DNA from: Spongospora subterranea
Lineage: Eukaryota; Endomyxa; Phytomyxea; Plasmodiophorida; Plasmodiophoridae
Reading direction: 5' to 3'
Assembly (NCBI GenBank): GCA_900404475.1
Contig: OUQQ01000011.1
Span: 1 to 64,000 of the forward strand
Length of the DNA stretch: 64,000 nt
Within the stretch, counting starts at the first letter, position 1, and every line of letters begins with the position of its first letter. Positions 1 to 64,000 of the stretch are shown here, piece after piece. A program made the position numbers and the translations under genes. A model generated the notes under the pieces. It was not told where the DNA came from, did not search any database, and worked only from the letters and a program-made list of their open reading frames with translations.

Positions 1-224
1 CGCTGTGTCTCGATTGGCTCTGATGTACCAAAAACTTGGGCTAGACAATAGGCCCAACCATCAATTTTTATTTATTGGTTCTACCATTGAATTAATGCTT
101 GAGTACGTACCATGAGCACCTGCCTGATTTCGTAGTGAGTTCGTACGAACTAAAATCAATCAGCCCTACTTAGCTGAAGAGGATATATATATAACCGCGA
201 TCGACGGAAAGTGCAGCAACCAGT

Positions 225-660
225 GTAGAGATGTCAACGAGTCAACGTCGAGTTGGGCGAGTTGGCAATATCAGTGGCGAGTCGGACTCGAGTTGGTGCG
301 GAATTTCAGCGAGTTGATTCGGGTGGACTCATTAGCAAGCGCCGAGCGAACCTTGATGACGAATCGGTCTCCGGAATCTGCCAAACAGCAGTCCTCCTAG
401 AAGTATAACGAATGCATGGAAAAGGTTTCAACAAAAACCGCTTGATCGCAGCGAGGTGTATGGACATAATGATTCAGAAACAGCCGAGCCCGACAACCGT
501 TCTCGAAGAATCCAGCAATCAAGCATCTACCTACACTTCTACAGCATTCTGTAGAATTCTCGAGGTAAAGTGGAGTTGCTGCTGGCCCTAACGAGTCCAA
601 CTCGAGTTGGGCCGGGCAACCGTGAACATGTCAACTCGACTGGACTCGCTGAGCATGTCT
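225..660. repeat. short degenerate cgagttgg-type repeats
   Basis: The octamer cgagttgg and close variants (cgagttga, ctcgagttgg, tcaactcgac) recur in two clusters, about 236-320 and 586-650, in both orientations. Neither strand shows a protein I recognise here; the open frames are short and shifted by the repeats. I read it as intergenic simple repeat. The stretch 1-224 shows nothing I can name. Confidence 0.4.
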
Positions 661-871
661 GTACTGTACCACTCAACCTGGCCAGGTGCCGGTTTAGAAA
701 CGATTTTGACTCTATTGGACCGTGCGGGTCCTCGACTCCTCGTGCAGGCACATCAGCAACCACGAAATCGGTCGATACGCTCATTTGCCTCAGCTCGAAT
801 ACAGACCCTAAACAAATCACAAAATTTGATTCGCCATGTACTTGGAGTTTGGGAAATTTATTGTTGGTTCG

Positions 872-1153
872 TCAAATTGTTCCATATTTTTTATTTTTGT
901 TCTTTCTCTGACCGCTTAACTGGTCGATGAAGGCAACGCGTTTTGAGGCTTCCCTTTGCCGTAACACCTGATCATCGTATAAATCGGGGCCTTGGCGATT
1001 GTGCTTGTAGTGTTGTAATTTGTCTGATTTGAAGGGGATGTGGAACAGACTCTGCATAGATCTGACCTGGGCAATGGAGACAATACCCACAATACAGATC
1101 GTGGCGATAACAAACACAACTCGTGCAGTAGCTGGTAAAGTAGATCGCGCCAT
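872..1153 (-). CDS. possible small single-pass membrane protein, unidentified
   Basis: The frame gives 93 residues from an ATG at 1153. Residues 8-30 form one clean hydrophobic segment preceded by a short N-terminus with one Arg, and are followed by a polar, Lys/Arg-rich tail. This layout is common among mitochondrial inner-membrane assembly factors and other tiny single-pass proteins. I compared it mentally with Pet117, which has the same layout, but the tail does not match well, so no name is given. There is no intron or neighbour evidence. It could also be a chance frame. Confidence 0.3.
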   Translation of the reverse strand: MARSTLPATARVVFVIATICIVGIVSIAQVRSMQSLFHIPFKSDKLQHYKHNRQGPDLYDDQVLRQREASKRVAFIDQLSGQRKNKNKKYGTI

Positions 1154-1501
1154 ATTGAGGTTCCCAGTTTGATCCCCTGAGATTGCAGTCAGAGAGTACA
1201 GTAGTTGAAATTCGTGGACCCTTCTTGGTCAAATATCAGTTATCGTTGAGCGGTTTTTTGTTTGTTATCTCAGCGACGCCTCTACCGACTGAAGTACATT
1301 TTGAGCAACAATAGGTTGACCTCGCCCGTTCTGCATACACAATCAGCAATCTATGTGAGGAGCGAAACAATGCAGAGACGGCTGAACCAGATCGAGCGAC
1401 TATTGCCTGATGGTGTCATCGACTTGAGTCACAAATTCGCCCATTTTCCAGGTCATGGACAAGAAACATGTTGTCTCACGATCCGGTCAAAACTTCCAGG
1501 A

Positions 1502-1672
1502 ACCTTCCTTCGATTTCTAACTTAACCTTTCACAATGTAATTCCAAATTCCAACCCTGAGTATTTCAAAATCCTTGGCTTTGGGATTTAATTTTGTCCGA
1601 CACCTAATATCGTAAACTTTTCAGGATTGGAATCACATTGTAAAAGAGTTAAGTTGAAAATCGAAGGAAGGT
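1502..1672. repeat. foldback element, ~46-bp inverted arms
   Basis: The left arm, about 1502-1547, is the near-perfect reverse complement of 1627-1672, with a few mismatches and single-base gaps. The arms enclose an AT-rich loop of about 79 bp, making a hairpin of about 170 bp with no coding capacity. This is the form of a miniature foldback/MITE-like element or a structured non-coding RNA. Flanking DNA at 1154-1501 and 1673-2408 contains no gene I can support. Confidence 0.6.
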
Positions 1673-2408
1673 GGTCGATTGCTAGAAGAGAAATTTCTCT
1701 GGTTCTCAAATGAACAACACAATCGATCCGTCAAAAGATGACGATATTTTCTGTTTCTACGATCCAACACAACCTTTGCCTCAAACAACAATCAAGATTA
1801 GGGAACAAGGCTCCATCAGTTCGAGTACAATGGCGTCTGCAAATATGATGTCTGGGATCTGTGCTGCAGGAGCTTCCTGCCGAACGATGAAGATCAACTG
1901 GGTTTAGTATCAAAGTATTGGTCATTCTTGATGACATCTCCATCGAGCAGTAAAATCGCCAGCAACAATACTTCACAATGAATTGCAATTGTTTTCAGCG
2001 GGTGCCGTGGTGTGCTTGGGGTTATGTTGATTTGGAAAATCGAGTTCGCCGTTGATTCGGGGTGGAACAATGGATTCTAATTTGGAAGTTTTTACCAAGT
2101 AAACGCAGACTGCAGTGCGACTTCAAATAAGAGCAGCCTACAAAGCGAACTTGTGGGCGGAGTGGAGAAACACCGCTGTCCTACTGTAGCCAGTGACGCT
2201 CATATCTATATATAGGACTGGCCGCAGTCAAACCCAGATCTACATGTTACCCTGGCGCAGTCAGAGCCGAGTCGCCACACTGACACCAATGTGGCCAGCA
2301 CAACACGTCAACAAGAGACGTGGCCCAGACTGCCAAGAGGCACCTGATTGTAGCCCGCTTGGGCTGCCAGATCCACAGAAACTTGACTTTTCGATTGTCA
2401 CATGACGT

Positions 2409-3449
2409 GTGTACTGTACTTGTGATATCGATCCGATTAGCGCCACTCCAATGACGTCGATGGTCGAATATTGGACGGCGATCGGCAATATCGATTGCAT
2501 TCATAGGCATCAACAGACATCAGTGTCCCCTCCGTCCATCGCCTTCACTGGGAAATTTCCCGTCGATTATCGCAGCGCTTGTGACGCTCTTGGCGTCCTA
2601 CCGCATCCGAAACTCGTCCCTACACGGATCGATGACAATAATGACGCCATCCAGGTGTTCGGGTTCGAGTTCGATCTTGGGACGGCCGCCGCCCTAACCC
2701 TATGTCTCCCATCCTGTCGACGTATATCCACTCTGCAGTTCCTGAACGCCGGCCTCACTGCCGATGTGATCCGATTACTGGCAACGGCTATTCCCCAATC
2801 GGCGGTCGTTCGGCTTCACCTCGATTGGAATCCGATCAGCAATCACGACGCTTTGGTCGGGCTAGTCGGTCCCAACAGCCCGTTGCAGTTCCTGAATCTG
2901 CGCGGGAATCGGCTGACGGATGGCGCCATCCAGCCCATATTGTCGGCGATCGCCGACGGCGGTCAGCTACGGGTCCTCAATCTGAGCAGCAATCGGATTA
3001 CGTCCTCATCGTGCGCCGCGATCGCTAATATTCTTCGCCAAGATCGCACGATAATATCACTATCGCTGTCCCACAATTCGATATCCGACGATGGTCTGAT
3101 CGAGATTCTGAGCGCGTTGGTCCCGTTCCCGCTCGATCCCGCCGAGGCCAAACTGGCCAAGAAGTTCCTGCCCCGAGGGAAACTGTCAACGGGCCAGGTC
3201 GGCTGTCTAGGGAATAACGTCCTGAAGAACCTGTCCTGCGCCTTCGCTGGAATAACGGACCGAGGGGTTTCGGCCGCCGTCGCCACCCTGCTTGAGAACA
3301 CCACGTTGGCCAGATTAGCATTCACCAACAACACCAGGATATCCGATACGATTGTCGCCGAGTTGCGGAACCATGGGCGGATCTGTCTGGATTCGCCAGC
3401 TCCATCTGTGTTTCCTGACGATGATGGACTCGATCAGGCCGAATCATGA
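2409..3449 (+). CDS. LRRC71-like leucine-rich repeat protein
   Basis: A single exon encodes 346 residues. After about 100 unmatched residues there are ribonuclease-inhibitor-type leucine-rich repeats; the units LNLRGNRLTDGA, LNLSSNRITSSS and LSLSHNSISDDG are clear. The order of repeats, a charged linker after the fourth (near residue 245) and a last weak repeat match my recollection of animal LRRC71, a protein of ciliated cells. The family is longer (about 560 residues in human), mainly because of an insert missing here. The start is the first ATG after a stop; an internal ATG at 2451 is possible. An LRRC71-type gene would suit an organism with a flagellated stage. Another LRR protein of the RNI class is the main alternative. 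Confidence 0.6.
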   Translation: MYCTCDIDPISATPMTSMVEYWTAIGNIDCIHRHQQTSVSPPSIAFTGKFPVDYRSACDALGVLPHPKLVPTRIDDNNDAIQVFGFEFDLGTAAALTLCLPSCRRISTLQFLNAGLTADVIRLLATAIPQSAVVRLHLDWNPISNHDALVGLVGPNSPLQFLNLRGNRLTDGAIQPILSAIADGGQLRVLNLSSNRITSSSCAAIANILRQDRTIISLSLSHNSISDDGLIEILSALVPFPLDPAEAKLAKKFLPRGKLSTGQVGCLGNNVLKNLSCAFAGITDRGVSAAVATLLENTTLARLAFTNNTRISDTIVAELRNHGRICLDSPAPSVFPDDDGLDQAES

Positions 3450-5107
3450 GGTCGTTCGCCCCCGCCCCGTATTTATTACTCTATACTGATCCCGTCGATG
3501 ATATATTCTCCGATCATATTTATACACAGGTTGATTATTCGATTGATCGCTGTCGAGACGACACCGGTGATTTTACAGAGTTTCATGGAACAAATACAGG
3601 CGATAGGTGACCTAGATAGTTTGACCTAGGTAGTTGTTCTGCATCAGCAACCAGTATAGACAGTTTACGAAGCACTTTCCCTGTTATCCCATGGCAACCG
3701 GTAGTCGCTCTAATCCTGCTCTGCCAACAAATCGACCCCATCAGGGTGCGAAAAGGCAGCAGGACTCAATGGTCGTACAGTAGCGACATTTCTCAACGGT
3801 TGATCGATGGTCAAATTGAACAATGATCGAATGTGGGACATTGTGGTCAACTATGCAATAGTATTCATCTGGCGGTCTCCCAGATATGGCATTTATCGCC
3901 ATTTCGATCCAGAGCCCGCGTCGATGCCCCGAGAAGGACAATCTTGACATTGATTCGTCATGAAATTGTCGTGCGATATGTAATGACCTGCCCGAATTGG
4001 TGGCGGTTTCTCGAGATCAGGGATGCGGTATTATTCCAGCTGGATGATGGAATTAGGAACGGAGCCGGAACCGCCAGAGGGATTTTGCGAGGAAATCCAA
4101 GGCGATGACCTCGTGTTCCAAATTGGGCTGATGTTGTAGAGCCCAGGACGTCTGCTGGTTGATGTGTGGCTCTGATATATTCTAGCGGGGATCTTGCTCA
4201 TGATTGTTCGAATTGGGAGCGGGTACAGAATGAGGTGCAGATGGGAGATCAGAGGATACGCGAATTGAAATGTGGTTTGAGACCGCTCGTGATATATCAC
4301 TTTACACACCACTTCCAACTTGAACAATCTTGATCAAGACGACCCCAGCTTTATCAACCCATGACGTATCTGGGAGTCGGATTCGAATCAAACTGTCGCC
4401 GTCTGAGAATCGGCAGTCAATCAATCAATATTTCTGGATTTGTTAGACGGAGGCGCATCACGACAAACAAAGCTCCTGGACACTTGCGCCAATCCCCTCT
4501 GATCGCAGCCCATCTCTGCGGGCGACTATCGTAAAGATCGTCAAAGACCACCGATTTCTGATTTGAAATCCGTTCTGGTTTCGGGCGGGGCTCACCGATA
4601 ACAGCCTGGACGAGCTAGCGCCATCGACATCTGGAACCGTGATCGCGACCTGAACCCCCTCACCAACCACTGAACGGGCTCATTAATAATCCCACACGTT
4701 CCGCCTTTCACCCACGTCGCCCGAACACGTCTCCAACGATAACAAGGGGTCAGGCCACTTTCGGTCAAGTTTCGTCATGATGCATCGGGGATATGGTAGT
4801 CGTTCTCCATGGCAGGAATAGCGGTATTGTTTATGGTGCAATCGACGGATGATCGTTCTTGGCAGTGAAGGAAGGTGGCTGACATTAGCTGTTTTCCTGG
4901 GATGAACCGTTTGCGTGGAACTGAGTTCGGTGCCGGTTCGAACCGTGATAACATCTGGCGGAACCAAAACGACGCGAACCAGCCTTTGTCATTCCACGCC
5001 GTCCGGCCAGATCACGCCTTGTCCTGCCTGACCATCGCGAGCAACAGCCGCTGTTCGTTCAGTATGATCGTTGCGAACCTGGACCGAAACTTGAACAAGT
5101 GGCAGTC
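3450..5107. other. gene-free stretch
   Basis: Only short overlapping frames occur on both strands and none resembles a known family. No splice-linked chain of frames stood out. Transposon remnants begin at 5108, so this stretch may be decayed repeat sequence. Confidence 0.4.
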
Positions 5108-5353
5108 TGTATCAATACACGTCGGTTTTTTATGTCAACGGATCTGGTTCGTCCTACCGTAAGGCTGGTGTGGCCCCAAGGGTACGTGCTGGACTCTCGT
5201 TGGTATCGAGATCAATTGCAGTATCTTCTCGATTGGGAAGGATACCCGCCGTCAGAGCGATCGTGGGAGACCGCACGTACCTTTGGTGCCCACACCAGCC
5301 TTATGTTAGGACGAACCAGATCCGTTGATATAAAACCGACGTGTATTGATACA
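5108..5353. repeat. long inverted repeat enclosing a chromodomain fragment
   Basis: The left arm (about 5108-5190) and right arm (about 5272-5353) are reverse complements over some 80 bp with only a few mismatches and small gaps. The arms start with tgtatcaatacacg and its complement. The core of about 80 bp lies inside the chromodomain reading frame (separate entry). The whole could fold into a single hairpin of about 245 nt, resembling a foldback element that captured part of a retrotransposon, or a head-to-head rearrangement of two copies of the same piece. Confidence 0.75.
5178..5275 (+). pseudogene. Ty3/gypsy integrase chromodomain fragment
   Basis: The frame reads into a C-terminal chromodomain of the chromovirus integrase type: the hallmark [15 protein letters not shown] follows an aromatic residue and a short strand. 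No integrase core, RT or RNase H precedes it. The segment of about 30 residues is flanked by the inverted-repeat arms, so it is a fragment and not a working gene. Chromodomain-bearing Ty3 elements are common in fungi and plants. Confidence 0.7.
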
Positions 5354-5369
5354 AACTATGCAAGAAGTT

Positions 5370-5402
5370 GACAAGAATGACCAGCAAGAGGTCATTCTTG
5401 TC
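5370..5402. repeat. perfect 13-bp hairpin
   Basis: gacaagaatgacc, a 7-nt loop agcaaga, then ggtcattcttgtc: a perfect stem just outside the long inverted repeat. It may be a structural end of the same element or a processed-RNA hairpin. There is no run of T to make it a terminator. Confidence 0.5.
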
Positions 5403-5425
5403 GGAAACTGCGGCGGAACTGCGAA

Positions 5426-5640
5426 TGTTAAGAATTGTATTCCTAACATCACCCCCTTTTTAAGCCAGGTCCCGGCTTGGACGGGTAATCCACATGAAAC
5501 CGACGAATCGTGTACTGTAAGGTGTTAGGAAATGCTCCCGAGATACACAGTTACCAACTGACCCAAAAGGTAATTGCGATGAACTCGACGCTCCTGGGCG
5601 CGTTTAAATAGGCGATCCCCGCATCTGATGGCCGTCATGA
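5426..5640 (+). mobile_element. LTR-like remnants (TGTTA...TAACA ends)
   Basis: A near-palindrome at 5426-5448 begins tgttaa and ends cctaaca, and a second tgttagga starts at 5523. TG...CA termini with an inverted TGTTAGG are typical of Ty3/gypsy LTRs. About 85 bp into the second copy, gtttaaatagg resembles an LTR TATA element. No complete pair of LTRs or target-site duplication is visible, so these are fragments. Confidence 0.4.
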
Positions 5641-6088
5641 TTAGGGCGCAAGCAAGTCGGCTGGCTCCGGGCACGTCAGCAGTAGATCTTTCACATCCTC
5701 GTTGAGGCCGTTTCGGAACTGGTGTAGCGTCGCAGCGCCGTCCCAACCTGCGTCGGCGACCAGCAGCTGAAACTCGCTGACATATGTAGCGACTGTGCGG
5801 CGACCTTGGCGCAGCGCCTCCAATCGTCGAGCGGCTGTAACTGCATTGTTCGGATCCTCAAACCGTGCCCGTAACGCAACAATGAATCTGACAAAATCAT
5901 GGAGCAACGGATCCCGTCGCTCAAAAATTGGTGAGAACCACAGCAAGGCGTTTCCTGTGAGAAGGTCCCCAACCAACATCACCTTGTCGGAATCCGTAGC
6001 GGATGTCCTGGGTTTACGAATGATGACCATGGATATTGAACCGTCGAAATCTAACCGACGTTGGGTACGTTTGGAGAATATTTCACCT
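5641..6088 (-). pseudogene. Ty3/gypsy Gag fragment
   Basis: On the minus strand a frame of about 145 codons matches the retrotransposon Gag capsid core. It starts at an FDGS-type segment, then shows GNALLWF, a helix with FVRFIVALRARFEDP, and YVSEFQLLVADAGWD followed by FRNGLNEDVKDLLL. These are the usual landmarks of fungal Ty3 Gag. An in-frame stop sits near 6086, and the frame ends at 5641 with no zinc knuckle, protease or polymerase behind it. It is therefore a truncated, inactive copy. Its orientation is opposite to the chromodomain fragment, so two insertions or a rearrangement are needed. Confidence 0.75.
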
Positions 6089-7018
6089 TAAATACAACAC
6101 GTTTGGAGCATTATGATGGGCCGGAGCCGTGACAAAATCCTAAAAAAACGGGTTTATTTGGAATTTAAACTGCCATATTGGCCATAAAACGAGGCTTGGA
6201 TGAAACTTGGCAACCATGAAGAGTTTCGGGATTGTCATCGCAACTACTGTAGACCTGTCGATTTGCAAGTTAACGACGCTGTTCAACGAACCTGATTCTG
6301 ACTGAAAAACTGTCCCCAGCCGTAATGCTATTCACAATGCATGTTTTGGATTCTTGAAACAAAAGGCTTGCGCCCAAAGGTGGTTTGTGTATAAACTCAA
6401 CTCCATTGGCTGATCGAGGCCACGTCATTTTATATTGAGTTTGATTACGCCGGTCCGAATCGTGCAGAACCATATCACTTGGACAAAAGACATAACCGCA
6501 ATTGCCTTCTACTAGGAGAGCGGCAACTTGGAAAAGCACACAATCGAGTCGCAACACGAGCTTGAGCACATCCGGACGAGATACAGCTCTATGCCTGATA
6601 ACTATTGAAAGCTGTCGCCAATTCAGATATCAGGTCATTCGATTTGATTGTTTGATGAAAATAAACGGTGGCAGCTCAGCTATCTTATGTGATTCCGGAA
6701 CAGTTTCGTCTGGCAACCAGCTCATGAGCACCGAAGTGCTGACTCGCGGTCAAACCAGATTATGAAAAACTCCAGTAGAGATATTTCTCATCATCACTGC
6801 AATATCGTATATTTTGTAATTGCAGTCTAGGTTTTAACAAAGACTGAAGAACGAGGACAATTCCGTACGGACTAAATACGAACTGAAGCCGGCAAGATAT
6901 TTATGGGACCCTCCCTGACTGAAATGTATGAAATGGCATATTCCACCACACGGTTGCATGAAATTCTACAGATAGGAATATATTATATCCATTGGATAGA
7001 TTCACTGTTCGCATTCGA
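6089..7018. other. no recognisable gene
   Basis: Short frames on both strands, including about 100 codons at 6270-6569 (-), match nothing I recognise. The region lies between the Gag pseudogene and the 3' end of the Doa10 gene and probably includes decayed transposon sequence plus that gene's 3' UTR. Confidence 0.35.
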
Positions 7019-10000
7019 TTACTCCCGATTGACCAGACGTTGCCTGAGACAAAACTCAGTAAGAGGCATAGATTAGTGAACACGATATTTTGACATACCC
7101 AACCAAATATCGATCATTGAACAAAGACTTCTCCAGGTTCGAATACCATCGCGATATTATGGCGACGACGAAAGCAAGTACACGAACATTGGCAAATATG
7201 GCAAAACTGAGTCTATATATGATTTCTTGCCGTTCCAGCGAATCGTCATACCAAGGATACAGCCATTGCGAAAAGACGTAAGGCACGACTGAAATATAAT
7301 TCAACAGAAAAAAGTCAAACAATCAACATTGACTTACGAAGATGGACCCCAATAATAGACAGTAACGGCCACACTACTTCTGTCAAAACCAAGATAACAT
7401 CAAGGCCATTAACACCCATGCGTTCAACACGTTGAATCTTCTCTTTCCAATGGGCAGAAGGAATAAATCCGACATGAAGTAGCCTGGCCCAAATTTTAAG
7501 CCCAACAAGACCCATCGCCCAATCTTGGGCTGAAATAACTGTTAAATTTTGTTGTTTTACCAAAACCCGAACTCCACTTACTGAAGAAGATCACAGGACT
7601 TTCATTGAACGGTACCCTTAATGGAACAATTACAACAAGATCGAATAGCAAACCCGCGAATAAAGGGAGCAGGAAGCCACCGCCTAAGCAGATGCACATC
7701 AATTTTGCAACCTAATATCACCCTTAGTTGTGCAAAGCAAAAAAAATATAATCGAAACTTACGAACAACCCCCATTTAGAAGCAATAGTTACAAGACGAG
7801 CCATATCTCTCCTATGGACAATGCTGTAAAGCTGCTCGAGACACCATCCAATGATGAAGTAGAAATTGCATCCTGTAACCGAACCACATTGAGCCCCGTA
7901 AAAATCGGATCAAAGTAATTGCAGCATACCAACGAGAAAGGCGTAAACATCATGATAGGGCACAGAGGCAAGTATCATGCGCCCAGTCAATAGGGGTATG
8001 AATATACAGATAGACGAGAGCATTAAAAATGTTAACCACGCTAGAAGGAACAACGCAAACACACGTAGAGTTAAATGCGACGGAGATCTATTCTGGGGCG
8101 ACGACGAGTCCGAGGGAGGAGATAGAATGACATCTGTCAACGACAACAGGCGACACATCCAGCGGAACCACAACTCTGCAAATTTGATATGTCGGCGCCC
8201 CATATGAACCCTTTCAACGACGAAAGGCAAACAGAAATGTAGGAAGACAAAATCTGTTGGTATCCTGCTGGAACAACATCACTGCAATTAGAACAAGGCA
8301 AACAATAGACTGTATGCTCAAACATGTACTCTGTTGCGTCGGTAAATCGAAGATTTAACGGTGCCAACGATGGAATTGCTCGAATCGCAATCCTTGAGGG
8401 AATATGAAGGAACAAAACTAGAAGGACCAGGTATATGAGAAACGATAGAACCAAGCTGCGGCACAGTCGCAAAACTGGCTTATCGATGAGCTCTTGAACT
8501 GGATGAAAGTCCGGATCGTCAGGCTAAAAACGCAAGGTTAATACAGACAACAAAAATATGCAGACCCACCACATACGTCTCGGAATAAAAGCAGGTAAAC
8601 ATCGCGGCGTATAGTCTGGCGTAGGACAGAAGCGACAATCGACAATTCAAGAAATAACGCAATCCCGATGACCCAATATACAAGTGAGGAGAAGAAAGGA
8701 GATGCCATAAACGCTTCATAGCGATCACTTGCTGCAGCGCGTCGAATGTCGATTGTCATAAAATCAATCGCCATGCCAAAAAATATGGGACACGCCACAA
8801 GCTCAATTGCCAAAAATATCGAGACTTTCCAACAAACGAATGTTTGATATAAAATTGAGCGAAGCGAACGAGCAAGATTTGCAGTCCAGGTGTTGCCCAA
8901 GGCTGATGGGAAGACAAGAAGGAGGCATGTCAACAGGGCGATGTAAATGAGTCCGACAGCAATGATCGTAAAATCTTCCATATCAGGGTTATAAGTGAGT
9001 CCCTCGATGATAGCGGATTGGGCACCATCAGGAAACAGTGGACGAGCCAAGACCGACTGAAATAGCGTATCAACAGAGTTCATCAACGTCGTGATGAGCT
9101 CAGTGCATGTGACATGGAAAATGTCGTCAAGGAAGAACTTTCCGACACGAAAAGGGAAGAAAACGATGCCAAAAAGAAACATGAAATTGCCTGTAGAAAA
9201 TCTCAAATAAGTATGACTTAAGTGCAATGGTAACAGTTTTACTTACAGAGGAGGACTGAACAAAAATGAGTTACGAAAATCGTCCAGTGTCCAGAGAATC
9301 CTAGCCATTGCCACAATGGCATATCTTCTATGAAGATGCCAGGTTCAAGCTCATTGAAATCCTCACGTAAACGTGGCGGAATCTGGTTTCCTAAAACTTC
9401 AGGGTTCACTATTGCGAGATCGGCAGCTGGAGCTGGAGGTACGTCGACGCCGAGCCCAACCGGTGGAACATTGTCGGCAGGAATCAATTCCCGAAATACA
9501 GCGGCGATGGCCACAGTTATAAATATGGCCGAGCATAGTAAAACACCTGACTGAAAATCAGTCAAGATCGTCAACAGAGTTAATGGAGATGGTAATATCG
9601 TGAGAATTTGCGACGGTGAAAGTAGCCAAGATGCTTTCAGCCTAAAGCAAGCTCGCAGTAAAATTCTGGTTAGCAACGGAACCAGAATCAACCATGCGCA
9701 AGAGACAACCAAAAATCGGAAAGCTGATGGGACCGATACTGCAACCATTTTGAATAGATCGGTAGTGACTTGCGTCCAGGTTAGTGTAGAAGGCGCATCG
9801 GGAGCGTATATCGGTGTGAAAGAAAACGCATGTTTGCAAAGCTCGCAGAGGGCATCCGAGCGTGGTCGATGCTGGAGCCAATCCTGCAGGCATGATTGAT
9901 GAACCCATTTGATGGACCCACGGCATAAGCAAGGGCAATAAAGCGGATCATCGTCGGTCGATGGAGCCCTGCAGACGCGACATTCAATGTTATCGTCCTG

Positions 10001-10021
10001 GGCTATCACGAGGCTGTTCAT
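7019..10021 (-). CDS. Doa10/MARCHF6-type ER membrane RING-CH ubiquitin ligase
   Basis: This is the E3 of ER-associated degradation, which marks misfolded membrane and cytosolic proteins with ubiquitin at the ER and inner nuclear membrane. Nine exons can be placed: 10021-9247, 9190-8577, 8523-8330, 8264-7930, 7872-7763, 7711-7582, 7529-7338, 7288-7099 and 7043-7019. They sum to 2565 nt, in frame (854 residues; human MARCHF6 is 910). The N-terminus is a C4HC3 RING-CH finger (CRVC, CPCLC, WVHQSC, CELC, residues about 13-62). Next comes the conserved TD region, with FRD|PDDPDFHPVQE formed across a splice, then PLRVPFNESP and a QDWA motif. The C-terminus is YLVGQRLVNRE, matching the conserved Doa10 tail. 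I expect about 14 membrane spans. The introns are 51-66 nt. The only odd point is that the protein is slightly shorter than the family. Confidence 0.93.
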
Positions 10022-10533
10022 GAGGATGTAGGTTGCCCAGGGCGCGACCAGACCCCAACCTCGCCCCTACGATTGCGAAACCGTTTCGATAAGGACTCTG
10101 AAAATGATAACGATGAGTGTGGACTTAGAAGAACCCGGTTACACTACAGCCTCAAACAATAACCAGTGACCGATATCTCACTGGACTTGTAACACGCGAA
10201 GGTAACACGTACAGCACACAGTCACCGGTCTGGAATCGAACTGAGGACCTACGCTAATGGCGCACTTCTGCGATCATGACCAAACAGTCCGCTCCTGGGG
10301 TCTTCGGACAAACATTATGTGCACGAACTCCTCTTGAGAAACTCTCGGACTGCTTGGGGAATTGCTAACCATATTTAGTTATTATCTTCAACTTCAACCC
10401 ATGGGTGTATCGAGTTGCCACCGACTTCTAGAAAGAACGGGATGGTTCTATAGCTTGAGCATCGACGTCATCTCCCTCAATCGTACGGAAAAATACGAAA
10501 TTTTCGCTCACTATAGCAGGTCGATGATATCGA
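10022..10533. other. intergenic, with a tRNA-like B-box
   Basis: Spacer between the Doa10 start and the ERCC8 stop, both on the minus strand, so it should contain the Doa10 promoter. On the minus strand around 10225-10255 there is gttcgattcc, an exact Pol III B-box core, with an A-box-like sequence about 45 nt upstream. The T-arm and acceptor stem do not pair, so it is not a functional tRNA. Confidence 0.3.
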
Positions 10534-11834
10534 CTATCCTGGATATTCAACGTCGCTTGGATCGGTTACATCGTCCCAGTCGATGTTCGGAAGCGGATCT
10601 GTACTTGGAAACATAGGCTGTAGAACGCTGATCACGCCATACGCATCGCCAGTATAAATGGTCTGACATTGAAAAAAGTCATTTTTCCAAAAAATCAACG
10701 GCTCTTTCAAAATCTACCTGAGTGCGTTTATTGCTAATAACAGAGTGCATTGTGCCGAGGGAACACTTGACAGTTCTCGGCGACGTCCTCTTAGTCATAT
10801 CAATCAGTTTGAGATCGGATTTATCGGGAAATAAAATGGATTGTCCACGAGATGATATCTCAAACCTGTTTGAAAATCAGTGCGAATGAACAAATGTTCC
10901 TATAGGAATTACTGAGTTCTTTTCTTGGAAAGGGGGATTGTGAACTGATGAGATAGCGTTGGACGACCGCCATCGTCAATTCTCCAACCAGATAATCGTC
11001 CATTCGAGGCTGCAAATACCTGAACCACAATAAATACAACTTGCGGTTCTCGGTTTTCTGTCCACATACGTGGCTGCCGAACGGCGATATTTTCAGAGCA
11101 GAGATTGGTCGAACGTGATCACGAACTGGAGGCTGAATTACATGCAGCGGGGCTGTAATGATGACGGTCAGATCAACAACATATGATCACGAAAGTATTA
11201 CAGGGCCGGCGGATATCCCAAATCGATATGGTTTGATCGCTATGCCCCGATATGCACACGTGAGGATCCGCTGGCGACCATTCAGAACAAATACATTTGT
11301 GCTGTCGCCTTGTGTCACTCAATATCTGACTGTGGCCACCGGTTCGAATATCGACCAAACGAATACCGTTCTGGCCCGATAAACAAACAGACGCAACCTG
11401 AACAAAATCAGGCACAGCTTGGCGGAAACAATCATGCATACAGTATGGTTTAAGGGCGATATTGACAAGTGAGAACACGATAGTTCCGTTCCAAGGGATA
11501 TATTATTAGCGGTACGTTGAGAGTTCATATCGATAATTCGTACATAGCCGGACACATCGCTGAGAATGGCAACACCAGGGTCAACTGGATACCATTGCAC
11601 CCCCGATATCGTACACGAATTCTTGAACGGGTTCCGGACCTGAGAGCAGACATGGCCATTGACTTGGCAGACCCGGAGGGTGGAGCGATCGGCAATTGCC
11701 AGCAGGTCGGCATGCGGTGCCAGGAACAGATCCATGACCGAAATAGGGGAGCGCGATGCTTCATGAAAAGCGCAGCAAGATATAAGTGAGTGAAGCCGCT
11801 GATTGACATACTGTTTGAAAAGGGAGGGACTCAT
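10534..11834 (-). CDS. ERCC8/CSA-like WD40 protein (transcription-coupled repair)
   Basis: CSA is the substrate receptor of the CRL4 ubiquitin ligase that acts at stalled RNA polymerase II. Six exons fit: 11834-11442, 11397-11202, 11152-11070, 11019-10913, 10865-10718 and 10662-10534. They sum to 1056 nt in frame (351 residues; human ERCC8 has 396). WD40 repeats run through the protein. Diagnostic stretches are VQWYPVDPG, the WDIRR DWD-box that contacts DDB1, and a final IYTGDAYG repeat followed by a proline/acidic tail, all at the positions seen in CSA. Introns are 44-55 nt, the shortest 11441-11398. The start is the ATG opening MSPSLF; an ATG 42 nt upstream (11876) is also possible. Other WD40 DCAF proteins are the alternative, but the colinearity with CSA is good along the whole length. 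Confidence 0.8.
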
Positions 11835-12511
11835 GATTCCAACCTCGTGGCATAGTATTGGTATCGGGCTGATCATTGATAAAGAGATGTTGCCGAATTC
11901 AATCTACTTTTAGTGACTCACGGACCCATCGCAAAAAGACAAGGTTTGGAAAGCGATGTCAAGATACGGCGATGATGAGGCGTTTGACTATTTTAGAAAT
12001 GAATCATAGCATCTGGATCAATGAACAAGTGCATTTATTTAGAACTATTTCCTGATTTTACGGGACTGGGTTTCTTGATTCGAACATCAGCCCCAAACTC
12101 AAGGTTGATTCTGAGCGGTGACACGGCGGCGCCCGAGCTCAGTGGCCGGCAAGCTGGCAACTTAAGATAAGCACGGTAGCGAGCCGGGACTGGGCCATGG
12201 CGTCAACGCGTCGTGTTGCCACGTCCGCTGATCCTTAGTGTATGCACTTAGCGCACCGACAGGGAGGGAGGGGGCACCGCCGCCTGACTCTGGGCTCACG
12301 TAAACCTGACTACACCATACTGCAAAATGACCCCACTCCCCAGTGCCATTACCAATCACCCACAGTTCCCCACTTAAACAGCTGAGCCAAATGTAACGCT
12401 GCTCTCAACCAAAATACCAACACACTCTATAAGTCACTGTCTCTGTTTCACAATCTAATTCACTCGCTATTGGTCGTGTTAAAACAACTTTCATTGGTGA
12501 TTCGCTGAACA
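11835..12511. other. intergenic between divergent genes
   Basis: A spacer of about 680 bp between ERCC8 (-) and the SET gene (+), presumably carrying both promoters. The part at 12120-12300 is GC-rich with a ggagggaggggg run. No coding frame is convincing. Confidence 0.4.
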
Positions 12512-13195
12512 ATGCACACCGAAGTCGCCCCGTTCCCATCGCACCAGCAGATGAAGTCGGACAAGCCCGTTTTGCACACGTTCAAGTACAATCAGAGCGG
12601 GAAGTTCTGTGCGGCGTTGGGTAAGCTGGGTTTCGGGAATGCGCAAATGCGAGTGGCTGATTTTGGGGAGGAATGTAGCGCCTGTGAAGCAGGGCACCGT
12701 CGTGTTCGAAGAAGTTGGTGAAATGAAGTCAAAGCCTGACAAGTACACACTTCAGCTCGACGACGATCAGCATATGGTCAAATAGCGTGTGTTTTTTTCA
12801 ACACAAATTGACACCTAATCGGATTGTCTATAGTTATGCTCGGGCCCTCTGATCTTTTGTAACCACAGTTGCAAACCCAACTGTAAAGCGGTCGTGGCAT
12901 ATGGATTGGTCAGCATGGTCGCGATCAGGCCTATCGAAACCGATGAACCCATTACTGTATTTTCCAACTCCTTGCATTATTCTATAGTTGACTGACGTAT
13001 GCGAATTGTTAGTTTGACTACAACACCACCGAGTACGATATGGCATCGCCGTTCGACTGCATTTGCGGCGCCGAGAACTGCGCTCATCGCATTGCCGGTT
13101 TCAAAAACCTATCGCCGCAGCACAAAGAAAGTATAGACCGAAAGCTGATGTCTCCCTTCATTTTGGAAAAGGCCAAGTCGTCCTCATCGAAGTAA
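12512..13195 (+). CDS. small stand-alone SET-domain protein with post-SET motif
   Basis: Predicted protein lysine methyltransferase fold using S-adenosylmethionine; substrate unknown. Four exons are needed: 12512-12620, 12679-12776, 12834-12956 and 13013-13195. They total 513 nt in frame (170 residues). The catalytic core is FCNHSCKPNC (the NHSCxPN pseudoknot motif), followed by AIRPIETDEPITFDYNTTE and the post-SET cysteines FDCICGAENC with IAGFKNL. Fungal genomes carry a family of SET proteins this small with the same end. The N-terminal half lacks the usual GxG of the SAM site and reads VKQGTVVFEEVGE instead, so cofactor binding may be altered. Introns are 56-58 nt. The ATG at 12512 follows a pyrimidine-rich stretch and is the only good start. 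Confidence 0.85.
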
Positions 13196-13389
13196 TCATC
13201 CTCGCTCTGTCCATATTCGAACCCAAAGCATACCGACATTTGACTAAACTGCCTTATATGTCACTTTACCACAATATTTACCAACAGCAGCTGTTCTAAT
13301 CGCAGATAGTCACATTGCCTTCCAAGTCACCTTAGAACTGATAATTTCAGGAGGAGGTGTTTGTTGGCCCTGTTGATCCCCTGATAGTT
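13196..13389. promoter_or_regulatory. spacer upstream of DYRK, possible exon acceptor
   Basis: Short spacer between two plus-strand genes. A pyrimidine-rich acceptor (ataatttcag) ends at 13350 and the frame stays open from there to the first ATG at 13390. The kinase may therefore have an extra 5' exon or a 5'-UTR intron. Confidence 0.35.
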
Positions 13390-15050
13390 ATGTTGTCAGC
13401 GACTGCATCAGGATCACAATACGGATCGCGTCTGTTCAAAATGACGGCCGGTCTGTGCAACCTGTACAAGACCATCAATAACGGGATCACGTTGGGGAAC
13501 ACGCACGATTACCCCATCCAGATCGGGGAATACATCCACGACCGATACCAGATCGAGGCCGTGATCGGCAAAGGATCGTTTGGCCAAGTGGTTCAGGCTG
13601 TTGATCTGTACACGCAACAACGGGTGGCGATCAAGGTCATCAAGAACCTCAAAGTGTTCTACGATCTCGCCCAGAACGAGATCCGGATCCTGAACTTCAT
13701 GAAGGTTCGCGATCCCCTTCAACGCAATCACATTGTCGCCATCCAGGAGTGGTTCGTGCACGAGAACCACCAGTGCATCGTGTTCGAGCTGCTGTCGTCG
13801 AACCTGTATGAGGTGCTTCGCCAGGACAATTATCGCGGCCTGGCCCTGAGCACGGTTCGCCATATCGCCCAACAGATGCTGGAGGCGCTGGCCTTCTTGC
13901 AGAGCGCCAACATCATGAACTGCGATATCAAACCGGTATTGCCAAAACACATTCATATTCGGGGTGCACCAGAAAACCTGATAGAGATTATGTCCAGGAG
14001 AAGTCAGATGTGATCCGCCCGTAATCGCCTCTGGTTTTGATTTCTGAAACGCGTTTTGCCAATTGTAGTATCATGCTGTGCTCCGATCGGTTCGACGTGA
14101 AGGTGATCGATTTCGGCAGCAGTTGCTTCATCGATGAGCAGGCCTATACGTATATCCAGAGCCGGTTTTACAGATCGCCAGAGGTGATGTTGGGCCTACC
14201 TTTGGGCACACCGATAGAGTAAGCTCAATGACCCCCTTTTTCCGACCAACAAACACACAGCACCTGTAGTTCAACGGTGATCATCCCCATTTTCGCAAAT
14301 GAACGTTTCGTGAAATATGTCGTCGCACTGATATCGCCTTCTTATACAGTATGTGGTCTCTGGGGTGCATTCTCGTTGAACTAACAACCGTAAGAGTTGG
14401 CTGCAGCGGTAGAAATCTCATTGTCCATGACGATTTTCAAGGGCCATTCTTTGTTTAATGGCGCCAGTGAAGCGGAGCAGGTAGCCAAACAAGTCGCCAT
14501 TCTCGGCATGCCGCCCCCAAATGTCATGGAGCGCGCCACCAAACTCAACGAGTATTTTTTCGTGAACCGCCACAGCCAATACGCGTTGCGAACTCCATAT
14601 CCGGGTGGAGATCAGGTCGGCTAACCAGGATGTTTCGGGGCGCTGATAATTTGACCCGCGTTGGTGGGTAGACGAGGAGCCTGGCGAGTATTATCGGTGT
14701 CAGTAGGTGTAGCGCCCGTCAACGCAATCAACGAGGTGAGCGTCCAACGTGGCTATGCCGCCCTCACCATGTTCACTGTGTTTGACAAATGCTCGAATCG
14801 CTGGCGCTTTACGAGGGATCTATTCAGAAGTGACATTGTGCAGTTGTTTGATTCAGTCATCTTGATGGTTTCATTGGTGTTGTTTTTCGACGTTGTTTTT
14901 TCTAGAGCAATTTCTGGCTGAACCGCAGTTGGTTCACGTTTAGTGGCGTTTGTTGATTTGCTGCATCGAATGCTCGACTACGATGCCAGAACAAGGATCA
15001 GGCCAGCAGAGGCGTTGGCGCATCCGTTCATCACCGCATTCGGGCAATAA
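13390..15050 (+). CDS. DYRK-family (DYRK1-like) dual-specificity kinase
   Basis: CMGC kinase that autophosphorylates on an activation-loop tyrosine and phosphorylates Ser/Thr targets. Exons: 13390-13935, 13998-14002 (5 nt), 14069-14218, 14350-14389, 14442-14615, 14672-14735 and 14944-15050. They total 1086 nt, 361 residues. Visible motifs are the glycine loop [10 protein letters not shown], the VAIK lysine, DFGSS, the [11 protein letters not shown] activation loop carrying the DYRK YxY-type tyrosine, [11 protein letters not shown], and the C-terminal [17 protein letters not shown]. The 5-nt exon supplies the Glu-Asn of KPEN. The catalytic loop reads NCD where DYRKs have HCD; the Asp is kept. 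The last intron (14736-14943) is long, and a further small exon could hide there because the expected CMGC insert looks short. The protein lacks the long tails of animal DYRK1A. Confidence 0.88.
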
Positions 15051-15310
15051 CCCTTAATGAATACCCCATAATTATTTGATTTATCGGTGAGGTGTCCATC
15101 ACCACAGTACGCGTGTTTATCGATGCAGTTCAGTACAACCATTCTCTGATAATTTGTTGACAACACGAACAGAAGTGCCCTGCCATGAATTTTACAGTGT
15201 GTCTTGTTAGACCTTCGTCAGCTCTGTGGACAACGGCAACCCATGACGAAAACGGTAAAACAGATTGCTTCGCGGGGAAAATTGAAAATAAATAAGTCTC
15301 ATTTATAGTA
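15051..15310. other. spacer between convergent genes
   Basis: 260 bp between the stop of the DYRK gene (+) and the stop of the giant TIG gene (-). It is AT-rich and presumably holds both 3' UTRs. No other feature is seen. Confidence 0.5.
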
Positions 15311-16930
15311 TTATTCATTTACAGGATAAGATGGTTTTGATCCATCGGATTTTTCATCACTAGTTGATGTAGAGAGATCTGTCCGAACAGCAGCTTGTTT
15401 CTGGAGCGGAAGTGACTTTTTTCTCAGTTTCCTGAACTTTTTGAGTTCATCCCTGCGTTCTTTGGCGAAGTCTGCCACGTCCTCATCATCATCATCTGTG
15501 GACGATATCGGTTTCTTTCTGTTGAAGGAAAGACGCTGGGCGATGTCCAGCGACGGAGGGGCTTCCAGCGGGATTTCGTCATCAGAGGAATCGGACGATA
15601 TATCGTCGCGAATCGTGGCGGTACGTTCCAGCTTCGGCATTGCTGGCGTTCTCGGGATGCTCGTCCGTATTGCTGGAAGCCTGTTTGCTGCAACTGCCGG
15701 AGGCAGGTAGGGAAGCGGAAAAGTCTCGACAGGGATCGCATCTGGCAATTGCGGTGCCGCCGCTGACAGGGCGGTCAGAACAGTTTCTGGTTCAACCGCC
15801 TGATCGCTAGGCATTTGCTTTGCAGCTTCTGAGAGCTCAATTCTCCCTGAATCGTCTTTCGTGGGGGTTTCATCAGGTGCTGAAGCTGCCGCCGTGGTTG
15901 GCGAACCCTGAAATGTCACCCCAAATTAACGTTCGTTGAATGTGCGATCTCAATTGCTTTTTTACCGAAATTTGTTCGTTCATCACAGACTGGATATTGG
16001 CTAGTTTTTGTTGTGGGGCAGGCATATGCGCGACATCTGGACGGGCGATACCGCGAGTAATGCAGCTCCGACAACGAGTTTGAAATTTCTGCATCGCATG
16101 TGGGTTAACAACACTTGAGCATCAAACGTTTACCGGCCCGAACCTGATTTTGCTGGAAGTACATGCGCCATTTCTCGTTGGTATTGGTGCCCGACAAGAA
16201 CTCAGGGTTCGCGCTCAACCGATCGAACGCGTCGACGATCTCGATAAAGGGGATCATAAATTCAACCGTAAGATTCTGAGTGGAAGAGCATTGTTCACAC
16301 GACCCTGGCGAGAACGGGAGGGACGGTTCAATGCCGGGTGATAGAACTGAACAGAGCCGAACTTCCAGATACCTTTGCGCTGAGAATACGTCGTTGCCGC
16401 AACCAGCAAACGGAGCTTGATATGGCGACGCGCTTTCTGAAGCCACCAAGCACTGATCTGATTCGCCGCTTCTGATCTGTCACCGAGATACACCTGACAG
16501 GAACAACACATTTAGAAACGGGGACATCTAACCCCTTTAGATCCAGCTAGCCTCTTCTTTCTTCTCCACTTCAGATTTCGCTCCTTCGCTATCTGACGAC
16601 ACATCGTTGACGTTGTCGAAATGCCCTTCGGCTTGCTGGCGAATGAGCGATTCGTACTGATCAATAAGGTATGGACGATTTCGTTCAATCGCTCTGTGAA
16701 ACCCGACAAGTGTGAGCGAAGCCGGTTTTTCGGCCATCAAAGCAGAATGATCTCCCACCTTGGCGTGAGAACCGTTGATAAATGATGCAGCAACCAAAGC
16801 TTGTTGTGTTTCAGGAACTTCAATCGAACAGCGTCGCTCGTGATATTCTCACGGATTTCAAACTTCTCCTCGTACTCGCTCAGCTCCGAGACGGCGTCCT
16901 CTTCATCATCCTCCTTCTTCGGCAAATACC
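15311..16930 (-). other. cytosolic tail of the giant protein
   Basis: Starts with LPKKEDDEEDAVSE, continues through helical segments (LKFLKHNKLWLLHHL, ISAWWLQKARRHIKLRLLV), then a CEQC and RCRSC cysteine pair region, and ends in a Ser/Asp-rich then Lys/Arg-rich tail (ISSDSSDDEIPLE, FRKLRKKSL). Acidic serine clusters would suit casein kinase 2. At least five exons are involved, with introns of 50-70 nt. The cysteine pairs could bind zinc (inference). Confidence 0.5.
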
Positions 16931-19900
16931 ACAGCTACAAACAAAAAAAAAAACGCTTAAACCATCTGAGCCGACGTTCGGAAAACGCTTTATTACCTGA
17001 GCCCAGTCGGCGAGCATTTGAAACAGTTCCCTGAAGATCATGCACGAGAACGCTGTAAATCCAACCACAACGGGGACGGCTATGTCTGAGAAAAGCGAAT
17101 AGCTCTGTCGCAGCATGATTGTCACACCTGATCAATGGCCCAATTAGCGAACCCCGACCCAATATTGACAACCGATCCATGCTCAGACCGAATATGAACG
17201 CGATGATCCCGAACGCGTGGAATCCGGAGATGAAGTAGAACTGCGACGAGAAACACAGCAGATCGAGCTTTTGAAGATCGGGCATCAGTGTCGTATCTAG
17301 TTCCAGATCATCCGGTTTCCAGCGCTGTTTCCGTATTCGAAATCGATATCTTCACAGAGAAACATTGATGAAAACTGCAGATCCACGTGGTGCACCCCCG
17401 AATTACCTGGCGAACTCTGCGTAATCATAGACTGGCCAAGTGTGGAACAGCTCCTGAAGGTTCAGCAAGACGACATCAATCCCTAGAGAGAATCGTGAGC
17501 GGGAACCCCTTTGGGAAATGTTTCCACGACGACGGTAACGAACCGAATTGCCATCCGATGATGACCACCGAGAACAGGAGGTAGACCAGCAGATCGCTCG
17601 ACCTGATCGAGTAGTTGGCCGGGATCTGGGTCTCTTTGTTGAACAGAACGACGAGGAACAGGGTGATCGGGGATAGGACCAGCCCGATGGTATCATTAGC
17701 GTAGACCAGGAACGCATCCATCATGGGCTCGATGGTTTGCGAATCGAGCTCCTCTTGAAGGAGATGTGCCTAATTCGAAACGTTCACGATCGGCGCTCTA
17801 TTCGGTGGTGTCAAGCCCGAGCTACCTTCTTCTCAATGATTGAGGCGGCCGCCTCCTTGCCCTCCGTCCGCAAGGTTCGCGCCTGCCAGCGCGCCCTCAA
17901 AATCGGTAGTTTTTCAGAAAAGTATTTCATGAACGGATTCAAATATACGCGCTCTCCAGCCTGAAATGCCTTCGGTTAGCGTCGCTACTTTTACAGAGCT
18001 TGGAACCGACCAGAAACGCAAGATCGACCGCATATGACAGAACAAAACTGAAAAGATCGGCGGCGCCAACCGTGACGACGAATTGAGTTATCATTATGCT
18101 GACCTAAAACATAAGGTTAGCGATGAAACCAATCGTCTGGCAATAGATATTGGCAAACCATCAACGGTGACACCATTGTGGCGTCTTCAATCACCCCATT
18201 CAACAACGACTCGACGAGCATCGTCACAACTGTATGTTTTGTTAACGATGAGCGAACAGGAGAACTGCACCATGATGGCGCGAGCAACACACCTTTCAGC
18301 ACCATGATGAAGGCGAAGGTGTTGTTCGAGAACACCGAGGTGTATGAGAACTCCAAAATATACAGAAGGAAACAGCCAGTCAAGAGCGAACACAGAACGA
18401 GCTGGATTCGACGCCAGGTCACCGGACTCCAGAGTTCGGACGGTCTGGGATGGCGATCCGACAGTTTCGAGACCATGAGCCGCGACCCTTTGACGACAAG
18501 TTCAATTGTGGTTTTGTGATTGATCGCCGGCAATGGCAATATTCACACCTTGAATCAGAATACAGAACGCGAACGTGATTAGACTGACTCCAAGGCGACC
18601 GATTTTGTAGTTCAGAGCCGTTGCGTCGCTTAAATCGGTCAGATCTTGGTAATTGCCGACGATCACGCCAAAAGGGTATATCAGGGAGAACAAGCAGTAT
18701 CTGTGGGCAGCATCAGGAACCGGCTAAACCGAGAGAGCGGACCGGTATTACATGAATCCAGATATCGTGACGATCGGAACAAGAATGCAGAAACCCCCGA
18801 GAAAAGGGGACGGGATTACGATCTCGAAATACGGAAAGAACCTGAAAGGCGGCGGGGATCGAACTGTGGACAGTGATCGAACGATGAGGAACAGAACGCA
18901 GACCGATAGGAACGCCATCAATCCCACGAAACAGAACAGAACCGTGTACAGCTCCAACCCGAACGAGAACGAGTTCATCAACTCGGACCAATCTGTCGCA
19001 ACGGTCATTGAGGCGCATCCTGTGAACGGGGTGCGTTGGGCGTTTTACTGAGTGGAGTCCACGTAATGTGTAGCTCGTAGGGTTGGCGCCAGTTCACACT
19101 CTTGTTGTTGCTCATGACTTGCTCCACTACGGAAGATGGAACCTAACGGGGGTCCGATAAGCCAGGGCGATGACAAACACGAGGAACAAAAAACAATACC
19201 TCAATCCAATCTTGGAAGGTGATCGACGCCGATACCAGGCGACGCAGAACCGAAGTCTGCTGGAAGTATTGCAGATCGATGGAGACGTGGCCCGGGATAT
19301 ATAGCAGATCAGAAACGGGACGATCAGATTGGACAATCACTGGAACCAACGAATCCGATCCGATCAGTTTCTGGTAATACGCGTAGCCCTGGAAGTAGTT
19401 CTCATTTGGCTGAGGATCTGCACGAATGTCGTCAGTACGATGACGTCGTTTTCACGAGTGTTGGTTGTTGTTTTGAAACCCGACCTCGTGTCAAGTAAAA
19501 CAGGGTGCTCCCCGAATCAACCTCAAACCAGCGAACTCGAGGACGAATGATGCGCAACTCCTCTTCGATCTCGCAGGTCGTCACAAAATCACAGGAATCG
19601 CTGACGCCGGTGATGCCCACGTCGAAGCTGCCAACCGGGACGATGGTCGCTGGTTGGTCGCAGGAGTTCGGGTCGGATGTGGCGAATTCCACGGGAATGT
19701 GCGATGAGAACCTGGTTGGCCACGTCGTAGTCAACAAACGAATGTTGATCCGAAGCGAATCGGCAGCAAACGCATACCGTTTACACAGCGAAATAAAGGG
19801 AAAATAGTGCAACGGAATGAGTACACGATCGGAGCTGCCCTGAAACCCGGTCTCCCAGTACGCCGCATTCTCGGTGATCGTCGAAATGGCGTCCCGTTGC

Positions 19901-22900
19901 TGGTCAACGTTAGGGTACGTCTGATTCAGGCCGACGTCGATGTAGACCTCCGTGTTGTTCGTATTCGGAAGATTGAGCGGCAGTTCAAGTTGGAGTGAGT
20001 CAAATGTCGTCTGAACCAGTTCTCGTCAGCGACATTCCAGATACCGACGTCAGATTACCTTTTCGATCATTGCATAGAACGCATAATCAAACGACTTGAA
20101 GGCGACCCCCATATTCGACCTGGTGGGTCGGAAATTCGTCACCGTTGTCGTGTTCAGAAACATGGACATATCGTCAATGAAAAACCCGTTGAATAACTGT
20201 CATATTGTCAAATTCTGTTATGGGAAATTTGAAGAAGGGTACCTCAATTCTAACAGTGACATCGATTGGTCGCACAGCATATAGCCAAACATCAAAAGCA
20301 ATTTGTTTCAACCGATCTGTATCGTTCCAGAACCAACTCGGAAGCGTCACTGCTTCCGGGCGGCCATTGATTCGAATAGAGAGGGTAAAATGATCGTTGA
20401 AGTATATCCTAGGACATCGCGTGAGTGATTGAGAGCACAAACTACAGTACAGAATGAAATGACGGTGATTACTGAGGCTTGTGAGTCCAGTCCATTCGTA
20501 ATTGGGCCATTTCCAATGGCTCCACATGGATTATGTCCTCTCCCACCACCGGATTGACCGACGAGATAATCTGGCAAAACCGTAATTCCTTGCAGTCTTT
20601 GTAGCATTGGTATATGGAGATGGCGCCGGCGTCCGAGGTTGTCCCAACTACAGCGGTCAAATTTTGATTTTACACACGTTCTGGGCGCATTCACACAAGT
20701 TTCCTTACGCGGGCATCTGAACTGGGAACCAAGCAACGATGGCGGCATGATGACCCCGGGTGGACAGTAGTATCCCTTCTCACAAGGGAACTGCTTGTAG
20801 CTTTCGTCCGACGTCATGTTGAAACAAAAGTACCCAGCGGGACAGATGTGGTCGAATTGTGAGGCAGGGGTTGTACCTGGCAAAGATTTTGTGTGTGTCA
20901 GCGAAAACTTGATAATGTTGGGGAGATGGGTGATGATACCGGCAGGACAGAAATACCCGCCCGGGCAAGGAAACTCTTGGGACATGGCTTGTGTTGTCCC
21001 ATTTGGGCAAACTTGGCCAGGGGGACAAAGCAGGTTCAGGTCCGTTTGCGGTTTCGTTTTACGCCCTGATGCGTTCGAGATTTAGAATGTAATTTTCTGA
21101 AGGGGCTTGGTCGACATCACCTTCAGTTCCACAAACCCAGCCAGCATCGCAGATGTAGCAATCGTCTACGCTGGTTCGTCCCGAACGATCTCCATAACGT
21201 CCTTCAGGGCATGACATGCAGAACCTATTAAAGATGACGGTAAATGAATGTCGATTTAATGGATACCTTGGTCCATCCCACCTCTGTTTTAATGAATCGC
21301 CCCTGTACGTTCCCTGACAAGAAAAATCAAAATTCTGGGACTTTATGGCGTCGGTAGCCTTACAGGTGGGCAAATTGCTGGAATTACAGTTGCCTCTTTT
21401 TCACAAGAGTAACCGGCTGGGCAGGTCCAGCACCCAAACGCATCATCGACATCGGAGAAGAACCCAGGAGGGCAGACAACGGGTTCGATAACGCCGTCAA
21501 TACGGGAATATTGCCCAACTTTCAACAAAAAACAAAACATGAGTGCGTCCCAGGTCATCGAGCCAGAAAACATGTTTACATCCAGCGACGATAGGAACGA
21601 TGGTCCCCTCTGGACAGTAATATCCTCGAGGACATATGGCCGTTCCTGTTGGAGAACAGCTCCCTTGTTGACAGTAGTACCCTGATATCGCTGAGTTAGA
21701 TTGTTGTGTTTGATGGCGACCGATGGGGGAACAGTCTAGACCTTCTGGGCAAATTTGAGGGGTGCTGTAGTTCCATAATTGGTGAACCGGTGTTGCAGTT
21801 CCTTCTACACAGAAGTATCCTGCAGGGCAGGGCACGGGTTGCTGCAGCAATGAAGGCCCAGGAAGGGCGACCGTTCCTATATTTATGATGAGGTGTCAAT
21901 TACGCCCCCAAGTATTGCGCGAGGAAGGGAAGAGACCAGAGGGACAATAATAACAAGGAGGACAGCGTCGAGGAGGAGCAGCGAGCCTCAAACTATCGCA
22001 CACATATCCTGCCGGGCACTCCAAAGGTTGGCTTGCGGAAAGGGGGCATATCTGCCATGGATGAGCATTGGAAACATCGGCAATGACCTCGAAGCTCACC
22101 TTTCCGAACGGACAATATCGGCACATCGATTGGCCAGACATGTTGTTGTAGGTTCCACGTAAACAGGGAATCGGGTACACATTGCCGACACCTTTGTTGG
22201 GTAAATATTCAGGAGATGACAGTGATTCCAAAAAACAACAGGACAATACCGGGACAGAATGTGCCAGGTGGACACGGAATGGGAATTGCATCTGGGCAGT
22301 ACGATCCGGTAGGACAGGCACCATCACCTACGTCAACCCCAGGTCGGTTCATAGATTTTAGAACGACCAGGTGGGAAAATAACCTTCTTTTGTTCGTGAT
22401 CCAAGTGGGCACCAAAACCCAGGTCGGCAAACCAACGGCACGTTCGAAATCGACCCCGATCTTTTAAGATACGAGTTTCCGTCTACAGATAACCCACCTC
22501 CATATGTGATGTTGGGGGTTGCCTTCAAAACCATAAGCTTGGACATTTTGATAACCCGGGAAAGGCGATTACCACTGCGATGCCCTCGGTACAATAAAAT
22601 CCAGGGAGACAAGGAATCGGATAAGTTGTCACACGATGGGCGTGCGTGTCGGTGATCTCCCACAGATCCAACGAGGAATTAATGAGGTTTCGGCCAACTG
22701 CATAGGCGACGTGAATCTTGCCTTCGTCAGAAACTGTACTGAAGTGAGTAACAAAAGTGGCAGCGAACAATCTCTCAGACCAGGATGATCTGATAGAATG
22801 CGCTCATCCAGATATTCAAGCCCGTAAGACCAAGCATCAGACGCGGCGTCAATGATCACCGACACCGATGACCCGTCAGATATCCAAATTAGGGAACCTG

Positions 22901-25900
22901 AGGCTACTGAACCGTTGGGAAATACCCCTAGACTCAGAATTAGCGATTGCCAGATACGATGCCGACCAATGGTGTATACCTTGAGACAAGAATACCATAT
23001 ATCGTCCATATAATGAGGTTATAAACTTGGCCGATTGACCCAGTGTCCCGACTGGGGTGTCTATAACGCCATTTGTTGCATGTAGAGTCGACGAGACTTG
23101 AAAGTACAGAGTTCCTCGGAATATACATAAATAAACCGGCTGAGACATGAATGAATGCACTACGCTGGCGCTAGATAAACCGTCAGTCCTCATGAGCTGC
23201 AAACCCCTGAATTGCAAATTTAGGAGAGAAAATGACGAAGGGCAAAAAGCCCTACGAAGAGAAGTAGGAAAATCCTTTGTAGTTGGTCCAGTAAACGGTG
23301 GAGGGCAATGGCAACGGGAGAGAGTACAGAAATACGAGAAACGACGGGCGACTGGAGATTGACCACAATCCGAACGATGCCCCATCGAATGCGGTGAAGA
23401 TCACCCTGTCCGGTGCGATCCCCGTCCAAAGGGAGATTTGGCTTCCGCCGGTCGGGTTGATATCGGACAATTGGGTTTGAACCGTGTCGTTGTAGGAATA
23501 CAATTCAGTGCCGTTCTGATCATCCCAGTCCAGTTTGACATTGACACCTAGACAAGAAGACAGTGAAACTCTCGTCTTGATTGAAGTTAGGGTTCAAATA
23601 CCGTTGATGGTGGCAGATAAATTCGAGTAGAACTCGACTCCATTTTCAAAATACACGCGTTGCTGACGAAACCCTTGCGACATGCTCGCACCGAACCGTG
23701 CCGACGATAACGCGTCATCGCGTCGTAAAATCTGCATTCAAACGTATGAGAATTCGAATACTTACAAGCAAATAACAATTCCAACCCTGATGTTGGTACT
23801 CGTCCCGGGAGGACACCAATATCCAGAAGGACAAAGTTCGATAGGACGGTCGAGATTTTGATTTGAACAAACAAAACCTACAAAAGTGAACAGCAGGAAC
23901 CGAAGAGAGCATAGACTGTACCTGCTGTGCATATCGTAGGGATGGAATTACCGAATCCGGGACAAAACGTTCCGCGAGGGCATGGGCTGCAGTGGACCGC
24001 TCCTTTCGCCGATGAGAATGTACCAGGAGGGCATTCGTTCGGTGAAAGCTGGCCAAGAGAAGAACAATACGATCCAATGGGGCAAGGGATCTGAACACCT
24101 GGCCAGTTGCCGGTATAATTGCCACGGTTTGAAAGCTATATACACAATGTTAATCTCATTTTCAGTATCAAATATTGATCAGCACATATCCATAACCTGA
24201 ATCGAGAAGGTCTGGGAGCTCGTAGCCCATTGAAATCCTCCATCGTTTGACACCGACACGTTGTAATCGCCCATTAGGAGATCCAATGGGGCAATGCAAA
24301 CAATTTGTGAAACTGAAATGAAGCTGCAGATTGGACTGTCCACTATTTGATCGCCTTGCAACGTCGAAGTTGATAACTGAGTGAAGCGGATTTTGATAGC
24401 CGTGACAAACCCAGCTCCGTTGATCGTTATCGACACACCGGGCAGACCTAGAACGAACAACATTCAAAATGAACTTGACGATCAATGTGCGATTCTACCT
24501 GAAATTGGGAAAATCGATGTTATAACTGGAGAGATCGACGCTATCAAAGAAGCAGGCATCGATGTCCAAGTGTTGCCCCCATTTTGAGATACGGAAAGTT
24601 GGGTGGCACCTGGCGATAATACTGGGGTGACACAAGACAAACTGGAATTTGACTATGATATGATGCCGTCAGAAAATGCTGATTCAAATCTGTACCAAAC
24701 ATACCAAGAACTTGGCTGGAACAACGGTATTTCCGAACTTGCAGCGAAGCAAACTGGTTTGAACAAAAAAGTCTCCGAAAACTTCAACCGTTGTTCCACC
24801 AGAAACAGGGACGATCTTGGGAAACACAGATCGAAGAGTTACAGCATAAATCTGTGACAAAGCAATATGGTCAAAGAGACGGGCCGGCGAATCGTTTCGA
24901 AAGCAGACCTCGATTGATAGAAGTGACTCAGAGAACTGCTGAAGATTGTACGATAGTTCAACGATGCATGTGCCTGGCGATATCGGTGGAAGAGCAGCGC
25001 ACCTCACTTGATTAGCAGACACGAAGGACGCGGCAACCACAGTGGTTTGGCAGAATCTGCATTGAAGAAATGAATGATTTTGGAACCCAGATCCGGAAAC
25101 GACGATAGTTTCTCCCCCAGAGGACGACGCTATTCGCGGGGATAGAGAAACCATAGAATGTCGCGCCGCGTATGCGAATGAATGATTACTGCCGGGAACG
25201 TCATCGTTCAAATTAAGTTTGAGCGAGACACTTGTATTTCCAGCTAAATTGCCACACGATGTTAGGTTTTTTCACACCTAGGAATTGTGCTGCATACCGG
25301 GATGGGCAGGACTGTCACAATGGATTTGTGTCGACGAGATGAAAACGGGATCAACGAAAATACCGCCGAAACTGCATATGGTTGTCGATAGATTCATGAA
25401 ACTGACCCCTGAGAACGTAATTGTTGTTCCACCCGTTTCGGGACCAATTAATGGAGTGACAGAAGTAACGGACGCTGCCGCATGGTAAAAAAAGGTAGAA
25501 TTGCCACTTAGGTCGAGACCTATGTGAATGCTCAGTCGGGCAAAATGCAAAAACTTGAATGGCAAACCGTTGTTGCTTAGGTAAAACGGGACACGTCCCG
25601 GAACTCCTAGATATGCTGGGGCGATACATTCAGCCACGCCAGGAGAGAGATACGTCGCTACCGTGCTGAGGTTCGGCCCGAAAAAGCAACTGAGCGAGGT
25701 GGAGTTCTCGAATCCGGAGCCCAATGAACGAACGAGCGTACCCCCTGACCCGGAACCCAGATTTGGCGAAATGGAGCGAACTTGAAACCCATTATTCGTT
25801 TGCGGGTTGCTCTGGGACGAATTGGCACCACCGGCGCTAACTGTATATCTGAATAGAATGGCGATGTCTGACCAATCTGCTCCGTTATTATCGGACACGC

Positions 25901-28900
25901 GCAGCGACACGGTTGCCGGAACCGGAAACCTGTTCAGGTGTTAAAACCCAAAAATCTGTTGAAATAAAGTGCACAATGTTACTTGGGAGTTTGACATATT
26001 ATGACAGAAGAGGATCGGCATTCTCCGACAACGGAATCGAGATTGTCGTTAAATCGACACAAGCAAATTCCAATGCGGGACCGAAAGTAACTTCCTGAAA
26101 CTGTGATCATTGTCGATCCTGAAATCGGGCCGGACAGGGGGACGATGGAAGAGGGATATAAGTGCATTCCACCTAGGTAAACTTGTCGGTGCTCTGTCAG
26201 CGAAAGTGTGGTTGAAGATCCATACCGAAAAGAAAAGTGGCGTTTCCTGTGAAATTCTGCCCGTTGTTGGTTGCCATGACAGTGATATTAGTCGAAAACT
26301 GTTGTGAAAACGGCGCAGGTGACACGTTGGGGACTTTACATTTGATCAAAGAACTGTTGACGAACGTTGCCAATGCGTTGACCGTCCCTGAAAAAAAAAA
26401 TCGCAAATTAGACGAGAAGGGAATCCGTACACTTAGGAGAAAGTATGCTCACCGAATCTGCAAAAGAGGGTCGAAGAGTTGGCGAAACCGGAGCCTGAAA
26501 TGGCGACAAGCGTACCGAGGCGTCCTAGAGGTGGCCAAACGGATGAAGCATGAGCTGGCACCGCGTCCACAACCAACAGGAAACCAGGAGAATAATCTTG
26601 GGCGTTGTTCGATATTCGGAGGGAAATCGATGGCATTGCTCCGAACCCTATCGATGCTGGACAAGTTACCGAGTTGAAACTTCGCCATGAGGCGGTGACG
26701 TTGAGTAAATTCCCAAACTGGCACACCAAGTTTGCCGAGTTGATAAAACCGTTCCCGGTAATGGTGATGATAGCTGGTACTCGTGACGGAATGACACTTG
26801 TTATCACAATCGAAGAATGGAAAGTGTAAGGAAATTGTGATTGGCTAAAATCGTTGCCATTATTCAGGGAAAGTGACACCATCGAGGTGACTGAGCCATT
26901 GGACAGTCCGATATTGGGCGAAACACAGGTGAAAACGCTCCTGGCACTGGAAGGAAGGAAAGACCCGTTCACGATATAATATCCGCCGACGTCGTTGTTG
27001 AATTTGCACACCGGGGAGATATATGGACTCATTGGGGCCGGGTTCTGGAGTGTTATGGTGATAACGGTATTGCCTGACCAGGGTCCAACTGTGGGGGACA
27101 AATCATTGATATCATCATCATATGCTATGAATGTTGCGTTGGCGCCACTAAATTCGACATTTTGCTCGAGTCGCAGTTTGGCGGATATCGGAATTCCAGC
27201 TGACAATCCCTCTGGAACTGTGCATTTGGCAGTGGAATCGTTCAGATAATGAGCAGAATGAAAGGGCACGTTGCCAGATGGTGACGTATCGCACCAAAGC
27301 CTCACTGAATTCTTGAAGTTGACACCAGAGACATAGAGAGGCGTGCCTCCACGCCTGGGAACTGCTTTCGGAAACACATTCACCACAGCTGGATCGAGAA
27401 AAACTGATAAGTGCAATCCTGTGGATAAAAATGTAGTCGACGATCCGAATTGGACCGAGACGGAGGCAGAAGATAAAGGGAAGGAGGAAGGTCTCTGACA
27501 AGAGAGAACTGAGTCAGACTCCCACGTGCATAGCGAAGAAAGGGAGCTGTTGTCAACGTGAAGTGCGATTGGCTTGATTTCCGGAAATCCAGAACCTGTT
27601 AAGCGGAATGAGGGGTGCGCAACCAATAAAACCTGAGGGTAAACTTCCAGAAATCTGATGTTTGAAGGTAGATAGGTAAACAAGGCCGATGACAAACCAT
27701 CATCGAAGGAACCCCATGGTGTTTGGAGTTTCAGAACGACTGAACCAGATCCATCGATAGCGGGAGCTGTACAAGTCAAGAGAACATCAGAGACGACGGT
27801 CGCACGAGCGACAGAAAGACCAAAAACGCAATCGCTCACAGAGGACATGTTGGCACCGCTGTCCAGAAAACCGAAACCGCTGACGGTGACTATAGAACCG
27901 GTATAGCCAACCGTCGGAGACACAGCGGTTAGCACCGGTGGCGACATATAATGAAACGCCACAGATCCAGCGAAGCTCACGGTGCTTAGAGTTATTTGAA
28001 CGGTTCCTGCCTTTGGAAAAGCAGGTGACGCACAGGTGAGTATGTATGACGACACCGTTTTAGCCAGGCTGGCGATCGTATCATTGAAAACACAGAAAAC
28101 ATCGTTTTCAAAGTCGAATCCAGATCCGGAAATTGTCAACTCCATTGAACCAAGCAGAGGACCTGACGAGGGAACGACGCTCAACAGTCGCGTAGTAGGG
28201 CGGTAGGTGAACGATGGCAAAGCGGCAGGTAATCGCACTTCCCATGCCGCCGACCGGACCCAGACCAAGATAACGCCATTGAAGCTCACCGCTGGGCTAA
28301 GGCAAACTAGTTCGTCGTCGGACCGGACCAGCGCGGGGATATTGTCAGTGGAACCGAAGACACAGGTTAAGCTAGCGCCAGATCTAGTGAAACCGTTGCC
28401 GGCCAGCGTAACCAACGTCGAGCCCGTGCTAGGACCGGAGGATGGGAAAATAGACGAGAATAATACAATCGGGGGAGAACATATCAAGGACGTATTGCCA
28501 ACGGTAGGCACTTCCGAGGCGCCACCGTCCACAGAAAGGGTCATCGGCCCGCACGAATCAGCCGAGCACAACGCTTGCTGTGTGCTGATGATCGTCATTT
28601 CTCTCCACGCGCCGGACCCAAAGCGGCAGTGCAACGGCGGACGGAAGAACCTCCCGAATATGGTGACGCTGTCAATGGGACCTGTTCCGTGCAACGGCTG
28701 GCTGGAGTAGATTGTCGGCGGTCGACGGAATTCGAATGCAAGGTTGGGCGTCGTGAAATAGTCTATTCCATTAACAGATACGGAAATTGGATGAAGGGAT
28801 GCGGCGCTTGAGAGATTGTCGTCAGGATACCATGAAGGACCATGAGGTGTCCAACATTCTATGCAGGTGGAATTGACAAAACGAGCCTTGGACGAGGACG

Positions 28901-31900
28901 TGTTTCCGACAAAGCAAGACAGATCAGGAGTGTTGAAAAACCCTTTTCCCACTACGGAAATCCATTGCGCCCCGACGCCGATGCTTGGATAAAATGAAAT
29001 CAGCTCAACTGAGTCTGATACAGAAACGGTGAAGTTCGCGAGCGTTGCGCCATTGTCGTTGGATAATGCCAACACAATCCGTTTGAGGGGCACGTCTTGG
29101 CTTGAGAGCATGCAAACCATGACCGACCAAGGGACGACAATAACTCGCGACAGTATCGAGTTGCCGAAGTAGCACTGAGTATCGCTGGTGAACCCAGCAC
29201 CATAAACGGTGATCGCGACAGCCTTGTCGAGGTGAATGTTCCTGGGCTTGATATTGTGGATTTCCGGAGCAGCCGGTGGGTATTGAGGCACATTGACAGG
29301 CGGGGGCACCACAAACGAGACAGGGTGCGATAGATTGGATATATCGACACCATTAACAACTAGAGTAACCAGGACTGGAACCGACGAGGACGTGTTGTGC
29401 ATTGGCGGAAAACACGTCAGCGATGTCGATGAACGGACCGCTTCTATAGCTGAGTACTGAGAACCGAAACGAACCGTTGCGATATTTAACATGTCCTGGA
29501 AAAATCCAGATCCAACCAACGTAATCAATTGATGCGACCCTAGACCGATACTTCGGTTCTGTGTCCCAGAGAGCGTTGGGCGGTCGGCGAGGAGTATCTT
29601 GGCTGAGTCAAGGGAGAAGTCGTGACCGTTGTTAGCGACGGCGACTTGGTAGAATCCAGGATCTGGGGGCAGCAACGCTGACACAACAAGGTAGTTCTCC
29701 GAATAAAACGTGGGTAGAGATGTGGTGACCACATTGTGTACTCTGACTCGTAACGAGCTCGAATTTCGGAATCCTGACCCAATTATTGTTAAAACTACGG
29801 CCCCAGAAATCACATTTGGGTACAGGACCGTGGGAGGGACGACATTTGTCACAACAGGAAGAGCTGCTAAAATAAACTTCCAGGGTTTGTTGATACCGGC
29901 GAACGTTAAGTTCTGACCCAGAGCTTGGCAGGTTACGTAGGTTGGGTCACCGAATGACCAGGACGCAGGGGACGACACGAGACCGCCATCCCAGAAACAC
30001 GGCCCGAATGAGAGCGCACCGAGGACGGTGGCGTTGACAAGAGTTCCCTTGGGCCCTTCTGTAGGAGTTAGAGCGATAATTTCGGGGATCGGCCGGTTCA
30101 GAAGGAATGGTGCAGTTGACAGGCTGGGAACACCGCCGACGCTGATCGAGAACGTGACGTTTGGCAAATCGGACGAGGCAAGTGCAGGGGATATGCAATG
30201 GAGTTGTGTTGCCGATACGAGTTTAACCACAGAAAACGTTCTTGTTCCAAATATGCATTGAACAGCGGAGGCGTTTGTGCCGAACCCAGAGCCGAAAACG
30301 GTGATCATCTCACCACCGCCAACCTGACCCTGATTCGGTCGGATGGAACCGATAACCGGTTCAGGAATGTAGGTTGCGATGGCCACAACCACAGAATTGA
30401 TACGCACATGCACAGATGATTGAACTACCATAACAGGACAGATGCACGTTGCCAACGTCGACGATATTACTGTCGTCGACGCAGGAACATTCGCCCCGAA
30501 AATGCAACTGTCGTTTACAGACAGATCGTTGCCGCTGATTGTGATGACATGCCCAGCTATGACCGAAACATGTGGTAAATCCTTAACCTGCGATAGAGCA
30601 GAGTCAACAATTAATGTCAAACTGTTACTGGAATGAGAAGATATGTTGTTAACAAGCACCGAGATGGCAAACAACTGATATTGCCCAATTGTATAGGACC
30701 TGGGCAGCGATGGGGTCATGCACAGCACCTGAAATAGCAATTCGGTCAAAAGTTCGTTCAACCGATTGACGAATGATACCTGAGTGCTGTTGGAGCCAAT
30801 GCCAGACATGAACAAAGGAACGCGTGTCTGGTTGAAACGGCACATCGTGTTGGCGACGTCAAAGCCTGTTCCAACAATCGTAATCAACGTAGGAGCTGAA
30901 ATCTTGCGAGGATATACATCCATTAGGAACGGGGGCCGTACAACGGATACCTCCATCGAAGGGAGATAGTGTGTCGGGTATTGTTCGTTGACTAGAACGG
31001 CCAGAGTCCAATTCTGGTTGCCTAATAGTGAAGGCAACAGGCAAGCGAACTCGAACTTATGCGCTAGACGATAGACAGAGGGGGATGAGAATGAGAATGC
31101 GTTGCTGTTTGTCCCCGATTGTGCCCATATACAGCTGAGAGATTCTCCAGCCAATATCATCCGGTTCAATGTCACAGAGATGTTGACCGGCGCCAATTCG
31201 GCGACAAGATTTGGGGTGATGGCTTCGACTATGAATCCGTCACCATAGACAACCGTTGCATTGTGGTGACTCCCCGAGAAATCATTGCTGTTCAACGAAC
31301 GAGAGACATAAACTGCAACGCGCCCAGTGAGATTCCTTGCTGGCGCTAAGCAAACGGCAAACGAATCGGTCGAGATGATGACAGGGACGGCAGATCCAGA
31401 AACCCCAAAGTGAACGGAAGTTACGTCGCTGAACCCGCCTTCAAAGGATGAATGGATTGTGATGGCTGTTCCCCCTGACAATGGTATCGGCCTGTTTGGA
31501 GTGATGCGAGATATACGTAAGGGAGACTGAACCACAAACTGCAGTTGATCCATTGAACCGTCCAATTCAACAGTGTAACTCCCAGGCGACAAGTTTCCAG
31601 GCACCGCACATAGAGTGGACGAGGACGAAACTCTTTGGGCTGTTGACGACGCCACAATGGCGCCTTTGCTGAAAAAACACGTGTTGCCAGATCCTACGTC
31701 TGGACCGGTGATATTGATGATTGATGGAGCGAATCCACTTGTCGGGATGAGTTGGTCGATCTGGGGTAGATTTACGAAAGTGAACCCGACGACTCCGGAA
31801 GCGCCAATTAGCGACAAGCTGACAACGTGAGGCAACGATGGCAGCGCTGACCAAACGGGGACGCTGCACAAAATCTCAGTACTGGATACGAAACGCGTCG

Positions 31901-34900
31901 GAAATGACACTTCTGAGAAGTCGGTGTCATTCCAGAAGCAGCCAGATATGACGTCGGCAGAAAATTCAGATCCGAATATGGTAACTTGTCTTGAGCTTTG
32001 TGGCCATGCTAGAGCAGTCGCTGATTGTGGACGAACGGACGATATTCTAGGCTGGTGGATAACATTTATGGGTGCTCGACCAACGAGCCCAGACCCTTCC
32101 AGGACGTCCAAATAACGGATTCCGACACTGATGGGTGTAACAACCCCGGAAACATCGCAAACAACTTCAGAAGGAGAATGCCATTGAGCGACAAAACTAG
32201 CCGACAGCCCTAGGCGGCACGTTCGAGCCGCATTCGGGAATTCAGATAGAATGCCAATCGGGAAAACAACCAGCACCTTCGTATCGGCCTGATCGAAGAT
32301 CACGTTAGGAATCGCTGTAGTGTTTGTATAATTTTGATAGGTTGTAACAGGGGACGTGACGTTGGATGTCACATAAGTCAACGTCGTGGGTTGACTGGTC
32401 GACATAACGAATACGCCATCGATGGTAACGGTAACGATAGTGGATGTAACACCGATTGGTACAGGAGCTGGGCTGGCACACGATATGGACGTACTTGTTT
32501 CGATTTGTGCTGGTGTTCTGTGAAAGCCACTGAACCAGCACCATGCGATCGTTCCATCGCGAATGGGAAACCGGCTTCCTGATAGGGTGATGGTTATTGG
32601 GGAGGAGCCTGGCGCGAGAACAGGGGAGATTGCAGTAATGAGAGGAGGTATGACCAGGGTGATCGCAGACGATGACATCGCCCAATGAAGGCACCCTGCT
32701 GCCCTGACACCAACCCGAACATGCTCCTCGTTGATCAGATGAGATGGGACTGGCACAGACAGTTCATCCCTGGAGATATGGGTTATGTTCGATAAAATTT
32801 GTGCGACGTCGCCAATGAACAGGCGATCCACAATATCCAATGCGGTTCCTTTGACGGTAAGAACACTCGTGGATGAAGAAAAATACAGTTCGGTGATAGA
32901 TGGATATGAAGATATATATTTAAATTGAACTCCATCGTCAATACTCGCCGAACCGTTTGATACGACGCTAACGCCAATAATGCCAGAAGAAGGTAGAGAC
33001 ATAATTCTTGGAATGGCGCAGAATAGCCATGTGCTCGAAATACATAATTCTGGCCAACTTTCGATTGCCTCCGTCGACGAAAAAACTCTGCATAACGTCC
33101 TGCCACATACAATATTAGCGGCGGTGACGTTGATAATAGCACCTTGAACTCCAGAAGAAGGAAACACCGAAATTACGGTAGGTAATGGATATGCTGAAAT
33201 CGTCCATGGTGGAGACAAAACCGGGACAATAAACCCATTCCCTGTTTTCAGAGTGAACACGTGCGTTCCAGCAAGTAAACTCGGTGTCCCTATCACGAAG
33301 CAATCAGTGTCAAGTTTGATAACGAAATTATGTGCGACTTACTGAAGGTAAAAAATGTTGGATGAACGTTTTCAGCGAATACAGCTACTGGAGCACCCGA
33401 TGACGCAAATTCGGCACGAATACCATCGCAAAGAAGAAAATTGGATCCGAACACGGTTATTATCGAATTTCCATAGATCGAAGAATGCTGTGGATCAAAA
33501 GACGTGGCCGATGGACTGGCCAAAACAGTGACCAATCCAGCCAGAACGAAATTGGAAGCGGAATCAGACGAAAACTCAACTGACACCGGGCCGGGCACAT
33601 ACTGATGAGCGTTGAATGCCACTGATAACATCGTTGGAGAAATGGATGACGCCTCGACAATTTCGTACCCTCCAAAACGGAATTTTCCAATTGTAGCCGA
33701 TGAAGTAAAGTTCCGCCTCGTCCCACCTGGAACAGGAACTGACAAAAGTGTTGTCGAGAAGTTTGCGTCAAAGGCGTGTCTGGTCCAAGTAGATAAAACT
33801 AGAGGGACTGTCTGACCACCGTCAACGTACGAAATGCGAGTTCTAGCGGAATCCGAGCGAAATCCGGCGTTGACGTCCCCGACATCAATAGCGCCTTCCA
33901 AGCTGTACGAGTAATCAGGAGCGAGACACGTCATCGTGAAGGCGGAGACCACAGAGCATGAGAGTAACATTGTCTCGTTGTCGGTAATTAGCCGAGCTAT
34001 GGTGCTAATTGAGAGAAACCTATCAGATCATGATGTTAATCCTACGGTTGGACAAGTGAAGTTCGCAGTGACCTTGAACCAGTTATCGTCAATTCAGTAA
34101 AAGAGCCGGAATTCGTTGGAATCAATAACGGCGCAACGCCCGTTATCAATGGCATATCCGTTATATCGAACACGGAACCTGAATTCACAATCGACCAATC
34201 ACTGCCATTGTTGACACTGATTTCGATCGAAATATTGAAAGCCGATGGCGCATGGTCCGGTACTGGACATCGAACGACATCGGGTGAAGTGAAATGCGCT
34301 TGACGAATGTGCCCAAAACCGAATCGGCAAAGTGAATTTGGCCTGAAACCGGATCCGTACACGTAAATACTAGCGTTAGAGCCAACAAACACTCGATTTG
34401 GCAAAACTCTGGCAACGGCACAAATTTCCACAATCTCAATCGGGACCGAGAATAATCCCCATGACAATCCTGAATCCACGCTCAAGCTGACAATCGGCTT
34501 CGCGGGCGAGAGCGATAAAATAGTTATAGGAACAATGCATTCAACAAGATAATCAGTTGCAGACGCTGCACTGATGGTAGACAGCCCAAAGCGGCAAAGT
34601 ACTTCCTCTAACTGAACATTGGCAAACACTCCTACGATTGTAATACGAGTAGTGCCCGCTATGACAATAGAGGGCGTTATAGAAGTGATTACAGGCGGTT
34701 CAAAGATCTGTGGTAATGATGAAAATTATGAAGAAACAAAGTAAAAGGCACATACGTTAAGCGCCCTGGAAGGACGCGACGCATCAGAGTCAGGGATGCA
34801 ATTCGGCATCACACGCACCGACACCACCGAGTTGAAACGAGCAGGAGACGAGCATAATAATGATGAGTTGGACAGGAATACGGAAGGAGGGAAGCGATCG

Positions 34901-37900
34901 CCATCAAATGCGCAACAAGACGAAGCGGTGAAGTTGCTACCAACAACAGTGATGGTTATGGGCGAAGAGGCTGGAAAACGGCTTGGTTCTATGGACGTTA
35001 GTCCGATGTCTTCAACGACGCTGAACTGAACCCGACTTGAGGCAGATGGAAACCCGATCGCAACTGAAAGAGCTGGGTTCGCCCTATCAAGAGCCGGGCT
35101 TCGACATGTTGCCAGAGTGGAAGATATCAGAGTTGAAGGAGTTTGCACGCCATTGGTACCGAAGAAGCAATCATCGCCCGGTTTGAATCCCGCACCAAAC
35201 AAAGTCAGAACATGGTTACCGTCGAGAGAATCGATTGCGGAAGGTTCGATTGAATTGACAGCAGGTGGCGCGTCCAGATAAGTAAACAGCGACGCGCTCC
35301 TGATATAATCAACACTGTTGAAAGAAACACTGATGTAAACAGTAGATTGATCAGAAGGGTTTGAAGGTACACGGCATTGCATCAGATTTGGGGATAGTAT
35401 GGTGGCAGACGATGTTATTAATCCAAACATGCACAGCGCACCACGATCCGAGAACGCAACTCCAGATACATTAACTGTATCTCCAACGATTCCAAATTTC
35501 GGGTCAATACCGGTGATGGCAATTAATTTTGACAGATAACTGAAAGCGAATCCATCAGTGCTGTTGGACACCTCGACAGAATTTGGAGAAATGTTATCGG
35601 AAGGAGAGGAGCAAAGTAGCTCATCCGGAGAAACCAGTCCCAATGATAAGGAATCGGATGTGAGAAACGAACATGTCTGGCCAGCCTGAAGGTCGACGCC
35701 AGTGACCGTGATAATGGAGCCATTTATGCACGAAGAAGGCTGTATTGAGGAAATAGTTACCGGTGGCGGTGACGAAGGAAACGTTCCTACGACAAAATAA
35801 GAAAACATAAATGGGTGTTTTAACGTTTTTTTTATACATACCGGCATATAATGATAAAGATTCTGTTTCGAGAGCAACGACTTGTGATTCTGACGACGTG
35901 AGTACCTCTAGTGATATTCCGCATACAACAGCAACATCTGATATGGCAACCGCTATGTGCCTAGATATCTGTCCGATGCGACAAAACCATGAATCAGACG
36001 AGGCTAAGAAATTCGCTCCATAAATAGTGATATCAGAGGCCCATGGAAACTGAGCAGGATTGAGTATTCGAGGGAGCGAGCGTATTTTCACGATTTCAGA
36101 CGAATTGGTAAAGTCGACCCCATTATTTGACAATCTTACGAAGACTGCGTCTGGAAGGCTTTCTGAAGACATGTCGCATAATGCAGAATCCGATGAGACC
36201 CAAACCGCCGAAACAGGAGCATGAATCCCGATTTGGCAGCTATTTTTTGTGATAATCAGAGAATATAATGTTGCAACCTTCCAACTGTTTACCTGAAAAA
36301 GTCGCTCGGAAGAAATCCCGCTCCATGAACCTCAATGATGGACGATCCCAAGCAGTTCGTCGCCGACAGCACGATCAGGTCGGTGTACACGTAGAACGTT
36401 AAAGGCTCGGAATATGACGTTCCATCGACAGAAACTTCAAGAGAGGCACTTCCCTCATGATGAAAAGGAGGCGAAGAACAGGATGCGGATTTCCCATTTT
36501 GAAGCACTTTGGCAGCAGTTATTACAGAAAAGTTCCAGCGACATTCCATGACGTCTTGAACGAAACCTTCGCCAACCAAACTAACAGCAGTATTTCCTGA
36601 AGACGGAACATACATTGGACTCATACCTTGAAGTGAGATTGCAGGCAAGTACACAAGGCTATATTGAGTCCTGCCTAAGTATTGACCATTTGCTGATACT
36701 TCCAGTGGAACCACACCAGAACCAAAAGACGCATCAAATATAGGAGAAAGACAAGCAACTTTGGACACATTTCCGTTGCTGATATTTGCAGCTTGGATCA
36801 TTGTCGCAGGAGAACTCAAAAGCTCTCCGAACCTATCGAAGAATTTGAATAAATCCATCGATCATATGTCGCATACACACCTGCACGACAATTCTGAGGT
36901 ATTCAAAAATCTTCCAGAAACAGTTATCATTCTTCCGCCCTGATATCCGCTATAAATCGGAGAGATTCCGGTAACTACTGAAGATGAATATTGGAACAAA
37001 ACCGAAGAAGATGAAAAATCAAGCCCATTATCGGAAACATCAACGATAACTCTGTCAGAGACTGAAGACGGTGCAGAGCAGATTATTTGTGCCGATGAAA
37101 GGAATGTTGCCGGCACAATCTGAATAATTGTCTTCAGACAAGAACAAAACGAAACAGTCTCATTCTACCTGAGTGCCGAATCGACACCTAAGGCCAAAGC
37201 TATCGCGAAAATTGCTTCCAGTAATGGCAACGATTGTTCCGTTGATACCGTTATCTGGGAAAATTGATGCAACCACAGGTGCAACATGGTACTCATATTC
37301 AACAGCGGTTTGCGAGAGAACCGAATGATTTGCCAGGGCACAGCGGATCTGAGTCAGGCCTACTGAAGATGGCGGCGATACCACAGTGAGACTCTGGTCT
37401 GAAATCACAACGGCAGGTGCAGTGATATCTAATGTATGGTTAAAATCGGATGAAATTAAAGTGGGTAAACACCGACTTGGAAGTGAGAAATGTACAACCA
37501 TTCCAGCTATAAAACCTTGTCCGAAAACACTCAAAGTCGTGCCCCCTAGGGACGATCCGAAAGGAGGAAAAACACTTGTCGCAAAGAAAGGGAGAGAAAA
37601 GTTGATTGCGATTGGAGTGAAAAAGTCGTGGCCATTTGAACTGATATCCACGATAGTGTACTTGGTCGTTCCCATAGGCGCTTGACACACTGCTTGTGTG
37701 GAAGTAATGGTTCCTGATAACGCCGCAACCTAAATCATTTTAAGCACAAGGAGGATTGACTGCTATTCAGTAAGCACCTTGATTTGTGAGCCAAAACCGT
37801 CTTGAAACCGACACCACAATTGGTTTGTTAAAAAATTGGTTCCTACAATTGTCGTTGAGGATCCCCCAGAAGGATGAAGGGCTAATCCTGCAACGACGGC

Positions 37901-40900
37901 ATTCGTCATCGAAGGTTGGGCGATAAACTCGAATGTCGAAGAAGTATTGGCAAATTCTAAACCGTTTATCGCAACGCTAACTTGAACGATGCCAGGTGCA
38001 TGAGAAGGAGCGAGACACATGATTTCAAACGAACTGATGAAAATTGCAGACGCGGAACTGAGGCTATTTCAAAATACGATGAGAAAAACATTGAATCAGT
38101 ACTCACCTCAATACCGAGCCAAATTTGCAGATGAGCGTGTCTCTGTTGACGAAGTTGGATCCCGATAAAGTCACCCAAGAAACACCAGCGTAACCCGTAG
38201 AAGGGAAGCTGGCTTGATCCAACGAGACAAGATCATAGAAGGTAACGGATAGTCCAGATGATGAAAAATCCACGCTGTTAAATGACACTTCAACGCTGTA
38301 TTGACCAGGAAAACTAACATAGGGGGTTGGACATGCAAGGCGACTGCCTGACAGGAAAACAGCCTGGGTCGTGAGCGACTGTGAGGTTGTACTAAAATGA
38401 CACGTTTTGACAGATTCATTCACAAAGTTAGATCCGAATAATGTTAACACTGTGCCCCCAGTGTATGAAGCAACAACTTCCGGGATTATCAAACTTATGC
38501 TCGAATCCAAAAACGACCGAAAAATGGCAACAGGCGACCATTGAAGGCCATTGCAAGTAACTTGAACAGCAGTAACTGTAGAGTTCATAGACGGAGTAAC
38601 GCAGCTAACGTAACTGGAATTGACATAAACTGCAGCAATCTTGGCAGAATCGAACCGGCAGAACAGGCTTGACGTATTGCGCAAACCTAATGTATGGATG
38701 GCGACTGGTGTTCCTCCTGATGCTGGACCCGCTTCTGGAGACAAAGAGACAATGGCAGGGTCATGATAATAGGTGAAGTTGACGCTGCTACTTGAGAAAT
38801 CAACTGCGTTTGAAGACAGGTCAACATTTACCGATCCTGAAACTGCAGTGGAAGGGACAACGCATATCGCAGTAGTTGTATTTACAAACGTATACAGTTG
38901 AGTAATGGCTTGACCAATTCGACACACAGCTGGTGCTGAGATAACTGATGGATCGGAAAACCCGACCCCACTAACTGTCACGGAATATCCACCAGCGATC
39001 CCTCCATGGTCGGGAGATACTTTCTGCACAACAATATCTGGAAAATATTGAAAAGTACGTAAGTTTGAAGAAAAATCGACCCCGTTTGTGCTGGCTTCAA
39101 CGATGGTCGCTTGTAATTTGCTTCCGGATAGCGCAGGAACTGAAACTAATAACCGCGTAGAGGAGATAAACTCAGTTTGAACTAACAAACTCCCAAAACG
39201 AAGCACGGTGCGTGGCCGGAACCCTGATCCGAAAACGGTGACGGGAAATGGGCTTCCGGAAGAAGGTTTGCCATAAGGAAAAAAATCATATATCTCCGGA
39301 AGATATGAATAGGTAAAGGAACAAGGAGGTCCTGCCTGAGAGATATCCGATCCATTGTTAACTGAAACTTTCACGTTCACAACTCGAGACGGCAGTCCTC
39401 CCGGCGTTTCACACAGTACCATCGACTGATTCTGCACAAAGGCGGGCACCAACACGTTCTCAAACACACATGATGTAACAGAGTTCAACTGAGTGCCGAC
39501 AACGGCGACCATTGTTCCTCCAAAAAAACTGCCATGATCTGGTGAGACGTAGGTGATAGAAGGCACGGCTACATAAGAAAAATTCTGATTTTGTGAGGTG
39601 AACTCTTGACCGCCGTTATCGCTGATTTCCACCGAAACAATCCCAGGCGCAAAAGAAGATGGGCTGACGCATGTTATCAACGAACTGCTTATCCACGTAG
39701 AATTAGACTCTGAAGATAGCAAGCCAAATCTGCACTGAATAGGAAAAAGCGACGTGAAGTTCGACCCAAATATTGAAACTTGAGTACCTCCAGACGTAGG
39801 ACCAACTGCTGGATATATGCGAGAAACTACTGGTGGTGCCGTAAAGTAGTACTCAATTGAGCCAGAAACATAATCGAGTCCGTTCAAGGTGACATCTATG
39901 TCTTGTGAATCGGGAAACGACGACGTTATAGCAGGGGAAAGGCAGCGGATCAATGTGGATGACAAGTATATTGCTGCGGTAGAAAGCAATGATCCACCGT
40001 AGCGACAGGCTAAAGTTGAAGACGGATAAAAGAAACTACCGGTGATATTTACCCAAGAAGAACGGCCGTTGGCAGGAGCAGAGACAGGGCTGGCAGATAG
40101 TATAATGGGAACTTCTGAATAAACGAACGTGATCCCTAAACCTGTGTAGTCATAACCACCATTATTGGATAATTTCACTGACACAGCCCCTGGGCTGCTC
40201 ATCGATGGCGTGATGCATGAAACTGATGTACTCGTCATGAAGACTGCAAAGACTTCGGGACCTTCAGCTCCAAATTTGCACCAAAGCTCAATATCGGAGC
40301 TAGTGTTGGAAAATGATCCGGGGACAGCAACATCGATCTTGATTAGGGTTCCACCGTAAATACTTCCATTGTTCGGAACAATGGACTCATACACTAGGGG
40401 TGGCATGTAAGTGAAATTAACTGGACTAGCGAAAAAATCAAGATAGTTGTCAGTAATAGAAACCGCAACAGATCCTGCAGCCGACGGCGGCGAAACACAT
40501 GACAGCATGTCAGCTGAAATCCAAACAGCATCCACGGTCGTTCCCCCAAAATTGCATAAACTTCCGCCAGTTGACGCTGAAAAATTGAATCCCGTCACTG
40601 TCACAATGGTGCCTCCAGCGACAGGTCCACGAATCGGATAAATCGAGGACACCGACGGGCCTATAGCGACGTAATTGAAGTAAAGATTGTCGTGCGACCA
40701 GTTTTCCCCTAAGTTGCTACTAATGGTAACTGGATAAAGACCGGGAGCATTTTGGAAAGGAGCTACGCATGTTAAGTTGGTTGACCAAATCGTGTCCGGT
40801 ATCACGATAGAATGTCCAAAGCGACAACGCGATGTCGAAGATTTAAAACCATTTCCATAGACTGTGATTCGCAAACCAGCAGTCCCAAATTCCGGAATCA

Positions 40901-43900
40901 AAGTGGAAATGTTTACAGGGTAAGTGAACCTAAACAGAGATTTGTCGCCATCGAAAATCTTTCGGCAATCTATCAACTTCTATAGATGTAACAAAATTTT
41001 TGAAATTACCTGACCGTCACTAGAGATCGTAACATTCACATAGCCTGGATGAGGAACCTTAGGAGTTCGGCATGAGACAACGGTGGAGTTGAGAAAATTT
41101 GCGCCCACAACCAAGGAAGTTGTATGGGACACGAACAAACACGAAAGCGTTGACACATTATGAAACGAAGTCCCTGACACAGTAATGTAGGCACCACCTA
41201 TATGGCGAGAAATTAGAACATGCAACCAGGATAGCGTAACCAAGAGACCTCTGATAGAGCCATGATCAATAGATAAGGCTGATATTGTTGAAGGATTATA
41301 AACCTGGAAGGGTACATTTGTCGTTTGATAAAGTCCAATATACCCATTCGAAAATCTAAAATTGAATGTAGCGTTGCTGAAGTGAACAGGGACAGTACAT
41401 CGAACAACACCAGAGGACTCATACCTATGTGCGAACAAAAATCACTGTCAAAGAGAGGGACCAATGCGTTAATACGTTGCTGCCGAAGAGATGCCTGGCG
41501 CGAAACCACATTGTAAAAGCGGGGTGTCCCTGAATCCCCTTCCTGATATAGTAATAGTGGTACCACCAGTAACGGGGGCGCACGACGGATTAACACTGGA
41601 CACAACTGCATCTGTAAATGCTTGAACCTAAACGAGAAATGTTTTCAAACCCGCAGCAGAGAGCCAGGGCCTCATACCTGTTGACTGTTATGCGTTGTCC
41701 AGTATCTCAGATTCGTCAACTCTAAGGCGTATGTTCCATCAGCCTATTAAGCGATCAGTAGAAACCGGAAGACGTCCAGGCAGAATACGGGAGGGATTGG
41801 AGAAACGCAACGTGCTTCGCCGCTCGAAATAATGGTTGCATTGGTTAAATATCCACCAGAAAGCTTGCAATAAATCGGAGTCCGAGATGACGTGACAAAG
41901 TTGGTCCCAGTCAAGGTCAGGTTGACGCCACCAGTGAGTGGAAACACGTTAGGTTCAATATTACTAATTAGAGCAGCAGCAAGATAATCATACTGAGCAC
42001 CTGAATACGCTTTTCGTAAAAAAAGTATGCATTGTAGAAGGGATTTTACCAGAAGAAGAATACTGATTGCTATTGATGGTCACTTCAACAGCAACCGAAC
42101 CTGCAGTAGATGAAGGGGCAATGCATATAATTTTGGACGAGTTCCAGAATGTTGCAGCCACGGGTGAGAGTTGATTACCAAAGATGCATCGAAGTAACGA
42201 CCCGCTCTGAAAGAAATTGCGTCCAAAAACAGTTACTACAGCCCCGCCTTCTACAGGCCCTTCCCGAGGATGAATCTGAGTGACCGCGATGTTTGGGTAG
42301 TAATCAAACCTTGCCGTTTGGTTTGAATAATCGACACCGTTATTAGTTACAGCAACGTGGGCATAACCTGGCGACAATTTAGGTGGAACTCTGCAATTAA
42401 TTGCTGTTGAAGAAAGATATGTCGCCGGAGTCGGCCACGTTGCATTGAACCATAAACAGGAAAGACTAGGATTATCAATAAACCCAGATCCAGTAATCGT
42501 AACGATCATGCCACCACGAACTTCCCCAAAAGAGGGAGAGACGGAAAGCACCGTTGACACTTCGCGATAAAAAAACTGGACCGCATTACTTGTGAGATTT
42601 GTACCGGAAAGATAAACTCTCGCCGAACTATTCATTGAGCCAGCTGGTGAAACACATAAAGCGGTTGTTGATGACTTCACCGTAGCTAAAGTGTTCAACC
42701 CGGATGACCAGATGCATCGAAATCCTTTTTGAAAATTCGATCCGTGCAACGTGATCGGCGTTCCACCTAGTGCACCACCGAACGCTGGGTCAACAAAGAA
42801 AAGGACTGCTTCTTGGCCCACGCTGAGATACAAATCGAACTGTTGGGTCCGCACCAATTTTCCAGCAAATTGGTACGGTCCATAACCTTCAAGCTTCCAG
42901 TTGATGATGTCGATTCCAGAAAAATATGGTACTCTGGAGTACACCACTTCCTTGATTGCCACATTGATATCAGAAACATTTCCACTGTAATTAGCAATGG
43001 TTGATGTGCTGTTGGGAAGCCGGTTGAGACCGTTGACCGTTTTCAAAGAGATTTGTCCCAAGTCAGCGCTTATGGAACATGTGATCATTTCCGCTCCCAT
43101 CTTGGAAGCGTTCAGTATTGCGTTAGAGAGAAACGACACGTTCATCGTCGGATACGCTTGTAAAGAAATATCATCGTAGACGTTGATAACGTCAACAACA
43201 AGTCCTGCAGACACTGAACTGTTTACCCCATCTGACACCCGATAATTAAACTCATCCTCGCCAGCAACTGAAGATGAAAATATGACTCGTCTATCGGAAT
43301 CAGTTAGGGTAGTGTTAGGTGACGAAATAATGCTTCCGCGCTGCCAGTTGACAGCAAACTGATACAGCACACCGTTTGTCGGTAATGACAAAATTTCAAC
43401 AGCAGTCAATGAACCTGTTCCATTCAAGACGATGATAACGTCCTGATTTCGATTTGTCACAACTCTAGTTCCGAATCCGCAAGTCGAGGGCACCCAACGC
43501 AAAGCTCCGGTAAAGGTTCCATCGTTGAAATTTCCAGATGAATCAGTGGCATCCATGCCATCAAAGTTCCATCTCAGAATAAGGTCGTCTGGAACCTGAG
43601 GGTCTGGGTATTTCATGGCAGTAACGATTTCTGACTCAGAAATTGCTCGCTCGTAGATCCGGAACTCGTCAATGGCGCCTGAAAAATTAAACAACCCAAT
43701 GGCGGATGTTCCGACATAGAGAGGGAGTCCTGACGAAGCTGCGTTGTAGTAGGATGATGGAGATATCTACACACAAACATCAGTACATTGATTATATCTG
43801 AAAAATATGCCTACTGAGCCTGTTGAAATTCCATTTTCATAGAGTACGAGCACTAAAAGGTTAACAGTGACTGCTACGTGCGTCCAATTAGATGCGCTGC

Positions 43901-44278
43901 CATTAAACAACAGTGATTCGTCGAAACCAGCTGCAAAAACACATGATTAAAGCCCGAGTACATTCAAACTGCTTTCTCACATTTCGGAAATCGGATGCGA
44001 ACTGATCTTCCAACAATGATGTCGATGCGCCATTCTCCTGGCTTTTCCGCCAATGTCATATTACCGGTTGAATTTGGACGCACCCAGGCGGCAACAGTAA
44101 ATTCTGATAGGCCAGCGACTTCCATGCAAGGGTGAACAAAATCGTCATTGCGATTACATGCTTCTGGAGATATAACCCCATATGAACCGTCAAGGAATAA
44201 AGCATAGCCTGCGGTCCCTGCTACAGGGTCTGAATATGCTGCTCGCCAGAGTACGGTGAAAATCGCAATGAAAATCAT
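15311..44278 (-). CDS. giant LamG/TIG-repeat/GCC2-GCC3 multi-pass membrane protein
   Basis: The minus-strand frames from 44278 down to 15311 are linked by GT-AG introns, and the domain logic never breaks, so I read one gene of about 29 kb with several dozen exons and roughly 8,500-9,000 residues. In order: signal peptide (MIFIAIFTVLWRAAYS), LamG-like domain, cadherin-like segment, a long array of IPT/TIG domains, GCC2/GCC3 cysteine modules, a luminal domain, about ten membrane spans, and an acidic/Ser-rich plus basic cytosolic tail. Junctions I checked include 44278-exon to LamG (GISTGS|ISPSS), 33970 region to the 6.9-kb exon, and HTFS|GTVNALA near 26430. TIG domains are immunoglobulin-like folds used in receptors such as plexins and fibrocystin-like proteins. 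A role as a surface adhesin or sensor is inference. Some exon edges are unresolved, and a split into two genes is possible. Confidence 0.65.
16930..20470 (-). other. luminal domain and multi-pass membrane region of the giant protein
   Basis: From 20470 to about 19140 the frames give a soluble, Asn/Asp-rich region (VEFATSDPNSCDQPATIVPVG and FDNMTVIQRVF mark it). Then come roughly ten hydrophobic stretches, for example LYTVLFCFVGLMAFLSVCVLF (near 18,900), IYPFGVIVGNYQDLTDLSD with a following span (18,690-18,550), TIGLVLSPITLFLVVLFN (near 17,660) and FISGFHAFGIIAFIFG (near 17,220). The motif DWSELMNSFSFGLELYT before the first span looks like a conserved family feature; I have a weak memory of it in protist GCC2/GCC3 proteins but can give no family name. 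It is not a recognisable 7TM GPCR, polycystin or TRP. Confidence 0.55.
20480..24140 (-). other. GCC2/GCC3 cysteine modules of the giant protein
   Basis: Two blocks carry the ephrin-receptor-like GCC2/GCC3 signature CPxGxYCPxG. Block one, about 24140-23760, has CPPGTFSSAKGA, CPRGTFCPGFG and CPSGYWCPPGT. Block two, about 22640-20690, has many copies, such as CPAGYFCVEGT, CPEGLDCSP, CPRGYYCPEGT and CPAGYVCD. Between them (23750-22640) lies a non-repetitive luminal-looking region with VQTQLSDINPTGG and SYGLEYLDERI. Exons are short and introns about 45-60 nt. These disulfide-rich modules normally sit next to the membrane in large receptors. Confidence 0.75.
24190..42840 (-). other. IPT/TIG repeat array of the giant protein
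   Basis: About 18.6 kb of sequence repeats one motif: a proline-rich start, GxxxGGTxVTVxGSxF, then C-x-F, a strand ending SxxxxxCxxP, and Vx(L/V)SxNGxDF. Each unit is about 85-100 residues, so by length the array holds some 55-65 TIG domains. I did not count them one by one. One uninterrupted exon (33296-26433) carries about 25 units and another (40976-38103) about ten; elsewhere exons are 200-1,700 nt. N-glycosylation sequons (NxS/T) are dense, as expected for an extracellular region. Most units keep a pair of cysteines. Confidence 0.85.
42840..43400 (-). other. cadherin-like (tandem VSDG) segment of the giant protein
   Basis: Follows the LamG domain in the same exon. The pattern SLPTNGVLYQ, then EDEFNYRVSDGVNSSVS, is that of cadherin-like repeats found in large adhesins. 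About two repeats fit, the second weakly. The first TIG domain begins just after (FVDPAFGGALGGTPITLHGSNF). Confidence 0.55.
43400..44278 (-). other. signal peptide and LamG-like domain of the giant protein
   Basis: The first exon codes a hydrophobic leader ending in a plausible cleavage site (AAYS), then a concanavalin-A/LamG-type beta sandwich: ALFLDGSYG, FTVAAWVRP and WRIDIIVG. The next exons give NWTHVAVTV, the VLYENG turn and IDEFRIYERAISESEI. These are the classic landmarks of Laminin_G_3-type domains. The domain spans three exons, with introns near 43,960-43,930 and 43,815-43,768. LamG domains usually bind glycans or proteins, so this N-terminus could be the ligand-contact end. Confidence 0.75.
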
Positions 44279-44825
44279 CGAACTAAAAAGATGACTCCGA
44301 TCTTATGCTAAACTGAGGGCTAAACTCGACGCGGCTGAACCAAGAGATTGTCTTGATAGCCATTAGCTCCAAATGATGCTAAAGTTGCGCGCCATCATCA
44401 CCCTTTTCCTTATTTGGGTTTGTTCTCTCGGAATTTTCGGGGGCCAACGTTACAACCTAGATTTGCTGTGAGTGAGGGGCCGCCCACCAGCAGTTCATCA
44501 CACAATCCATATACTCCAGCCGGAACCCCGAACTGGGGTCTTTGGTGTTAGCCTAGCCGCCGAGTTTGCGGAAGTCAGCTGTTTACGAGAACAACAATTG
44601 GTGCCTTGGCAGCGTACCACCATATATGGAGCCGTCCGTTTCAACTGATGGCCTGGGCTGTGCCAATCCATCCATCACACTCAAACGAAAACATCCAAAC
44701 GGAAAAGGCACTGACTTGGTCGTAAATGAAATTTCCGATTTACCTCTGATCACTGAGGAGAACTTGAGCAAGATCGTTTCCCCGCAATCACACATATATT
44801 CTTCGCGAAATTCAGAGTAGATGAT

Positions 44826-45092
44826 GTGTCTCATGGCGCAGAGGACGATTTATTACAGAAAATTTTGACGTTGCGACATCTATGCTGCGTGAAGGGTACG
44901 TTGACATCAATTTTTCTGCTGCTGGCGGTAATAATAATATTGTGTTGTTTGCGACCAACAGCTTCTAGTTTCCAATACAGACTTTCTAATGTTCTGTCAA
45001 TTGCGTTCCACTCCCTCGAGAATGCTGGAGGGCCTGTCAAAAACCAAACGTGGGACACATATCCGTTTTTCCATTCAGATCTGATGGGATAA
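44826..45092 (+). CDS. possible small single-pass membrane protein, unidentified
   Basis: A frame of 88 codons has one strong membrane segment (FLLLAVIIILCC, residues about 37-50) and a soluble C-terminus with an NQTW sequon. A second frame of 84 codons lies just upstream (44566-44820); the two might be exons of one gene, but I could not find a clean junction. It is wedged between the divergent giant gene and exportin, in what should be promoter DNA. I recognise no family. Confidence 0.25.
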   Translation: MSHGAEDDLLQKILTLRHLCCVKGTLTSIFLLLAVIIILCCLRPTASSFQYRLSNVLSIAFHSLENAGGPVKNQTWDTYPFFHSDLMG

Positions 45093-45094
45093 TT

Positions 45095-45268
45095 CTGTTT
45101 TCGTCGTCAGAAAATGATAGAAACTGCTGTTTTCGTCGTCAGAAATTGTTAGGCATTGCTGTTTTCGTCGTCAGAAATTGATAGAAATTGCTGTTTTCGT
45201 CGTCAGAAATTGATAGAAACTGCTGTTTTCGTCGTCAGAAATTGATAGAAATTGCTGTTTTCGTTGTG
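45095..45268. repeat. 32-bp tandem repeat (minisatellite), ~5.5 copies
   Basis: Units start at 45095, 45127, 45159, 45191, 45223 and 45255, exactly 32 bp apart. The unit opens ctgttttcgtcgtcagaaat and continues tgatagaaattg, with a few substitutions, most in the first two copies and the partial last one. It sits about 140 bp upstream of the exportin-1 start codon. Confidence 0.95.
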
Positions 45269-45410
45269 TCGATGAAATGTGCGCACGGAGTTTAATTGGC
45301 ACTATTGGCATATTGGGCCAAATGCTTCATGGGTGCGCCTTTTGGTCCTGTGTCATTTAATAGGTCTTTAACCGCCGATTACCTCGCATTAGGTACAAAG
45401 TACACGAAAT

Positions 45411-48400
45411 ATGGAACGTTTGCTGGATTTTTCGTCGGAGCTAGACATCCAGCTACTAGACCAAGCTGTTAGCGAGTTTTTTAGCGGGCGATCGTCACCC
45501 GCCGTCCAAGAACTTCTGGTTAAATTTCAAGATCATCCGGATTCATGGCTCAGGGTCGACACTATTCTGGAGAGATCACAAAGCAGCAATACCAAGATTT
45601 TAGCGTTGAATATTCTGGGTATGATTGGTCTTTGGTGCGACATTTCACTCTTTTCCTCAATTTTGTTTTATAGAAAATGCAGTGAAATCGCGGTGGAAAG
45701 TGTTACCTATCGAACACAGAGAAGGCATAAAAAAATATATTGTCGACCAGATCATAAAAATGTCTGTTGGCTTAATCTTGTTTTGAAGGTGTTGTTACTG
45801 ATTTATTGTTGTGGGTTTAGCTCTTCCAGCGGTGAAAGTCTGAAGGCCCAATCCGTTTTTGTTAGGAAGTTGAACTTGATCCTAGTTCAAGTCGTCAAAA
45901 GGGAATGGCCACATAATTGGCCGACATTCATCCCTGATCTCGTGAATTCATCTAAACAGAGTGAATCATTGTGCTCGAATAATATGGAAATTCTCAGGCT
46001 GCTTAGTGAAGAGGTAGCGAGATGCACTGGTCATTCTCCATGAACGTACTAACCGCCTTCACTTGATGTCAGATTTTCGATTCGTCAAAAGACAAAATGA
46101 CTCAAGCAGATAGGAAACAAGTTCAGGTACATGCTAGTTGCAATGTTAAAAAAATTGCTTAAATTTGGATCAGGTCAATTTGAATGCGGAGTTTGGGTTA
46201 ATATTCCAACTTTGCCAGTATGTCCTAAGCGTCTCTCAAGATCCAGGTCTACTCAATACTTCATTGACGACTTTGCAACGATTTCTATCGTGGATACCGA
46301 TCGGATTCATATTCGAAACCAATTTGCTTGAATTGCTTGCTGTCAAGGTTTCACTTACGCCGTCATTTGAGGGATGCATCTGAATTTTTTTCTATAGCTG
46401 CTGCGTGAACCTGTTTTTCAAAATAAGGCTCTCTGGTGCCTTACTGATATAGGCAGCCTTCAAGGACAGGAACTTCAACAATTTGGACCACAATTTATTC
46501 AGATGTTTGCCGCTGTTGTTCAGCACCTGTGCGCAATCCTACCTCCAGATATGAATATCGCCGAAGTCTACGCAACTGCCAACTCGCGTACCCAAGCGTT
46601 TTTCAGGTATAGAATGTTTTACTAAACTGTTCTGTCCACATCGATCTAAAAGGGAAAAAGGCATTTGGCGAACTTCTTGACCGGGTTTATGTCTTGCCAC
46701 CTTGCGTTAGTGGAAAATGGTCCTCCTGAAGCGGTTGAACTCATAGGTAAACATTCATTGATTTGTTGTTGATAATTGACTTGCTGTAGTACCCGCCCTT
46801 CAAATTCTGGTTCGACTCTCCCAAATTAATGACTCAATTATTTTCAAAATTTGCTTGGAGTTCTGGGTGAAATTTGTTTCCGAGCTATATCTTTCGCGAC
46901 CTCCTTTAGCCCAAAGTCCTGATTCGAGTGCCTTGTTCATGCTTGGTAAATTTTCACTCCGAACTTTAGAAAAAAGGTGTTTGATTTGCGAATCAGGTCG
47001 TCTCGGTGGTAATCAAATGCCAATGCAGAACCCGAAATTGCAAAGATACTCTCCTACTCTGTCTCAATTAAGAAATGTTCTGATCTGTAAAATGGCCAAG
47101 CCTGAAGGTAATTTTCTTACTTCACTGGTTTTTATTGGCTCAACTTTCTCTTAGAGGTTCTCATCGTTGAAAACGAGCATGGCGAAATCGTTAAAGAAAC
47201 TTTGAAGGATACTGATGCGATCCAGCTTTACATGAGCATGAGGCATTGCTTAGTTTATCTTACGCATTTGGATCCAGAAGACACTCAGGTTAAGAAATCG
47301 GTTCATCAATTTTGGAAGTATTCCCTGACCTATTGCGGTCAGATGACAATGTTAAGTAAATTGAACCGACAAATTGACGGCAGTGAATGGAGTTGGAGAA
47401 ATCTGAATACACTGTGCTGGGCCATTGGATCCATCAGCGGCGCTATGTCAGAAGACATGGAGAAGGATTTCTTAGTCAGCGTAATTAAGGATCTGCTCGG
47501 GCTCTGCGAGCTGAAGCGTGGCAAAGAACATAAGGCTGTAAATATGCCACTAGATTATCTGCGAATGCATCACATTTTTAACGTGAATTCCTATAGGTTA
47601 TTGCCAGCAATATTATGTATGTCGTCGGCCAGTACCCAAGGTTTCTTCGTCAACATTGGCGCTTCCTGAAAACAGTCGTCAAGAAATTATTCGAATTCAT
47701 GCATGAATCGTACCCTGGCGTTCAAGACATGGTACTCTTGTCTTGATGAGATGATTTTCAGATCTAAGAAGTTTTCTAATTAGGCCTGTGATACGTTTTT
47801 AAAAATCGCCAAAAGGTGTCGGAAAAAATTCGTCGTCATGCAAAGGTCCGAAGCAGTGGTATTCATTGAGGAAGTTCTCCAGGTAATTCGTTGCGCTATT
47901 CGATTATGGTTTGGACTTATTCTTCTTCAGGAGCTCCCAGAAATCATCAAGGATCTGGCACCAGCTCAAATTCAATGTTTCTACGAGGCTGTCGGCTTTG
48001 TGATCGGGGCCGAGTCCGACCCTGAAACTAGACAGCGTTTGGTTTTCATTTTGATGACTCTTCCAAACCAGTCGTGGACAGCAATTGTTGTTCAGGTATC
48101 AATTTCAGATATAGATCCTTCATCGTTTTGACAGTTATTATTAGGCTAATCAGTCGCTAGATTCACTGTGGGATTCCAAAACGGTTGCAAGCATTAAGAC
48201 GATATTGCGTACCAATGCGTGTGTTGCACATTCATTAGGACCTGGTATCTTTTATCGGTGCCAACTTGATATCCCTCTCAATTGTTGTATTCAGGATATA
48301 TGGTCCAATTCGGTAGAATATATCTCGAAATGCTGAATATTTATCGGGCGTATAGCGAGTTCATATCAGCTGCGGTCACCAAGAACCCACTTGACATTCA

Positions 48401-49706
48401 TTCCGCTCTCATCAGGCAGATGCGAGCAGTCAAGTCCGAGGTTCTTAAGTTGATCGAGGCTTTTGTCGAAACATCACAGGTATGATGCTGAGGCTCTCTC
48501 GCCGTCTCAATGTATTTGACCTTTCGCTTCTAGGCATCGGATTTCGATGCAATCGTTGCTAATTTCCTTCCTCCTCTGCTGGATCCCGTCTTGGATGACT
48601 ATAGCAGAGCTGTCCCTGATGCCCGTGATTATGCTGTTTTATCGTTGTTCGCGATGATTGTTGAAAAGCTAGGACACAAAATCACCGAAGCGGTATCTAT
48701 ATATATCCCATCGATCGCGAATTTCGGACATAAACTTATTAATAGGTACCTCGTATCCTCGATTCGGTCTTCCAGCCGACAATCAATATGATTACTGGCA
48801 ATTTCGAAGATTATCCTGATCATAGAATTCACTTTTTCTCTTTACTGCGAGCGGTCAATTTAACATGTTTCCCTGCGTTTTTTATGATTTCTGCGGAAAA
48901 ATTCCAACTTGTTATGAATTCCATATCCTGGTCGTTCAAACATCTTGGTAATTATTATATCACTTTGCATTGTGATACTCTTGTTTCTAATGAGGTTCTG
49001 TCAGAACGAAATATTGCCGAGACAGGGCTGAATCTTTTGTCAGAGCTGCTGAATAATGTGGATAAATCCGAATTGGCCAACGACTTCTATTGTGCATATA
49101 TGCTGACGATTTTGCAAGATATTTTCGCTGTGCTTACTGACACTTTCCACAAGCCTGGGTTCAAACTTCATGCTCAGGTTCGATTCGCGTTGCTCCGTCT
49201 TAACCCGATTAATTTGCCTTCCGCAGATATTGTCAAAACTATTCGGTGTCGTCCAGAGTGGTCGTATAACTGTTCCTCTTTGGAATCATCAAGCGCAGGA
49301 TGGCCTACAATTTTCCAATAATCAGCAGTTTATTGCACGGTTCGTGGAGAATTTACTGGGGAATGCGTTTCCCCAGGTCACGGCTAAACAGATCAGCTCA
49401 TTTGTTCAAGGACTGTTTGAACTGCAGCTCGACCTAATCGGCTTCAAATCTCACATACGCGACTTCCTCGTCCAGTTGAAAGAGTTTTCATCAGGTTTGT
49501 GTTTTGCAATCGTCACGTAAGTTCTTGGATCTGGAGATTGACTATCGTTTTTAGCGGACAATGCGGACCTCTTTTTGGAAGAACAAGAACAAGCAAGGCT
49601 GGCGAACAAGGCACGGGACGACGCCATCAAATCAATTCCAGGAATGGACTACGTTCCTCCATCCATGAATGCGGTCAACATTGTCGAAACGCGCTCAATG
49701 GATTGA
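45411..49706 (+). CDS. XPO1: exportin-1 (CRM1), nuclear export receptor
   Basis: Karyopherin that carries leucine-rich NES cargo out of the nucleus with Ran-GTP. The chain of short exons follows CRM1 from end to end: [17 protein letters not shown] and [14 protein letters not shown] at the start, then [46 protein letters not shown]-type [34 protein letters not shown], HPFxx region, [13 protein letters not shown] and [19 protein letters not shown], and it ends at the TGA at 49704-49706. About 15 or more introns of 45-70 nt interrupt it, and I did not fix every edge. Expected length is about 1,060-1,080 residues. The NES-groove cysteine is present in [11 protein letters not shown]. The start codon is the ATG opening MERLLDF. 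It converges on mevalonate kinase, with 174 bp between stops. Confidence 0.95.
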
Positions 49707-49880
49707 TTCTCTCACGATTTGGCAACGACTGCACCATAACTCTAGAATCTCTATTTGTTTTGATCCAGCGGTTTTGTTCATTCCACATTATTATCTCATT
49801 GAAAATAAACACGGTTGTATTACATGAGATGCTTCCCTAATTTCAATCTATATTCGGGTTTCCAAGCAGTAAAGTTATCC

Positions 49881-51041
49881 CTACAATAGTTTATTGCCTA
49901 TCTGCGTCTTCATTCCGTTGACGTTGAATAAGGTCTCAAACCCATCATAGCCCGATTTAGTAATTTCTTGCAGAAAATCTCCGGTATCTGAACCGAGCGG
50001 GACAAGGCAGATCACACACCCGCCTCCTCCGGCTCCCGTCAGTTTCGCAGGAAATCCGTGTTTTTCCGCTATTCCCACCACATCATCAATTGCAGAATGT
50101 CCAACGCCGAGGTCGCATAACAGCTTATGGTTCGCTCGGATCAGCTTCCCACAGATCGTTGCTCCATTAGGATCTTTCAAACGCGTCGTTGCCTTTCGAA
50201 CAATGTCGTCGATTTCCGAGAATATTGCCAAGGCCGTTTGTGTTGAAGATTTCAGAAAACTATCTACGCCAGCAATTAAGCGTTTTGTCGATCTGGATAT
50301 TCTAGTGTTCACGACTAGTAAACGTTGGGAAGACGGGGCGGGGACTTGCTCTGGATCAGCACCTTTTTGATAACGAGCGGCGCCCCCATGAACCACGACG
50401 AAATTATCGATTCCGCTAGGAGACCCGTGAATAATCCGTTCAGCTTCATACGCCCATCGGTTAACCAGCTGTCGACTCCCTAGTTGTAAATCCTTGATCT
50501 GGCCTGAAACAGCCAGCAGTGCACTTGCGACGGCGGCGGAGAAGGAAGCCGACGACCCCAGACCAGCACCGATGGGAATCTCAGAACTGACGATCATCGA
50601 AATCGGCGATAATTTTGAAACCGGATCCGGTTTTCGACTACAGATTCCAACAAACAGAAACACAATTACGCGAACAGAATTATCCACGATATCCTGAGGA
50701 ATCGCATCGCATCTGGCGGTAGTATCATGTTCAATATCGGCCATGGATATGGCGCGATCAACCTCGTCCATAACGTTACGCTGACCACTTATCACGTTGC
50801 ACGCCGAGTCGATCAGTTGGCAACGCGCAGTGCAGTCCATGATGGCCGAGTAAGGGATTCGGACCAGGCGATGAAGAAGGCGGATCTCGAAATGGGTGGC
50901 GACCTCGGGCTGGAGATCGACGTCGACGTTGGTCCACCTGTCAATGGCGATGGCGATGGCAGGCGTCCCATGGACAACGCTATGCTCGCCGTGTAGTATG
51001 ATCTTTCCCGGGACGCTGGCTCGGACGTGCATCGCTGGCAA
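49881..51041 (-). CDS. ERG12: mevalonate kinase
   Basis: Phosphorylates mevalonate with ATP to 5-phosphomevalonate, in the sterol and isoprenoid pathway. A single uninterrupted exon of 386 residues, the usual length. GHMP-kinase motifs are all present: SVPGKIILHGEHSVVHG at the N-terminus, the ATP loop PIGAGLGSSASFSAAVA near residue 155, HGSPSGIDN near 205, and KLTGAGGGGCVI near 345. The catalytic Asp of SGIDN and the motif-3 glycines are intact. The start is the first ATG (MPAMHV); an ATG three codons later is equally possible. Being intronless is unusual next to its neighbours. Confidence 0.95.
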   Translation of the reverse strand: MPAMHVRASVPGKIILHGEHSVVHGTPAIAIAIDRWTNVDVDLQPEVATHFEIRLLHRLVRIPYSAIMDCTARCQLIDSACNVISGQRNVMDEVDRAISMADIEHDTTARCDAIPQDIVDNSVRVIVFLFVGICSRKPDPVSKLSPISMIVSSEIPIGAGLGSSASFSAAVASALLAVSGQIKDLQLGSRQLVNRWAYEAERIIHGSPSGIDNFVVVHGGAARYQKGADPEQVPAPSSQRLLVVNTRISRSTKRLIAGVDSFLKSSTQTALAIFSEIDDIVRKATTRLKDPNGATICGKLIRANHKLLCDLGVGHSAIDDVVGIAEKHGFPAKLTGAGGGGCVICLVPLGSDTGDFLQEITKSGYDGFETLFNVNGMKTQIGNKLL

Positions 51042-51188
51042 TGGCCAACGCCCGATGGCACGAGAGCCAATCTGACAACCTCACCACGCATTCCTTGATT
51101 CACTCAGATGGGTTTGACTCCCAAATATCGCCACCGGAAATTTTTGAACATCTCAATAATTTGTCAATAATCCTATGTTGATTGTTTT

Positions 51189-51620
51189 TCAAAGGAGTTG
51201 GTATTTTGAAATGAATATTGTTTCTGGCCCCGGTAGTTGGCGGTCATTTCTGGTATTCATCAAGATGAGCAACGACGCAGCAGCGACATCTGCAAAATTC
51301 GGGATAAGGACCTCCCTCGATCGTATTGAACGATAGCACCCTGGCAGTCGCTGCTGACGGTTTAGCGTCCCAATGCAATGTCGATCTCTATTGTTTCGCG
51401 TTTGGGGGAGGTCGGCATTGCATCCGAGACATTTGATCGAAGAACCGTCAGCGATAGATGCCAGTTTGTTACCTTCCAATTCCAATACGATGAAGGGCCA
51501 GTTGCTCTTCCCGATTTGACGACTTTCTGCTAAACGGATTAGCGTCGCCGACCCTGGGGAGACCGCCTTACATAGGCGGAAATCAGAACAGGCCAAAGTT
51601 AGACAGTGGGGATGGGTCAT
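51189..51620 (-). CDS. unidentified frame, possibly coding
   Basis: 143 codons open on the minus strand, with a Cys pair KCLGC near residue 65 after FIVLELEGNKLASIADGS, which reads like real protein. It lies downstream of the spliced frames at 51624-52410 and upstream of nothing else on this strand. I recognise no domain. It could be a last exon, a separate small gene or chance. Confidence 0.25.
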   Translation of the reverse strand: MTHPHCLTLACSDFRLCKAVSPGSATLIRLAESRQIGKSNWPFIVLELEGNKLASIADGSSIKCLGCNADLPQTRNNRDRHCIGTLNRQQRLPGCYRSIRSREVLIPNFADVAAASLLILMNTRNDRQLPGPETIFISKYQLL

Positions 51621-51623
51621 TGA

Positions 51624-52410
51624 TTACGAAATTAGTTCAACGGTCGCTCCAAAAAACAGTCGCAAGTTCCACTGCAATCTGCTCCAGCTGCCCATGTTCT
51701 TGTCAACATTGACCATCAACCAGCCCGTCGCGCCATTGTCTGCCCCGGAGTGAATTGCGTCGACACCGACCAGGTGCAATTGAATCAATTGTACGGGTAT
51801 TGAGCGATGATTGAAAAAATTGGTAATCAAGGACTGTCGGAATTTCGAACCTGGACCAAAAAAGCATTACCAACTGGAACAATTGGGATAGTACGTTGCA
51901 ACTGTTTGGGTTTGAAACCTGGCTGGACACCACAAAATTAACATCATACAGTATTCAATGGTTTGGTGTTCGTAGAATCGTCGGTCGACAGGATTAAAGC
52001 CAGATACAAGTCGCCCTGTGTGATGAGAACAATATCCCCCGATCAACAACGAGCATTCGGGGGTTTTAGTGATTTCAACCAGGTTGGCGAAATTACAGGG
52101 ACGGTATTTTCGATAACTCAATCTGAACAGTCACTTACCTCTCTTTACACAGAGGAGATTGCAGAACGGAATCACCAAGCGCCGTAGTGCAATCCTTCGG
52201 AAAAAGGACGGCCCCTGACGAACAAAGGGGCCGAGCTGGCAGGATCGGAGTCAGAGTGGAGCTAGATCCATCCGGCGGCAACCTGTTCCAGATTACCGGT
52301 TCGCTGTCGATGAATTCTTGGTTATTTATCCATACAAGATTCATGCGAGAGAAACCTCGGGAAGGTACAACCTCATTCCTGTCGTTGAATCCTGCTCCGA
52401 TGCTTTTCAC
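51624..52410 (-). CDS. unidentified spliced gene
   Basis: Good splice signals link several frames: an exon ending at 52139 with a consensus GAG|gtaagt, an exon 52015-51950, an exon 51901-51871, and further coding-like sequence to 51624. The text includes MNLVWINNQEFIDSEPVIW, ARPLCSSGAVLFPKDC and GDLYLALILSTDDS. No membrane span or known motif is evident. Its true 5' end may lie further upstream (52673), where another frame begins. I do not recognise the family. Confidence 0.35.
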
Positions 52411-52563
52411 AGGTTTGGAAGTTACTGGATCATCGATTCAACGCACAATACGACAGCATATGGATTCAACCCGATCGCTATAATCGTGAGTTGATAAAGC
52501 GACCAATAACGGTTATCCGACATGTTACTGCGTCTCGTCCAAAGAGAATCGCCAACGCTATGA

Positions 52564-53277
52564 ATGTATTGCGCCACATGGCGTACACGAAACTCGGTCA
52601 TGGTGAGGTTAAAAGCCAGTGTGCTAGAACAGATTAGAGCCCGTTTGGATGCCACGGATCCGGGATTTTGCAAAATTCGTTCTTCGCAAGATTCTGGTAA
52701 TTCATTTTTTGCTCGTTCATGTCATTTTGAGCCATTATGGAGCGACTGTTTGCCAGATATCAAGAAAGTTTTGCCGTTCCCCAGACGGTTCCCCCACACA
52801 ACAATGACGCCATCGGAGAACCATCTCAGGGCCGTATGCGATGCAACTAAGAACCAGTTCCTAGTCGCGCAGCTGCAGGCCCAGGCTGATATGGGCAAGC
52901 GCGCCGGTAGAGGGTTCAAGAAAGAAGCCTGGGCGGCCGTAACGGTACCGTTCAACAAAGCAATTCAAATGCAGTCTACTTCCGGGGAAGATCAAGTCCC
53001 GTTTGGATGCTTTGAAGAAAGACTTCAAGGATTTCACATACTTGAAAACATTTCAGGTTTCGGGTGGGATACGAATCCCAATGTCGAGTTCTCGAACAAT
53101 TGCTTGGACACTCTCTTGGAGACCTTGTTGAACCTCCAGAGTAATTGTGTTCCTCGATATTTCGTGCAACGAACTCTTGATCGACAATTTCCTTCCGCTC
53201 CGTCGCTAGAATTTTCTTGTCGAGTAGCTGATGTTGCTGTATGGCTCTGGCTATCGTCAAGATGGGAGGTGGAGTGA
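52564..53277 (+). CDS. ORF with Myb/SANT-like domain, possibly transposon-related
   Basis: 237 open codons. Residues about 85-130 resemble the Myb/SANT-like DNA-binding domain often seen in transposon-derived fungal proteins: a helix with LVAQLQAQADMGKRAG, then GFKKEAWAAVTVPFN. The part before 52800 is unrecognised. The part after 53072 runs antisense through one arm of an inverted duplication, so the true 3' end is probably spliced or lost. It could be a decayed transposon gene. Confidence 0.4.
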   Translation: MYCATWRTRNSVMVRLKASVLEQIRARLDATDPGFCKIRSSQDSGNSFFARSCHFEPLWSDCLPDIKKVLPFPRRFPHTTMTPSENHLRAVCDATKNQFLVAQLQAQADMGKRAGRGFKKEAWAAVTVPFNKAIQMQSTSGEDQVPFGCFEERLQGFHILENISGFGWDTNPNVEFSNNCLDTLLETLLNLQSNCVPRYFVQRTLDRQFPSAPSLEFSCRVADVAVWLWLSSRWEVE

Positions 53278-53790
53278 TGGACACAGGAGAACCATATTGG
53301 GATGCCCGGGTAGTTGGAACTGCATGTCGTATGGCTCACGTCGACGAACCGGCGTTGGTAAGCGATGTCGCTACAACCCACGCTCCTCTAGTACAATGGC
53401 GATGGTCGATTTAAGAGAGATTGATGCCATTATATCTCAACTTTCGGATCTGATGCCTGGCAGAATTGCGCATAGGGACGCGTTTACAACGGTCATCCAA
53501 TACGCGGTCGTAGAACCTTTCAAGCGTACGATAGCCAGAGCCACATAAGCTATTCGACAAGAAAATTCTAGCGACGGAGCGGAAGGAAATTGCCGAGCAC
53601 ATTGTTCGTGGCGTCAAGAGTTCGTTGCCCGAAATATGCCTGGAAATAACGCGCACGTTAAATGTCGACGGTCGCAAGGCTATCGAAGAAGGTTTGCAAA
53701 GAGCGGGGAGCACGATTACTCTGGAGGTTCAACCCGGTCTTCAAGAACGTGTCCAAGCAATTGTTCAAGAACTCGACAATGGGATTCGTG
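53072..53790. repeat. inverted duplication (arms 53072-53256 and 53529-53790)
   Basis: The minus strand of 53256-53072 repeats the plus strand of 53529-53790, starting from cgatagccagagcca. The left copy lacks about 17 and about 77 nt internally relative to the right. In both, the reading KKILATERKEI is preserved. About 270 bp of unrelated DNA separates the arms. Confidence 0.8.
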
Positions 53791-53985
53791 ATTTGATAGC
53801 CATTATCCACATGGGGATCCAGAAGCTAGACCCTAACTATTTTGCACCTGTCGGGTTACAATATTGTGTTAATTTATAGAACATCCTCCCTCCGTTTCAA
53901 AGTAAACTGATCGATAGGGATGGCAGCATCTCAGGTTTGTTCTCCTTATCTGAAATAGATGGTTATGAAATCAGGCTCTTCTGTC
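53390..53985 (+). pseudogene. unidentified coding-like region, frame broken
   Basis: The frame starting MAMVDLREIDAIISQLSDLM stops at 53546, exactly where the inverted copy keeps reading through, because about 8-10 nt are missing here. A second frame then carries KKILATERKEIAEHIVRG and GIRDLIAIIHMGIQKLDPN to about 53850, and a third coding-like piece (FQSKLIDRDGSISG) continues to a stop near 53985. I recognise no domain. The missing bases suggest a decayed copy of a repeated gene, but an intron cannot be excluded. Confidence 0.4.
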
Positions 53986-55129
53986 CGCCAGCAAACAGTC
54001 CAGATTAACACTATCACTTTATTGATAGATACGAGAACAAGTTTGCAACATTGAAACCCAACATCATATTTCTAGCCCTTGTAACTGTTTCTTATAGGCA
54101 GGTAGCGTCGGCAAAATATTCACATTGAGAAAGCGCAAGTCCAGAAATGAAGGCCAGTCGAAATCCGAGCGTTGTAGTGGTTAACGATCCCAGGCGACAC
54201 AGTTTTGGAAGTTAAACGCAGGACACACGGCTGAACAAGTCGTGAAATGGAAGCGAGGCACCCCAGGGAGTGCCAAGATCAGCCCATACATTGTTTTCAC
54301 CCGAAACTGATTTGATTAGTTGAGATTGCCATCCAAATTCAGACGCAATCGGTGGACTTCATCCAAAAAGTGTCGATTAAGGAAAAACTTTTACACTCTC
54401 AGGATTATAGAGACAAACTAGATTTCGGTGGTCTGTAAAATATTCGAAAAGAATGCTTTCCAGTACAAAGTAGATAATCAAAGCACCGAACCGCGTACTG
54501 GACTGGGATTTTCTTTTCGGGAACCGACCAATTCACAGGCGATCTTTCGAAAGCACTACTACAAAAGCTAGCGGCTGGTGATGTTGTTTTCAACTGGTAC
54601 TGTAAATGAAAATTGCAGTAGATCTCCGGCTGTTTGGGGAAACCCAAAATTTGACAGAGCTTGGATACGACGAGAATCTGGAGAGATCCCTTTTCCAGAA
54701 TATATTTGTCCACACCGGAGAGCTTCACAGATAAAGAAGGGACACTTCGATTTACTCAGCGTCAGGCATAAAGTGAGGAACTGTCAGATGAGAATCCCGA
54801 GAGACCTCGTCCAGCCAGGTTAGTACTAGTTGATTATTCCCCTTTGACATGCACAAACACCATGGCAGTTTCCTTGACAGACTTTGGTCGGGGTGTATAC
54901 TCCAAATGGCGCCATGAAACTTTGGCAGTTTAGATCATCTTCGACAGGAAACTGCCAGTACCCTTTGAAACAATCCAAAGCCAAGACACCCAAAAGACTG
55001 TAAATGAGGCATTGGAAAATAGAATTTTACCATTGGTCTGTTCGCGGGAACCATATCAATAAGCTGTAGGTGATCAAAAAGTGCAAAGTCCCGTCCAGCC
55101 GCTCAGCAATGACTACATGTCCAGCTGAC
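53986..55129 (+). other. coding-like fragments of unknown nature
   Basis: From about 54360 to 54830 three short plus-strand frames read like protein: LLHSQDYRDKLDFGGL, then DQFTGDLSKALLQKL, then LTELGYDENLERSLFQ. They lie in different frames with possible introns between. No family is recognised. At 54863-54872 and 54952-54961 a 10-bp inverted repeat (ggcagtttcc) occurs. The remainder shows nothing. Confidence 0.25.
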
Positions 55130-55350
55130 GCATATATATCTGCGCAACAGACTCATGCATACCATTGCGCAGTATGTTCGTGTCGCATATTTATCTGCGT
55201 AACAGGCTCATTTTTACGCAGTATGTTCGGGTCGCATATTTATCTGCTCATTTGCGCAGTATGTTCGTGTCGCATATTTATCTGCGCAACAGGCTCATTT
55301 GCGCAGTATGTTCGTGTCGCATCTTTATCTGCGCGCAGTGTCATGTAGCC
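55130..55350. repeat. irregular tandem repeat, ~4 copies of 38-49 bp
   Basis: The block agtatgttcgtgtcgcatat followed by ttatctgcg recurs with starts at 55171, 55220, 55258 and 55305. Copies vary by small internal deletions (spacing 49, 38 and 47 bp). Each contains tgcgca palindromes. It ends about 40 bp before the start codon of the rhodanese gene, so it lies in its promoter or 5' UTR. Confidence 0.85.
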
Positions 55351-55387
55351 CTGAACCTGTTCTATCGAGTTCATTCGTTGATCGATC

Positions 55388-56409
55388 ATGTATCGGGTCC
55401 TTCTCTTCTATTCGTATTCTCCAGTGGAAGACGCGGGAGGCCATCGCGATTGGCAACAGAATGTCTGCACGCGCCTCAAACTGCATGGACGGATTCGCGT
55501 CGCCAGCCAAGGCATCAACGGAACTGTCAGCGGGACCGAAAATCACATCGAGGAGTATATGCGCCAGGTGGACGCGACGGCTCTGTTCCCATCTATGCAA
55601 TGGAAGACGTCAATTTCCCCAAACGGTCATTGCTTTTCTTCGCTACGAGTCGACCTTCGTTCAACTGTAATCGACTGGTTCACTCCTTTTGTGCTGATAT
55701 TTTTGATAATATTTTCCAATAGATAGTTAATCTGGGCGTTGACATCAAGTTCAATCCAGGAAAATATATGAACCCGATCGAATTTCACTGCGCCATTAAA
55801 AATTCCTCACGTGAAGACACACTGATTTTGGATTGTCGTAATAGCTATGAGTGGCAAATCGGCAGGTTTCAAGGCTCATATCGACCGCACGGAAGGCAAT
55901 TCACAGACTGGCCTAGCCAGATCGACGACATGATCGCCCGAGAATGTTTCACCGGCAAACGGGTGCTGATGTACTGTACAGGAGGAATTCGTTGTGAATT
56001 GGGCTCATCATATCTCAAATCTCGTGGAGTCAACGATGTCGCACAGTTAGAGGGTGGAATTCATGTACTGAAACCATCACATTGTATTTGCATTGCTTTT
56101 TAAAATAACGGACCTTAGGAATATCTGATGGCATTTCCTGACGGAGGCTATTTCCAGGGCAAAAATTTCGTTTTTGACGAACGAATCGCGCTGCCATCCG
56201 CAAATCCTTTGGTTGTTGGACGATGTCATATCTGCGCAAGTGCTTTTGATGATTATTCACCGCGACGGCGCTGCATGCATTGCAGAATTCTGTTGCTCGT
56301 TTGCAACGAGTGCGCCGAATCGCACCCGTCCATGATCGATTGTGGGTCGTGCTCACACAGCCAAGCGAAATCAGATTGTAGGCAATCCAACAGAATTGTA
56401 AGCTGTTAA
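55388..56409 (+). CDS. TrhO/TSTD2-type rhodanese (tRNA uridine hydroxylase family)
   Basis: Three exons, 55388-55666, 55723-56064 and 56119-56409, total 912 nt in frame (303 residues). The N-terminal ferredoxin-like part shows RVASQGINGTVSGT. The rhodanese domain follows, with LILDCRNSYEW, the active-site loop MYCTGGIRCE carrying the catalytic Cys, and LEGGIH|EYL joined across an intron. FPDGGYFQGKNFVFDERI and CxxC-type cysteines follow at the C-terminus. Bacterial TrhO hydroxylates U34 of some tRNAs; the role of the eukaryotic TSTD2 branch is less clear. Family length is about 300-350 for the bacterial type. The ATG at 55388 starts the conserved MYRVLLFYSY. Confidence 0.9.
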
Positions 56410-56544
56410 ATTAATGTAAATTACATTTATACATATCGTAGTTAAACATGGGAAACAGTTTGTTAAATCTTCTTGTTTAGCAAATGCGTCTTCGTCCTCC
56501 GTATATCCATCATGTCTGATGCATCGATGCAATACCCGCAGACA

Positions 56545-57639
56545 TTACACGGCTGGGTTTCTATGCAAATATGGAAGCATTGATACATGTGTTGCGATCT
56601 TGTCCTGTTGGTGTCGTCCTGTAGAACCGGCATTGACGTTTACAATTTTTGGCGTCGGCAGTTCATCATATGAGAGTTCTCGAGCCCCAATCACCTCAAC
56701 ACCCGTTGAATTCTCTTTTGTCACGAGATCAATAACATGTTTCAGCGATGTTTTGGAGTGAATTTGCTTCATCGATGATACGTTATCTCGACATTCTTTT
56801 ACCAAATCTTCTAATTTTTCTTTATCATCGCTCTCCATCTCCCGAGGAACAGGCACATCAACGCCCTCTACGACCGGCAATGCATCCGCTTTGAGATTAA
56901 TTGATGTCGCAACAGCATCGCTTTCCCATAGGGCCTGTCTTCTGGCTTTAGCGGCTTCCGTATCAGATGAGAATCCGTGCCCTTCGATTATGGCAACGCG
57001 CTGTTTGACGCTCCGCACCAGCTGTTGCATCTCCAGATCCTGAAGGTATGTGGCTAGATTTAGATTGTTCGCAAACTCCATTAACTGTTCAATATCTTTT
57101 CTTTTGGCGCTTTCTCCCTCTTCTTCCGTCATTGACCACGCTGGTTTCGTTGCCGCCACTTTAGCGGCCATGTCCCTTTTCAGTTCTGACAATGGTGCTG
57201 AAAACAGCCTTTCCGCCTCTCTTTCCGTCAATTCACTGTTCTCTCCTTTAACAGCTTCACAAATTCGTCTTCTCACATACGCTGAACGCTCCTTGAAATT
57301 TTTCAGGCGAATTTGTTCATGGGTTTTCTCCTTCTCTTTCCTTTGTTCCTGTTTGAGCCGTTCATATCGAAGCTCATCCAGCCATCTCCTGTGCTTTTTA
57401 ACGGCGGGCAACATGCTGTGTCGTTTTCGATGCAGTTCCATCGCCGGATTTCTGACCGGTAGATACCCTACCTTATCGCTAACGTGGCCGCCCGAGATGA
57501 ACGCGGGTGGACGATCGGCCTGCGCCGCCAGCCCCGTTGTCGGGCGCATGGATAGCATGACGCCCTTGTAGATGACCTGGGCGCTAGATGCCGATGGTGC
57601 TCGCATCGGCGGATCTGACATCATCACACCCTGCGTCAT
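56545..57639 (-). CDS. conserved-looking coiled-coil protein, possibly flagellar
   Basis: A single exon of 364 residues. After a short N-terminus with a SMRPTTGLAAQADRPPAF stretch come NPAMELHRKRHSMLP and a long charged coiled coil (residues about 85-150, WLDELRYERLKQEQ). A segment IEQLMEFANNLNLATYLQDLEM follows, then a second coiled coil around 205-260. This organisation reminds me of axonemal coiled-coil proteins, but I cannot assign a name. It is tail-to-tail with the rhodanese gene, 135 bp between stops. The ATG at 57639 is the first in frame; one at 57618 is also possible. Confidence 0.7.
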   Translation of the reverse strand: MTQGVMMSDPPMRAPSASSAQVIYKGVMLSMRPTTGLAAQADRPPAFISGGHVSDKVGYLPVRNPAMELHRKRHSMLPAVKKHRRWLDELRYERLKQEQRKEKEKTHEQIRLKNFKERSAYVRRRICEAVKGENSELTEREAERLFSAPLSELKRDMAAKVAATKPAWSMTEEEGESAKRKDIEQLMEFANNLNLATYLQDLEMQQLVRSVKQRVAIIEGHGFSSDTEAAKARRQALWESDAVATSINLKADALPVVEGVDVPVPREMESDDKEKLEDLVKECRDNVSSMKQIHSKTSLKHVIDLVTKENSTGVEVIGARELSYDELPTPKIVNVNAGSTGRHQQDKIATHVSMLPYLHRNPAV

Positions 57640-58049
57640 GGCTGCTTGGAACCCCTCGGATTGAACACTGCCCTATAGTCAGGTACACGGGATCGATTTG
57701 CAATCTTCATTTCATCTGCAGTCTCCATTGAAATCTGGTTTCACAGTATCACCCGTCAATATTGCTTGTTTCCCACGTCTGAGTGGTTCTACCTATTTTT
57801 CATCAGCTCGCAAATTGTTTCAAAATCGTTTGCAGTTCACTTGTGCATTTTTTTGTTTGTTGCTTTTGAACAAATACTACTAATAGAAATGAATCTCGGA
57901 ACACCAGGGGTCTGATCAATTACTGTTCAGCCACGAGGACAACCGCTCAACATGCTCGGACATGATGACATGCTGCTCGTTGCAATCACGGGTTCTATTG
58001 TCTCTCAAATGAGAGCTGTTTATCAGCAGGAACGGGCGAGTTATTCCGT
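57640..58049. other. intergenic, nothing recognised
   Basis: About 400 bp between the coiled-coil gene start and the helicase-like pseudogene. It should hold the promoter of the former. No gene or repeat is seen. Confidence 0.4.
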
Positions 58050-58682
58050 TTATTCCTTAACCGCACCCATATTCACTTTACCCTCTGGAAACTCTACATC
58101 ACCACCTACTAGCACCCGAGACCCGACGAGCGACTCTACTAGTGTAGCAGGGAAGGACTTAGTCTTAACATCAGTGAAGATAGCGCCGTGTACTGGGTTA
58201 CAACATCCCGTCAGGCATCAACTAATAATTCTAGTTAGTGTCGACTTTCCAGTACCGCCCTCTCCCACCAGCAATACCAACTTATGCTCCTGAACGGGAT
58301 CCAGCAATGCGTTGCCCAGAATCCACCGAAACGTGCGTGCGTCTAGTTCATCCTCGGACACGCGGTTGATGTGACGCATGTGTCTCTTACTCTCTTTGCT
58401 GATGACACAGTACTGTGGCGTGACAGATAGGGATGTGGGTGACACAGCAACGGTCGAGATAGAGGGAGATGTGCAACCGATGCACTGGACAATGCCCGAG
58501 ATCCCCCTAAATCTCACTAGGGCGGGTAGCCCTGAGTCCGAAGTACCAGTTTCGGGCACGTATCTCCAATCTCCCATACAGAAGCTCTGCGGAACTGAAA
58601 TGGTGGGTTCAGCACCGCGATGGAAGATCCTGATGAATCTGCTCATGGACTTGGCCCAGTTGACTGGAGCATTGAGATCCAA
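58050..58682 (-). pseudogene. SF3/D5-like primase-helicase ATPase fragment
   Basis: The frame has about 155 codons before a stop, then stays readable for about 50 more in the same frame. It shows a Walker A (LLVGEGGTGKSTLTRI), preceded by FRWILGNALLDP, and after the stop a Walker-B/motif-C-like stretch with GGDVEFPEGKVN and AVKE. That order is typical of superfamily-3 helicases in D5-type primases of large DNA viruses, related transposons and plasmids. No primase domain or downstream helicase part remains. The in-frame TGA and truncation mark it as dead. Its origin (virus, transposon or organelle plasmid) is not decidable here. Confidence 0.6.
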
Positions 58683-58799
58683 GATACTCCTTACTACTTC
58701 GCCGCCTTCTGTTGGTAAACCGGGACTGCAGTCTATTCCTGATTCCTTTTTTCGTTGATTTTGTTGCCTTCTAACCGACCCGGTTTATCTGCCTATCGA

Positions 58800-59302
58800 A
58801 TGTGACATTCTTGGAGCTGTCCCAGTGAATCGTCGATTACTCCTCGGAACCGATCCATTCGTAGTGTTGGAAATCCACAACTCGTTCAATTTCAAAATAG
58901 TATTTGATCATCATCGTTTTGCCATCGGGAATAAGCAGATTTTGATCGAGAACAATGGAACGCATCCGAACAGGCTAATCACCTATTAGAAGTCAAGAAG
59001 CTCTTACAACACCGATGAAGGACAGCAACAGCCGATGTCCATTTGCTGATATTTTTTCTAGCAAGCGACGCAACAACTGAAACGCCATTTCGCCCCAAAT
59101 CGAATGTTTCTCAGATGTGCTGTAGCACCATACATTGCGCGCTAGAGCTCCCTTGATTGCAGTCTCCATTGCTGCTTTCGTTGAGACATTCGATGATTTT
59201 CCGGAGCGAAACAGCGTTCAGTTTTTGTGTCGTTTGCTAGAGGACGTAGGCACGGAAATGGCAGGTGTACATCAGCAGGTCGTTCAACTCATAATACTGT
59301 GA
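58800..59302 (+). other. coding-like exons of unknown gene
   Basis: Plus-strand text reads like protein in two or three pieces: VNRRLLLGTDPFVVLEIHN up to a stop near 58990, and from about 59060 QATQQLKRHFAPNRMFLRC, then after a possible acceptor (gcgcgctag) AAFVETFDDFPERNSVQFLC to a TGA at 59300-59302. The helical, Leu-rich end looks like an alpha-solenoid C-terminus. The pieces may be exons of one short gene or a 5'-truncated pseudogene. No family is recognised. Confidence 0.35.
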
Positions 59303-60172
59303 AATTCAATAGAATATCATCATGGGGTTTACAATTCCATTGACATCGTGGGTCGTTCTTACAATATCCAGTGAGGATACCAGACGTGGTCCATATTCGA
59401 TCAGACAATTGCGATCGGCAAATTTGTATCTGCATTGTGACCAGATTATCGCTTTCATATAACCAGCTTTCACTAGATTTTTTGTTATTCGACGATTAAT
59501 AGTCGACCGCATTCGTATTTTTGTTGTCCAGTGATTTCCAGCTACTTTTACTAGTCTCTGGTTTATTCGTTGTTTGTAGTTATTCGATATTGGTTTCCTG
59601 AACGGTTTCATAATCCGATGGTCGTTTGATCGTGAACTGTTCCGAAACAACAATAGTGATATCTAAGAAAGTTTATTTGATCACCAACCTGTTCCACGTT
59701 GGCTTGTGTGCGAACGGACCAGACGGGACCCCGACCCGAAAACGAACAGAAACCGGTGACTAAAACCGATTTTTTTCGAAATTGGGGAGAAGGCGGGCAC
59801 TGAAGGGCCACGGTTTGCGAGAGTTGTATTGAGCCGCCGATGGGTGATAAGTTAGGAACCATTCTCAGTTTGTGCATAGGTCGTCGGTGACGTCAAGTAG
59901 ACCAGATGGGTAAGACCGGATCTGGTATTGGGCGAACGGTGAATGTACCTGAACCGGTTTACCGTTGGCAACTTCCAATTTTGCTGTATGAGTGAACAAT
60001 TGCGCCCCGAAACACTCAAGAAATCATTGATTTACATTTGGATTTCACTGGCCAGTGCCCACACAGTTTGACATGGCCCTTGGACAACGAAAATCATTAT
60101 TGGTGGGGACGTTATCGTGATGCCCTACAGTGGTGGTGATCCACAGAAAGAGAATATGACTTGTTATTCCGT
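59303..60172. other. no recognisable gene
   Basis: Two short minus-strand frames (59306-59653 and 59608-59877) match nothing I know. The region should contain the 3' UTR of the zinc-finger gene at its right end. Confidence 0.35.
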
Positions 60173-61311
60173 TTATTGTGAATAATATCTAGAAAGTAGA
60201 TCATCATCAGAATCCCGAGTCGGTATAATTACTAGTTCGTGTAACGGTGTAGGAGAGGGGTGGATCTTATCGCCACCCTCATCGCCACCGCTCTCGCCCT
60301 CGGAGCTATACCCGGACGAGCCCGTATTCGTCGCCATGGGGTCGGCGACTCGACCGTGACTCCCCACCTGGAAACCCAATCGTTGAGATCGTAGTCCAAT
60401 CAACGAGAAAACGTTCGTGTGCCCCAAACCATGTGCCTCGTCAATCGCCCTGGGGTCGTGAACCGCTTCGGACAGAGGTGGCAATCGGTCGGGCCCACCG
60501 GCTGCAGCGACGGAATGTACGCCGTCCCATGAATACTGGTCATATGGCGGTTCAACCGGCCAACGGTCGTGAACGATTTACTGCAGATGTCGCACTGCGA
60601 TGGCTGCCGCTCGTGGACCAGGGAGTGGATCTTCAGTTTGCTCCGGCAGATGAACCCTTTCCCGCAGAGCGAACACTCGAAGGGCCTCGAGCCGGAATGG
60701 ACGCGTTCGTGGGTTGTCAACTATTCCGGTCGGATTAGAATCGGAAAACGGATTTCCATTAACGGTGGGGCGATACTTACGGTGTGCTTCTGAAAAGGAA
60801 GTCAATATCAGTTCGGGATTTGTTGAAAACAATTGGGAGGGACGAACCTGAGTGAACGCTTTATCACAGGTCTGACACTGAAATGGGCGCTGGCCCGAAT
60901 GAGTTAACAAATGGGATTTCAGGTTCCCTTTGGTCGATGACGATTTCCCTGCGTTGGAGTGTTAGGGATATGGGGTTTGGCATTGAACAACTGGGGTCAA
61001 CCGCATATTGGGCAAAGGTGCCCGGCGCTTGGGAGATGGATCTTCTCGTGAACTCGCACCGACCCTTTCTGGCTGAACTCTTTACCGCATATCGAGCAAC
61101 GATATTCGTTGAACGTGTTGTGCCTGGCCTCGTGATTAGCCAGGTTGGCTTTATGGGTAAACCTGCGGGCGCAGATCGAGCAGCAATGCGGTTTCGTGTC
61201 GGTGATCTCCTGATTCTTCGACGGGTTGGTCCGATTGGGCGCCGGTCGAGGTCCTTGCATGGCGGCGTAGTGGGCCAATGTCATCATGGAGGATGCTTCG
61301 TCGTCAGCCAT
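60173..61311 (-). CDS. seven-finger C2H2 zinc-finger protein
   Basis: Probable sequence-specific DNA-binding transcription factor. Five exons fit: 61311-61002, 60948-60848, 60789-60781 (9 nt), 60720-60430 and 60367-60173. They sum to 906 nt in frame (301 residues). Fingers in order: CSICARRF, CSICGKEF, CPICG|KSSS, CQTCDKAFTQ|KHT|LTTHERVH, CSLCGKGF, CDICSKSF and CHLCPKRF ending RHM|VGSH. Three fingers are split by introns, and the fourth needs the 9-nt microexon to reach the C-x2-C-x12-H-x3-H spacing. TGEKP-type linkers are degenerate (SGQRP, SGSRP). The C-terminus is Gly/Ser/Asp-rich and unstructured. The start is the ATG of MADDEASSMM. Confidence 0.88.
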
Positions 61312-62210
61312 AGCAATACACCAGATGGGCACAACGGCTACCAGCAGATCATGAATTTCTCACAAATGATCAGGCTTCGTTAATGATCCAGATTTTCTAG
61401 GTTCGTGGGGTACATATATGTATACCCTAGAACCAGGATTGGACCAGCTAATTCCAGAATCTCTGGTGTGCCCGAAAAAACGTACTTCTGAAAAAACCAA
61501 TGGTACAGCGATCACCAGGTTCTCACACCAGTCCATCGACTACCGACCCGACCAAACGGGAATATGTAGTCATAATACAGGACAATCAAATCAGGTTGTC
61601 ACTCGGAATCCCAAGGTTCGGAGCGGCAATGGCGTTGCTCCTCATATTGATAGTGCAGTGCCCCATATAATAACTCGTGGAGCCAGCCAACGTATCGTGT
61701 CCCGACTCATAGCAGTCGGATCAAGTCGACTGCTGGCAGTCCACGCAGGAATACAGTCGACCCGACACGTCCCGAGTTGTGCCGGCTGGTGCACTCCCGC
61801 GACCCAGTGGTGATTCCCAGCTTGCTCTCGAATCAATCCATGCCGTCGATTACGTCGGAACAAAATTTACCAAACCTCTTTGCTTACTGATGAGGAGGAT
61901 GTGTTTATCCTGGACGGACTGCTGAGCTCCAACAATGATAAACCTGAGATTTAGGCGGGTAGTGCCCCCTGGACTGTAGGCCAAGTCGGAACAACCCGAC
62001 GGCCGACAGTGGTGCTTGAGTGCGATAATGTATATACAAGCGAGTGCGGGTGGGCCTGGCGTTGCCCGCCGAACCACTCTTTGCCGGTGGTGCCCGTGGT
62101 GGTGTAGCCTTGGTGGCCGGCAGCAGGTCGTTGTGTGTACTACTGTAGCCAGCAACCGGTCCAGCCAGCCAACGGTGGGTCTGATTGGCCTAATTACGCC
62201 GTCTTAATAC
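61312..62210. other. intergenic between divergent genes
   Basis: About 900 bp between the zinc-finger gene (-) and the histone-chaperone gene (+). No convincing frame, tRNA or repeat. The part 62040-62200 is GC-rich. Confidence 0.4.
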
Positions 62211-63856
62211 ATGGCGGAGCCGACGAGCGATACATGGGAGATCGCGCCCGATGCCGAGGGAAGCCCTTCACACAAAAGAATAAAACGTGAACCAGGGCCT
62301 AAGAACGAGTCAGAAACAATAGCGTCTGTATTTGTTCAACTCGAGAAATTGGTAATTTTTCAAGTTTCAACGTTGGCATTGTGAATTTTATAGAGTTCTG
62401 AGTAGGTATATGAGAATTTTTCACATCAGGAGTGGTCCAAAGGGGTTCTGGCCAAACTCCATTCCTCTGACGATTCGGATCGATCGGTGGCTACGTTGAT
62501 GAAACTCATCAAGTCGGCGTTATCAGGGTCAGCAACGTCCTTGACCAAGAAAGACAAGCAGTGCGCCAAGCTTTTGGAGAAAATACAATCACTTGAAGCC
62601 AAGTCCGTTCCCGTTTATTGTTTCCCAAATCTGTCTTAATAACGACCGAACATATTAGGTTGTCGAAAAAAAATGTTCACGTGGACGCAATGGAAAAAAT
62701 GGAAACGGCAAAACGCGCTCAGGAAATGGCCATTGGTAGCGCTGAGAAAGAGACGCTGCTGGTAAAAATTGAAGGAATTTCGATGATCAAGCCTTGGGGA
62801 AAGTTTGACATGTCGTTGTATCCGTCAGCAATGGTCCTTCAGGGTAAGAAGAACGAAATCTATCACGTTCTGATCAGCGATATCGAGAACGTGATCGCGG
62901 TCTCCGTCCCGACGTCGAAAGATGAAGCCATCGTTCTGCCCCTGCTTCACTCGCTGACGATCGGCAAAACGGTTCACGACGTAATCGCATTCAAATTCAA
63001 ACCGAAAGATACGCTCCCCGACTCTGTAGTAAACTCAATCACATCGCCGTTCAAGGGCAAATCAGTGGAGGAATTCCGCGCCATATGCAGGTCAGGTTCG
63101 TCTGCATCCGAATCAACAGCACAACTGCTCGCGTTTGTGTCAAACCATGACACCGTTGAAAGGTTTGTTATCACGTTGTGGTGCCGATTGCGCGCTCTGA
63201 GAATTTCTGTTGCTGTTGTTGCACTTAGGAGTGACGAATCATTGTTCAAAAGCGCATCGCCGGCCCGTACGTGCATCATTTGTCATTGTAAAGCCTCGCA
63301 CGGGGTGCTGTTCCCGCTGAAAAGCGGCCTGCTTTTCGGCCTGAAACCGTTGATATGGCTTCGGAGGTCTCAGATCGACAAAACAGACTCCATACGGTCG
63401 TCGCGGTATTTCGAGTTGATCGTCTTCATGCAAGGCACCGGGCAAACGCACAGCTTCGAAATGATTGAAATTGACGAGCAACCGTCAATTGGGCGATATC
63501 TGTCTGTTCAGAAATTCGGTGAAGGGGGACGGAAACAAGAATCCGTTCCAAACGGGAAAAATGAAATCCACAGTGTTCGTTTGGTTTGCTTTCGCAATTG
63601 TTGATCGCCCATTGAATAGTGTGGTCAGGAGGAGGACGACGAAAATTCATCGGTTGACAGTGACTACACCGTTAATTCTGGGATTTCATCGGTCCCTGAA
63701 GATTATGATTCGGAACTGGAGGAGAGTGAGGATGACGATGATACGGACGATCCCGACGATGACGAGACTGAAGCAGACGAGGACGCCGCTGAGGGCGATC
63801 CGGACGACAACGGTTTGCATTCGTTCGCTGTCGTCGTGGATTCGGATACTGAATGA
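62211..63856 (+). CDS. Rtt106/Pob3-like histone chaperone (tandem PH) with acidic tail
   Basis: Chromatin factor of the type that binds H3-H4. Exon 1 is 62211-62351 (MAEPTSDTWEIAPD start, basic KRIKRE), exon 2 is 62430-62602 (helical), and exon 3 begins at 62659. PH-1 shows KPWGKFDMSLYPSAMVLQGKKN. After an intron around 63090-63227, PH-2 shows CKASHGVLFPLKSGLLFGLKP, the counterpart of the Cys-x-KAS-x-G-LYPL strand of SSRP1/Pob3. The last exon is very acidic (SELEESEDDDDTDDPDDDE) and ends at the TGA at 63854-63856. There is no HMG box, and the helical N-terminus fits Rtt106 better than Pob3. Exon edges after 63080 are approximate. Confidence in the fold is higher than in the subfamily. Confidence 0.72.
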
Positions 63857-64000
63857 GCACCTCGGTATTGTACATTTTATAATCATAATCATAATATCGC
63901 TTTAATATATTTTAAATTTCAAAACGTTTTAACGTGTTTGGAATTGATCGGCGCCCTTAGCTTTACAGAAGTTAGCGGCCTGTCAGCGAAAGCAGCGTGT
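63857..64000. other. 3' flank, nothing recognised
   Basis: AT-rich downstream sequence with aataatcataatc-like runs and tttaatatattttaaat, suitable for the 3' UTR and polyadenylation of the chaperone gene. The window ends here. Confidence 0.4.

What the first reader, a model, noticed from the sequence alone, without database searches (positions are those of the whole stretch)
15311..44278. A single ~29-kb gene for a giant LamG-TIG-GCC2/GCC3 multi-pass membrane protein
Seen: consecutive minus-strand frames joined by GT-AG introns give, without a break in logic, a signal peptide, LamG, cadherin-like segment, dozens of TIG domains, GCC2/GCC3 modules, about ten membrane spans and a cytosolic tail. 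Known: TIG arrays occur in plexins and fibrocystin-like proteins, and GCC2/GCC3 in ephrin-receptor-like proteins. Inference: a polytopic protein with a TIG ectodomain well over 5,000 residues long could be a mechanosensor or adhesin on a wall-less zoospore. I know of no described function for this architecture.
Basis: partly seen in the sequence, partly recalled or inferred. Interest (0 to 1): 0.88.

Follow-up and report, generated by a model that had tools for sequence, protein, structure and literature searches.

The report
Giant eleven-span cell-surface protein family
The stretch encodes, by exon modelling and comparison with relatives, one huge (about 8,500-residue) surface protein, a very long chain of Ig-like beads on a stalk joined to eleven membrane spans, from a widely conserved protein family with no description found here that may let flagellated cells grip or feel their surroundings.

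Summary
An exon model over 44278-15311 (minus) has 63 exons and 8,519 aa: signal-peptide-like start, LamG, a sub-threshold cadherin-like segment, 62 TIG units, a Cys-rich stalk, a ~430-aa juxtamembrane ectodomain, eleven (not ten) membrane spans and a cytosolic tail. No transcript was available; settings disagreed in detail. Strongest support: a profile of 48 relatives matches consecutive window exons in order, 20.2-16.1 kb.

The C-terminal ~1,150 aa define a family whose membrane part has no Pfam match over cut-off and no significant PDB match. 55 relatives were found; of 8 with organism labels, 7 are stramenopiles and one is a MAG labelled archaeon. Of 57 sequences, the 37 long enough to show it all have TIG plus Cys-rich repeats upstream. 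The genome holds a second such gene and a radial-spoke gene.

Best mechanism (inferred): a fibre-like tether or adhesion receptor whose 11-span base passes binding or tension inside. It may work like polycystin-1 or the mastigoneme complex, but membership is not shown.

The parts
15311..44278 (-). whole gene model, 63 exons, 8,519 aa
   Evidence: exon chaining, homologue-guided; no transcript
44231..44278 (-). signal-peptide-like N-terminus (aa 1-16)
   Evidence: read from the model; no predictor run
43626..43895 (-). LamG-like (Laminin_G_3) best stretch, crosses one intron
   Evidence: Pfam PF13385 E 4.8e-16; coordinates worked out by hand from the model
43200..43322 (-). cadherin/Ig-like segment (Big_9), below cut-off
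   Evidence: Pfam PF17963 E 0.02, 16.2 bits against cut-off 23.6; coordinates worked out by hand from the model
24221..42794 (-). array of 62 TIG units (aa 442-6242)
   Evidence: reversed control 0
20698..24135 (-). Cys-rich stalk with Ephrin_rec_like (GCC2/GCC3) repeats (aa 6251-7146)
   Evidence: PF07699 4 stretches, 13 CPxGxxC motifs, coordinates
18952..20546 (-). conserved juxtamembrane ectodomain (aa 7181-7606)
   Evidence: 57-sequence alignment with near-invariant Cys, Asp and Trp, coordinates
17021..18951 (-). eleven predicted membrane spans (aa 7607-8078)
   Evidence: hydropathy averaged over 57 sequences, coordinates
17241..17462 (-). highly conserved cytosolic loop, span 9 to span 10 (RF..R...W ... 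CFSSQ)
   Evidence: R7991, R7995 and W7999 in 55 of 55, S8023 and Q8025 in 56 of 56 sequences with a residue there, coordinates
15314..17020 (-). cytosolic tail with LTPR motif (16769-16693, crosses an intron) and CxxC...CxxC pair (16299-16288, 16073-16062)
   Evidence: by pattern, CxxC pair in 36 of 57 and LTPR-like in 47 of 57

Best explanation
This is one gene for a giant cell-surface protein of a widely conserved family for which I found no description: TIG array, Cys-rich stalk, conserved juxtamembrane ectodomain, N-outside 11-span domain, and a tail with a conserved motif block and a CxxC pair. Most likely mechanism: the ectodomain is a very long flexible fibre (62 Ig-like beads; a few hundred nm if extended, inferred) with a lectin-like LamG tip that binds glycans on a surface, a partner cell or other hairs. 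The Cys-rich stalk pairs or clusters molecules, as its counterpart does in Chlamydomonas MST1. Pull or binding is carried through the juxtamembrane ectodomain to the 11-span domain, whose conserved span 9-10 loop and tail relay it inside, probably in the flagellar or plasma membrane of a swimming stage. Shown by computation: architecture, conservation, topology by hydropathy, a flagellum gene in the genome. Inferred: length, ligand, clustering, force transfer, flagellar location. My odds: single gene of this family 0.93; surface tether or adhesion receptor 0.6; force-sensing at the flagellum 0.3.
For: Family profile in order on window exons. The same order TIG, Cys-rich, C-term region in 37 of 37 sequences with more than 1,500 aa upstream, the window and C367 models included. 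84 of 1,047 kept columns at 90% or more identity across 57 sequences, of which the window has the common residue at 69 (counted by hand). 11 spans, odd number, matching an N-out start and a tail inside. LamG and TIG domains. A profile of relatives (window not in it) matches the mastigoneme protein Mst1 in PDB at E 2.4e-14, in the Cys-rich part. In MST1 the Cys-rich domain makes the antiparallel dimer and follows nine Ig-like domains (PMC11015965, passages); MST3's PKD2-like membrane domain is proposed to tether the hair, and mechanosensation is suggested. Radial-spoke gene in the genome.
Against: No significant match of the membrane part to any solved structure. No localisation or expression data. 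LamG is not among the precomputed Pfam domains of any of the 55 relatives, many of them truncated, so the lectin tip is not shown to be a family trait. In PMC11015965 the function of the hairs is called unknown, an adhesion role in mating is called refuted, and the Ig-like domains of MST1 are said to be present only in two Chlamydomonas species and not to contribute much to filamentation, so the analogy rests on the Cys-rich part. One named relative, Aureococcus, is recalled as non-flagellated, which weakens a strict flagellar role. Positive-inside bias is modest: 22.8 K+R per 180 residues in inner loops against 7.2 per 83 in outer loops (sums of the loop figures).
Confidence: 0.5

Rival explanations
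1. Adhesion or recognition receptor without force sensing: the TIG array and LamG bind a partner (prey, host surface, mate) and the 11-span part is mainly an anchor or ligand-gated signaller.
For: LamG and TIG are typical adhesion domains (role recalled). Sister genes C246 and C594 carry TIG and Cys-rich ectodomains on a different multi-span C-terminus, which suggests interchangeable sensors or anchors.
Against: The membrane part and tail are conserved over 57 sequences, more than a mere anchor needs.
Confidence: 0.3
2. Structural flagellar hair protein like MST1/MST3: the ectodomain polymerises into a hair and the spans hold it in the flagellar membrane.
For: Mst1 is the only strong PDB match of the relatives' profile, in the Cys-rich part; same Ig-like then Cys-rich order; genome with a motile-flagellum gene.
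Against: No proline run of five or more for a PPII helix in the model. Cys-rich repeats of this kind occur in unrelated proteins (recalled), so the match may be to the repeat type only. Ig-like domains are said to be found only in two Chlamydomonas MST1 proteins. The described oomycete mastigoneme proteins are other proteins (recalled).
Confidence: 0.2
3. Distant true member of a known ciliary family, meckelin (TMEM67) or polycystin-1.
For: One of 22 members scanned, P0002, matches Pfam Meckelin at E 0.0037 over 79 residues. Eleven N-out spans after a giant Ig-like ectodomain recall polycystin-1 (recalled).
Against: The Meckelin score is below Pfam's cut-off (15.8 against 25 bits), was seen in 1 of 22, and not in the fragment of its close relative P0001 nor in the window C-term. 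The relatives' profile does not hit any chain named TMEM67 or polycystin in PDB at E up to 1. No PLAT, GPS, REJ or PKD_channel match in what was scanned.
Confidence: 0.1
4. Artefact: two or more neighbouring genes, or a decayed gene, chained by the exon model.
For: Some settings ended the gene early or split it. Tiny exons of 21 and 7 nt in the model are doubtful. A coding model trained outside the locus recovers only the last 906 aa.
Against: Homology in order along the exons, same fusion in 37 of 37 long sequences, a transcript-derived relative (P0047), a 61-nt gap between TIG and Cys-rich blocks, a single 2,301-aa open frame.
Confidence: 0.05

Closest known systems
Chlamydomonas mastigoneme proteins MST1 and MST3
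   Same: Ig-like domains followed by a growth-factor-receptor-type Cys-rich domain (MST1); a membrane domain proposed to tether the fibre (MST3); passages read.
   Different: MST1 as described in the passages has Ig-like, Cys-rich and polyproline parts and no spans are mentioned. The window protein has 62 TIG units, 11 spans and no proline run of five or more. No PKD-type match was found.
Polycystin-1 (PKD1), recalled
   Same: Very long Ig-like ectodomain, 11 spans with N outside and C inside, cytosolic tail.
   Different: No PLAT, GPS/GAIN, REJ or PKD_channel domain found; TIG and Cys-rich repeats instead of PKD repeats; no profile match of the spans in PDB.
Fibrocystin/PKHDL1 and plexins (TIG-array proteins), recalled
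   Same: Arrays of TIG domains in a large ectodomain.
   Different: Those have a single span and, respectively, G8/parallel beta-helix or sema/GAP domains; none seen in the parts scanned.
TIG/Cys-rich genes on C246 and C594 of the same genome
   Same: TIG array followed by Ephrin_rec_like repeats and a multi-span C-terminus.
   Different: Their membrane part is another family; C246 matches fungal TRP PF06011 at E 6.3e-5, below cut-off (C594 not scanned), and the window family profile does not hit either at E below 0.5.
Meckelin (TMEM67)
   Same: Cys-rich ectodomain plus several spans (recalled); one weak Pfam match.
   Different: Sub-threshold and in 1 of 22 members; no TIG array in meckelin (recalled).

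Membership tests
IPT/TIG-domain proteins (PF01833) | TIG domains above Pfam's cut-off | tested here: met
   304, 298 and 90 bits against cut-off 20.9 in three exons; 62 units
Ephrin_rec_like / GCC2_GCC3 (PF07699) | repeats above Pfam's cut-off | tested here: met
   23.5 against 23.1 bits, 4 stretches, so marginal; one search lists C305:22100-22171 over cut-off
Undescribed 11-span family defined here (P0001-P0055) | ordered match over ~1,100 positions of the C-terminal profile | tested here: met
   722 bits for the whole model, which was partly guided by this profile
Polycystin-1 | PLAT domain between spans 1 and 2, and GPS/REJ in the ectodomain | tested here: not met
   Pfam at E up to 10 on the window C-term, at E up to 0.1 on six pieces of the window protein and at E up to 0.5 on 22 relatives
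Polycystin-1 | eleven N-out spans | tested here: met
   hydropathy only
Mastigoneme MST1 | growth-factor-receptor-type Cys-rich domain after Ig-like domains | tested here: met
   relatives' profile, window not in it, E 2.4e-14; order in the model
Mastigoneme MST1 | polyproline helix region and no spans | tested here: not met
   no run of five or more P; 11 spans
Meckelin (PF09773) | Pfam match above cut-off | tested here: not met
   no match in the window C-term at E up to 10; 15.8 of 25 bits in 1 of 22 relatives
TRP/PKD-type cation channels | TRP, PKD_channel or Ion_trans match, or PDB match of the spans | tested here: not met
   a structural relation without sequence signal cannot be excluded
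Flagellar membrane proteins | location in the flagellum | not testable with these tools
   only a flagellum gene in the genome and mostly flagellated named relatives (recalled)
Fibrocystin/PKHDL1 | G8 and parallel beta-helix domains, single span | tested here: not met
   none in the six pieces scanned (N-term, three TIG exons, Cys-rich part, C-term; not the whole array); 11 spans

The most novel reading that the evidence does not exclude
A deeply conserved, so far unnamed class of eukaryotic mechanotransducers: the 11-span domain is a new channel- or receptor-type fold, gated or signalled through a fibre of up to about 60 Ig-like beads on the flagellar or cell surface. It would be an independent counterpart of polycystin-1, spread over stramenopiles and at least one chitin-synthase-bearing flagellate that lies outside their clade in the family tree.
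Probability: 0.28. Interest if true: 0.87.

Novelty: new variant of a known kind. Interest (0 to 1): 0.62.

Why it matters
Giant multi-span surface proteins such as polycystin-1 are hard to place in evolution and their force-sensing role is disputed (recalled). A separate family with the same plan, kept in organisms with experimental systems such as Ectocarpus, would offer an independent test of whether 'long Ig-like fibre plus 11 spans' is a recurring design for sensing touch or flow. It also gives function hunters a concrete domain with no Pfam match over cut-off and no significant PDB match here: about 430 aa of juxtamembrane ectodomain, 11 spans and a tail with a CxxC pair.

Tried and rejected
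Rfam (gathering threshold) and tRNA scans of the window gave nothing. The exon script over-split when it retrained itself. Pfam scans of the membrane part gave nothing for the window at E up to 0.1 and one stray match below cut-off at E up to 10 (HCBP_related, E 0.08); relatives gave only stray weak matches there. I considered meckelin because of P0002 and dropped it as sub-threshold; the own genome gave no PF09773 match, but the control genomes gave none either. Fungal-specific transcription factor PF04082 gave no match, again with no positive control.

Organism: not settled. No LHC match, with the cyanobacterial control ringing. PF01644 chitin synthase: 11 matches. The protein of the best one is nearest in PDB to 7wjm/8k52 (363 bits), then 7xs6 (312) and 7stl (297), which I recall as Phytophthora sojae, S. 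cerevisiae and Candida. Alpha-tubulin is nearest to chains that I recall as animal. In the FastTree tree (unrooted) the window protein lies outside the clade that holds all seven named stramenopiles, on a long branch, grouped with P0047, P0048, P0052 and P0055 at support 0.914; the copy C367, there a truncated model, pairs with P0003 (0.857). No hit is labelled as a chytrid, but 2 of 3 and 6 of 7 hits carry no organism label, candidate lengths were limited to 0.55-1.75 of the query and few words are used, so absence is not shown. A chytrid-like fungus is my guess, not a result.

Literature: 8 answered searches listed no paper that I could recognise from title and abstract start as being on this architecture. 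I saw passages only of PMC3471859, PMC12223298, PMC13358043, PMC8204020, PMC11015965, PMC3251606, PMC12221091 and PMC10846610; none of these passages describes the family. IPT/TIG proteins are mentioned on a Phytophthora contig with viral genes and TIG in adhesion-type receptors of Salpingoeca rosetta. Subscription papers and preprints are mostly not in the library; supplements were not open to me.

Full report
What was checked. The window is contig C305, bases 1-64000, of an unnamed 20.6-Mb assembly of 679 contigs. Its minus strand between 44.3 and 15.3 kb holds a chain of open frames, the longest 2,301 aa. A script that chains exons by coding score, GT-AG sites and intron length, trained in part on ORFs of the locus, returned one gene with exactly the finding's ends in 2 of 3 settings without homologue guidance. 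Other settings ended early, over-split, or broke the gene at 18.5 kb. Trained only outside the locus it recovered only the last 906 aa. The final, homologue-guided model has 63 exons, 62 introns of 44-81 nt and 8,519 aa. It is a model, not a transcript. Exons 2 (21 nt) and 6 (7 nt) are doubtful.

Domains. Pfam gives LamG near the N-terminus, TIG in the four TIG-bearing pieces scanned, and four Ephrin_rec_like stretches at a marginal score in the Cys-rich part. The cadherin-like segment is sub-threshold and the C-terminal piece has no family at E up to 0.1. A profile built from the window's own TIG units counts 62 units between aa 442 and 6242, and none in the reversed protein.

Relatives. Three protein searches found 55 distinct relatives of the C-terminal region at E up to 0.001: 3 among 5,359 candidates, 46 among 4,614 and 7 among 7,473, with P0001 in two of them. 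Eight carry an organism label. Seven are stramenopiles: Ectocarpus, two Phytophthora, Pythium, Triparma, Aureococcus, Chrysophaeum (lineages looked up for one species of each genus). One is a MAG labelled archaeon that sits inside the stramenopile clade with P0011. Of the hits of a profile from the first 48 relatives to the window's frames below 22.6 kb, the 15 at E up to 0.1 lie in strict order from 20199 to 16141; weaker ones do not all do so. This shows homology and validates the exon chain there. With the window gene and its copy on C367 the set is 57. All 37 sequences with more than 1,500 aa before the region have both TIG and Cys-rich repeats. P0047, from a transcript assembly, has the same order in one ORF. 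The window protein is at most 29.5% identical to any relative over the kept columns, 27.3% to P0001.

Membrane part. Hydropathy averaged over the 57 sequences shows eleven spans. With a signal peptide this puts the N-terminus outside and the tail inside. Strongly conserved are the juxtamembrane ectodomain (C7382, D7444, C7452 and W7467 in 57 of 57), the cytosolic loop between spans 9 and 10 and the start of span 10. The tail has an LTPR-like motif in 47 of 57 and a CxxC pair in 36 of 57 by pattern; truncated sequences were not removed, and C367 was scored on a truncated model. Neither the window peptide nor the profile of 22 relatives matches a solved structure significantly in the membrane part; the best there is a Sec61 homologue at E 0.49. 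The only strong PDB match is Mst1 of the Chlamydomonas mastigoneme, in the Cys-rich part.

In the same genome. C367 carries a second gene of the same kind, modelled at 52583-27050 with 7,072 aa, 24% identical in the best local alignment of the C-terminal part. C246 and C594 carry TIG and Cys-rich ectodomains on another membrane family, for C246 TRP-like below cut-off. A radial-spoke protein gene matches in three stretches, profile positions 1-139, 220-388 and 396-487 of 493, two of them read through stops as expected across introns, so the organism makes, or made, motile flagella. There is no LHC match, and there are chitin synthase matches.

How it may work. In MST1 nine Ig-like domains precede a Cys-rich domain that pairs the molecules, and MST3's PKD2-like part is proposed to hold the hair in the membrane and link it to a channel; the function of the hairs is called unknown there (PMC11015965 passages). 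The window protein has an Ig-like array, a Cys-rich stalk and a membrane domain in one chain. I therefore favour a surface fibre that binds and passes tension or occupancy to an 11-span base. Fibre length, ligand, clustering, force transfer and flagellar location are all inferred. Polycystin-1 is the nearest analogue in plan (recalled), but its defining PLAT, GPS and REJ domains were looked for and not found, so it is not filed there.

Verdict. By the evidence here a real single gene, and a member of a conserved family for which I found no description. The function is open. The family and its lack of a Pfam or PDB match are the interesting part; the giant size alone is not, since relatives of 7,319 and 7,972 aa exist.

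Noticed in passing
G000:C367:52583-27050 (minus; loci L012, L018, L019): Second full-length gene of the same family; also has a CxxC...CxxC pair in the tail. Its N-terminus was not searched for LamG.
   Followed up: yes
G000:C246:14307-1873 and C594:18182-5915 (minus; L010, L020, L011, L017): TIG plus Ephrin_rec_like genes with a different multi-span C-terminus; C246 weakly TRP-like (PF06011).
   Followed up: partly
G000:C347:70006-78146 (minus) and C120:10598-10804 (plus): Ephrin_rec_like repeats without listed TIG matches; the 11-span family profile gave nothing at E below 0.5 in the stretches fetched.
   Followed up: partly
window 49884-51080 (minus): Single-frame mevalonate kinase, nearest in PDB to 1kvk/2r3v.
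   Followed up: partly
window 62597-63601 (plus): Rtt106-like/SSRP1-type histone-chaperone domains.
   Followed up: partly
window 9242-10066 (minus), 13345-14010 (plus), 2406-3446 (plus): RING-variant domain, protein-kinase fragment and leucine-rich repeats in neighbouring frames.
   Followed up: no
P0051 (7,319 aa): A relative labelled 'archaeon' in NCBI falls inside the stramenopile clade of the family tree: probably a mislabelled eukaryotic contig.
   Followed up: no
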